The notes under the pieces were generated by a model. That model was not told the DNA's origin, did no database searches, and was given only the letters and a program-made list of their open reading frames with translations. Below, piece after piece: positions 1 to 64,000 of a DNA stretch of 64,000 nucleotides (positions are counted from its first letter, which is position 1; the number at the start of each line of letters is the position of its first letter). The position numbers and the translations under genes were made by a program. The DNA lies in the NCBI GenBank assembly GCA_012932295.1, contig JAAONU010000003.1, positions 32,536,361 to 32,600,360 on the forward strand. The letters are read 5' to 3'. The DNA comes from Cyclina sinensis (Eukaryota; Mollusca; Bivalvia; Venerida; Veneridae).

Positions 1-442
1 CAATCTATCTTTGATTATTCCTTCCTGCAGTTTTAAGTAAGAATATGTGGATTGTCTCTTTTTTAACGCTTGGTCGTATTGAAGATATAAAGCGTCATGC
101 TTCTTGTGTTTTCTTACTGTAGTTTAACCTGATATGCGTTTTTCACTATTTATAATCACAGTAGATTTGTCTGTGCTGTGTGGCGGTCTTAAAACGTCTC
201 CCCGTACTTTCAATCAATACTGTTATCTTTTCTACCCTCAGGAATTGCATTTTACCCTCAGGAATTCACTTTTTACACCATCCCTATTCACTAATGCACT
301 CATTTATTCTCTTTTTTCTCTCTCTACGTTTTGTCTATGTAGGGAGGCTGAGTGTTCTGACTGTGTTTTTTCCAGATATGCGTTTTTGAGATTTTTTCTA
401 TTCTCGAGATTAGGTAATATTTGTATGCTTCCATTTCTTTAG

Positions 443-1875
443 GTCTTGTCGTTGCCATCAATTGTCATGAGCATTTTCGACTGGTTATCGTTTATAAACA
501 GACTAAGAAAATCTCGGCGGAACTGAAAGACGTCAAAAAAGACAACAAAACGTTAGAAGTAAGTTTTGATACATTTCTGTCAAGAACAGCTCAAACTGAT
601 ATAAAAGTATGATTAAACTAAAATCGTTGTTTTAACCCGTTTTTTCATATGTTACAAAATAACATTTTTATTTCATTACTCTAAGTATTTTTATGCATAC
701 AAAATCTATGACTAAGATAGATATTTGTATAGTTCAGCTGCGAAAGATTTACCACCGTTTATTTTATCTTCGTCATGAAAGAAGTTCTCGGAAATACACA
801 AAGGTTGTAAAGGATTATTTCTTTAATTATGATCAGAAAAGTAATCCTGCACAGCTTATTTCTTCCATGATTTAACGTTAGTCTGTCTGGTGCATAAGCT
901 TATTAAATTGAGGATAGCAAACATTGAAATGTTAACATTTTCATATGTCCTTTATAGTCATGTATTGAAGTGTTAGTGAATATGTGCGTTGAGGCTGGTC
1001 TACCAGATACCTTTGTAAAAACTAAACTAGGTAAGCTGTTTGTTATAACACTGTATTCTTAAATGACCTATCAATTTCAAAATTGTATTAACGCTGTCTT
1101 TTATTATGAAATAGAAAGTACGTAGTTTTGGATAATCCCTTATACTGGATTCAGTTACTTCTGTGTTCTACGCTTATGAACAGTTAATCATTCATCTTTG
1201 ACCAAAATATTCTACCATAAAATGTTTACAGATATTCTGAAAACAAAAACCTTACTATGAACCTAATCAAGGTGCATGCATTTAATTTTGATTTTATTTT
1301 ACATTAATATTTTCCAGCTCAACACAAAATGGAGAGGAAGCACAGCAAAAAAAAATCGAAAGCAAGCGGGCAATTATCCAATTTCAAAGTGGAGGATAAC
1401 GATATCTTGAGTAAGTCAGCAGACACCAAGATGGAAAACTGTTTCCCGAAGATCGCGAAAAATAGATTAAGTATTAGATAAAAATACCAGCTGATTTCGA
1501 AATTGATTCACAGATAAAAGTGTATAGTGAAAGCTTGATATGAGTGCAGTTTACCAGGTTTTTATTGGTGCGTATGTTAGCCATGTGGTAGTCGAGAGAC
1601 TGTCGCGCTTTGATTTTGCAAGGGGTATTTTTATTAAACTGTGGTGACAGCGTTTAAACAGCGTGTCCAGTCTTAGAGCTTATTTCAGAAAAAATCGCAT
1701 TACAGTAACCAATACGATACATTTGATCAAATTTATTAACTTATCAAAATTCTAAGGTATTTGTTTATAACTACTTGTAGGTCAACCGGATACAGAAAAT
1801 CGTGGAGAGGGCTGCAAGAACATTGAAGAAGGAAGTGATATAGAGGATGTGGATGACATAGTAGTCAGATTATAA
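443..1875 (+). CDS. 3' part of an unrecognised multi-exon gene
   Basis: Four exons join in one reading frame with GT-AG borders: 443-558, 958-1030, 1318-1410 and 1781-1875, ending at TAA 1873-1875. The encoded C-terminus has a hydrophobic start (LVVAINCHEHFRLVIVY), a Lys/Glu-rich stretch that could be helical, a conserved-looking CIEVLVNMCVEAGLPDTF segment, a very basic patch (KMERKHSKKKSKAS) and an acidic tail (EEGSDIEDVDDIVVRL). A candidate exon at 376-412 (after CAG, before GTAATA) is in a compatible phase and would extend the hydrophobic part, as in a membrane-spanning helix. The 5' end lies outside the window or was not found. I do not recognise the family. Support for a real gene is the phase agreement across all three introns. 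Confidence 0.55.
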
Positions 1876-2607
1876 CAGTGGTAGAAATTCTTTCAGAAAC
1901 AATGGTTTCTATACATTTTTTTTCTCAGCTGAGAAAAGTGACATTTGATTAATTTGTTTTTGTTGTTGACAACCGAATATTTTGTTCTTACATGTATATT
2001 GTTCTGTCGTTTTGGGAAGAACAAGAACCATCTGATCGCAAAAAAAGAATTTTTTTTTTCTGTTACAAAAAGAATTATTTTCAAGAAATGACATGTGACA
2101 TGCATAAACATCTTCCAACATGATTAGTGTCTAAACTTGACAACCAACCTTGTTCACTATGATCAAGTATCCTTTGGGAAAAGTCGGAATGACGCATGAC
2201 CACTTTGAAACTTACAAATAGTTTTGGTGTTTAGTCGATTTACATTCATTTATTTACATTTTGAAAGATAGTATATTTCTGATAAAAGTAGTTCAAAGAC
2301 CTGTTACATGTGACTATTGCCTTGACTATGGTGTTGAAAGGGGCTCCTATTTGTCTTACAATCGTAGGCCATGTACAAACAGGATTCAAAAATAGCTGAC
2401 AATACTTATGTAAAAAGGACAACAATTTAAAGAATTATTTTGAAAATGTTACAGAACATTATATTTCATAGATCACGATTTTCCAAAGGAAATTCAGGAG
2501 GCAAGGTCAAGGTTATGGGCGAAATTATGAACAATCTAGAGTTCTTTATAAAAATTCGAACTCCAAAGTAAGAATAATTTATCCGGCGAAGATCGTTATT
2601 GATGGAC
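1876..2607. other. intergenic, no gene seen
   Basis: AT-rich sequence after the stop of the upstream gene. The short open frames on the minus strand lack splice context and show no family resemblance. Confidence 0.5.
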
Positions 2608-2893
2608 ATGTTGTCCACGATGAAATGACTGAACTAGATTCTTGCACCTTAGAAACAGGCTTCAGCCTCAGTTCCCACATACCAAACAGAGGGACTGTAA
2701 CTGAAGCAACGTACAGCCACAATAAGTCACCCTTATCACAGGTTAGACTGGCGATACTCTGATAGCATGTGTGCGAAGATGTACAGCCGCAATAAGTCAC
2801 CCTTCATATACTAGCTTATGTAGTTAATGTTTGGTAAACGACTGTTTCTCATGCAAGAATCTAGTTCAGGCATTTCATCGTGGAAGCAACCGG
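2608..2893. repeat. inverted-repeat (foldback) flank of the satellite
   Basis: Bases 2611-2647 and 2851-2889 are near-exact reverse complements (core CAAGAATCTAGTTCAG). Between them, about 2695-2803 carries two partial copies of the downstream 70-bp satellite in the opposite orientation. The structure therefore looks like a foldback whose right side expanded into the array. No transposase is visible. Confidence 0.7.
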
Positions 2894-3339
2894 CTTCAGT
2901 TACCCCCTCTTCCCCCCACCTCGTAAACCAGGGGCAGGGACTGCTGCCTCAGCAACAGGCTTCAGGTACTGCACATTTGGCGAAAAGAACAGCCCAGCAT
3001 AATCAGTTACAAACCACATCTTCAGCAGAGAGTAACGTGGCTGCGCAACTGAGTGAAAATTAATGAACCTTGTCAATGGCTTCTAATCCAAATTTCAATA
3101 TTAACACTGATAAACAAAATGTAAAAAAATCAGGTACAATGTCAAACAGATATTCTTGTGGATAACAAATCTATGTCAAAAGAGCAATATGGCGTTTCAC
3201 ATATTTCACGTGCACTAAATCGAAGTGTGAAACGGTAACAGTCAGCTAATCCTTACAACAGAAGTTTGTTAAGACCGCGGAATTCCCCGGCTAGTAAAAA
3301 GGTGTATCCGGAAAGCAGCGGCAACTTTACCCTCTCCAC

Positions 3340-4345
3340 AAGATTGACATATTGCGGCTTTACAACTTCACACATATGCTATCAGCGTATCGCCAGTCAA
3401 ACCTGTGATAAGTTAAGGGTGACGTATTGCGGCTGTAAATCTTCACACACATACTATGAGCGTATCGCCAGTCAAACCTGTGACAAGGGTGACGTATTGC
3501 GGCTGTACATCTTCACACTCATACTATCAGCGTATTGCCAGTGGTAAGGTTGACGTATTGTGGCTGTACATCTTCACGCACATGCTATCAGCGTATCGCC
3601 AGTCTAACCTGTGGTAAGGGTGACGTATTAGGGCTGTACATCTTTACACACATGCTATCAGAGTATCGCCAGTCAAACCTGTGGTAAGGGTGACGTATTG
3701 CGGCTGTACATCTTCACACACATATTATCAGCGTATCGCCAGTCTAACCTGTTATAAGGGTGACGTATTGCGGCTGTACATCTTCACACATATGCTATCA
3801 GCGTATCGCCAGTCAAACCTGTGATAAGGTTGACTTATTGCGGCTGTACATCTTCGCACACATGCTATCAGAGTATCGCCAGTCTAACCTGTGATAAGGG
3901 TGACTTATTGTGGCTGTACGTCTTCACACACATGCTATCAGCGTATCGCCAGTCTAACCTGTGATAAGGGTGACTTATAGCGGCTGTATATCTTCACACA
4001 CATGCTATCAGCACATCCCCAGTCTAATCTGTTGTAAGGATGACGTATTTCGGCTCTACATCTTCACACACATATTATCAGCGTATCGCCAGTCTAACCT
4101 GTATAAGGGTGACGTATTGCGGCTGTACATCTTCACACATATGCTATCAGCGTATCGCCAGTCTAACCTGTGATAAGGGTGACTTATTGCGGCTGTATAT
4201 CTTCACACACATGCTATCAGAGTATCGCCAGTCTAACCTGTGATAAGGGTGACTTATTGCGGCTGTACATCTTCACACACATGCTATCAGCGTATCGCAA
4301 GTCTAATCTGTGGTAAGATTGGCGTATTGCGGCTGTTCAATCTGA
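3340..4345. repeat. 70-bp tandem repeat array, about 14 copies
   Basis: The motif GGCTGTACATCTTCACACA recurs at about 3501, 3562, 3632, 3702, 3772, 3842, 3912, 3982, 4052, 4121, 4191 and 4261, giving a period of 70 bp (one unit shortened to about 61). Each unit also carries GCTATCAGCGTATCGCCAGT and a CCTGTGATAAGGGTGAC join. A degenerate unit sits at about 4410-4475. Open frames through the array are by-products of the repeat. Confidence 0.9.
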
Positions 4346-4479
4346 CTGAAGTTCACGATTTCCCTACCTTATAGCGTAGCGATGTTTATGATATGATTTT
4401 AATCAGATTGCGCGGCTGTACATTTTCACACACATACTTTTTGCGTATCGCCAGTCTTACCTGTCGTAAGGGTGTGGGT

Positions 4480-4858
4480 GCAATTTATTATTATTATTCG
4501 TTTCAATAAACCTTACGAATTGTATTCAACACTAAAATATTATATAGATACAGTGTATATGTTGATAATAACGAAGAAAACCAGTAAATTAGTTTATAGT
4601 ATTCTTAAGCTTTGTTAAAAAGGAAACGATTCACTATCATAAAATTATATATACATTGATACACTTCATTATTACAAAATTACATATAAATTAATAGTTA
4701 TAATTTTGGCAAAATAAGAATGATATTTTAGCAACATGTATTTTTTAAATTTTTTATACCAATACTTAGTGTTATTGTGTCAAAATTGTCTTGTCATGCC
4801 TTCTCCACTTTATGTTCACTGTTCGCTATATGCTCAGTATATGTTTGCCGCCATGGGC
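4480..4858. other. AT-rich spacer
   Basis: Very AT-rich sequence between the satellite and the MITE. No gene or repeat structure is recognised. Confidence 0.4.
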
Positions 4859-5300
4859 TTTAAAGGGGCTGTGCTCCAGATGACAAAAAAAGAAAGTTTT
4901 CTTGTATTATAAATTTCTTGTAATATTTTTGACTAATGCTTAAAAAATAACTTACTGACAAAAAAAAGTCAAACAATTACATTATAAATTGATTTTTTTC
5001 CCTTTCAAAGTGCTATACCGTAACGCGACGGTATAACTATATCGTATAAGATCTAAAGTAAATATCTGTAATATCACATGCGGCGATGGTGGTGACAGTA
5101 AAAGCGTCGGAAATATTTTGTTAACATGAGGATCCAGAGTTCAAATCAGGCTGGAGCGAAAATATTTTTTTATTCTATTTTGCTTTTTATAATCAGTTTT
5201 GAAGTAAAATATTATGTTGTTATAATCTCACGGCATCTAAATATATATTTTATGAAAAAAAAAATTTTAATGTCAAATCTGGAGTACAGCCTCTTTATAG
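4859..5300 (+). mobile_element. MITE-like element with terminal inverted repeats (copy 1)
   Basis: The left end AAGGGGCTGTGCTCCAGAT and the right end ATCTGGAGTACAGCCTCTT are inverted copies. Inside are a palindrome near 5023 (ATACCGT..ACGGTAT) and a tRNA-like stretch with a B-box-like GAGTTCAAATC near 5138. A second copy lies at 54651-55090 in the opposite orientation and matches along its length, which defines the element as about 440 bp. There is no coding capacity, so it would be non-autonomous. Confidence 0.85.
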
Positions 5301-7105
5301 CCCATTAGAATATATTAAATAAACCTTGAAACTTGAAATTATTTATGAAATATATCTTTAAATCAAAGACGATAATAGATCTTAGAGCAAGGCTTAGATT
5401 GTTGAGAAAAGTCATAATTTACGTTAAAATGTTTAATTATTGCCTGTTAGTGAGGTGGAAGTGAAGATTTATTATCCTTGCAAAAGTTATATCAACCAAA
5501 GCCGTGTGAAATGAAATTTTAAAAATTTATAAATTCCCTTTGACCAAAACATTGTACGAGTACGACAGTACTTTCTCATTGATGGTGACTTCACCAATAT
5601 TTTTCAAACTAATATCAACCTTCGAAGGCTTTGTGTTTTACAGTTTTCCTTTTCAAATAAAGGCAATTTTCTATCAAAAATAAATTTGGTATTAAACTAT
5701 CTGCTGTTTCCATTGCAATTACGTATCAGATTAGAAAAAAGGCGAGTTGTATGAGTATCTAAAGCCTCGCAGCTTTGCAGGAATTAATTCAGTAAAAGCT
5801 ATAGGACGTCATTTTAATTTCCACCCTGTATCCCAGAAAAGTTTATTTTCAAGCGAAGGAGGAATGACCCTTTTAAAAAAGATGAAATCTTTTATTCAAT
5901 TTCATTTATTTTCATTTAGGACAAAAGAGAGAAAAAATTTAGTCGCAGCTTGGACTACTATTTACCATTTCGTAGGATGGAACCGAAACTGACCGCTAGG
6001 TCGAGTCTAGTCAAGATTATGACTTTCCTCTACGAGAACTACATTTTTTTCAAAATCACACGAAATAAAAAAAAATCTGAGGAACAAAATTATGTACCAA
6101 TAAATTTTAAGACCGATTCGTTATTTGGACCGTATTAGCAGACTTTATAAAAGTACATGTAGATAGTCACACTGCTCTTAAGATTCTTGTGAGCATGTTC
6201 TGCAATCTGATTGGCTTCTTGAGATAAGATTTTTTCCAATGAATTGTCGCAAAAGAATTTTTACTAGACGGTTTTTGTTGTTTAAGTTCAAGCAAAAGAC
6301 AAAAAATAAACTCCGTATTTTTTTATCTACGATTTTAAATACATTTGTTAGTTTCAAATTTTAACACAAGAGTGTTGCCTGTGTACATTCTTAGCCAGTG
6401 CGTTTATTGTTTCATTTGAGTGAGTGTTTATTTATTTTTGGTTAATTGCATGTAGATTTATTATTGATAGCAAATACCTAGTCTTTTAGAAAGAATATAA
6501 TATAACTTTATATGGGCCAGTTTTCAAGTTACGTATATCTTAAAAAGAAGACGCATTTCCGTACACTTGCAGATACTGAATAAATAATTTTCAAACCATG
6601 ATAAAAGTTATAAAATCAGTCAAAATATAAAATTATAAATGTGGCTTTTAAATTTTAGTTAAGTGAATATTTAAACAAATGATTTTGACTGATAATAAAC
6701 GTTATCTTTAATTGAATACAACAGGTAACAGAAAATTGCTGCAAGATAGGTACCATCGTTTTAAATTAAATGACAATCGAAAAATGGCCACAGGGTAAAT
6801 ACATGCATACAATTTCATCTCGGTACGTTCTATTTTTTTTAAATATAACTTTAAGAGAAAAAAGTAAATACTTTGTCGCAATTCTTTTGGATAATCTACT
6901 GTTGTTACTTTCTGACTTCTTATCTTATTGCTTAGTAACAAAAGGAATTTATGTTATAAATAGAAGAAACTTTAAAGGTAATCAAAATAAAAATGTCAGA
7001 TTTGCTTTTTGCTATTTTATGAATTGGTCGATTACGGGTCGTTGAAATCGTTGAAAGCACTGTTTTAAGTGCACGTTACAACATTTCTAAACCCGTAAAG
7101 TCAGT
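5301..7105. other. intergenic, no gene seen
   Basis: Low-complexity AT-rich sequence. The open frames at about 5747-6138 and 6708-7045 have no recognisable domain or splice-supported extension. Confidence 0.4.
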
Positions 7106-10100
7106 ATGATGAAAGTGCTATTCATGCTTAAAACAATAATAAAACGGACAATTACGCCACTATGCTTATTTTCTTTTGTAATTGTTGTATGTTTTCTACA
7201 AAGACATAGTTTCATTTCTGGGAAAAGGGAATTTACAGAACCAAAGATGGCAGTTATGGATAAAAGTGGTAAACGTCTTATTAAACTATTGGGTAAAATG
7301 AACCGAGCCAAGGACACCGCCCTTGTAACTAGCAGTGGGGGTTATCTTGGAAAAAGGATTACTGATTCAAATGACATAGAAGCAGGACATTTTGATGCAA
7401 AAACACAGGACATCGCGATCAAGGCTGGTGGTGATCATGATTTAGTGAATAAAAAAGAAATGGAAACAATGCCTTTGAGAAGAAAATACACGAAAAATGT
7501 TGCCAATAGAAAGTTATATGAGTTATCTAGACATTCACGTGTTGATACGGACATAATTGATATAATGGGAAAGGTTAGTTTTCTGGTTACACTTTCGTTT
7601 TAAGTAAACATAGATCAAAATTTGTAAAAGATGTATAAAATTATATAGTGCATTTATAATATTTTTTTTACAGCCATAAAATAAAGTCTTGTGTGCGACA
7701 CAAAATAAGTTGCCATTACGTATAGTGTTTCAACACACAAAACTCTAATATTTAGTTAACAATAAATTCAGTATGTATCTCTGAAAGATTTTTAGTGTGC
7801 AGACCGAAAGAAAACGACTACAATAATAATTTCTAAGACAGTGATCCTCAACAGTTGTAGGAAGAAGAAGTAACTGTTAAGTTCAGTTTGCCGCTTTCAA
7901 CCCTGAAGTCATTGGAAGTTTTAATATGACTGTACATATATTTCAGCCTTCTTTAAATTTCATTCATAACTACAAGAACCCTTGCTTTATGGGAGATAAG
8001 ACTAGTGGTTTATTTAATGACAACCATCTTCACTGCTTACCTTATTTCTATCTTATTGGTAAGTACAAGCATTTTCGCCAACGGCTTAACGGGATATTTT
8101 TTCGAAAAATACGTTATCGTGTACTGTGAGTTAGCATCTGAAACGTTTCAAGTGAATTTAAACAAATTTAGTCTTTGTGAGCAGTATTATTTTCAATGCA
8201 ATTTTTCTAAATATAATTTTTCCCATACGATATAAAAGACTGACGACGACAAATGGAAGGTTGCGTATCAGTCAATAAGCGCTTCGCTTTTGAGGTCTTT
8301 TTAATTTTAAAAAATGATTTTTCTTCAAAACTTGGCCGAAAACCCAGGAATACGTGCAATAGATTTATACCATATGGAGAGCCGAAATGAGATTTCAGAT
8401 ACATTACTTTACAACATGTAATAATGAAAGTCATTTTTTTTAGGAGTGAAGAAAAGTGGGACAACCGACTTGTTTCACCGAATATCTTCACATCCTGAGT
8501 TCCGTGGTCCAGGTTTTAAAGAAGCCCAATGGTTTCCAAGGATACGCTTAGGAATAGACTGTCCTGCGTTCCGAAAGCACCAAGCTTTGAAAAGTAAAAT
8601 CATGTTGTCTGTTATAATGTGAAAGTTGTTACTTTCCGGACATAGTTAATATAGCTGTTCCCTTAGTTTGACCAAATGTCAACAGTAAAGAAAAACAACT
8701 TTTCTATCGACACATTATGTTCTAACAAATACGAGATATTCATGTTAAGATTGTTTTATTTAAACTGTATTTCCAGCCTGCTTTTCAACTAAAAATTCTT
8801 GTTATGCAGATTCATTCTATTTGAAAACCAAAACTTACAAATGGTGAATCAAGCTCCAGTATTCCAACTTATTAAAATTTTCATGAAGCAAAACTTTTAT
8901 ATATATTTTATTTAAGTTAATAAGGTTCATTGTCTTAATGTTTTTAAACTTTTAAGTGTAATGTTAGTAGTCAGGTAACCGCTATGCTTATATGTTTTTT
9001 CTTGTTAATATTTAAAGTAACCCGCCAAATTTATGTAGATGTTTATGTTGAAGAAGTATTACAAACCATTTATTTGTCTTTTTTCACGTAGTCTTGATAA
9101 AATTCTGGCACTACAAATTTCAAATGTTCTTCAAAAAGTCTACTGTTCCGACTTACAGAGTAAATACTTTCATTATCAAAATGACATCATCAGGAAACCT
9201 ACAGACTCAAACCACCGTACCTTAGACCCGAGAATTAACTCAGCAAAGCTGGTGTCTATTGTGTTGACCATTATTGTGCAGTATAATAGTCTGAAAACTT
9301 AGCTTATAATATATGAGACTACCAACATCGACTTTATGCAGAGTTATCACCCCAATCGTATCAATAGTAGGGTGACACAACTAAATTGTGCAGTTTGCTG
9401 TATGAACTGTTTACACTACTTCATTTGACACCACATTTATAGCGACGTTAGTTGAATCAAAGTTAGCGTCACGTGTTTAAACTCCAAACTTACTTTGCCT
9501 CAGCTATTCAGAAATTAATATGCTTATACGAATAAGTTTTGTTATTTCTTGTTACAGGACCACTTCGAAAAGGTATAGATAACCGGAGTATTAAGTATTA
9601 CATCTCCATGTTTGACTCGGCTGCATCCGCTATCAAGTCTTGCCCTTCAAACTGTATAACAGGTACAGTTTAGAATTTAAGCAGTTGCATGCTATGAAAT
9701 TAACATCATTTACGTTTATTACCTAGGAAGCAAACACTTATAACTTTTAGAAGTACTGCAAATTTGATTACTTGGAATAAGTGTAATTGTTAACAGCTGT
9801 GCAAAAGCTTTTTGGGCATTCTTTATAATTTACTCTAAAGTGAGTCCTAACACAATTTACTGAAATATATCAGGTCAAGGAAAGAGTATTTTGGTTTTTG
9901 GGAAATAAGAATTTAAATTAGAGTAAACGAATCTAGTTTGGTATATCATTTTTGTTATATTGCCTTTTTTATTTATTTTTTTTAATTTGTAACAAATTTG
10001 ATTGGTCATTTTGCTTCAATGTTGAAAATGTTACACATTAGAAGCCATTATGGTATGCTAATAATTGATATTTTTGTTTTCCACAGGAGAGGCAACTCCG

Positions 10101-12073
10101 GCAAACTTACACATGCACACAAGATGGCAGCTGTTACCTGGCAATGAGAAAATGACGGAACCCCGCTTTACAAACTTTCATTATATAAAACATATAACAC
10201 CTGGGGCCAAAATCATCGTAATTTTCAGAGACCCTGTTTCAAGGTAAATATTTTAATGTACATATTATAATCGATTTTTTTTGTCAAAGGGTATTTATTG
10301 TTGGGTTGAATGGATGAGTTCACTACGATTGAGCGATCATTAACCAATAAAATGAAACCATAGCCTTAGGGATCGTAAAGAACGTTCTCGGCAGATTTAA
10401 AAAAAAAACATGCCCGCGAAAAGTTCTTCCTTGCTAAAAGTTCTTGGTAGACATATACTACTCAATGCTGAATATTTGCGATAGAAAATGAAATGTTCTA
10501 AATGGTATGTTTTTATTTAAGGTTGTTTTCTGATTTTATGCACGAGTTGCGACTAAGGCATGCTCAACATTCTCTTGAGAAAGTAACTGTGATGTTTCAC
10601 CATCAAGTGTCTGTCCTAATACGAACATATGAATGGTGTTTCAAGACATGGTCAGAGAGAAGATGCATCTATAACAACACTTTGTCAGATGATTTAACAA
10701 AGGTACTCATTCACATTCTCTTCGAATCAAATTATTAAGTAAGTCATAGTATACACTCAGAAAATGAAAGCAAATGTAAATAGCTTGTACGCCTATATCG
10801 TAAAGTGCACGGAAGAACTTTTTACTGCTACAAGTTTAAGAATGGAAAAAAAGATTTGAAATAACTCTTTTCTTAAATTATACAATTTTGTCATTCTAAA
10901 TATCCTATGCAGCTGGATTAAAAATACTATATCGGGGGTATATTCTTTCATTGTATGGTTTGACGATGTGTTCATGCCGCATGACAAAGCTGAGTTAGCT
11001 ATTTAAGTGTATAGTTTTATAGGGGACTCTAAAATAATTGTCACTGTAAAGACAACTCCTTTATAATTTAGCTTTAGGATGATCGAACGTTTAGTCTACA
11101 GATATCAGCGTCTTTCATACGAAACCTGAAATACCGCCAGGAATATCTACATATGCTAAAAATATTAACGTTTTTTTTGTGCGATATTTTTATCAGTAAA
11201 CATCACGCCAAAGTCATATTTGTAAAAGTTATCATATTTTTGAAAGTTCGTTAAAACTAGTTTGATTATTTTTACATCATTTAAACAGTTCTTTATTATT
11301 TCAGAAAGGAATAGTAATTGCAGAAAGTTTTCGCGCAGGATTTTATGCCTTTTATATGAAGGAGCTGATGTCTGTGTTTGGGCGAGAGCAAATATTCCCC
11401 GTTCTTATGACAGACTACCTATCTAAGCCGCAGGAAACGCTTACAAAAATATTTCAGTTTCTGAAAATGTGTGAGTATTATAGCTGTTATTTCTGTATAT
11501 TTTTAATTTTCATTGGTCCTTCTGATACTTTGCAAGGAGTTTTTTCGAGATTGCCCATGTCTAATATGTCACAAGGTTGAAATACACCACTTTTAAAGCC
11601 CTCATGCGTTCATGCATTAGCAAACTTGATCTGTCGAATGTTCAGTTATAGTCATTTTCCTGGCGGTTTAAATAAAAATATGGGATTATATTATCGTACA
11701 ATAATACTGATATAAATTTGAAGGAAGACTTTGTTAACGTTTAAAATACAGTTTAGAATTTATGCAGAATAGTGTACCGTGCTTCACTCGATGGCAGAAA
11801 AGTAAGTCGATTTTTCACAACAATCGATGGGAACAAAATGCAATATACAACACATTTAAACATAAGAGAAAATGGATTTTCATTTCAGCCCCATTGTCTT
11901 CTACGCAGATGACACGTATAGTAAATCTCAAAGTGGCTAATTCTTCAAAGAACAAGCGTCTGTCAGGAGCAACGATGGATGTGGAAACCAAAGATCTGCT
12001 GTATAGATTCTATTCACCTTTTAACAAAGAAATGGCTGGCTTATTAAAAAACAGAGGATATTTATTTACATAA
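7106..12073 (+). CDS. CHST15-like: carbohydrate sulfotransferase 15-like, Golgi type II membrane enzyme
   Basis: Eight exons join in phase: 7106-7573, 7947-8058, 8444-8593, 9558-9662, 10087-10243, 10522-10702, 11305-11470 and 11889-12073, encoding about 507 residues (human CHST15 is about 560). A hydrophobic segment at residues 16-32 after a basic start fits a Golgi signal anchor, and a variable stem follows. The catalytic domain starts near the KNPC segment of exon 2. The 5'-phosphosulfate-binding motif is GVKKSGTTDLF (about 194-204), split across the exon 2/3 intron. The 3'-phosphate-binding motif is IFRDPVSRLFSDF (about 324-336), split across the exon 5/6 intron. The family moves sulfate from PAPS to GalNAc 4-sulfate of chondroitin/dermatan chains, but molluscs have many paralogs and the exact substrate is not readable here. 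The start is the ATG just before the anchor; a second Met follows immediately. The stop is TAA at 12071-12073. Confidence 0.9.
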
Positions 12074-13202
12074 GCTTGAAATATATAACATAGTTTTGTT
12101 TGCGAGTACAAGAAGTCATAATGAAATTATTTAAAATGTGTTTGTTGTTATCGCCGTTCCTGGACGGCGATATATACAATCAACAAGATTTGAACAGTTT
12201 TGCCTGTACACCGCCTGCCTTTAGCCAATCAAAGCAAAGCATTTCATATCACATGATAACAAAATGGACGTCAGAATTCTTCTGCAAGGTGTGAAACCAC
12301 CAAATAGATTCCTTCTTTATTCTATATAAAATTCATAAAGTTCACAGGGCTGTAAAACATAGCAAAACCTTTTTTAAATAGCTTTAACTTACATATTCTT
12401 GTAGATCTATATCTGTACTCATGAAAAATAGCAAGAAAAGTGGGGGTTGTGTTTCAAACAAGAAAGATATTTCTGCTCATGTAAACTTACCCATAAAATT
12501 AACAAAAAATCTGAGCTAATTTTCAGATTGGGGTATGTGAAACAATTTCACATTGTGAATTCTATTCTGAATGCATATGAGCATAAAATTGCTACCACAC
12601 TATCAGAAATAGTCAAACAAAATGATTCCAGCAAAAAATATACACAGATTAGGGCAAAAATGTTAAAAATAGCCAAGAAAACTGAGAACTATTTCTAGCC
12701 GCCATTATGCGGGTACCATTTTTTGAGCTGAATTGGTGGTTTCATACCTGCAAGGGATGCGTAAATGGACTCGCCCAACCGCCATGTTTGTCGGGTTACT
12801 TATTCTTACAACTGAAAAATACCATCATCAATGTACGATCTCAGTACCAGTCTTGTAAATTAAATACAAGATAATCGCAATTTTTATTGCTACATGTCAA
12901 TTTTTTACTAGAGAATGTAGTCTAAATAAGAGTATGGTTTGTTTGTTTTTTCCAAAACTTGCACTTAAAGAAAAAAATAAATGCTTGCTTCCGGGCGATT
13001 CTAATCAGGATACAAACTCCCCGCAGGGGTTACTTCCCCTGATTAGTACAGTAAAAGTAGCAAAGCGTGGCTTGACCGGTGCGAGGAGTTTGATTAGGAT
13101 TTTTCCGTGTTTTATATATGCTTGATTAGGGTCAGGGCAATATCGTATTTTTTACCTAAAATTTATTCTGTTTAAATTGTACGTATAATATTCTTATGGT
13201 AT
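12074..13202. other. 3' flank of the sulfotransferase and intergenic DNA
   Basis: No second gene is seen. A short hairpin (ATCGCCGT..GGACGGCGAT) lies near 12149-12171. The small open frames have no recognisable domain. Confidence 0.35.
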
Positions 13203-13205
13203 TGA

Positions 13206-13245
13206 ACAGGGCTTTAATTTACCATGTAAATTAAAGCCCTGTATT
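13206..13245. repeat. near-perfect palindrome (hairpin)
   Basis: ACAGGGCTTTAATTTA is followed by a five-base loop and then its exact reverse complement TAAATTAAAGCCCTGT. This is the longest perfect short-range hairpin I noticed outside the repeats. Confidence 0.8.
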
Positions 13246-14395
13246 GAAGAACTGTATCTAGCTTTTGTTAAGTATACATTTTTTAGTAATAAATAAAGTT
13301 AAAAAAAACTACGCAAATAGTCAATTAATTATGCGTAGACTGGTTTACGACAAAGCAATATTTACAAGGTTTTAATGCTGCAAATTTTAACATGATGTAT
13401 AAAGATATTGGGATGTTTTTCATTAAGAAGCCAAATCGTCCGCTACAATAAAAATAGAATGTATATTTCATTTACTTTATAATTTCTGTGTGAAAATTAT
13501 CAAATATAACTTGTGCAAAGCATGTAAGATTATCAAATTAATGAATGAAGAACATGAAATACATTCATCTATAGATAAGAAGAAATGCATGGCTGAACGG
13601 CGATTTCAAGCATTTTTGGAAATGCTAATACTTGTATAAAATGTATAAGCCTTTGCAGGTATCAAAAAAAAGAAAGAAAAAGGATTAAGATTTCAGCAAT
13701 GCCTCTTATTTTTTTCATACTATCATATATAGTTATATCCAAATACAGAATTCTTGTCGTGAGAAAAGTATAAATAATAAGAAAAGACTCCGCTAATCAA
13801 AAGGTTTTTTATTTCCATTTCTAATATCTTGAAATCAAAAGAAAATCTTCTATGCCTTTCACCGTTGCTTGGTTATGTTCGTTTCTCACAGGTGCTGCTG
13901 TATGACTAATGCACCAGACCTTTTTCTATTCATTTAATCGGTTTTATTTTCATAATGGCTTATAGTGCAAGGTACAGTCACACTCTTCAACACTGTTATA
14001 TAGGACTAGTCTGAAATCCAGTTGGCTTAATATACCAAAGACCGGGAAACGGGGTGGGATAGGGGGCGAACAGCAACCCTTACGAGCTTTGCGCTTTACA
14101 ACAAGATCATGGGTCTGGTCATATAATTCATGCAAGCTGTAATCAAGGCTTGAAAGAAACTCATTTCATATAGAAACTTCGAATCTGGCATCTGCAACTT
14201 GGATATCAGCGTAATTCCCATTGATAATTATTCTTTAAAACTGAAAACCATGGTCGAGTCCATTTCGGCTTTCTTACAGCACTTTGGATTAGCTGAATGT
14301 TTAATGGAAGTTTTAGTCATGATTTTCCAGTGTTCACTCAGTATATAAGCCAGTGTTTCAACATTTTCGAATGCCTTCCGGTTTCGATTTAAAAA
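13246..14395. other. intergenic, no gene seen
   Basis: AT-rich sequence without convincing exons, repeats or RNA genes. Confidence 0.4.
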
Positions 14396-14399
14396 AAAA

Positions 14400-14895
14400 A
14401 TCGTGATATTGGCAGCAGCAGTAAGAGGAGTAGCAGTAGGAAAAACGTGAAGCTGGCAGTAGCAGTACACAGCAGAAGCGGTAGGAAAAGCGTGAAGTAG
14501 GCAGTAGCAGTACACAGCAGTAGCGGTAGAAAAACGTGAAGTTGGAAGTAGCAGTAAGAGCAGTAGAAGTAGGAAAAACGTGAAGTATGCAGTAGCAGTA
14601 CAGCAGTATCAGTAGAAAAACTTGAAGTAGGCAGTAGCAGTACAGCAGTATCAGTAGAAAAACGTGAAGTTGGAAGTAGCAGTAAGATCAGTAGCAGTAG
14701 GAAAAAAGTGAAGTTGGCAGTGGCAGTAAGGGCAGTAGCAGTAGGAGAAACTGCCAAAATACGTTTTCCTTCTGCTTCTGCTTTTACTACTACTGCCAAC
14801 TTCACGTATATCTACTGATACTGCTGTACTGCTACTGCCTACTTCACGTTTTTCCTACTGCTTCTGCTTTTAATGCTACTGCCAGGTTCACGTTT
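14400..14895. repeat. CAGTAG-rich repeat folding back on itself
   Basis: Imperfect units mix (GCAGTA)n with GGAAAAACGTGAAG. The left part (about 14400-14745) and the right part (about 14770-14895) are in opposite orientation: the unit running GTGAAGTAGGCAGTAGCAGT near 14625 has its exact reverse complement at about 14811-14847. The 138-residue minus-strand frame here is only translated repeat. Confidence 0.8.
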
Positions 14896-15285
14896 TTCCG
14901 AACAAATGCTTGTCAGTAAATAACTGTTAATAAATCTTTACAAAGTAGAGCAAATTTATATTCGGAATCCTTTGTTTCAATTGCAGACAGCGTTGACAAA
15001 TGACAATGTCCCGCTAACCAGTTTATTTACCACATTAAAAATAAAGACAAGCATGTAAATGACATTATGTTTAAAAGTCATACTCAAGTCAAGATTAAAG
15101 CGTTTTGTTATCAAGCTGTAGTTAACAAATTGCAATTTTAATACAGATTAAACTTACCAAGGTTTTTACGGAATATATTATTTATGTTTTGTATCTGGCT
15201 AAGATAAACAGTAATTGAAAACTTCAAGACAAAAACTGTGTAACAGATTTGAGTCGGTAATATGATAAGACAGCTGTAAAGATTT
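14896..15285. other. intergenic, no gene seen
   Basis: AT-rich sequence with no recognised structure. Confidence 0.35.
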
Positions 15286-15289
15286 GGTT

Positions 15290-15566
15290 TGGTTTTATTA
15301 AGGTTTAACGCCAGTTTTAACAGCTAAGGTCATATCCCGGCGGTCGGTTCACCTAACCAGTGTTCCTGGGTATCCAATGAGTTTACTAACCAGTTTCTTC
15401 GCAAGTGACTGACTACTTCCTCACTTGCTTCAGAGGTGAGGGTCAAATAACCTATACACGCCTTGTCTGAGATCACGGAGAAATTTTGCCGGCCCTGATG
15501 GGTATTGAACCTGGATCGTCAAGATTGACAACCGATGCTCTACCGATCGGGCTGGCCGGGCCGGCA
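15290..15566 (-). mobile_element. tRNA-derived SINE, minus strand
   Basis: On the minus strand the element begins with a tRNA-like head: a GATCGGTAGAGCATCGG segment like an A box and D arm, and GGTTCAATACCC like a B box. A conserved-looking body follows and ends in AAACCTTAATAAAACC. The order head-body-A-rich tail is that of a SINE. The local palindrome GGCCGGGCCGGC sits at the head end. The family name cannot be given without a library search. Confidence 0.65.
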
Positions 15567-16210
15567 GCTATAAATGTGACTCGGAGACGTCTCTGCTTAG
15601 CACCTTTAAATAAAAAAAATCATTTAAACCGCTTACACACCGCTTAATTGGTAAACAAATATTAAATTCAACATAGGGACAGAATTTCTGACTCCGTTTA
15701 AATACAACTTATGATAGATATTTCATCTTTACATTTTTACATCGTATCTGTGGTATTTCAGCTAGTTTACACATACACACTGTTTAAAAAAAGAACAAAT
15801 GTCATGTGATATCTCGCGATATTTTACCCAGGAAGTAAATGTTAGGTTATTTCCACTGTGGGAGTGCTTTCAACTTTTTCCAACTTTTATCGATGAGTAA
15901 CTAAGTGCATTTGAACAGCAATAATTGATAATCAGGTATGTGTTTTGATTTGTTTATTATTAGTTGAAAGTTATTTCGAAATACATGTAATTTCACAGTT
16001 TCTACTTTCGCTTTCTGTGTTCAGTTTATCAAGTACAATAGAAAAAAATTTAGTTCAGGATATGACGATAAACGAATTCTGACGATAAAGATAGAAGGTA
16101 AATTATTTTTCTCAAGACAGATAGGTTTCATTATAAGTTTATTGTCTTGTGAGACAAATTTACCAAAAAATGTCTAAAATATGTAGGGTTAAAATTTATC
16201 ATCCGTATTA

Positions 16211-16240
16211 GATTTTCAGTTTTCCTAAATCATCTGAGGA
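16211..16240 (+). promoter_or_regulatory. likely 5'UTR intron acceptor before the NHR-CARD start
   Basis: TTAGATTTTCAG precedes a short leader and the ATG at 16241. Similar acceptor-like sites lie just before the starts of the two related genes at 28849 and 38632, so a non-coding first exon is probable in all three. Confidence 0.4.
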
Positions 16241-19096
16241 ATGCCAGAAAAGATGAAGTTCAGCTCGACACATGGGCAAAACATTCTACTGACAAACAGT
16301 TCTACTACTGCAACCTGGTCCTCAAAGCTTTCAGGAGGCTGGGCTTTTTCTGTGGACCCTTTAAAACAAGGACAGACGGTTGTTGTACAGTTAGATGGAA
16401 GCGGTCACTGTGATCTTGGCTTCATTAAAGAGGATCCGAAATGTACCAACATGGTGAAACAAACACCTGCTTTCAAGCAGATGAATGAAATACGAATACA
16501 TAAGAGGACATGTGTCATACCGGTCACGCTTAATGACTCGGGAACAGAGGTATGTGTATGTCTGTAGAAACCTTTTGAATGCACAACTAAAGAGTTGATG
16601 CTAGGTTTAACAAAATATGTTTTAAATTTCTATCAGATCAATATACATGTATATTCTCTTCTAAAAAGAAAAACAGTAAAAAGACTTCCTGGTTTCAAAT
16701 TGGTTTAAATAACAACACTAATAATACATATTTATATAATAAATACTATTTTTCTATCTGTTTTAGGTCAGTTCAAGATTTCAGGACAAAACATTCGGAA
16801 AGTCAGTGGATAAAGACACGAAACTGTGGTTAACAATTTACATCAAATTTGGCAAGATGTCTGCCAGAATACTTTTAAATGGTATCCTTACGCTTTTTAT
16901 ATACATGTGCATTACTAGTTAGTGATAAAGTTTCGCGACATTACCTATTGTTCTCACGTTCTTTTATGAGCTATTTCAATTCATGGTTCGTCTCCGGTCA
17001 TTTTGATCAACAGCTAAAATGATCTACCCATCAACCAGCTAAGACACATCCTTAAATCACTTTGAAACATATACACAAAGGAGAAAAGATCGAAAGATTA
17101 GAACACTGGTCTTCCAATCAGGAGGTCGCTGGTTCGTATCCCACCAGCGGCGAGAGTCAATGACCTTTCGTATTCCATGCTTTTGACGCGAGTACTGATT
17201 GAACCCAGGAAGTAGTCATTAAAAAGGGGTTGATATAAGTGATTAAGTATGTAAATAAATCGGTTTAAACTAGACACATACCTGACTGAAGAGAAAACAA
17301 TTCAATGACTAGCCCCACTGCACTGAAAATTTGTCAAATTGTCTGACAGCTAGGAAACAACTGTTTTTAAGCAATCCAGCTGCTTGAATATTTGTTTGAT
17401 TTTTGATCCGGAAGACTCCTTGCAATTCGTTGCTTTGATCTGGCTGAGAACTATTTTTCCTTCTTTCCTCAACGGATTCGACAGATAACCCATAACAATA
17501 TATGTACGCTGAAAAGTAGATCAAATTTTGAAACAGCTCAATGACGGAAAGTTGAATCTCTTCAACATCTTTTAAATTCGTATAATGAGGAATGAATGAT
17601 CAGTAAGAACTACATATGTATGTCCAGCGCAAATCCTTGTAATAGATCGATAACCTTTTTTGCATATTATTTTAGTTTTGAATACATATGAAATTGTGTG
17701 TTGGTTTTTAAATAAAATATTTGTATGTGCTCCAAATTCAAATATGTGTAGTATATAGTAGTCTTTTATAATTGTATTGATATTGTCTATGAGTAACTGA
17801 GCGTTTCGCTAGCAGCTCTCAAAAGATTCTGGCAACCGGCTCAAAAGTTACAATGCATGTCCTGTACACACATTGCTCCCTAAGCTCTTTCCGTTACAAA
17901 AATATCAACTTACCTTCTTCTTCTTCTTCTCAGCATCAATGAGACAAAGCTTCGACATATTTTTTTTTCAATATAAAAATAATTATATTTTTCTCTTTAC
18001 AGGTTCACCAGACAATGCAATAATGTTTTCAGATAATCATGGCGCTAACATCAATCTGGAGGAGAACAACTTTGTAGCTACAACAGTACTGGCAAACCCT
18101 GCGGCAACATGCTTTGTGAAAGACAACCTTTCCGTAGGGGAAGAAATAGTTTTTCAATGTTCCCCTATTATTGAAGAAGACCGTGAACCTAGCAGATACA
18201 GTCTGAAGTTGCTTGTGTATGAAAGGAATCCAGAGAGTCTTAAAAAGGAATATAAGTTTCTTTTTGACTCTGGGTCTCACTTTGTTAAAGGATCTCCAGT
18301 AACAAGCATAGAGTTACTGGAAAAAGAAAACTGCAAGGGGGAAATAGCAGTTGCGCTGATAAATGAGACAACAGTTGGATACAGGGCGGCAACTCACAAA
18401 TTCAATGAACAGAGACTGAACGTTAAGGCAACAGAAGGTATATGGATCATACTAGAGTTATTTAGGACAACGGTGACAGCTGGCAGGAGGCTAGAAGAAT
18501 CTAAAGCATGTAATGTCGCTAATGTAATGGATTCTGTTCTTCGGGAACCATCAAATATTTACGCAGAAAATTCAATGGAACCAATTGCTTCCTTTATGGA
18601 AAAAACCGAAGTGAAACGGCAGTTCAGTGATTATATGGATGTGTCTGACGCTACACCACAGGAGGCTGATTTAAGAGAAAGGCTTTCGGTTCTAGAAAGA
18701 GGACAGGAACAACTTCAAGCGAGTGTTGAAAGGCTCACCTCTGTCCTTGCTTCTGGCAATACGCCAGCATGTAATTCAAATCAATCTCGTGCAATTACAG
18801 GAAACTCCTTATCATCGCTACTCCCGCTGCCTAAATCACGACAGGACAGAAGAATAAATGTGAGGCCAAAATTCACACTGCTTATTAAAGACTTACATTC
18901 TATGACTCTCTGCGACAAACTGTATGAAAAAGAAATAATTACACAAAATGAATATCATGAAATCACAGCCGATATGCCCTCACCGGATAGAAACAGAAAA
19001 TTGCTACTGACAATAGCGAGAAAGAATATAATGAAGTCTACCATGGATACGATCTTGGATGATACGGAACAAGGACATTTAAAAACAATGTTTTAA
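16241..19096 (+). CDS. NHR-NHR-coiled coil-CARD protein
   Basis: Exons 16241-16549, 16767-16881 (115 bp) and 18003-19096 join in phase and encode about 505 residues. Residues about 5-141 are a Neuralized (NHR) domain: FSSTHGQNILL, a GGWAFS segment, PLKQGQTVVVQLDGSGH and DLGFIKEDP fit the family. A second NHR starts in exon 3 (FSDNHGANINL, then LSVGEEIVFQC). A heptad-like stretch (LRERLSVLERGQEQLQASV) precedes the last 80 residues. These resemble a CARD/death fold: helices around TLLIKDLHSMTLCDKLYEKE, IITQNEYHEI, RKLLLTIARKNI and a final HLKTMF. NHR domains bind proteins or lipids and CARDs form homotypic assemblies, so an adaptor role is inferred. No RING is present, unlike classical Neuralized. 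The start gives the complete NHR; the longer open frame upstream of exon 3 is intron. Confidence 0.8.
17085..17245 (+). mobile_element. tRNA-derived SINE in intron 2 of the NHR-CARD gene
   Basis: GGAGGTCGCTGGTTCGTATC followed by CCACCAGCGG forms a T-arm-like hairpin with a B box, preceded by an anticodon-arm-like segment (GGTCTTCCAATCAGG). A body follows. It lacks the full cloverleaf of a tRNA gene. Confidence 0.5.
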
Positions 19097-20265
19097 AGTC
19101 ATAAGTGCTTCAGACTATAAAGAAGACAGACGGCTACGTCGCATTTTTTCTACAAAAGACGTGAGATTACGATACAGATGTCGCACCAAAACAAATTGAT
19201 AACATGGTAAAACATCCGCGGTTGACCAGTTTAAACAGGAAAATCATTATGATACGACGAAAGAAAAACTTTAACCATTTCAATATGCTTGACAGAAAAA
19301 AAGAAAGATTTTTTACTTGTGGTAATTGAAGATTACTTTCTCGACAAGAATTTTGTATTTCATGTAGAGTGCTGATATTTCTTTTATATAAGGACGATGC
19401 TTGATTTCAATTAATCTAAGACATCAAAGATGAAACACTTCTGTTTCAAAGGAGACAACATATTTTATATTATTTCTAAAGTTAATTGCAGCTTGCTTTG
19501 ACTAAGATATTTATGGTATTCAGTGTTTTGCCTGTATGTTCAAAGCATGCGCTGCAGAAATGGCTAAAGATCTAAGAAAATAGTATGCTAATATATATGT
19601 AATATGTGAGCTATTTGAAAATTGGAAGCCTTTTGTGTGTGCTATTACCGTATCATTTTAATAACCAATTGTTTTCGATTTGCATATTTCAAACAAAGGT
19701 GAATAGAACAACCAGAATAACCAGAGCAATGTGGGTTTAATTGTGTTTCAGAACATACCGCTCTCCATGATTTTTTTCTTTAAAACCTCAACGTTGTTGA
19801 TATGCAGACATTTATAACATTAATGTTTTCATAGCATCACCAGTTATTTTGTTAGTTTTGATTTACAGGTATGTGACTGTGTGTACAATCTTGCGTGTTT
19901 TTGTTCTTGTCTCCATTGACACTGCTCTCTCTTTAAAAAAACAAAACCAAAACAAAATATAGTTATATTTAAGGTGATTTTTCTGAAGACATTATTGATT
20001 ATATTTGCGTCTTTTAGTGATATGTTTTCATTAATACTTTATAAAATAATTATAATTTTAATACATGTACCTTAACGCTTATGCTGAATTGACATATGTG
20101 TACCAAATGATATGGCTGATTGAACGAAATGTAAATATTGCCTTATTTGGAGTTTTAGTCAGTGAGACATAGACATTATTGTTCTGTTGTTTTTGATTGT
20201 GTTAGCGTTGTATAGATTGTAATTTGTAATTTTGACTGACTTCTCGGGAATTAGATAAAGTTTAC
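19097..20265. other. 3' flank of the NHR-CARD gene, no other gene seen
   Basis: AT-rich sequence that probably includes the 3'UTR. No convincing exon is present. Confidence 0.4.
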
Positions 20266-21560
20266 CTGAAATTTTCGATGCGGTTAAGGAACTTAAAAAG
20301 GGAAATGCTCACGGCAGTGATTTTATAATGAATGAATATGTAATTGAGAGTGTGGATATTTTGGGCTCGCATATTTGTGATATGTGATTTTTTAGATTTT
20401 GGTTATTTTTTAGATAAATGGATGGAGGGTATAATTGTACCTTTACACATATAAGGAGATAAAAATGATGTTAATAATTATAAAGGTATTACTCTAGTAA
20501 GCTTTACTCTAAATTATTTACTATTATTCTTAATGAGCGTATTACATCATTTTTGGAGATGAAAATATCATATCTGATGCCCAGTTTGGCTGTGGATGCC
20601 TTTTTATACTATTGAGTATTGTGCAACATTATTTAAATGATAATAAAAGATTATATTGCGTATGTGTTGATTTAAAATGTTTTGATGCTATTTATAGAGA
20701 TGCATTATGAATGAAATTGTAGAAATTAGGATTACAAGGCAAATTATTGAGAATTATCAGGGACATGTAACAAAAAGTTGAGTATTACTCTTACTTCGAA
20801 TATGCTGTTGGCTTAAGACAAGGGGAAAAAATGTCTCCTGTACTTTTTTCTTTATTTGTAGAAGATCTGGAATTAATTTTTGCAGGATAATCTTAATTCC
20901 GGACTAAATATAGAAGAAATAATTTTACTTTTGTTGATATTTGCTGATGATATGGTAATATTAGCGAAAACCCTTCAAGAATTGCAAATGCATTTCAATG
21001 AATCGTATTAATACTTTAAAAGTTGGGGTTTAGAGGTAAATACTGATAGAACAAAAATGGTTGTATTAAGACAAAGAAGGGGTTTATTACTAATGAGTCT
21101 TCGTCATAGATTGGTATTGATATTGAAGTTGTAAATGATTTTAATTATCTAGGAACAGTTTTCAATTATAATGGCAACTTTACTCTGAATCAGGAATATA
21201 TTGCTCGTAAAGCAATAAAGGCGTTAAATATTTTACTTTTAAATTGTAAAAAATATCGTTTAAACCTAAGACTTTTTTTATTCTTTTGTTGGCTTAATTT
21301 TGAATTATTCGGCAAAAATATGGGACTTTACAAAATCAAAACAAATGGAAGGGTGTGACTTATTGCGGGATTTAAGTTCTGTCCGCGGATCTAAGATTTT
21401 TCTACGGACAGAGCTTGGTACGAGCAGATGATTAAATAAATCCATGTATTTATTGTATAAACTTAAGAATTATATAGAAATTTATGTTTCAACCAAAATT
21501 TTGAATAGATATCAGTTACAACATATATAAATTGAGATATTGACTAAAAATGTTCATTCT
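20266..21560 (+). pseudogene. decayed non-LTR retrotransposon (LINE) reverse transcriptase
   Basis: Reading across frames gives successive pieces of a LINE reverse transcriptase: AVKELKKGNAHGSD near 20280, a DNNYKGITLVS-like piece near 20468-20503, AQFGCG near 20580, VDLKCFDA near 20669-20692, GLRQGEKMSPVLFSLFVEDL near 20815-20874 and the catalytic FADDMVI at about 20941-20961. NDFNYLGTVFNYNG-like and later segments follow to about 21400. Stops and frameshifts break the frame repeatedly, and the endonuclease and gag-like parts are missing. It is a dead fragment in the same orientation as the preceding gene. Confidence 0.85.
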
Positions 21561-22847
21561 CTTTAAACTGACTTTAAATTCTGATCAATTAACTTTAAGT
21601 AATTTGTTAAAAAATGTTTTTCATTTGTTTATTTAATTGATTGCCATGTCTTGTATATTGTTAAATTGCATCTATGATCTTTTGTATATGATGATGTACT
21701 ATGTACAAATCAAGTGAAGTAAAAGTTCTGTTCTTTATGTATAGAAGAAATATAAGCCAATGAATTGTTGTTTTTACCCACAGCTAAAGAATGCTGTTTT
21801 TGCAGCCTAATTTAATTTTAATTGTGATTATATCCATCCAAGCTTAATTAAGTCGTTCCAAGACATCACTCAGTATGGAGCCAATCGCCTAAGATAAGAG
21901 CCAGTTATATTCACTGCTGGTATTTGACACAGAGTTAAGTTAAAGCTTAGGCGACTTTCACTTTAGTTGATAAAAAACCAGCTTGGAAGGAAATGCTTTA
22001 AATACTTTGCATAGCTGGTCCGACTCATGATGTTGATGTTGATTACGATAATTATGATAATAATACAATGATATTCCAGTATATAAACTGACAGCCTTTT
22101 TATAATGGCAAAAAATGTTTCAATGATGAAATTAGAAGGTTGTTTCTGGATTAACGATCACCATTTTACAGCACTAGGGCCCTTTACAGTTGGATGACAA
22201 CAAACATGGCCGAACTACAGGGGAAATTAAGTCGCACCATGTTCGAAAACGGATAGAGGTCCTTTCACTAGTAAGACATCAAATAAATATCACGGAAATA
22301 TACTTGTTGCTGCATATTTTTATTCATTCCGTTTTTCAAACTTGGCAGCATGAAGGAAAATTTATTTTTCATAGTCGAATGAAGTGACTGGATTAATATC
22401 TACTTGACCGAAAACTGTTGTATTATTTATATTTATATGGGATTTGAAAGATGTTTAAGCTGTGTTGTAATGCATACAGCGATCGTAAGCGTTCGTCTGA
22501 CGTATCGCATTGAAAAACGGTCGTAGATGTATTAAACAGAAGTAGATATTCAGTATTTAGCATGACATGTTACCTTAAAGAGCACTATGGAAAGAAAACA
22601 GTTTTTTCACTCAAATGAATAATATATAATGCTGTTACAGAAATGTCTACGTTTGTTGTATATAAACCCAATACTTTCTTTATAGCCGAACTCCCAACCA
22701 AACTTTTGCGCGGGTGTGCAATCCGCTTCATCAGAGGTACGATCCTATATTTTTCACCTACTCGGATTACCATCGATTCATCTTATGTTGCTGTACCAAA
22801 CCCTGTATATTTTCTTTTTTATTCTGCAGTATAGACATTGCACGAAC
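21561..22847. other. intergenic, no gene seen
   Basis: AT-rich sequence. The short frames at about 22190 and 22585-22946 lack domain or splice support, and part of the last is inside the adjacent transposon. Confidence 0.4.
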
Positions 22848-23121
22848 CAGGGGCGGATCCAGGATTTGAGGTTAGGGGGGGTGGGGGATGCAAAATGTTC
22901 AGCGTGTCGGTTTTCTACCTCATTTCAACGGTTGTGGTTATGCTAAAGTATACTGATTTGGCAATATCACATGGGCCTCTGATTATTTAATTCAATGTTG
23001 AACAATAAAGTCTACATTATTTAAAGACATATTCAAAATAGACCTACAATAACACTTATGGTCCGGGAATTTTAAGGGGGCGGGGGGCGCCGGGTGCGCC
23101 CCCATCTGGATCCGCTAACTA
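22848..23121. mobile_element. short non-autonomous DNA transposon, hAT-type
   Basis: The left end CAGGGGCGGATCCAGGAT and the right end ATCTGGATCCGCTAACTA are imperfect inverted repeats, with G-rich left and right subterminal stretches. The flanks GCACGAAC (22840-22847) and GTGCGAAC (23122-23129) match at six of eight bases, consistent with an aged 8-bp target duplication as hAT elements make. It is 274 bp long with no coding capacity. Confidence 0.8.
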
Positions 23122-23329
23122 GTGCGAACTGAAGGTCAAATTTAAAGGGATTCACAGGCAAATGAATGCCCAAGAAATTAAGTCTGATATTATTTGTTCA
23201 AATCACGTTCAATATGAAGAACTTTTAATTGCCAGTATGTGTGTAGTGAAATGCGGGCTCGAACGTAAATATTTGAACGTTCTTTAACAGAAAGCAAAAT
23301 GTGAACGAAATCACCGAGTTATTTTCAAA

Positions 23330-23402
23330 TAGGTCACGTGACAAAAACAACCAATCGTCGTTTCTCTTGGGTTGCTTTTTGCCGTAGATCACGTGACAGG
23401 TA
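23330..23402. promoter_or_regulatory. paired TCACGTGA palindromes
   Basis: The E-box palindrome TCACGTGA occurs twice within about 60 bp, near 23334 and 23389. In animals this is the consensus for bHLH-ZIP factors such as USF/MITF/TFEB. No gene start is recognised beside it, so a regulatory role is only a possibility. Confidence 0.3.
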
Positions 23403-23779
23403 CTTCAACCGTCCAATCATTCACTGCGAAATTTAGCGCGAAATCTAAATTTTCTATCAAGACCACCCGGTTTTTCATTTAAAAATAGGAAATCTTTGTT
23501 ACTGGGACTGCTCATTGTATTTATTTCGTTTATATTTATAGTATTTTGATAGAAGAAATAAAACCTTAGGTTAATACCAGATTTAACCAAAGTGGAATAT
23601 CTATTACTACATTAACAAATAAGCCTCTGTAAAATTAATACTGTTTAATTCTGTGAAAATACCAAGTTATCAAAGAGACAACAACAGTATACAATGTCTT
23701 TAGGAAACTGAGCTCTCAGACCATAAATCTGAGCTTTTTTATACTAAAGGTTCAACCCAACTAAAAATAAGTGATAGAA

Positions 23780-23990
23780 ATGGTTGATAACCAAACGAGT
23801 TGTGATCGCAACCAAAATTGGTTGTTGTTGCAACCAGAAGTGGTTGTTCCAACCCAAAAATATTGGTTGAATTACAAAAACGGTTGTTATTTACAAGCAT
23901 ATTTCTAGACCTCTGAAAAATGAGTTGTGATTGCAACCAAAATTGGTTGTTGTTGCAACCAGAAGTGGTAGTCTCAATAACTCGCCTTCA
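23780..23990. repeat. GGTTG-rich dispersed repeat, copy 1
   Basis: Units with CAACCAAAATTGGTTGTTGT and CCAGAAGTGGTTG are palindromic and occur twice here. The stretch at about 23843-23928 is nearly identical to 26022-26106. Confidence 0.75.
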
Positions 23991-23999
23991 AAAGCGGAC

Positions 24000-26021
24000 C
24001 CATTTATTAATCTGATATTTTGCGTTGTCCGCCTTTAGCGTCTCAACCAGAAAAGGTCAAAACTGTGGTGGAAATCGGCAAGAGTGAAGATTTTCAGAAA
24101 TCGGGTTTTATCAGTTGTTTCCAGGAAATCTATAACTTACATTGTTGACTTATTGTTTTAAAACATATTTGCCATCAAAATAAATAGTAAAACATTATAT
24201 TTTGTGAAAAAATCTCTGTTAAACCCATTACCGTTTCATCCCCGTCTCTCAGGTTTACATCGCCATGCGGGGCGGAGCTTCCTAACATGTTAACCAATGA
24301 AAATAATATCTTCTTTCAAAACAAATTTGGACAGTAAGGGAGGGTGTACGCGGAAAATGTATTAGAAGCGTGTATTGTTACGTTTGACAAAAAGCATAAG
24401 CTCAGACAAGTAACCTCGAGAAACGGCCAACTGTGACAAAACTTTTAATATTTGTACTTGTTTATTATGTAACTGTTGCATACACTGTGCAGCTGCTTGT
24501 ATATGTACTGGAAAAATCCAACCTAGAGATCGTTTCTTGTTTTAAAAAAAACGACGGTAAAAAAACTTGATTAAAAACGACATGAGCTCAGACAAGATAT
24601 TCCGCGCAACAGCCGATGTATTTGTAATATTTGTACTTGCTTTCTATGTTATTGTTTAATATTAATTGTGTGCAGCACAGGAAAATGCATATTCAAATAA
24701 ACATTAAAGTTATAATACTGCCCAAAATCGTAATAAAAAATAAACCTTATAAGAACAGTTCGTTTAAAAACATCAACTCTCAATATGTATGATTATTTTT
24801 CGCGGATGGCAAGATATGTTTGCGATACAAAAGGATGAAATTATCAAATTATTTAATGACCCGCCAACCATTAATTCACTTTGGAAATGCCGAACACACT
24901 TCGTCCATTTCCGTAAATCAAGCCGTTAATATCACCTGATCAAATTTGAATGAGCGATATAAACAACAATAGCGGATCAACCAAAACAAACTGGGAAACA
25001 TGGTCGCACGTTTCTTACAAATTCTGAGAGAAAGAGGCAAAAATGCAAAAGAAAATACTTGAATAAGTTCCATCTACTCGATATAGACATCATGATCGAC
25101 TTTCTATTTATATGCCTGCCCGGTTTATCAGAGTTGACAAGATGTACCCTACCCACAACATTCAATATCATCCGAGACCTGTTTCTAAAAATAACTTACG
25201 TATGGAAATTAGCATCTTCCGACTAAACTCGGGCGCATTCGAGGAATGGCGGTGAAGGTATAGAAAGCGAAAGTTGACATTTTTATATCCGTTGACATCC
25301 GCGAAGCCGGTCACGAAATTAGTGATATTAAGCAGGTTTTTTTTTCATTTTCGCAAAGTCTGTATGCATTAATGTGATTTTTTTCGAAACTGGCGATAAC
25401 GTTATATTTTTGTTCCTGGGTATTATTATAACTTAAGAATTGATCTGTTGTATTAAAGATATAGCAAGGTATTTGCGAGTTGGCGAATTCCATTTTTTTA
25501 AATATTTTTGACCCAAAAGACAGTACTACATATGGCGGAAACAATTTGAATTATTCTGTATTAATGTTACATAAATTGACAAAAATCCAACAATGTTGTC
25601 TACAATGCGTGAAACAGCGTTAAACGTTTACGCGCAGTACAGGTTATCATATAGTAGCGCCGTGTTTACATCAGCTGTCGATATCCAATATGGTATAGCT
25701 AGGTAGATTTTAGCGTGTTAAATCAGTTTGAAAGTTTAACTGCCAGTGTGAACGATTGCGTGGATGGATTTTCTTCATAGATGTCTCATCTGATGCAGAA
25801 AATGACAAGCTTTCTGTACATGTACAAATTATGCCGGTAAAACCCTATTTTATAGCTATAAATCGTGCCCAACGGATTTCGTTGGGCATTACATACGCAA
25901 AGAAGAAAACTTTTCCACCACAGTTTTGGTCTTTTCTGGTTTGTACTCTGAAGGGGATATTGACCTATCATAAAATAGCACAATATACACCTTTTAGAGT
26001 ACAATTATTTGGACTACCAGA
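24000..26021. other. sequence between the two direct repeat copies
   Basis: No recognisable gene. The open frames near 24977, 25311 and 25756 show no domain. The segment may be an insertion or part of a duplicated block bounded by the repeat copies. Confidence 0.35.
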
Positions 26022-26106
26022 ACTGGTTGTTCCAACCCAAAAAATATTGGTTGAATTACAAAAACGGTTGTTATTTACAAGCAGATTTCTAGACCTCTGA
26101 AAAATG
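26022..26106. repeat. GGTTG-rich dispersed repeat, copy 2
   Basis: About 84 bp, from GGTTGTTCCAACCC to GACCTCTGAAAAATG, is almost identical to the copy 2.2 kb upstream and in the same orientation. The open frame at 25756-26100 runs into this repeat. Confidence 0.8.
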
Positions 26107-27081
26107 AAAATGGAGTCTTAAACATCTACAAGGAATGATATTAGCATAATTTTAAACAAGTTTTGTAACTTACACACCTGAAATTACATAATATAATTTT
26201 GACTGTAGTATTCGTCGATAAATAAACTTTACCCGGTCGTCCCTAGCAACATACAGGAAGCTGCACATGATGGCTGCCTACTGTGTTAAGTGTACACATG
26301 TTTACTGATAAAAGTTGCTCTAAACGGAATAAATACATGGATTTAAACAAAGTTACTTGGCAGAAAGATGCTTAAATATAAGTTCTAAGGATGCACAAGG
26401 ATTTATCAATTTGCAAACGGATTAAAGTGATAAAATTATTCATGAAACCTGAAAATGTACATGTATCATGAGAGATAAACACTTCACAAACTGTCAAGTG
26501 GAATGCCATTTGAGTTTAAATCTTACAGAATGTCACTGGCTTATAGCCTGTATAAATGAGTTTGTGGTTTTAGTTTTCAAAGTGAAACCCATCTCATTGT
26601 ACATTTTATGGCTGGTAAATATCAACACAGTCAAGATAAACAAGTTAAATGCAGTGATATGTAAAGTTCATATAAAGTTCTAAGGAAAGATGTTGAGTAC
26701 TGTTTGTTCATCTTTGTTACATTTACTTGCATTTTCAAATCACTACAATACTTCAGATAAAAGAAAAAGAAATTCGCGTAAAAGCGTATGATGCCGGTTT
26801 AAGGCAAGATACACGATTCGATTCTTGTTCCATTTTTTTTAAAAATTCTCCTACATATTGCATCCTACTAATTTGGTAAAATACATGACATAGTCTGAAC
26901 GTATTTTAACAATGAGCAAAATGAAATGTTTTTTATTACAGTATGAAAACAATTAAGACAACATAACAAACATCTAATAGTTGATCGCTCACCACATATA
27001 CAGTTTGCAAGAAAACATACTCTTATATTGTAATAGCGAAAACCGTTTCATCTCTTGATCTTACACAATTCAACAAATCCT
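26107..27081. other. intergenic, no gene seen
   Basis: AT-rich sequence downstream of the minus-strand CARD gene that would include its 3'UTR. Confidence 0.35.
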
Positions 27082-28849
27082 TCAGAAATCTGTCTGAGCA
27101 GCAGTTGACACAAACTTGAGTTGTTTTGGAAACAACAGCTCCAGCAAATGTTGATCCCCAGCTTTTGTAAGAACAGCTTCTATTTTGTGTTTTTTAACTC
27201 TCCTGTATCGGAGCGTCTTGAGGAAGTACCTGTTTGCGACTCTTAATTCACCCTTATCGCATAATCTTTGAATATCTTCCATTTCATCTTCACTGATTAA
27301 ATCAGCCTCATAAAAATAGTCCGCTAGGTTGTTTGCCCGAATGATTTTTAGTAATTCAGTCCTATGAGTTTTGCTATCAACAAGTTCATGGTTTAGTTCT
27401 TCATCTTTCGAAAGCATCGATACTCCGATTGTTGGGGATGAGCATTCCTGTTTCTTGAAATTCTTTGCTTCAGCAAATATGACAGGATTTTCTTGTGTTG
27501 ATCCAGACACTTCTACCTCTCTATCCTCGTCGATGTCATATCTGTAAACTGTAAAGGACTCTTTCTCATCATCGATGCCAGATCTGTCATCAAGAACAGC
27601 CTTTTTCCCAGCATGCATGTAGAATCTGTTATCTGCAACAGTATCTTTATCATTATCAAAGTCAGACCTGTTATCTGTAGTGGCCTCTTTCTTATTATCA
27701 ATGGCATACTCATCATCTGTAGCTGCCTCTTTCATTTCATCGATGTTAGACTTGCAACCTCTAATTATCTTGTCATCATTAGCGCTGTCATCAAGGTCAA
27801 TGAATCTGCCATTTTGCTTATCCTGGCCTGACCAGGAAAGATCTGTTTTCAACCCTAGGAGGCTATCTGCCATGTTTTCATTTTTAGCAATTTCACATGT
27901 CTGGTCAAGTAAAACTTTACCTGGATGAACAAGAAATAACATTTTTAAATTAAACTTCAGAAGTGTCTATTTTAGAGATATATAAGATTGGTCTATTTCA
28001 GATTAGTTATGGGTCAAAATCGACGGGGTATACGTACATAAGCTAAGTTGATACATCTCTTTGTATCCCTTTTTGGCAAATCACTTCACTCTATGTATGT
28101 GCACGAGCTTATGAATCAAACAAGTGATCGTTTGTTTTAAGCATTGTATTTTAGGTCATCTATCAATAACCTACCGATTGCTTACATATGGACAGTACTG
28201 CATTGAAATGTTTACTTGTGGAAATGACTAAAATAATGAAATTACCATTTTGTGTAAAGGAGGTTGTAAATTGTCCTTCGAATAGTGTTAGTTTCACTGG
28301 AGTTTCTTTGTTTGATTCTACGCCAAATGCATAATCTTCGTCGTTTAATGTCGAAGTGATCTTAAAAACAAATTAAATAATTTGTTCGAATGTAAAATAA
28401 TGTTCAGACCTGTCTTCTTATTTATTTCTGAAAATCAGATAAACAGTGACATCAAATTTAAAGGCACATTTTAAAGAAAAAGAAATGATAAAATAGAATA
28501 CAATATTAATATTTTATCGATAAATGATCAGGCAGTCACGATATTTCTTCATTTAAAGAGAAGTCAGTACCTGATTCAGACCATTCAAATATAACTTTAT
28601 AGTTATATTAGAGGTGTGGCGGAATGTTCCGAGGTGAAGTGGTTTCCAATCCCTGTTGCCATTACATATCGACACCATGAAGACACCGGTTCCTTTGATG
28701 TTTATATGTAACGTGCAATCAACTAGCATCATGTGGTGTAAATTACAACCACTTTCAATGAAGGAAACGTCCGAGGAAGAGGAGAGACGTTCGGATATGA
28801 GGTCTCCATCCTCAGTGCTTGTTAGGGAGATCAGTAAGTCATCTCCCAT
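27082..28849 (-). CDS. NHR-like/14-residue repeat/CARD protein (copy B)
   Basis: Exons in transcript order are 28849-28571, 28360-28246 (115 bp) and 27920-27082, joining in phase to about 410 residues. The N-terminal 130 residues form a beta-rich domain (LHINIKGTGVFMVSICNGN, later a TTSFTQNG end) that aligns by layout with the NHR of the gene at 16241 but is much diverged. The linker is acidic, with five 14-residue units in tandem, each opening with KE or KD/KK (27523-27732). The last 90 residues are CARD-like: THRTELLKIIRANNLADYFY, DLISEDEMEDIQ, VANRYFLKTLRYRRV and a closing HLLELLFPK. The closest relative in the window is copy C at 38632, in opposite orientation. The open frame extending to 27942 begins in the intron. 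The leaders before the two start codons are also alike (GATGATAAAG.G.CAAG). Confidence 0.8.
27523..27732 (-). repeat. five 42-bp units coding a 14-residue acidic repeat
   Basis: The units start KEAATDD, KEATTDN, KDTVADN, KKAVLDD and KESFTVY. They are exactly 14 residues long and end in acidic or Asn-rich residues. They form the flexible linker between the NHR-like and CARD-like parts. Confidence 0.8.
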
Positions 28850-29279
28850 CTTGTCACTTTATCATCTGGCTTCACTGACAGACTATAAAACAAGATGTGC
28901 ATAAACAATTTACAAACACATTGCTATGAATTATCTGTATTAGATAAAGCAGATTGCAATATTGTAAGAGTTCCGTCTTGATACTATCGCAATAGATACC
29001 CCATGTTGCCAAAACAGACTTATCATCACCAAGAAAGAGAACTGAGTGCTGAAGGTACTGAATTTGTTTTGGAACTGACTACTGAATATTATACAAAAGT
29101 GTGTTATGTTGAATAGTCTTCCTGATCTTCATCCTACGTATGGTATGTTAGAAAACTTTATTCTGTAAAACAGCTCTCTGACAGAACAATTTACTGGGAA
29201 AACAGAAGAGGAGACCTCAACAAGGCACTATATCGTCGTCATTATCCAACGAGAAATCTTGACGATATTCTTTTCTAAT
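28850..29279. other. 5' flank of the minus-strand CARD gene
   Basis: On the minus strand TTGTTTTATAG lies about 40 bases before the ATG and could be a 5'UTR intron acceptor. Nothing else is recognised. Confidence 0.35.
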
Positions 29280-29690
29280 TATCTGCAGCTAAGTACTCCA
29301 CAAAGTTAGACTGAAAACAAGATTACTGGTCAATGGAACTCGACGAGGAATCCTCATATTTGACTACATTCAATAGCCCATTAGGTCGTTGTCGCTATAC
29401 ACCGTTTGGCCTTGTCACAAGTCAAGATGATTTCCAGCGTCGCCTGACCCAGAAAAACATGTCCGCAGTTTGAGACTTTGAACCGCCTAAGGACAGAGCA
29501 GATCTAGAAACATTTCTATGAGCATGGTAACAAACTTGTCCAGTTTTGCACCAAATTTGTCCGAGGTACTTCTCCTCCAAATCTTGAAAAAAATATATCT
29601 ATTTTCATTGGGATGAAGATCAGGAAGAATTTTTTCAAAAGGTCAAAGAAATATTTCTACAGTATTCTGCACCTTCTGGTGTTTTAACAG
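29280..29690 (+). pseudogene. Ty3/gypsy reverse transcriptase and RNase H fragment
   Basis: The plus strand encodes the RT palm segment SKLD(stop)KQDYWSMELDEES, then LTTFNSPLGRCRYTPFGL and a SQDDFQ piece. A later FHWDEDQEEFFQKVKE piece is typical of the RT/RNase H connection. Stops and frame changes interrupt it and the catalytic YxDD region is missing. Confidence 0.8.
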
Positions 29691-29748
29691 TACATGAACG
29701 TATATTATTTTGTGCAATAACAGTAGCAGGTTTCCATAATGCACCTTG

Positions 29749-30110
29749 CTAAATGCGAACTGGTTCACAGACACTCAACGACTTAAATGGTATGACCTTT
29801 CTGTCATAGTGTTTCTTTTGGGTCTGCTTATGTACAGTTAATTTGTTATTAACTTTCAGAGGATCTGGAGTTTTGAGCTTCAATTTTTCAGCTGTAATAA
29901 GTAGAAATAAGCTAATTTTCCTTCCAAACAACAATTCAGCAGGCATATAGCCTGAACTTAGTGGGGTTGCACGATACTCAAGCAAAGCAATGACTGGATC
30001 TGTAGAAGTACTTTTTGCTTTTTTGAAAAGTTTCTTGCAAATTTTAACATGAGTCTCTACTAACCCATTGCTTTGGCTATACAAAGAAGAAGAGATTGAA
30101 CGCACAAAAT
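29749..30110 (-). pseudogene. Ty3/gypsy integrase C-terminal fragment
   Basis: The minus-strand frame carries SQSNGLVETHVKICKKLFKK, ALLEYRATPLSSG and PAELLFGRKI, the hallmark of the end of the integrase core of Ty3/gypsy elements, followed by a KKHYDRKV tail. The catalytic first half is missing. Its orientation is opposite to the neighbouring RT fragment, so at least two insertions or an inversion are involved. Confidence 0.85.
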
Positions 30111-30630
30111 CTCATGTTTTAGCAAAGTCTTTGAACTGCTAGGCTTTGTAATACGAAGCACCATCAGAAATAGACTAAAAAATGCCTTTTCTTAGAATTT
30201 TGAGATACCACAGTGATCATTATGCAAAATTTCAACATTTTATGCCTCAGTGTACAAGGAAATAGTATTTTGTGACCTTTCATGATCATAACATCTTTAA
30301 CTGTCTACTCATCTCTATCGTTCATGTAACCAAGTAACTGTGACAGGCAATCATGGCGCTTTTAAGGTCATCCTGAGAGAACTAGAACTATCGCTGAATG
30401 CGTTTCATACCCCCACCAATGTCCTTGACAGAAGACGACATGGAAAGGTGGTTAAGGGAATAACTTTAGTGGCACAACTACATATACATAAAAAGAAATT
30501 ATCTCTGGTGAAAAAAACAAACAAATTGTACAGGTAATAGTATAAATATATATTGTCAAATCATGTTCGAAACAGTTACAAATAACCCTTTCATTTTCGT
30601 GAATATCTGTTCTAGTTTCAGAAACATTTA
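30111..30630. other. probable transposon debris
   Basis: No gene recognised. It lies between the integrase fragment and the next repeat block. Confidence 0.3.
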
Positions 30631-30639
30631 AGTATTAAT

Positions 30640-32090
30640 GGTTATATCAGAACATTTTCTAAGCCTAAAAGGGGCATAACTTGTGTCATAATTCAATGGA
30701 ATTGTAGAATTTTCGTCATCTGAGCTTGCTTGTAACCATTCATATAAATTTTAAGTTTCAAGTAAATATCTTTTCTGGTTTAAGAAGTATTATAGTAAAT
30801 AAATTTAAAGACATAAAAATGGGCTTAACTTTGTCAAAATACAATACAAAGTTATCCCCCCCACTTTTTTTTAGATATGAAACTTGACCTGCATATCTTA
30901 CTTGCGACACTTCGTATATATTTGAAGTTTCAAATGATTATCTGTTCTAGTTTTAGAAACATTCAAGTACATGTGAATATTTCAGAACATTTTCTAAGTC
31001 AATTTTTGACCTGCAAGTGTGGCCTTAACCTTAAGCTGGCACAAGGGTAAGATGGGTTCTGCACATTGCCCAGTTGGGGTGAACATTTGAGTCAAGTTTG
31101 AAGAAAATCCTTCCATTAGTATAGAATTTATAGAGCGGACACAACATATTGTCTAGTATTGATAGTAAGTAAATTAAAAGACTTAAAAAGGGGCATAACT
31201 TTGTCAAAATGCAATACAGAGTTATGAAACTTGACCTGCATATCTTACTTGTAATACCTCATATATCTTTTAAGTTTCAAGCAAATACCTGTGCTAGTTT
31301 CAGAAATATTCAAGTACATGTTAAAATTTAAGAACATTTTCTAAGTCAATTTTGACCTTTCACACATTGACCTTAAGCCGGCACAAAGGTAACATGGGTT
31401 CTGCACATAACCTTGTTGAGTTGAACATTTGAGTAAAGTTTGAAGAAAATTCTTCCATTCGTATAGGATTTATAGAGCGGACACGACATATTGTCTAATA
31501 TTTGATTGTATGTAAATTTGAAGACGTAAAAAGGGGCATAACTTTGTCAAAATACAATACAGAGTTATGAAACTTGACCTGCATATCCTAATTGTGACAC
31601 TTCATATATATTTTAAGTTTCAAGCAAATACATTTTCTAGTTTCAGAAATATTCAAATACATGTTAAAATTTAAGAATATTTTCTAAGTCAATTTTTGAC
31701 CTTCAAGTGTGACCTTGACCTTAAGCTGGCAAAAGGGTAGCATGGGTTCTGCACATCCCCTTGTTGAGGTGAACATTTGAGCCAAGATCAAAGAAAATCT
31801 TTCAATTAGTGTAGGACTTACAGAGTGGACACGACATAATGTCTAACTGTTTGATATTTGACCTTCAACTGTGACCTTGACCTTGAGCTGACACATGGGC
31901 AACATGAGTTCTGCACATCCCCTTGTTGAGGTGAACATTTCAGCCAAGTTTGAAGAAAATCCTTCAGTTGGTATAGGATTTATAGAGCGGACACGATAAT
32001 GACGGACCGACCGACCGACGGACGCGACAAAGCGAATCCATTATAGCCCCCCCCCCCACCCCACATTTTGTGGTGGGGGTATAATAACGT
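30640..32090. repeat. about 345-bp direct repeats (three to four copies) ending in an inverted terminus
   Basis: AAAGGGGCATAACTTTGTCA-like starts recur at about 30666 and 30812 (partial), 31190 and 31530. Each is followed by GACCTGCATATC, CTAAGTCAATTTTTGACC, GACCTTGACCTTAAGC, GGGTTCTGCACAT and TTTATAGAGCGGACACGA. The end at 32010-32085 has GACGGACCGACCGACCGACG and a hairpin of C-run, ACATTTTGTGG and G-run. Repeats of this wording are, from memory, abundant in bivalve genomes. Confidence 0.8.
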
Positions 32091-32519
32091 CCATAGAAAG
32101 CAGTAAATTATCACCTTTAAGGGTGTAAGGCCTGATTTCATTGAACTTCATGTCACTTACTGGGGTATGTTTAATAACAAAATGGACATGCAAATCAGCA
32201 GCTTTTGATAGTTCGGGTATGAATTTGACAGAAATTTCCTAGACAGAGTATCTGCTACAGACATTTACTTGCTAGGCTTGTGGACTAATGTAAAATCATA
32301 ACGTTGCAACTGCAGCATCATGCACTGTAACAACACACACACGCACGCGCACCATTTATGTTGGACTGCACACATACACATTTCACATTAATTAGTAATA
32401 ATTATTATCGTAATGAAGATAGATATCCAGGTCTGAGATAAAGAAAAACATGTATATAAAAAAATAAAACACATCTTGCATTGGCTAAAAGAGAATAAAC
32501 AATTGAAGTTGTAATTGTA
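32091..32519. other. spacer with a short CA/CG run
   Basis: ACACACACACGCACGCGCAC near 32330 is a short microsatellite. No gene recognised. Confidence 0.4.
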
Positions 32520-33165
32520 ACAATAAGTACTTACACAAACAACAAGTTATACAGATTCACGTTACAATGGTTACTGTTCTACTTACACTAACAACAAGCA
32601 CTGCAGAATTACATAGCAGTGATTACTTTTCTACTTATTACGATGATTACTGTTCTACTTATACAAACATGAAGTACTGCAGATACACATTACAGTGGTT
32701 AATGTTCTACTTACACAAACATATGAAGTACTAAAGATTCACATTACAGTGGTTACTGTTCTACTTACACAAATATGAAGTACTACAGATTCACATTACA
32801 GTGATAACTATTCTACTTACACAAACACCAAGTACTGCAGATTCACATTACAGTGATTACTGTTCAACTTACACAAACAACAAGTACTATAGATTCACAT
32901 TACAGTAGTTACTGTTCGACTTACACTTACAACAAATACTACAGATTCACGTTACAGGGATTACTGATCTACTTACACAAACAACAAATACTGTAGATTC
33001 ACATTACAGGGATTACTTATCTACTTACACAAACAACAAGTACTGCAGATTCACATTACAGTGATTACTTTCTACTTACACTAACAACAAGTACTACAGA
33101 TTCACATTACAGTGGTTACTGCTCTACTTACACAAACATGAAGTACTAGCCTACAGATTTACAGC
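32520..33165. repeat. about 56-60-bp tandem repeat, about 11 copies
   Basis: Each unit has CAGATTCACATTACAGTGG, TTACTGTTCTACTTACACAA and ACAACAAGTACTA-like parts. Units vary in length by a few bases. Confidence 0.85.
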
Positions 33166-33926
33166 TAAGTCGTTACACAGAAAAAGTGAAACAGAAAGTA
33201 AATTAAAATTTTATTATATTTTAGTTTTTTTTCTTTTGTTATTTCTTTTTATCAGCATTGAAATAGTTATAAAAACGGGCGGTTATGCTATAAAAAGTAA
33301 ATAAAAGTACCTGTATATCCAAAACGTGCTAATTTTTCTGTAATTTTGTCATTTACAAAATGCCTTCCGGGTGTTTAAATTACCCACCCTATAAATAGAA
33401 CCAAATCAACGAGGATGTTTGTTTTTTAGAGCGAAAGTTAAAATGTCTTTATTTTTTATTTTAAGTAAAGAGTTCAGATGCGCGTCAATAGTCCTTATTG
33501 TTTTTTACTCTAGGCCATGTTTCCTTTCAACAAAACCATTCTTGCAAGCTAGAGAGTATCATTGGTTCCCAGCATCTCATCTATCGTATTTTATAAGCGG
33601 GGTATGTGTTTAGGCTCTTTCGAAAGTTTACTGGTCAACATTTTTTTCGATTATTCAACGCTTCAAACAATCTTTGATATTGATTAACAAATATTACATA
33701 AAATGCAAAAGAGGCGAAAGTACTGCGTGATAACCTAGCAAATCCGTTGAAGTATTTTGAAAAATAGCGACCTTGATACTAAGAAAATAGGATACTTGTA
33801 AACAGTAACATCAGTTAGATAGAATCATTACAACTGACAAGTCAGAGCTATAACAGTTAAAATTCGGAGACAGATTGGCGTTGTACGAAAACAAAAGCTT
33901 GTAACAGCATGAAAATACTAAACTTT
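33166..33926. other. spacer, no gene seen
   Basis: AT-rich sequence between the satellite and the LTR element. The open frame at 33419 has no recognisable domain. Confidence 0.35.
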
Positions 33927-34256
33927 TGTCACGGGTGCTGTCGGTAGAGCTTCGCCGACGAATATGTATCGCGTGTCAACGTATTTGTTTTGTGAAATGG
34001 GTAGAGGGTTCTACCTTCAGGACCGCCAAAGGACAGCAAGAAAGTAGTAATATATTGTAGATATATTATATATTTTATTTCGATACAACAATATCTGACT
34101 GCTTTGCAGTAAGTAGCGATGGCAGGTGCCACATATAGCATATCAATTACATATAATGAAGACAACAAATAAACAAAGCATATTTCTATGGCTTGAAAAT
34201 GTTTCCTTTTGCAAAAGAAATATTACATAATTTACAAAATGCATTTTAAGACATCG
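33927..34256 (-). repeat. 3' LTR of the gypsy element
   Basis: Near-identical over its length to 35742-36072, with small changes such as GTCGGTAGAGC versus GTTGGTAGAGC. The far boundary is approximate because similarity runs a few bases into AT-rich flank. Confidence 0.75.
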
Positions 34257-34301
34257 TTTTATATTTAGAGTACAGTGAATAACTAAAATATGAAACTAAC
34301 C

Positions 34302-34405
34302 TGCAAGAAAGTAATAATATATCGTAGATTATATTAATATATATCTTATTTCGATACAACAAATATTTGACTGCTTTGCAGTAAATAGCGATGGCAAGTG
34401 CAACA
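34302..34405 (-). repeat. extra partial LTR copy
   Basis: GCAAGAAAGTAATAATATAT through GATGGCAAGTGCAAC repeats the central part of the LTR, in the same orientation and just inside the 3' LTR. It suggests a nested or tandem LTR rearrangement. Confidence 0.7.
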
Positions 34406-34489
34406 AACCATTTCAAAATCAGTAAAGTCATTGTTGTATTGTTACGGGTGACAGGTTAGTGGAATGTTAGTGAACAAATAACGGAATTA

Positions 34490-35152
34490 TGTAATTTTGT
34501 CAATACAGAATCGGATGGTTCCATCTTTTATCCGTACTATGACTACATTAGACGACCACGGACTGTTCGACTTTCTTATGGCATCGTTTTTGGGCATTCC
34601 TGTAGATGTTCCTTGACCTCGTTGAAAAGTGCAGGTGGGAAACGTCATAAGGTTCCTTAAATGGCGTTTCGTCTGTTAGGTCAATGCTGTGTTTTACAGC
34701 CGATGTATGACCTAGATCGGTAGATTTTTTTTTGGAAATATCGACTTCCATTTTTAAAACAGAACGTAAACTTCTGCTTTTTGTTCTTTTGTTAGATTTG
34801 CCTCCTCCAAAACTACTCCGTATGTATTTATTTCTTTTTCAGGTTTTGTATTGTTTTTATCATTTTTATTTGGTTTATGTATATTTTATATTCTTTTTCA
34901 GGTGCTGTTTGCTGCTGAAGGATGATTGCGTATTCCGATGACTCAGAGTAACCTTTGAGTTTCATTTTTTTCAGATAAGGAATCACTTTTGTTGTTAAAA
35001 GGCGTTGCTTTCTGATGACATATTGGTGCTGCGCGTAAGATGTACACTTCTTGTAGCTGACAAAGATTCGACTTGGCGGGTATACTTATTACTTTGGCTG
35101 ACAAATTGCATATCTTGACCGGAATTCTGGCATTCTTTCCTGGGTTGTGCAA
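34490..35152 (-). pseudogene. pol fragment of the gypsy element (truncated before the RT core)
   Basis: The piece at 35152-34943 (IPVKICNLSAKVISIPAKSN) resembles the linker after the protease. The piece at 34751-34548 has TDLGHTSAVKHSIDLTDETP, and in another frame just downstream IVRIKDGTIRFCI, the first conserved block of Ty3/gypsy RT. Frames are broken and the rest of pol is absent. Confidence 0.7.
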
Positions 35153-35727
35153 ACTTACAACTCTTGGACAAACAGCTGCGTGACTCTCAAGTGTTTTCCA
35201 TAGTTTCAGTTACCGCTGCTTCCGTATCCTTTTGTTTTCTCACAAATCCTGTTACAGTTTTAACCTACATTGGATGTAGGGAATGAGTGACTCCATATGT
35301 AAAATTATTACACTTATCACTAAATTCACATATCAAAATAAGAATAAGAAGAAAGAAACACACACAAGTACTATGTTAACACATACATACTAATTTCCAC
35401 AATTAATTGAAATGTCAAATGCATGCTCCAGTAAACTGATGTACGGTGACGAAGAACTTCTGTCGATCCTTGAAAATATAATGTTTTTAGGCCTATTTGA
35501 ATTATGTCGGCGTAATGTAGATGTTCAAGATCTTGAAAAGAAAGTAGGTGTCCTCGTGCATGTGTTGTGGTAAACAAATATTTACCTGTATAAAGGTAAG
35601 GTGGATACAATATCCAACAGAAAGATCGATGACTTATGACGTCACGTTCATTTGTTAAAATCCCAATTTTTAAATTGAAGATTAATTTTAGATATATATG
35701 TCCTCTAGTTTCTGGCCCAAAATTCTT

Positions 35728-35739
35728 GGTTGGGCGCCA
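35728..35739 (-). other. primer-binding site of the gypsy element
   Basis: The minus-strand sequence TGGCGCCCAACC directly after the LTR begins with the TGG that pairs with a tRNA CCA end. The cognate tRNA is not assigned. Confidence 0.7.
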
Positions 35740-35741
35740 GT

Positions 35742-36072
35742 TGTCACGGGTGCTGTTGGTAGAGCTTCGCCAACGACTGTGTATCGCGTGTCAACGTATT
35801 GTATTTGTTTTGTGAAATGGGCAGAGGGTTCTACCTTCCGGACCGCCAGGGATTGCAAGAAAGTAATAATATATCGTAGATATATTATATATTTTATTTC
35901 GATACAACAATATCTGATTGCTTTGCAGTAAGTAGCGATGGCGTCACATATATAAATATTAATTACATATAATGAAGACAACAAATAAACAAAGCATATT
36001 TCAATGACTTGAAAATGTTTGCTTTTACAAAAGAAATATTACATAATTCACAAAATGCATTTTAAGGCATCA
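35742..36072 (-). repeat. 5' LTR of the gypsy element
   Basis: Read on the minus strand it starts TGATGCC and ends GTGACA, i.e. TG..CA, with the primer-binding site following two bases later. An AT microsatellite abuts its outer edge (about 36083-36098). Confidence 0.75.
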
Positions 36073-36299
36073 TTTTATATTATATATATATATATATGAC
36101 AAAGTCTCTACATTTATAATAAATGATTATCCAGCAATAAAATGTACATCATGAACCATATTTATTAAGAAATAGTATTCATGCATTCAATTTAGTTATT
36201 TTACTTCTAATATTTGACTGATTCCTCGACATCGGTGTTGATTTGTTCAATACCTTTCAGTTGTATATGAAATAAACAGGCTTTCAATTTTGGGGTATG

Positions 36300-37000
36300 C
36301 CCTTTCAATGAAATAAACTTAGTGCAACAAGAGCAGTCAGAACGACGCTAATGCCCCTCATGTGCGCATCAGAATCCTCAAGATCAGTCAAGAATGCCGA
36401 GTCAGTAATGTGAGCCTAAAACAACTAGATGAAGAGTTAACTACTCATAAAGCTATTCCTCTGTTCTCTCATTCCGATTGGAAATAACTTAAGGCGTACA
36501 GTCCCCCTATGAACTTGACATTTGAAGACAGTGCTCATGAAATCAACAGGGTTTTCTGTACATGCCCGACAATGCCGTAAAGGGATCTTGAAGGTCAAGG
36601 AAGCAGCTTATACAGCTATTGATAGGAACTCCAGTCTAAGCATGGAGCCATATAAGCTTGAGCTTTAACTATGTGGACCTAAAATAACAAAAGGTTTCGT
36701 ATAATCATTGTGCAAAACCATCCTAGAATTATCCTGTAAAGTTTGGAGGTCCTTGTTCTTGAGTTAGTCACTGGAAATCATTTTCAAAGTTTGGGTCCCT
36801 GTAAGCTAAACATTTCTCATAGCCAAAAGGAAAATAAGGGTCATCTACTTAATATGCCCAATCATGAGATAAATGTTGATTGTCCTGGGAGCAGTTGTTC
36901 TTGTGTCATTGATCGGAAATCGTTTTTGAAGTGCTTGCCTCTGTGATCTTGAACTTTGACCCTGTAGACCCTAAAAAGACGAGGCTCTTCGAAGGAAGGC
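36300..37000. repeat. diverged interspersed repeat
   Basis: Segments such as AAGTTTGGAGGTCC, CACTGGAAATCATTTTCAAAG and GATCTTGAACTTTGACC recur in diverged form at 45865-45990 and 44100-44140. The wording fits a repeat family spread through this genome. Confidence 0.45.
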
Positions 37001-38600
37001 AAAATAAAGTTTTAAGTTCGAGATACATGTCGATACCTTTTCCTTTCTGAAGCTAGAGAATGTTGGTTTAAAGAGATTACTTCATTCAATATAATTCATC
37101 TACGAAATGGCACTGCTCCTTCTGTTCTTTTCCTTGTCACATTTAAGGTGCAAAATTGATTGCTGTCATTCGGCGAGAAATATTCAAGAATGTCAACAGT
37201 TGATCCAAGAAATGTTTGAAGTCCTAGTAAGTGCTTGTTCGATTCTACAAGAATAAGAAATGACTTTAAAAAGCATCAACAAAATATCCGGTATAACTCA
37301 TCTAAGCAAAATTGCTCTAAACATCAGATGCTGTGTCATGGAAATCTAAAATCAGAAATGCATGTTAAAGAAAAACAGTAATTATAACAGTACTATAGCA
37401 GAATTTGAAAGACAATCAAAAACAGTATTTTAAGTTCGTATGTGTAGACTGCAAGACAACAAGAACTATCAGTGTTTATGACAAAGATATAGTAAGACAA
37501 TTTTGATAATTAACAATAAGTTCTTCGATCCCAAATGTGTAACTTGTACACAATGAGTAATGGGTTCTCTGGAAAGTATCACGTCACACATAAAAACTTT
37601 GTTCTTTGTCGTTCATAGAAATTGCTCTTTATTCCTGTTTGTCTGTGCAAATAATTTGACGGGAAGGTAGACAGCAGACAACAAGCGCACCCGATATATG
37701 CCTAATCGAACAAGTTCAGACTTGGCACTATAAAATATTCAATGAATTAAGTCAATTCAAAATCATTCACCAAAATCCACCGACAGGAAAGGCAGGGAGA
37801 GTTTACTTTCTACCCAAGCTTTCTTGTCTTGGACCTTATCCTGAAGTTATGCCGTACTGAAACTACACAGACGGTGTTTACATATTGATAATATTGATAA
37901 TGTATTAGGAACTGAGTGGACTGAATTGAAAAATATATAAAGAACACATGCATTTTACGCACTTTCTTAGTGTTAGAGACAGTGAGCGTGAAGAATTCAC
38001 TATGACTGATTTTTGGTAGAGTTATACATATTATTTTGTCTAAAGATATTGACATTTCGGATAAGGACGGTTAAAACGGGTTTTTTTAATTAAAACAAAG
38101 ACAAAGGTTCTTTTGTTCACCAGATTTTGTTCAGTCTTGTGTATCACGTAACATTACGTTATTCTATTTTAGGCACAGAATTCCAATGGAAGAATTTTTT
38201 TTGTTATGTTTAAAACAAATTTCTGTCAGGTATGTATGGTTTAAGTAGCAATAACATCACTACATATCTGTTATTTATTCTTTTATAGATATTATTATAC
38301 CATAACTGATTCTTACGTCGTTGATTCGAATGAAAATTAGATTAAATTCCTTACTTTCTATTTCAGGTTGCCCTGTTTGACAACATTTTCAGTAGGGTAA
38401 AGGTTTAGTGTAGTGTTTGGTCCTGTCAAATTACAGGAAAAAATACAAGCCCGAGTAATGAAAATAATGTACTTGCAATGCAGTAGATAATCGTAGTAGT
38501 TATTCTTGAAATAAAAATTCAGACCTTTCTCTGAAATATTCTTTCACAGATGAACGACATTTTTAAATGTTAAAGAACATCTTTCTGTTTTGCAGAATCG
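37001..38600. other. intergenic, no gene seen
   Basis: AT-rich sequence upstream of the next CARD gene. No coding signal is recognised. TCTGTTTTGCAG at 38584-38595 may be a 5'UTR intron acceptor. Confidence 0.4.
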
Positions 38601-38631
38601 ATTCACAATTTTTCGATGATAAAGCGTCAAG

Positions 38632-40820
38632 ATGGATGGCGATCAATGTATCTCCCTCACAAGTATGGAGGATGGAACTCTCGAGTCGGAACGTGTTTAC
38701 TTTTCTTCAGATGTTTCGTCAAGTAAGAGTGGTTGTGATTTATACCGCAGTCTCCTGATAGATAGCACGTTGCATATTTACGTCGAAGGGACCGGGCTCT
38801 TTATGGTGTCGATATGTATTGACAATACAGATTTGAGACCAGTGTATCTCTTCAACCTACGCCACTTTTCTAGTGTAGATGTAAAGTTGTATTTAAACAC
38901 TTTTACACGTCAGGTATGGGAATCTTTTGAAAGCATCATTATCTAAAAAGTGCTTGATTTTATAACGTATTAATCGTTAATTTGGTCTATTGATTAAACA
39001 ATCGTTGTTCAACTATATTTTTATGAGTCTAGCAAGGATAGAAAGTGAAAGTATTTATCAGATTTTTTTTTCAAATATGAAAAACCCAATTTGATTAAAA
39101 TTAAAATAACAAAGTAAAACTGTTTCCATGCAAATATGATAGTTTTTAAATATCAGGTTTAAAGAACAATTCTTTGTCCACAAAGGAAAGAATGCTGGAT
39201 CTCACTGTTTCAGGTTATGACAACTTATGACAACGGCGCATATAATGTTGACGTGAATCCAAAAAATGAAATCCGTGCAAGGCTTACTATATTTAATGGG
39301 AACTTTACCACAACTTTTGCACAAAACGGTACTTTTGATTACTTATCTTTTACAAACAGATACTTGCAAAATGTTTTGAAATTATATGCCAGATATACAA
39401 TGGAAAAACCTAATAAATATTTTTGCATTCAGTGCCTATACCTTATCAAATCCTATAAAAGTAATTCAATAAGAATCTAAAAATAACTATTGCAAAGACA
39501 TTTAAGCAGAGATATGTGCATTCTTATTAGATAGAGTTAAACAAATATCATTTGCAATATGCAATAAGTTTAAGTCTTGTAAATTAAACAGGTAAAATTT
39601 TGGTCAAGCAAACATGTGAAATTGCTGGAGAGGAAAATGCAGCAAATACCCTCAAGAAGATGAGACGCGACACTCCTCACACGACAGTGAGTGACAAGAA
39701 GATGATACCCGACACTCCTCACGAGACAGTGAGTGACAAGAAGATGATACCCGACACTCCTCACAAGACAGTGAGTGACAAGAAGATGATACCCGACACT
39801 CCTCACAAGACAGTGAGTGACAAGAAGATGATACCCGACACTCCTCACAAGACAGTGAGTGACAAGAAGATGATACACGACACTCCTCACAAGACAGTGA
39901 GTGACAAGAAGATGAGACCCGACACTCATCACAAGACAGTGAGTGACAGGAAGATGATACCCGACACTCCTCACAAGACAGTGAGTGCCAATAAAGGAAT
40001 ATTTCAGAGAAAAGACAGAAATAACCAAAGCAAGGCAAAGCGTGGATGCAAAACCGCCTATAATGATGTGAAAAAGATCAAACTTTCACCTCAACCTAAT
40101 GAATATATATCTGCATCGAACGCCGAGATATCCAAAGAGAATGTGGATGAAAAAGCTTATGATATGAAGACTGAGGATAAAAACAAAGCGTATCTGAATC
40201 AACCGCAGTACTTCTATTACGGTTGTGACAAAGAATATGTTGACGATCTTGGTGATGACGATGATGATGATGATTGTGGTAGTGGTGTTAATGACGACGA
40301 CAACAACAACAACGACGATGCTGCTGCTGCTGCTGATGATGACGACGACGACGATGATGATGATGATAGTAGTGGTGGTGATGATGAAGATAACAATGAT
40401 GAGACGGAGCACAAGATTGATAGTTCTGAAACTCTTAAGAAAGAGATAAAGCACTCTTCCTGCTTACAAGTGGAGATTGACATATTTAATGCTGCATGCG
40501 AATTAATATTCGAAATGTTTGATGATACCGAAAGAGAAAATGAAAAAGTTGAATTGGTTGACATAAAATCAAACAGGACTGAGTTATTGACTATCATGGA
40601 GCCGGACAGGTTAGCGGACTACTTTTTTGAAGCTGAATTAATAAGCGAATGCAACATGATGGTCATACACGGGCATTGCAGAAAAGGCGATTACACTGAA
40701 GCTAACAGGTACTTATTACAAGAGCTTCGCAACAGGCGAGTACAAAAATACCAAGTAGATGCCGTTCTAATCAAATCAGAAGATCGGCATTTGTTGGAGC
40801 TGATGTTTCCAAAACACTAG
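38632..40820 (+). CDS. NHR-like/14-residue repeat/acidic/CARD protein (copy C)
   Basis: Exons 38632-38913, 39214-39328 (115 bp) and 39592-40820 join in phase to about 541 residues. The N-terminal domain pairs with copy B residue by residue (ISLTSMEDG versus ISLTSTEDG; IYVEGTGLFMVSICIDN versus INIKGTGVFMVSICNGN). Exon 2 ends TTTFAQNG in place of TTSFTQNG. Exon 3 opens with a shared KQTCEIAGEEN motif, then eight tandem 14-residue units (DTPHKTVSDKKMIP), a basic stretch, and a very acidic Asp/Asn/Ala region from simple repeats. The C-terminus is CARD-like: SNRTELLTIMEPDRLADYFF, ELISECNMMVIHG, ANRYLLQELRNRRV and HLLELMFPKH. The Asp run and basic stretch suggest a flexible or nucleic-acid/chromatin-facing linker, but this is inference. 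The exon structure equals that of copy B and of the 16241 gene. Confidence 0.8.
39661..39998 (+). repeat. eight 42-bp units coding a 14-residue repeat
   Basis: Units read DTPHxTVSDKKMIP with few changes (DTHH, HDTPH, DRKMI, and a last unit ending SANKGI). Nucleotide identity between units is very high, so the array is recently expanded or homogenised. Confidence 0.9.
40233..40400 (+). repeat. GAT/GAC trinucleotide-rich acidic tract
   Basis: Runs of GATGATGAC, GACAACAACAAC and GCTGCTGCTGCT code Asp, Asn and Ala runs within copy C. It is likely length-polymorphic. Long minus-strand frames here are shadows. Confidence 0.85.
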
Positions 40821-42137
40821 ATTTTGTGCAGCTAAAAGAAGGCTCACCCGATAAATTCCTACGCCTTGCCAGATAAACTTTCTCAATTAAGACACTATTT
40901 ATCCTGTCACATCTGGAATTTGGAAATAATTTACTAAATATATTGAAAATGTATCTTTAAAGTGTTTCAAATTAGGCTAATGTCAAGATTATCCACCATG
41001 GGTACATATACATACAAAAAAAAAGTTCCAAAGTTTCAATGATTTTAATTACCTTGCAAGATCAATATATTGTAAGATTTACATATTGAAATATTTAATT
41101 CTTATTCAAGTAGTCTCTGTTTGTAATAACAACAATTTTATCACTTCCTCCTGATTATAAACACAAAAGTACTCCGTGACGTATCATGGACCTTATAAAG
41201 CAAAATTTATACGGCACCCCATTATCGGATCGGATATGAAATAATTGACAGGATAAATATGTTTACATTGTATATATGTTTCTAAAATTGTGACTGGTAC
41301 ACATTGCAGTGTATGAACTTATATTGTTTCTGAACACGTGATGGCATTGCGGTATACAATGTTTGTACATATATGCATAATTTGAAAAGTCTCTGACTAG
41401 AAACGGCTGCTACACATGAAATAATACGTGTTGGACTCTGTAACTCAATAGTGATAGCATGCATCTCTTGTTCGGAAGGTCTCGGATTCGAATCCTTGCC
41501 GGCACAGGAGGTGTCACCTTGGGCAGTAATCATCTGTAGTAATCATTGCCTTGACGACAATCTATTACATCATAGCAGAAACATAAGGAACATAAGGAAA
41601 CCATTTGATGCTGTTTCTAAATTTCTGATTAACAGAACAATATTCTCGGAGGAACAAAAGAACAGATTTTAGTTCTTATACAATTTATTAACAACATTTA
41701 AACCTACTCAATCTTCAAGTCCGATGACATCTTATATCGACTGAACAATACCCCTTGGGATACCATTTACAGACATTTTCACCTTATAAGACTTACTAAT
41801 TATTGACATTTGCACAAACTCGGTAAGATGATAACATTTTATTAGCATGTATGCTCCAGCTGCTAACATTTGTCTTTACTCAATATCAATTTTTGTCCAT
41901 GCCGGGTTCTATATAAATATTACGACCAGATGTTACACCATCCCTGATCAAACTACTCTGTTTCATCCGTGTAATTCCAATATATTGCTAATAAATTTCA
42001 GCATGCAAATCTGATTCGAAAAAGTCACTTCAGTTGGCATTGTATGAAACTTGTGGAGATAGTAAATGTGTTTTATGAGAACTTAACTGAATATTTTTAA
42101 TTTTGATAGTTTGCTAAGTTGATGTTTTACTTACAAA
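40821..42137. other. intergenic region with a SINE
   Basis: Apart from the SINE near 41430-41520, no gene is recognised. The sequence before 42138 is the presumed promoter and leader of the thioredoxin-fold gene. Confidence 0.4.
41430..41525 (+). mobile_element. tRNA-derived SINE head
   Basis: GTAACTCAATAGTGATAGC resembles an A box region and GTCTCGGATTCGAATCCTTG contains a perfect B box. The stems are too imperfect for a functional tRNA. Confidence 0.5.
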
Positions 42138-43325
42138 ATGAGCAAACGTTCTCGAATGTTAGCAATTATTTTCACTTGGAACATCATTTTGCATTTTTCA
42201 AGAGGGGTAGATATAATTAACCTCACAGAATCGAACTTGCAGACGACATTAAAACAGATGAAATGTATGTTCCTGTACGCTGTGGAAAACAACTGTGAGA
42301 GGTGTCAACTACTTTATCATAAATTTCTGATCACCGCACAGACATTCGAAAATGATCGTGATATTACTTTTGGACGGGTTTCTGATAAAACTTTGCTACT
42401 TGCATTTGATGTGACGTCATTTCCGGGGATTGTCTACTATGAATATGGCAGCGCAACTCCCAAAGTGTATCTTGGGGATATCACACCTACAGCTTTAACG
42501 AAAGTGGTTTCTGATGCCATGAAAATGGATTTTAAGAAAATAGACAGACACTTTTCTATTCAGCTCACATCAGAAAACTTTCACGAAATAATGGACACGG
42601 ACAAACAGTATAGACTTGTGATGTTGCACGAGGCAGACGACGAGGATGACGTTGACCTGTATGAAGAAATAGCTGAAACATACGAAAATGAACGGGATAT
42701 TGTCGTTGGAAGGATAAATGTCGACTCGGAGCGAAAACTTCGCAAAGAATTTAACGCAGTAAATTTCCCATCGTTCTATTGGTACCAGAAAGGAAATGCG
42801 ACAAAGAAGAGACGTTATGGCGGAGAATTGAATGTTCATCAAATGATTACTTTCATCAACAAAGAGGGAGTCTTCTACAGAACAAAAGGCGGTCGTCTGA
42901 ATCCTTATGCAGGCCTAATTAAGCCTCTTGATGAGGTAATAAATAGATACGGAAAGGACTTGAACGGGATACGAAACTTGGACAAAATACGACAAGACCT
43001 GAAGAAAGAAATATCAAAACTTCCGCCTAATACAGACAAAGAGCTGTCTGATTATTACCTGCATCTAATCAATGAAATTGACGAGGATAGAACAATAGAA
43101 ACTTTAGACGAATCTCGAAACAGGTTGTACCGGCAGATGAGCAGGGCTGGTCCACTGCAGTTTGACCAGTTGATTCGAAAACGTAATATTATACAGAAGA
43201 TTATAGATATAATTGGATTACATCTGTTAGAGCAAATTTCGGATGGTGATATTGGGGTACCATTGGATGCTGATAAGAATTATGGATTTGAAGATCACGG
43301 TTTGGAGTTTCATGAAGAGCTTTAG
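42138..43325 (+). CDS. intronless ER thioredoxin-fold protein (PDI/ERp29-like) with HEEL tail
   Basis: A single 395-residue open frame with no introns. A hydrophobic stretch (LAIIFTWNIILHF, residues 8-20) fits a signal peptide; Met7 is an alternative start. Thioredoxin domain 1 (about 26-135) carries a CERC active site at 53-56 and a cis-proline context SFPG (Pro96). Domain 2 (about 140-260) is a degenerate thioredoxin fold without a CxxC but with the NFPSFYWYQKG turn. The rest (about 268-370) is helical and resembles the D domain of ERp29 and PDI-D proteins (GGRLNPYAGLIKPLDEVINR). The C-terminus HEEL fits the KDEL-type ER retrieval signal. A role in oxidative folding or as a chaperone in the ER lumen is inferred. 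The CERC in place of CGHC would change redox potential. The lack of introns suggests a retrocopy. Confidence 0.8.
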   Translation: MSKRSRMLAIIFTWNIILHFSRGVDIINLTESNLQTTLKQMKCMFLYAVENNCERCQLLYHKFLITAQTFENDRDITFGRVSDKTLLLAFDVTSFPGIVYYEYGSATPKVYLGDITPTALTKVVSDAMKMDFKKIDRHFSIQLTSENFHEIMDTDKQYRLVMLHEADDEDDVDLYEEIAETYENERDIVVGRINVDSERKLRKEFNAVNFPSFYWYQKGNATKKRRYGGELNVHQMITFINKEGVFYRTKGGRLNPYAGLIKPLDEVINRYGKDLNGIRNLDKIRQDLKKEISKLPPNTDKELSDYYLHLINEIDEDRTIETLDESRNRLYRQMSRAGPLQFDQLIRKRNIIQKIIDIIGLHLLEQISDGDIGVPLDADKNYGFEDHGLEFHEEL

Positions 43326-43517
43326 AAGTCTGAGAAAGTCTTTAAACCCAGTACAACATCTGGAGAAAGCTGAAAGACCCTGGTGTTGATTCTGATTTAT
43401 AGTTAGTGACAAATTTCAGGAGTCTTTAGAAACTGTATGGACTAAACTTTTCAAAACAGCTGCAAGTGTTGACAGCGTAAAATATCATGACTGAAATAGC
43501 AATATAAGGGATAAATG

Positions 43518-43523
43518 AATAAA
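43518..43523 (+). terminator. polyadenylation signal AATAAA
   Basis: AATAAA about 195 bases after the stop of the thioredoxin-fold gene is the likeliest poly(A) signal. Confidence 0.45.
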
Positions 43524-43949
43524 AAGAAATGTTATCAGATAGACATTTAGTACAACAAAACATTGAACTGTGTAGTGATGGTAGCTAGGATAGACACATT
43601 TATGTCAACCCTTTTTTTGGACTCTGTACCCATTTTATCATCGGACATAATTTAATAGGTTTTAGTAGGCTTTTAAGTATACCTCCAGCACGTTCCAAGT
43701 TAATTGTAGAACTAGTATTTAGCACTTGTTGATGGACTAACCTTCACTGATGGGACCTCTTCCTAACGCACTATTCTTTTGACTTGTTTTATCTGGTCAG
43801 ATGAAAAACAGGAAATATAAAAAAGAGCAGTTTGAAAAAATAACTGATGTATTTCTTTGGGTTTTTCTTCTTCCGCAGTTTCTGAATGTTTTTAGACAAA
43901 TTCAGAAGAAATAAGACTTGCAATGTTGTTAATATGGTGTCAATCTGTC

Positions 43950-44800
43950 GGGTTAAAACTTAAGTCAATATGTTTGAACAATTTATGTGGCATACAGGAA
44001 TTATGCCTCCTTACTCATATTGAAAATAAGGTGGGTGCTCGACTATTTGCAGCTTATTAGTTTAAACCTGCCTACGAAACATATAGTTAACTTTGTGATA
44101 AAAAATATCTAGGCACTGTGATCTTGAACTTTGTATACCATGATCATTACGGATTATCCTTGATTGGGTGGAAAGTACATGTGTAAGTTTTCATGTAGGT
44201 GGATGATTATGAGAAAAATTTCAACTTCAGTGCAGGGGTATATTATTTAATCATGGTGGTTTCTAATATATAATGCAGGACTGTTTCATATAAAACTTTC
44301 ATCAGTTTCCAAGTCAAAGAAGGGTCATAACTTGCATTAAATTTAGCCATGTGTTATCTAACTTGTTTTTTAAAGCCCTTGAAGACTATTAAAACTAAAG
44401 TGATAGCTGTTTGCTACAATACATATTAAAAAAACATTTACCAAACTGTTTAAGTACAAATGGGGCAATAATTTATGATAAATTCCACCAAGAGTTACCT
44501 AACTTAAAGGTCCAATGTTCCTCAACATCTTTTCAAAATTTCAAATCAATCCCATTAAGGATTGCTGAGAAATAAGCATGATAGTATGTTGCATGCAAAA
44601 CTTTAATCCAGATTTCTAAGTCAAAAAAGCATTTGTCTAAAATTTGGTAAATAGTTATCTACTTTGTTGTTAAATGCCCCTGAAGACATTAATGAAGTAT
44701 TCAGTTGGTAGGCAATGCTGGTTGATAAGATATATGCATGATCGTAAGTTGCATGCAGAACCTTTACCAAGGTGTGACATCACCAATGTCCATGCCAGGG
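43950..44800. repeat. diverged interspersed repeat with internal direct copies
   Basis: Blocks around 44285-44390 and 44590-44695 share the order ACTTT..TTTC.AAGTCAAA, ATTTAG/TTGG, GTTATCTA.CTT and TTAAA.GCCC.TGAAGAC, about 305 bp apart. The style matches the GGGGCATAAC repeat at 30.6-32.1 kb. Confidence 0.5.
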
Positions 44801-44933
44801 TAAGCAGAATAGCTCAACTTATTTTATGTAGTCGAGCTAAAAAAATACTGACAAAACATTTATCTTTTATTTGTATTTGTTTTCTTTCTTTCTTATAAAT
44901 GTCAAATGTGAACATTTCAGTTCTGTGGCAGTT

Positions 44934-47900
44934 CTAATAGTTTCCATAATGTTTTAACCTGAAAAGAAAAGAACATAAACACATAAGTATAAGCAAAGAG
45001 AATCATGCTACAGAAAAACAATGTTGCGAGCATGTGTTCTTTTAAAGGTGATCAAAATATGCTTGACTACATAAATACATACAAAGTATTAATGTGTAAA
45101 GATGAACTCAGAAAAATAAAATTTTTCCTTTTTCAAAAAAAAATGGATATAGGGCATTATAAGATAGAGACAATGAATTCACAATGTTATTGGGGATTTA
45201 GCACACTATACTTAGTAAACTTTAGTTTTAACTGAAGTATAAGCTTCATCCTTGCAAGCATTCCTTCAGAACAACTGCCAAGTCTGGGAGATTGTTAACT
45301 TTATACATAAATAAAACAGTTTTTTTAAGTATTTCAAAGAGAAAGACAAAGTCAGCCTTTTTTTTAAATTTCCTTAAGTCTAAAAGAAATCTACAAATCT
45401 CACCTGTATAACAAAGCTTTCCCTTTATGGGTCCCCACAGTAAGGTAACCACTATTCAGTGAGAAGTCTAGAACTGAAGGTATTCTTAAATTGCTGTCCA
45501 AGTTGTCGGGGAAATTAGAAAATACTGTCTGACTGGCCACATGCACCTGAAAATAACCAAACATTTTACATCAACTGTGGAAATAAAGTATTGCCATTTT
45601 CTGATTTTCAGAATGAAAAACTATCGAAATAAAAAGTATTTTCATCTTGCTTTTACAATGAATTAATTTCATTATATGTCCTCATTCATTAACAAGATCT
45701 GTAAGAATGACACAGATGCTCCTTTATGTACATAGGAAATTTCAAAATTAGTAAGGAATGTAGCCTAAAACAAAAGGTTACAGAGTTATCTACACAAAGT
45801 GCAGGTCTCTGTGAGATTCACCCCTGATACTGTGGGCCCTGAAAGAATAAGTTACTTATACCCATCATGCCTAACCACCCTGCAAAGTTTAAAGGTCCCT
45901 TGTGCATTTGTTCTTCAGTTACTGATCAGAAATCATTCTCAAGGTGCAGGTCCCTTTTGAGCTAGACCTTTTACCTAGACAGCCTGAGCATAACTTATTA
46001 ATTTTACATTCAAATAAGTAACTAGTCAAGCTATCAAAAAATAGAAATTCAAGGGAGGTAAAATTAAAACAGAAGCATTGTCTACATTTTCATTAAAAGT
46101 TTTTATAGATTCTGGCCTTCTTTTAAATACATACATGCTTTCTATACAGGTTTAGTTATTTCATTCACTCTTCTCTCAAATTTCAATACATATATATATG
46201 TTCTTCAAATTAATGGAAAAACAGACTGGTTGCAGTAATTTTATCTTGATGTATATCCATTACATATAGTGTTTTGTAGATAAGTTCCAGACTTAAAATT
46301 GCTTTGTAAACCAGTCCATAATCTCTAATTCTTAACAAGTAAAGTTCTTACTCTATTTGCACCAAGCTAAACACAAAACATTATATCTTAGATTTACTTG
46401 GTAAACAATCTTTAAATATGAACATTCAAATAATTAATTAAGTTTTACTTACCAATTTAATGGCTTTTTCATCTGTATTTGAGGCTATTGCTAACATCTC
46501 TGATGTGGAGTTAAACTTAGCATGTGTACAACTGGATGTTAAGTTCATTATGGCTTTCAGGGGTTTAGGTTCAAATGACGATAAACAGGTCTCACGCTCA
46601 TATAAATTTACAACACCAGTATTTGACCTGAAAAAATAAAATGTAGTATAATTTACAACTTACGACAAAAGTACATCTATAAACTAAACATTACTGCCCT
46701 TATGGTTGATGAATCACTTTAACTCTTCATGAAATGCTTTAGATATCTGCAACACAGTAAACCATTTATAAATGAGCTAAAGAGGACAACAAAAAATGGA
46801 GGATAAAATTCTAGTAATGGCTGATAAAAAAAATCAACAACAACAAAAACATTGAGTTTCAGCAGACCTGTTACTGTATTAAACCTAATCAAACATTTGA
46901 GATAAATAAGCAAGGGTGCTCTCTGTATTTACCTGAATGTTTATAAACATGTTAAAACATACCCACAAGCGATGTACTGGTTATTTTTAGAAACTGCTAC
47001 GGTTGTTCCCCGAGTGCAGCCATCGTCCATAAACCTGTGAGTACACTCTCGTGACCTGATGTCCCAGACATACACCTGTCCCTCATCTTAAAAAGAACAC
47101 AGCAATAAGATCCTAAATTCCTTGTATTTGTTGAAATTCAGTGTGCCATAGAGGTATCATCCTTAATTAGAAACTTACAGCCTGTTATTACTTTTAACAG
47201 GGACATAATAAGCTTGAACCCAAACCTCACTAAATTTTTATAATGGACTTGACTATCTTCCAATCTGGATGGAACCATTTTATGTTTGAGCGAAATCCTA
47301 TACTAAAAATACTGCCTAGTAAAAAGTGTGCTTTGCGGAGAATGATAAGACTGCATGTATGTGCAGCCTGATCTGCAAGGGTACACAGACATACAGGAAC
47401 TTGTCATTAGCTTAGGAAGTTATAGTTAGCTTTACCTCCATGTTACAACTTGGAATGAAAGTTAAATCAGCCTTCAATCTGTGATATGGCTTTGAATGAT
47501 ATAAAGTCAGCCTAATGAAAATTAAAGTCAGTCTTATCTCCATGTGATGACTAGGAATGAAATTAAAACAGGTTTATTGCCATGTGCTGGCTTGGATAAG
47601 TTTCAAGTCAGGCTAATCTCCATGTGATGGCTAGGACAGCCCTATCTCCATGTCTGGGAATGAAAGTTAACGTCAGTCTTATCTACATGTGATGGCTGGG
47701 ATAAGTTCAAGTCAGGCTTATCTCCATGTGATGGCTAGGAATAAAGACAGCCCTCTGGGGATGTAAGTTAAAGTCAGTCTTACCTCCATGTGAGAACATC
47801 TGTTGACCATCATTTGTGAAGTCCACCGATGTCACATTACCATTCATTGTCAGTGTGAACAACCATTCCTTTGACTGGAACAAACAAGGCAACATACATT

Positions 47901-50900
47901 CACTCATACCACACTGATGTGAGAAAACAAAACTAACACATGCAACCATTATAATAGTAATAAATAATTATTTCTTGATGTTACAGCCAGATTCTAACTT
48001 GACTGAACCTAACTGGAAATCTGAAAATCTTCATCATCACAATCAAAGTTCATTTGTCAACTACATTTCATTACATATCATCATCATTATCACCATTATT
48101 ACTATCAACTAATACACAAATGATTACTAAGTGAAAAATGATAATTATGTATTTACTTTGGGACTGACTTTCAGATAAGAACTTAATAGACTAAACTGTG
48201 TACCAAAAGTAATTCCATGATTTATTAGACCTGACACAGTAAGCCATTTTTTTTAAAGTGCCCACTTAACTTTATCATATAACTATATCATACAGCAGAC
48301 TAAGTGCAGTTCCTTTATAAAATCACCTCCAAAAGTCAGGAAAATCTTTCAAGTTTATTTGATCATTTGAAGCAAGAATTCTATCAATCTGACTGAAGTA
48401 TATGATCTCCCTACAATTAGATATGAAAATGGCCAATTCAATTCTCTCATCTTGATAATCTGGATTTCCAATATTGTTACTTATTATATCCCAGCCAATG
48501 AGACTGCATCTTGTGAGGTGTCATTATGGTTTACCTGTACACACATTAATGATGACTGTGTTAACTTCTATAGCATTATGTTTAAACCTTCAGAGATAGA
48601 GGATCTTGAATATTTCAAAGTCATATTTGTGCTTCATGGGATATATAAATTCTTCCTACTTCATATAAGTTTATTCAAGTTTTGATATGTATTTATTAAA
48701 TGAATATTCATCAGCGTATGCCAGGACATATAGAGTTATTTGGGATCCCAGTTAAATATAGATTTTAACTGCTATACGGCCTATACCTACAGAAAAAAAG
48801 TGGAAGCATTGCTCTCTGATTGGCTGATGAAAATTTCACTAGAAGGTGAATTTCGAGTGGTTGTCTGCAGATCCTATTATTATAATGATTTTAAGGACAT
48901 GATTGTAATCAGAATGTAATTCTATTTTCATTCATTAATATTGTCAACCAGAAGTAATTATGAATTTACTTTAGGAGTTCCTTCTCAAAGTTGAACAAGT
49001 TGTTGGGTCAACCCATAATAAATGATAAAGGGAGGCAAATGCATTTGCATACTGTACTTAGACCATTTAGAGAAAATGTCTGGAGGATTTACTTCCCTTA
49101 CATCATAGCTATTCATCAATTGGACATGTATATGAAATTTCAAAAATGAATGGGTGATTAATGTTCTGATATGAACTATCTATAAAAGATAAAAACTTCA
49201 CAATATTTTCAAAATTTTATTAACTTAACAAACTGTTACTGAATCCAAATTCTAATGTTTTCAGCTCTGGCTGTAAATTTTAAGCTGGTCATTTCTTATA
49301 AAGAGGTCATACTGAATGATGTTTGTCTTTGTTCTTCTACTTATATATCAGATATATTATCATACAGTTATATCTATCCAGGCTACAGGCTGTACAACCG
49401 AATTGGATGAGCTAACTGACCAATATATTATACAGGTAAAATGATGTCACTGTTTAGCTCTGAAATTTTGTTGAAAAATGCAAATTTCTCATGTACGCAA
49501 TTAGACACCAGGTTTACAGACCTCCTGAAGCAGAATAAATTGCATAAACTCTAAATATCGAAGTGTATATATCACATTTACTAAAGCCCCTAAAATAGTC
49601 TTCAATTATAATGTTAACACGCAAATTTCTAAATTAGTAGCCTACATATTTTGTCCTCACTCAGAACATTAAGTGAGGATTCCAAATAATGTGATGGTTA
49701 ATTGTCCGTCTAACACTTAACCATCCGTCCGTAACATAAGTCAGTTTCGATCTGGCTGATATTAACATCTTAAACTGACAATTTAAATGCATCAGAAATT
49801 GCTTCATCCTTTGATAAAGTAAGTTCATGTCTATTTAATCACTACAGCAAAAATAGTTTAATTGTATCACACAAGCTAACAAAGACAATTATTTTCTAAA
49901 TTTTATTTCTGCAATTTTTACAACTCCAAATCAAGTTTATTTCTAAATATACCAAATGATCTTTCTTTAACGTTAATCAATACATACAGTCATATTAAGA
50001 ATAAGCTAAGAAGATTTGTCTCCCTCAAAATCTATTTTTGTCCTAATATGGTAACATTTAGGATAAGCTTAGAGGATTTGTCTCCCTTATTTCAGCTGCC
50101 ATTAATGATCAATACATATATTATTATGTGGCTCTAGATCTTTCAAGATGCACTATTTTCGAAACTCTGCAAATGTGCAATCAAGACAACTACACAGTGT
50201 TACAGTAAAAAACAACTCGAGGACTGACTACAAAAATGTTTTATGTGCCATTTAATAAAGAATCAGACAGAACTTTCTTTGCATTCATCCTTACATGTAG
50301 CCTTAATACTATATAGAGAAGTTACTGAGTTAGAGAACTGATTTTCAAAATGACAGACAGCTGATCTGTTAAATGCTGTTCAAAAAAGGTTATCATTTTG
50401 AAAAAAATTGCACCTATCCTAGCCGTAAATATTTTTACCATGATTTTAATGAAATGCATAAACATTCTAAACTTTAGATGTCCCTTTTTATTTTATATGT
50501 GTATGGCTATATTCAATTTGAGTCAGCAACATTTCAATAATTTCCTTACACTCAACTGCTTTCCTAAGAACAGTGTTGTATTAACTAATATTTCATGTTA
50601 AAATTCAAGTTAACTTATTCAGAACTTAAGAAAGGACTGCTAATGGAGTAAAGAAGGGAAGCAACTGTTTAAGTCTGGAGAAAAAAAATCCAGAGGATTT
50701 GTCTCCCTTACTTCAAATGCAATTAACCATATACCAACTTACAAAAAAGCATAGTTTAAAATACACACATGACACTTTTCTTACTAAGTATACACTAGGC
50801 ACTTTATATTGAACATACCTTTGAAGAAATGAAGTGCATAGCCCCATATTTTCCAAGAAAAACCAAGAACCTGCCATCAGGGGATACAACAAATTCATTC

Positions 50901-53900
50901 AAGCAGCGTTCATCAAGACCTGAAGTTTTTATAGCAAATGGTGTAAAAAAGTATTAACATGCAATATAACAGACTTTGTCTGTCTCACAGACTTATTAGA
51001 AAAAAAGATTTTGTTAAACTAGGCTAACTGAATCCCTATCTTGAATGACAGTAAAGCCAGAAGCTGCTATCCTCAGCAACCTGGAATCCTCTCTGAATCG
51101 GTACTGAAGGCAATAGTGATAACCAAAACTTCAATTTTATATTGAAATCAAGATGGTTTTGAATGGTTCTAATCTCAAACACCTGATGATAATACTTCAT
51201 GCAAAAATATGTAGTTTTTTTGAGTGCAGACAATTTTCACACAGAGAAAGAGTAACAAATACTTCAGAGTACCAGTACAATAGATCCAAAGCCTTGGTCC
51301 ATACTGTAGAATATTATCAACTGTATGACATAGAGTATTTTACTGTATGTAAACTTGGCATACTACAACTATTGTGAATAAATTCTACACATATTTCAGG
51401 TAACATGGAGTCCTTCACATGTATAGTGAGAATCATCAGTTGATTCTTTGTATTGTGTATTCTGTTTAGAGATAAAGGTATATATTTGTACCTGAAGCAT
51501 AACTATGGTATCATATTTCTGCAATTCCAGGATGAGAAGTGCCTAACTAATAACCACTCTGTAGTGGGTTTGAATCCCGTTAACACAATTTGACACAACA
51601 CAATTTGACACTATATTCCCATTTCAGGCCAAATGCTGGTCAAAACTCAAGGCAGCAGTCATGAAGAGCAGACAAAAGATGTAACAATATTCTCGGCATT
51701 CAATGTTAAAGTAATATGTAAAACAAATAAATATAATACTGCTATTTTTAAAATAAATTTATCTCACCAACTACATACTTGCATAAATCCCTGTGAAAAT
51801 ACATACCTTTCATTGGCACATTTACAACCTGACCACTAATCATATCAAAGTACTTGAAGCTTTTATGCCTGGAACCAATCACAATTTGCTCGCCATCTTG
51901 CGTGAAATGTGCACAAAATACTGGAAAATTTTCTAAAAATAAACTCTGTATTTTGGAGTTTACTTTCCCATCAACCTGTACAGACAAAAAAATACAACTG
52001 AAATAATTTGGAAAAAAGAAAAGTTGAAAGCATTAAATGTTAATGTGTACTGATAAAATTAAGCTGTCAATAATGATCTATAAAATTTCTGAAACAGAAC
52101 TGTTCATCATTCAATTTGTTCTAACCACTTTATCCTATTACAGTAATGAAAACAGTTACTAATGAATACAGGCATTGTAGACCATAATAGGACTGGCAAT
52201 GCATGGATGCGTAAATAGAGAAAAGCCTACACTTATCACCAAAGCAACAAAAACTTGCACCAGCAGGTCTATAGCAGAAACGCAATTTTCAAATCAACAA
52301 AGGATGTGAGATATTTTTAATAGAATCCCTTTTATCATTGCACTGCAGGTTTCAGACTTAGCAAAAAGTAATGAAAGGATCATACAATGGTTTAGGAAAT
52401 ATCAGTACAGTTTTAAAACATTTATCTTAGATACTGTTATTAATAGTTCTCTTCGTTTGTTGTCATCCTGCACCATTGTTAAACAGCAATGATATTGTTA
52501 AATCTGTGAATTATTCTAGTAATCTAGGCAAGAAGTTTAAACACTGACGTGTCACCAGTATGAGACCCATGCAACATTTGTGAAATTAAGAAAACTAGTC
52601 TATCTGAACTCCTAGTACAATATTAAGATGAGAATGTTTTTATAATACACTGCAATTTCATTCACATATGAATATCCAGTTGCTTTTCAAATGTATTTTA
52701 AGGTAGTCAAAGAATTTCAGTTTTTTCATCAATTTACATAAAATTTACCTGAAATAATGTTAGCGTATTGTTTAGACCTCCTGTTACAGCAACCTGTGCA
52801 GAAGGATGGAACTCTAATGCTGTAAGTTTTCCCTGAAATGTACAAGATAACTGACATTAACAAAAGCATTATATTTTTTGTACAAAAAATAGTTTGTTTT
52901 TTGTTTGTTTGTTTGTATGATCCAAGTGTTCACTGTTTAGCTATTTTGAACTTTTCACATTTTTAATTCCCTTCACTGATAATTGAATTATATAAACAGT
53001 TGTATCTCAACCATCTTCTTTGGAATTATTTATAGATGCCCTCTTACTCACCATAAAAAATGCGAACGTTCTCGGTCATAAGGAAGGCTTAAAATCTAGA
53101 CCTTCTTTCAGCTGTCACAGTAAAAATAATGAGATTTCTAAGTGAATACTCCTAAAATAAATCTATCTGTAGCAGTGGTAGCATTTAACTGAAATTTGTA
53201 TTATTGTATAGACAAGTAATCCCATAGGGGTTTCTTGCTAAGAATGCAACAGAAAGACAACAACCCAACTGATAATACATACACGTTGTGGGCTTTCCTT
53301 ATTTAAATCAGTACAGGGTTTTATTTGAAGGACTGTTTTAGGAAGTGATGTTGATGAAGTGATGAATGTTCCTGTTTTTTGTAAAATATCTTCTACATCA
53401 CTGTCCTCTTCTGCAAGGAAAGAATAAGGCATATCAGTTAGATAACAATCTCAGATTTGTTCAGGGAAAAAAATGCTTGTATTAACACATTTAAGTTTTG
53501 TAAAAATTCAGGATACCCTTCTATAGATTTAGGCTGAACTTGTCCATGTTACAGGCTTGAATGACGCACTTACATCAGTACCAATTGAAAACTGACTGAC
53601 TGAATGGCAAACAATTCAGACCATGGTCAAACTCGTGGTCTGCACTGGTCAGCAAGACAAAAACAATAGTTAGAAACAGAATGAAGGACAAAACTGCTGG
53701 CCTTACAACATACCGTCTGAATTTCTGTCTCTTTCTGAAGGAAGTTTTGCCCAGTTTGGTGTTGATGATACTTTTTCAAACCTTAAAATAAAATATTTAA
53801 AGCATACAATTTCAAATAAAGTCTGTAATTTTGGTTTCATTCAAAAGTAAAAAAGGACAGATAATATAGAATTTTGAATGTAAGTGGAAAAGTGACAGAT

Positions 53901-56900
53901 TTTAAGAAGTTGAACACAAGATCTAGAAGCTGCAGGTTTACATCCTGTGGGCAATGAGACTCTTACATGTATGTGACATTCCACATTCCACTCTTTAGCA
54001 GAAAGTACTTGCTAAGTAATACATGTATAAGTCGCATGAGCTTGCTTCAAAAATCGAAGTACAAAGAAAAAAAAAGCTAAAACTAAATACTCCTTGTAAG
54101 TAGATCTTTTTTTCATTTTTAATGAATCATTGTTCCTAACTGAATGTATATAAATCTTGCTTGAGAATTACATTTATTCACACAAGTGCAGGACAGACAG
54201 ATATTCCAACAAAGACAATAGCTCAAATGCACCAAAATGCTCTAAAACATCAGGGAACAAAAATCATACAAAAGCTGTCTTTCATAAACCTACTGTGATT
54301 TTAATCGCTTGCTGTATTCACTCTTTGAAATTTTTTTCTCCTCTCCATGCCGTATATCTTTGAATCTTCTGGCTTTTGACAACAAAATACTGAAAAAAGT
54401 ATCATTTTGCAACATTAAAGAACTTTCATATATACAAAATATCAATAGATTTCTGAGTAAGGTTCATGGTACATGCATTGCTGATCATCCAGTCACCAAT
54501 ATTTGACACTAACTTTGGAAATCTGCTCTCTAAACTGGAGCTGATAAAGACTATTCTAGGGGTAAATCACCCCGATGAAGTTTTTTTTCTTTTTTTTTTT
54601 TTGGTGGGGGATCACTGACTGCAAATGGCCCTTTTCAATCTGATCCTATTAAAAGGGGTGTACTCCAGATTTGATATAAAAATATTTTTTACATAAATTA
54701 AATATCTAGATGCCGTGAGATTATAACAACATAATATTTTACTTCAAAATTGATTATAAAAGTCAAAATAGAACAAAAAAATATTCGCTTCAACTTGATT
54801 TGAACTCTGGACCCTCATGTTAACAAAATTTTTCCAATGCTTTTACTGTCACCAATATCACTGCAACTGAAATAATTATTTACTTTAAATGTTATACAAT
54901 ATAGTTATACCGTCGCGTTATGGTATAGCACTCCCAAAGGAAAAAACAAAAAAACAATTAATAATGAGATTTTCTGACTTATTTTTTGTCAGTAAGTTAG
55001 TTTTCAAGCATTAGTCATAAATATTACAAGAAATTTATAATACAAGAAAACTTTCTTTTTTTTGTCATCTGGAGCACAGCCCCTTTAAATATATTTTTCC
55101 ATACTTTTTCTGCCATATGTATTACATTCTAGCATTTTATCAAACTGTTAACAGATACAGGCTCTCAAATGGGCCACATGCAGTTATGATAGAGCCCCCA
55201 CATAATCTGCATATAATCTGCACCAAAAAGGATCTGCTAAAATCTTATCTTAATGAAATCACAAAGCTCAAGCTGTGACAAGATGTGGCATCAGTGGAAA
55301 TATTCTCCACCATTATACATCAGAAGCACTGATAACACTTATCACATATCTATGTCTTTGCATGAAACTGTATGTACAAACATACTGTTTTGTCTTACAA
55401 CGAGAACTGCTTCTGAGTAGAATAATCTATTAACACACTATGGCAAACAATTAAGAAATACACTGAATCTTCGGTATCTCAAACCTGTTTCTATTTTTCT
55501 TCAAGACTCTCAGTACTGCTTCCTAAAGAAACAGGGTTTTCATGCATACTATTCTGTTTACTTTTTCTTCCAAATACTTAAAAACCAAACTGCATTACTC
55601 CTACACTTAATCTATTAAAATTCTATGCAAAAATAAAATGCAGACATAACTTCCGTTGACAGCACATCTGCTGTCATTCAAGGGTCATATTTTGACTTTT
55701 TACTTCAGTACAAACCAGAAGATATATAGCAAAATCAATGCTATTTCAGAAGAGATGCCACAAGACTCAGATGCAATGTATCCAGGAATGTATTGACCAT
55801 GTTTAAAGAACCTGGAGTGTCTTTTTATGAGATGTTTCCTGTATGTTGCACAATCGTACAATTTAAAATATCTTAACCTCTTCTGGGACTTAGTTCTTTT
55901 TTACAACTGATACTAAATTATCAAACTAGAACTGCATTACCTCCCTTGATTATCATCTTCATCTTCCCATGCAGCCTTTTTCTCTTCTCCTCTCAAAGCT
56001 GCGAGTTTCCTGTGTTTTGATTTCTCTACCTGAAAACCATAAATGACAACAACAAAAATTCACTTGAAAAAAATCCAGCCTTATGTCACTTTACTGTCAG
56101 TGTTAATTTTATCTGAACAATTGAATCATTATTAATGGTACGATTGTAATGGGCATCTCAACTTAAGAGCCTGCACACTATGCAAGAAATCCAAGCATGA
56201 GCATCAAACAGCCTTCCAAAATGTGTGTGGTTCTTGTACATTCTCATGCATTAACAAACACCTAATAAAAAATATAACATTTCAAATAAATGCTAAATTT
56301 TGTTGAAATTTAAAGAAGTTTTCTGCTACCTGATTATTATTACAACTAAATGCACCTTTTCTGTAATCCTATATGACCTTGTAACTAGGCAAAATGATCT
56401 GTGGATTGCCATTCTATATGACCTTGTAACTAGGCAAAATGATCTGTGTATTGCCATCCTATATGACCTTGTAACTAGGCAAAACGATCTGTGTATTGCC
56501 ATCCTATATGACCTTGTAACTAGGCAAAATGATCTGTGTATTGCCATTCTATATGACCTTGTAACTAGGCAAAAAGATCTGTGGATTGCCATCCTATATG
56601 ACCTTGTAACTAGGCAAAATGATCTGTGTATTGCCATCCTATATGACCTTGTAACTAGGCAAAACGATCTGTGTATTGCCATTCTATATGACCTTGTAAC
56701 TAGGCAAAACGATCTTTGTTTTGCCATCCTATATGACCTTGTAACTAGGCAAAATGAACTGTGTTTTGCCATCCTATATGACCTTGTAACTAGGCAAAAC
56801 AATCTGTGTATTGCTATTCTATATGACCTTGTAACTAGGCAAAACGATCTTTATTTTGCCATCCTATATGACCTTGTAACCAGGCAAAATGATCCGTGTT

Positions 56901-59107
56901 TTGCCATCCTATATGACCTTGTAACAAGGTAAAATGATCTGTGTTTTGCTATCCTATATGACCTTGTAACAAGGTAAAATGATCTGTGTTTTGCCATCCT
57001 ATATGACCTTGTAACTAGGCAAAACGATCTGTGTATTGCCATTCTATATTCTGAACATATACATATCTTGAGTGGCCTGGCAATAAACAGCCTGAATATT
57101 TATTCAAATTAGGGAATTCAAGGAGCCCATTTTGCAGGGGTGAAATCTGTCAAGCCTACTGAGGTAAGCATAGTATATTCAAGTACGACCACAGTAAAAG
57201 GCCTTTACAGATTAGACTTTCTCACTGTAGCTGGAAAAGATATTCCTGCACAGGGTCAATAATAGGCCATTAAGTTACAAATTAAGTTTAATTATACTTC
57301 AGTCTCGATTAATCACTTCAATTAATTTTCATCAAACTAGGTAACCGGGAAGGGAAAAAATTATTACATATAAGAAACAAAAGTATAAGATCTTGTAAAA
57401 AATTAATAGGATAACAAAATAAACTCACCCCATGAAAAAGTCTTCAACAGTTTTTTATCTCAGCCCATTATAATTACAAAAACTAATTATTACCTGTTCT
57501 TGAGATAAGAATGTATTTGCTTGTTTGAAAAACAAGAGGATATATGTAAAACATCACAAGATAAACCAATTCTTTGATTACCGTACTATCATTACCATAT
57601 TGTGTGACTCTTCATTACCTTAAAAATGAAGCTGTATTTTTACTTAAATACATATGATTTATATATCACAAGAACCCCAGACAATTCCCCTTCCTTTCTA
57701 TTAGCCACCCTGGATAATGCTTCTTGATATTAATTACCGGTAGTATTACAGGGCTGACATTTCCCATACTGTGAAAAACTCGTATACATTCTTAAAGTGA
57801 CTGACTCACAGAATTTAGTTTAAAAATGTTTTTCTTTAAAACTAAAGAGAAATTAATGTTCTATGGAAAAAACTTAATGTTAGGGTTCTATACATAATGA
57901 AAACTGAATATAAAAAAAATGATTTCAACAGGATTCTAACCCATGCCCTTTTGGTCAGTAAAATGTAGGGTGGAAAGCTAAACCCCTGAGCCACAGAATT
58001 TTCTGACTGCCATTTCTCAAAATTAACAATATAAACAAAGTATCTACCCTGTGACTAACAGGGTAAATTTTTTTTGATTAAAGTGTATAAAACTTTATAT
58101 TATGATGTGTTTTTGTAACAGAAACAGTTACTTAGTTAATGATCTTCACAATTACACCTAGAATTTCTATATATGAATAAACATTTTCTTTTTTATGTAT
58201 TGTCAACCCATTTCATGTATTGTCAATCACTTAATACATATAAGATGATATAATTGTGCAACAAACATTTCTATCAGATATTTTTCAAACCTTTGAGGCA
58301 CCTTATATGTATGGTACGTAACCTCTTATTTATATAAGTGGTACTAACTCTAATAATGCAGTCTGCGAATTAAGCAGTAGCCTGCTAGCCTATGGCTAGA
58401 AGAATTTGGGTTGGACCCATAAAATTTTCCAAGTCACTAGCCTGGCTGGCCTGTGAAAAATTAGCAGCTGATAACCTTATTTTTTGAAAATGAAATGACT
58501 GAATTTCAAATGGAACAACCTATTTATCCTTGATCCAGGGAATAAAATTACATAATAACAGCATTAATCATTATTCTTGACTTTTCTTTCCACTTTAGAA
58601 GACTGACATTTTTTGGCTTGTAAAAACCTATTCAGACTAGTAGATATTGTCAACCACTAGTACGAGTGGCTTGTGGTTTTCTGACGCCAAGTTCTTTGAT
58701 TGATAATAGTACATTTATATAGTGGTACATGAACTCCATGGTATATAATCTCCAGTTTCCGATATAGTTACCAACTTGAATAGCGAGGCTGGTAGAGAGC
58801 ACCTGACTTGCATGCAAGAGTCACGGGTTTGAGTCTTGCTTATTTTACGCAATTATCTGACCCAGCAACATGAATTTGTTTGGTGCCAGTTGTCCAGCAC
58901 TCCATTTACCTGTTCTCTCTTTTCAAATTCCTTGATAATCTCTTTCTCTCCCCCGAGCACAAGTGTTTCAAGGGCCTTCTCTTTTTCACTTTTCTGTTGA
59001 AATGTTTTTGTTTTTTTCTCCAGTCCCAAGGGTGAGTCGTCAATTTTTCTCTTACTGGTCTCTTTCTGTTTGACAACATGTGATTTCTTCACTGGCCTTC
59101 GTAACAT
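44934..59107 (-). CDS. UTP18: U3 snoRNA-associated protein 18 homolog (WD40, SSU processome)
   Basis: Twelve exons in transcript order join in phase: 59107-58910, 56029-55941, 53781-53714, 53410-53283, 52832-52749, 51975-51807, 50919-50819, 47874-47784, 47086-46963, 46627-46453, 45546-45404 and 44958-44934, giving about 464 residues (human about 556). UTP18 is a nucleolar component of the UTP-B part of the small-subunit processome, needed for 18S rRNA maturation. Recognisable landmarks are a basic N-terminus, TGTFITSSTSLP, LEFHPSAQVAVTGGL, VDGKVNSKIQSLFLENFPVF, VSPDGRFL, GQVYVWDIRSRECTHRF, YIACGSNTGVVNLY, KPLKAIMNL and KGKALLYR. The 25-bp last exon encodes the conserved RLKHYGNY end. The N-terminal part between exons 2 and 3 lacks the conserved basic NRLRK/KRLKEE segment, so one exon may be unrecognised. 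Introns hold a MITE, satellites and other repeats. Confidence 0.9.
45865..45995. repeat. diverged interspersed repeat in the last UTP18 introns
   Basis: CCTGCAAAGTTTAAAGGTCC, GTTACTGATCAGAAATCATT and GGTCCC parallel the segment at about 36735-36800. Confidence 0.45.
47430..47790. repeat. imperfect tandem repeat in a UTP18 intron
   Basis: TTATCTCCATGTGATGGCTA, GGAATGAAAGTTAA and AAGTCAGTCTTA recur about six times at uneven spacing. The last copy abuts the donor of the exon at 47874-47784. Confidence 0.7.
47875..50818. other. large UTP18 intron, no gene seen
   Basis: About 2.9 kb of AT-rich intron. Short open frames (48452, 50398) have no domain. Confidence 0.4.
51530..51592 (+). mobile_element. 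possible tRNA-like SINE fragment
   Basis: GTAGTGGGTTTGAATCCCG contains a B-box-like GGTTTGAATCCC. The A-box part is weak. Confidence 0.25.
54651..55090 (-). mobile_element. MITE-like element with terminal inverted repeats (copy 2)
   Basis: Its ends AAAAGGGGTGTACTCCAGAT and ATCTGGAGCACAGCCCCTTT are inverted copies of each other. The whole element is the reverse complement of 4859-5300, including the ACCGTCGCGTTATGGTAT palindrome and the tRNA-like GATTTGAACTC segment. It lies in UTP18 intron 2, between coding exons. Confidence 0.85.
56366..57047. repeat. 45-bp tandem repeat, about 15 copies, in UTP18 intron 1
   Basis: The unit TATATGACCTTGTAACTAGG plus CAAAACGATCTGTGTATTGC and CATCC repeats every 45 bp with few changes. 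Because 45 is a multiple of three, both strands stay open for long stretches (210 residues plus, 158 minus). The translated units are perfect echoes of the DNA period. Confidence 0.95.
57890..58215 (-). mobile_element. tRNA-derived SINE, minus strand (copy 1)
   Basis: Read on the minus strand, GTGGCTCAGGGGTTTAGC looks like an A-box arm and GGGTTAGAATCCTG like a B box, with a body downstream. The segment TAGAATTTCTATATATG on the plus strand recurs at 62880-63110. Confidence 0.5.
58780..58850 (+). mobile_element. tRNA-Ala-like SINE head or tRNA pseudogene
   Basis: GGTAGAGAGCACCTGACTTG, CATGCAAGAGTCACGG and GTTTGAGTC resemble a tRNA with a TGC anticodon loop (GACTTGCATGC). The acceptor stem does not close well, so it is not called a functional tRNA. 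Confidence 0.4.
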
Positions 59108-59501
59108 TTTTGTGTGAACTTTATTTTACTATCTCAAAGAGCAAAGTTAAGGTTAGACTACGTAAAACCAAAATAAAAAGTAAAAGCGTGCTCGTTTTAA
59201 CTCTGACGTTTTATGACAGTGGGAAAGGGGTCGTAACACATTTTTACGACTTTAATATATTAGTAAGAACTTCTTTCACTTATTGCTTCAACTGCACATG
59301 CAAATTTGAATTTGAAGGGAAAAAAAATAGACCTGAACAAACTAGAAAAGAAACAGAAAGATTTTAACTTAAATTGATCGTTTTACGACATTCAACCAGA
59401 CGCATGGAGGATCAGTCTCATTAACGATTGCATTCAATTTCTGGAAAAAATCTGACACATCACGAAGATCAAGAGAAATTGTTCGCATTAGGCTTAAAGA
59501 A
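59108..59501. promoter_or_regulatory. shared intergenic region of UTP18 and SPTY2D1 (likely bidirectional promoter)
   Basis: The start codons of the minus-strand UTP18 and the plus-strand SPTY2D1 are 394 bp apart and diverge. No TATA box stands out. Both products act in the nucleus, so a shared constitutive promoter is plausible. Confidence 0.6.
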
Positions 59502-62500
59502 ATGGATTTCACGACTCTGCTTTCGATAGCACATAAGAATGAGAACCAGAAGAAACCGGTATGACAGCCTTCTTCTTTCTAGTTTTCATAATAAAACGGG
59601 AAAATTGTTGAATTTTATCACAGGGTTAAGGCATGTAACAGTAAAGTGAGGAGTGATAATGTATTGAGATTGGTCAGTCTTTTTGACAGTATGAAAATTT
59701 AAAAGACCAATATAAATCCTTATATTTGAGTTTACTTTACCTGCATTTGAGTTTACCTTTTGTCGCTGCTGGTTGCCCTTAATTGCCCTTTCAATCTTGT
59801 GACTTGATTATTGTGTAATATTGCCCCATACCCAAACACAAATAGATCAAATTGAAAGCGATAAATGAAGAGCAGCCCATTGAATCAAGTTAGGCTTTGG
59901 TCAAACTTCAAGTGTAACTAACGTGCTCCACTCCCTGAATCTCCAACAACTCTTATCTCACGCTTACTGGTTGCCATCCACGCAGAAGGAAACCTGACCC
60001 CTGCATGTACATGTGTATTCAGAATGTCACACAAATTGTTTGTTCATTGAGCTAAAGGTTATGAACAGCAACCTCTTCTGAAGGTATTGTCAGGAAATAA
60101 AAAAATGTATACCATATGTAAGCATCCAATGCAGGGTGAATGTTCTCTAGTCTAAATGTCCCAGTTCTCGGTAAAAACCGCCCCTTTTTTTTTGCTAACT
60201 GGCACTTCTGTGTATAACAGTGCTCCAGCTAGGCCTTTTTGGAAGGGCGCCGCGCCCTGCCCTTATTTTCTGAAGCCCTGCCCAATTTTCTAACGCCCTG
60301 CCCTAAAAACAGTAAAAAAAAATTGTCAAAGTTTTCGTGTATTGGGGAATTCCCATTACTGCCGCATGAAGAAAATGAGACTGGTTATCGTCTGGGTGTT
60401 ATGCAAGGGTCAAACACCAAAAAATCGATAGAAAACCTGTCACGTCAAAATAACACAAGTGTAGGAAAGGTACATTACCACACTTGTTTACAACACGTCT
60501 TGTTTGTATATTCCACTGACACCTGGGGAAAAGTAACCACAAATAAAGATTGGACATCGGTTACAATTATGAGATGTTAATTATTTGATTCTGCTGACAT
60601 TCGATGCCGTTTGGCGCCAATTTTAATGGTGGTTGACTGCCGATGTCAATGACTTGCTTTGCTCCGGTTATGGGCAGAGCTTATACTCAGAAACGGCAAT
60701 AAATATGTGCTACCTTCAAAGCATTGACCAATCAGAGCGCATTTTGATAGATTCATTGATTTAATCCTGGGTGTTGACACTCGATACACAATTAACACAT
60801 TTAGCTACCAACAGGTGTTGAATTGGGTCAATAAATCAATTGGGGATTGTACACAGAGTAGAAAACTGTTGTGTACGATAGATTCTACAAATTTTTAAAG
60901 TCAAACAAACTTTCTGTTAACAAACTTATTGAATGCTTAATTGTAAAGGAGAAGGCAATTCTTTACCAATGTTATTCTAACCTTTTAAACGGTGTAAGAA
61001 AAGGCAAAAATACGTTTTGGTACTTTTTTTAAATTCTCAGATTTATTTACAAGAAAAAGCCAGGTAGATTAAAAACAAGTTCAACAAATAGAAATTCCAG
61101 CAATCATTTAGTTCATTAAACACGAAGCAGTGAGTAAGAATCTCAGATAAATTCCGTTTGTCATATATTTCCACGACCCTGTCATATTTTAGTATTTTTA
61201 AGAAACAGTGTCTTCGGGACTTTTTAATACTTACAACATCCACTTGATTGATTAAGATAAGTGGTCATGATTTGATAATAAGTACCTGTTTTTCATGTAA
61301 AAAGTTTCCTTTTCTGTAATACTTAAATATTTCTGTCGTTGTTACTTTTGAAAGCCACAGTTGTAATGAATCAACATAATGTACAGTTTAACATTGTTTG
61401 TAATTTTGTTTAAAAAAAATCTGGTTTAACTGGAAACATATCCCAGACTTTTCACCAAAAAGATACTGAATTTTGTTGCCACATATGTATGTATTAATTT
61501 TTAACAGTAAGTTGAAATAAAAATCACTCCACATATTTGATGTCTGTAAAAACAAATACAGTTGTAAATATGAATATTATGAGAATGTCTTATAATTAGC
61601 AGATAATTTTTAGAATATGAGAGAGGGTCAGGAACATTTCTTACTTACACCCCCACCCCCTGCCCGACCAGCCACCCTGCCCTTTTTAGATCCTAGCTGG
61701 AGCACTGTATAACTTTAAAGATGGAGTTCAATAGTTGTGGAATCCTGCATTTTGACGCAAGCAAAATGCCATTTATTCACTTCTGACGCAACCAAAATTC
61801 AGTCTGTGGGTTTTCTTGAGGCAGTGGTATTTTTAGCCCATGCATCACTCAGCAATACACAAAGTGTCACAAGAGAAGGACAGTACATGTTAAGTCAAAA
61901 CAATAGGTAAATGTTTGGCAGATAAATCAATCATAGCATCTACAGGTGTAGCTTAGTCAAGAATGATCAGTTTATAGCACTGTGTGTGCTAGTTTACCCC
62001 TAATTGATTGGATTATTGCAGTGTTTATTTAAACTTAAACATGTTAATAGTGTTTGAAAGACTTAAAATGTTATAAATACAGCATGTGTCAGCAATTGTT
62101 TGTCAAAGTAGATCAATAGAGACTGCAGAAAATTGATGGACAATATACAGTGAATCTTTTTGTGTCATTTTTAAGCCTGACTGTTGCTGTGATGAAATGT
62201 CAGTGGTTTATAGATGCTGGAAAAACAAATGTGTTTGGTAAAGAATTTCAAACTGTTACAAAACAGCTCTTACTTCATCACAAGTACAGCAATGAGTTTT
62301 TAAACAAATGTTCAGTTATGAGCCTGTGTGCAGTAGTTAGATTTAAACAAATGGTTCTGCTTTAACATGAAAAAACTGTATTGACAATTCCAACTGAAAA
62401 CAGTTGTGCTCATAATTACATTTAAATCATAACGTAAAATAAAAAATGAAATGAATAAAGAAATCTTACCATGCTATTCACTTTGTAATCCTATTACATG

Positions 62501-64000
62501 ACTGTACATACCAAAAAAGTATGTAGGTTTCTCCCGCATAAACTTAGGTTGTTTTGGGAAGTTTTCATTTAAACAAAGTTAAAGTTTAGACATTTGGACT
62601 AAAAACGGGGACATTTCAACTTCTACTTTTTTCAAGTGGCAATGTTTTGACCAAACATAGGACATCTTTTTAGTGTTTTATCCAAATGACAGTAAGTAAT
62701 GTAAGTGGAAGACTGGTAGATCAAACTTTATAGTTTTTAGTATAATAACATTTTAGCATTTTTAGTATAATACGATATTATTGTAATTTTTATATTCCGG
62801 CAATTTTTATCTATCCCTGCTCTTATAGCTCATAATTTTCTCTTTTAAAGTAGACATATATAAATCAAAATACTTTTTGATAAAACATATTTTATGATTC
62901 TATATGGTTTAAAAATGGGGGGGGGGATTATGTAACTGGATTCAATCCAATGTCCTCGATAAATGACGTGCAAACCAACTGTACCATGCTGTCTTCATAT
63001 TAGTCACTTAAGTAATTTACGACATAAAGCAAGTCTCTGTCTTTCTTTGTACAACTAGAATTTCTATATGTGTAAACTTTTTCTTTTTGTGCATCAGCAA
63101 ATGATAAGTGGGTCAGACATTTTAAGTTTTGAAACTAAGTTTTGTCTGTTTTGCTGACCTAGTAGACTAATCAAAGTTTCAGTATTCAATTGAAATGCTT
63201 TATGTCTTGTAAGAAATTACAGATGGGCACATTAGGTAGTATGTTCATATTTATGAAGGAGTAAAGCTAAAGTTTGTCTGGAGTATATGGCTGTTTTATT
63301 TACCCAAAATAGTGTTGAATCTCAAATAACAGTTAAACACACAAAAATCTTTGGGCATATAAGACTTGATTGTATCTGGCTGTCAGTCCTTTTTTAACAT
63401 AGACTGTTGCAAAGATTGAAGTTTATCGCTGAAATTTTATGCTGTAATTTCAGAGTGAGGGAGGATTTAGGACAGAGTTGTCTGCTCCAAAGCGAGAAAA
63501 ACAGAAAAAACCTAGATCAGAGGTTGTACAGAAACTTATTGATGAAAAAAGGAAAGAGAAAGGTAAAATGATCATTTAAGCATTAGCAGTAACATACTTG
63601 AACTCAAGTTTTATTTCTGGAAGTTGTAAGGAGTTTCCGAGTAGACGAAACATGAAAAATTAATGTTAGATTTAATCTGCTTAGATTGATTTATCACTTA
63701 CATGTATTAAGTGATCACTATTATTTGACCAAAAAAAATTATTAAAATGCTATTATTATTGGTAGATTTCATATTATTTTGATTGGCATTTTCAGAATTA
63801 GAAGAAATGAAGAAAAAGAAAGATATTGAAGCAAGCAAGAATGAGGAGCAAAAGAACAAGTTCAAAATACCCAAAAAGAAAGAGACACTTGAGAATGTTC
63901 TAAAAGATTTGGAAAGTGACAGCGAAGAGGCGGGGTCAGATAGCAGTAGCTCACAGAAAAGTTTACAATTGAAAAACTCATCGAAAATTCCACAGGGGAG
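59502..64000 (+). CDS. SPTY2D1: SPT2 homolog (histone chaperone), 5' part, runs off the window
   Basis: Exons 59502-59558, 63454-63562 and 63796 to the window end join in phase. The start MDFTTLLSIAHKNENQKKP matches the conserved N-terminus of SPT2 proteins (MDF.. LL.IA). A Lys/Glu/Arg-rich helical region follows (VVQKLIDEKRKEKELEEMKK), then a Ser-rich acidic segment (LESDSEEAGSDSSSS). SPT2 proteins bind H3-H4 and assist transcription through nucleosomes and rDNA transcription; the histone-binding domain is at the C-terminus and lies beyond this window. The 3.9-kb first intron carries a 1.5-kb DNA transposon and a SINE. Neighbour UTP18 is divergent and starts 394 bp away. Confidence 0.85.
60218..61707. 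mobile_element. 1.49-kb DNA transposon with terminal inverted repeats in SPTY2D1 intron 1
   Basis: The ends CAGTGCTCCAGCTAGG and CCTAGCTGGAGCACTG are exact inverted repeats. The subterminal zones also mirror each other (CGCCCTGCCC-rich left, CACCCTGCCCTTTTTAG right). The flanks share GTATAAC (7 bp, if the ends are drawn one base in) or TATAA. No transposase domain is recognised, so it is probably non-autonomous. The CAGTG..CACTG ends recall hAT elements, but the target duplication is not a clean 8 bp. Confidence 0.85.
62880..63115 (-). mobile_element. tRNA-derived SINE, minus strand (copy 2)
   Basis: The segments GGATTCAATCC (B-box-like on the minus strand) and TAGAATTTCTATATGTG parallel the element at 57890-58215. 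A run of nine or more G lies at its edge. Confidence 0.4.

Follow-up and report, generated by a model that had tools for sequence, protein, structure and literature searches.

A Neuralized–CARD gene and two neighbouring genes with CARD-like ends in the bivalve Cyclina sinensis

Gene content and exon plan of the locus

The window analysed here, a 64,000-nucleotide stretch of Cyclina sinensis contig JAAONU010000003.1, contains three genes (genes 1, 2 and 3), each of which was spliced by hand from three coding exons to give open proteins of 505, 410 and 541 amino acids, respectively (Table 1). The shared exon plan proposed by an earlier sequence-only reading is directly supported in all three: the first coding exon ends in phase 0, the second is exactly 115 bp long and ends in phase 1, and a single large exon completes the coding sequence, with GT-AG borders in all six introns. 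In each gene, intron 2 splits a glycine codon directly preceded by asparagine. The peptides encoded by exon 2 aligned without gaps over 39 residues. The scores of gene 1 against genes 2 and 3 were reached by none of 2000 shuffles and by none of 10,516 control 39-mers taken from other stop-free parts of the window, a mild control in that these are mostly non-coding translations (score 20 for genes 1 and 3 versus 19 for the best control).

Table 1. Coding exons of the three genes in the window
Feature	Position	Strand	Size and content	Basis
Gene 1 coding exon 1	16241..16549	+	309 bp, most of NHR repeat 1	Pfam Neuralized residues 7-103
Gene 1 coding exon 2	16767..16881	+	115 bp, end of NHR repeat 1	
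Gene 1 last exon	18003..19096	+	1094 bp, weak NHR repeat 2, probable coiled coil, CARD	
Gene 2 coding exon 1	28571..28849	-	279 bp, predicted beta domain	
Gene 2 coding exon 2	28246..28360	-	115 bp, aligns gaplessly with exon 2 of gene 1	
Gene 2 last exon	27082..27920	-	839 bp, CARD-like end behind an acidic linker of low confidence	
Gene 3 coding exon 1	38632..38913	+	282 bp, paralog of exon 1 in gene 2	BLASTP
Gene 3 coding exon 2	39214..39328	+	115 bp	
Gene 3 last exon	39592..40820	+	1229 bp, 42-bp tandem repeat, Asp-rich linker, CARD-like end	

Support for the exon joins of genes 1 and 2 comes from intron-free open reading frames (ORFs) in assemblies other than this one. A 2597-base contig (P0001) contained a continuous ORF beginning at residue 5 of the gene 1 model, with 97% identity to gene 1 over 99% of the query, and a 2443-base contig (P0006) contained one with 99% identity to gene 2 over 100% of its length. 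Because the genomic introns are missing from both contigs, they are most likely RNA-derived. Gene 1 and P0001 differ at 13 amino acids, all of them at residue 183 or beyond, with none in residues 5–182; one lies in NHR repeat 2, nine in the linker and three in the CARD. No intron-free ORF across the joins of gene 3 was found in searches that used queries other than gene 3, and the model of this gene rests on its similarity to gene 2. This, together with the lack of an AATAAA or ATTAAA motif within about 1.2 kb 3′ of the gene 1 stop codon, could be taken to mean that the joins are gene-model artefacts, which we regard as very improbable; for genes 1 and 2 such a reading is already contradicted by the continuous ORFs spanning three exons in P0001, in the gene 1 ortholog P0002 (see below) and in P0006.

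Elsewhere in the window, a single-exon ORF on the forward strand (42138–43325) encodes a 395-amino acid polypeptide with thioredoxin-like domains (Pfam Thioredoxin, 2.2e-10), the start of which reads like a signal peptide. On the reverse strand, an ORF at 29749–30111 resembles on reading a fragment of a retroelement integrase, with no Pfam match at E up to 0.01. Long tandem arrays were present at 3345–4336 (70 bp units), 30876–31856 (343 bp units), 32637–33148 (52 bp units) and 56366–57049 (45 bp units).

Domain architecture of gene 1 and its relatives

The sequence-only reading had assigned an NHR together with a CARD to all three genes. For gene 1 this was borne out by Pfam searches, in which both Neuralized (PF07177; 43.3 bits, E=4.6e-11, cut-off 23.3) and CARD (28.8 bits, E=1.3e-6, cut-off 23.9) scored above cut-off, by the finding of both domains in two full-length relatives, and by the predicted fold of an ortholog; neither domain was above cut-off in genes 2 and 3. 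On these direct profile matches, gene 1 is identified as a genuine Neuralized–CARD protein, in which the domain that Neuralized proteins use for binding is joined to the module through which proteins dock in cell-death and immune signalling.

The excised middle part of gene 1 matched positions 1–139 of the 149 in the Neuralized profile with 17.7 bits (E=0.0034), below the cut-off of 23.3, and its counterpart in Mercenaria likewise scored below cut-off (16.5 bits, E=0.008). As this weak match lies directly behind a sure NHR, as in tandem repeats, it was assigned as NHR repeat 2; comparison of the profiles of the two repeats gave a 46-column match with a probability of 34. In the model of the ortholog P0002, a 35-residue helix follows the NHR repeats (core pLDDT about 57–70). 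The heptad pattern of this helix was equalled by 22 shuffles out of 5000 for P0002 and, a marginal result, by 266 out of 5000 for gene 1. The layout of gene 1 is therefore NHR-NHR-(probable coiled coil)-CARD, with a weak second NHR; the last exon carries NHR repeat 2 at approximately residues 147–305, the probable coiled coil at about 361–395 and the CARD at about 423–505. Neither the second repeat nor the coiled coil had featured in the sequence-only reading. No RING and no catalytic domain were found among the Pfam matches of gene 1, and the C-x2-C motif as well as a Pfam match to the caspase domain (CASc) were absent from all three proteins.

The ortholog P0002 is the uncharacterized protein LOC123536965 of Mercenaria mercenaria, which shares the layout of gene 1 with 60% identity over the full length and whose public record already carries precomputed Pfam Neuralized and CARD annotations. 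Residues 20–141 of its model fold onto NHR1 of Drosophila Neuralized (4kg0), and the predicted fold supports the presence of an NHR plus a CARD in this protein. Pfam CARD was above cut-off in all five relatives (P0001–P0005), three of which (P0003–P0005) cover just the part behind NHR1. The homology search scored the 7995 candidates with most shared words and had a reach of close relatives; when the NHR part of P0002 served as query in a region search, P0001 and P0002 itself were the sole matches among 241 candidates. Sequence searches of the PDB gave weak unrelated matches with gene 1 alone (best E=0.44), two weak unrelated matches with a two-sequence NHR1 profile and, with a profile of the ortholog set, unrelated chains on top (best E=0.071) followed by weak matches to the CARDs of cIAP1 (0.22) and CARD8 (0.34).

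Genes 2 and 3

Genes 2 and 3, which align by BLASTP with 38% identity over 245 columns, are paralogs with a CARD-like end. In gene 2 the C-terminal part remained below the Pfam CARD cut-off of 23.9, both in the whole protein (18.6 bits) and when excised (21.8 bits), and the CARD-like fold claimed for it held on other grounds: it matched gene 1 by profile comparison, and the six-helix death fold that the sequence-only reading had proposed to look for was present in the predicted structure, of an allele with 3 differences in 410 residues, and directly matched CARDs. The CARD-like end of gene 3, which had no Pfam CARD match, is supported by an 89-residue alignment with gene 2 at 57% identity.

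The N-terminal NHR or NHR-like domain proposed for these two genes found no support in Pfam or in profile comparison with gene 1. None of the three N-terminal sequences tested matched Pfam Neuralized; with E values of up to 10 allowed, the sole Pfam match was to RENR_N, in one member (E=0.08), and a PDB search with the N-terminal profile gave zero matches. NHR and SPRY chains were absent from the fold-match list of the gene 2 model, an absence that rules nothing out. Clear resemblance of the N-terminal part to gene 1 is confined to exon 2. We consider the NHR–CARD assignment solid for gene 1, and likely but unproven for genes 2 and 3. The linker of gene 3 contains, at 39653–39991, about eight copies of the 42-bp tandem repeat, read in frame as a 14-residue repeat; in P0007, a sequence 77% identical to gene 2, the linker has extra acidic repeat units missing from gene 2.

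Proposed role and comparison with known systems

On balance we lean towards gene 1 encoding an NHR sensor that nucleates CARD assembly, with genes 2 and 3 descending from the ancestor of gene 1 as a pair that has since diverged. As neither a RING nor a catalytic domain was found, the most plausible reading of gene 1, from domain knowledge, is a sensor-adaptor: a Neuralized-like protein whose effector end would be a CARD in place of the RING. SPRY-like domains bind ligands, and the NHR repeats may do likewise; the coiled coil could gather copies together, and the clustered CARDs would nucleate assembly and recruit a CARD-bearing partner, for example, a caspase-2-like initiator caspase, possibly in an immune role. 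Genes 2 and 3 would combine a diverged N-terminal domain, perhaps of NHR descent, with a repeat-bearing acidic linker and a CARD.

Fold matches cannot tell CARD activators from inhibitors, and the proteins could instead be brakes, namely CARD decoys that, like ARC or ICEBERG, cap their CARD partners or sequester them, the N-terminal domain setting their location. We think this unlikely, as gene 1 probably has a coiled coil, which favours clustering. Less likely still is that gene 1, lacking a RING, competes with the E3 ligase in the Neuralized Notch-ligand pathway, its CARD being a mere oligomerisation knob; two tandem NHR repeats (the second weak), as in Neuralized, and the missing RING match would fit such a competitor, whereas the Pfam CARD in every relative from P0001 to P0005 speaks against it, and no tie to Notch ligands was found in this analysis.

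A further possibility, doubtful in our view, is that genes 2 and 3 constitute a family of their own, with an N-terminal beta domain other than an NHR, sharing with gene 1 the CARD alone, the 115-bp exon being coincidental. The identical exon count, phases and exon 2 length across the three genes argue against coincidence, as does the gapless exon 2 match that neither shuffles nor control 39-mers equalled. Returning to the sensor-adaptor reading, it may tentatively be extended to a bivalve family of Neuralized-type sensors in which CARD signalling replaces ubiquitin ligation, with a conserved gene 1 and a local, fast-diverged pair in genes 2 and 3, although we hold this family to be less probable than the role proposed for gene 1 itself. 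In a receptor family driven by pathogens, one would expect sensor and linker to diverge so fast that one exon and the CARD are left as traces of the common origin. Coupling an NHR to a CARD would lead straight from recognition to the assembly of death folds in animals that lack adaptive immunity, and gene 1 and its Mercenaria ortholog are a defined pair for testing it.

Members of the Neuralized/NEURL family combine NHR repeats, two in tandem in Neuralized, with a RING. Gene 1 shares the N-terminal NHR, the fold of its ortholog matching Drosophila Neuralized NHR1, and differs in having a C-terminal CARD and no RING match. Also among the closest systems is LOC123536965, alike over its full length and in both Pfam domains, which belongs to another genome and has a record without function.

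The literature searched, mostly outside subscription journals, named no NHR–CARD protein among the matches listed. The 'new combination' suggested by the sequence-only reading is nevertheless new in a narrow sense only, given the annotation precomputed for Mercenaria and the published unions of NHR with caspases (PMC11251625) and with TIR_2/death-type proteins (PMC5094078), as far as the excerpts of these sources go. A Mercenaria transcript termed 'neuralized pats1', which the focal-response table of an infection data set gives as Down (excerpt of PMC4769524), is likewise a clam sequence named for a neuralized domain; compared by description, its small-GTPase signalling annotation is unlike gene 1 and suggests a Roco-type protein. 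The Neuralized/TIR_2 proteins found in Crassostrea gigas and Strigamia maritima were compared to a gene from an anemone that encodes kinase, death and TIR domains (PMC5094078). The C. gigas protein resembles gene 1 as a bivalve Neuralized domain within a TIR/death-type signalling protein, and differs in carrying TIR_2, with a CARD unmentioned in the excerpt, where gene 1 has a CARD. The anthozoan NHR-caspases form clade I, one Nematostella member being strongly upregulated at 24 hpi according to the part of PMC11251625 consulted. In these the NHR is fused to a caspase domain, whereas gene 1 joins it to a CARD and has no CASc match; in both, the NHR is tied directly to cell-death machinery, which suggests that this union has arisen more than once.
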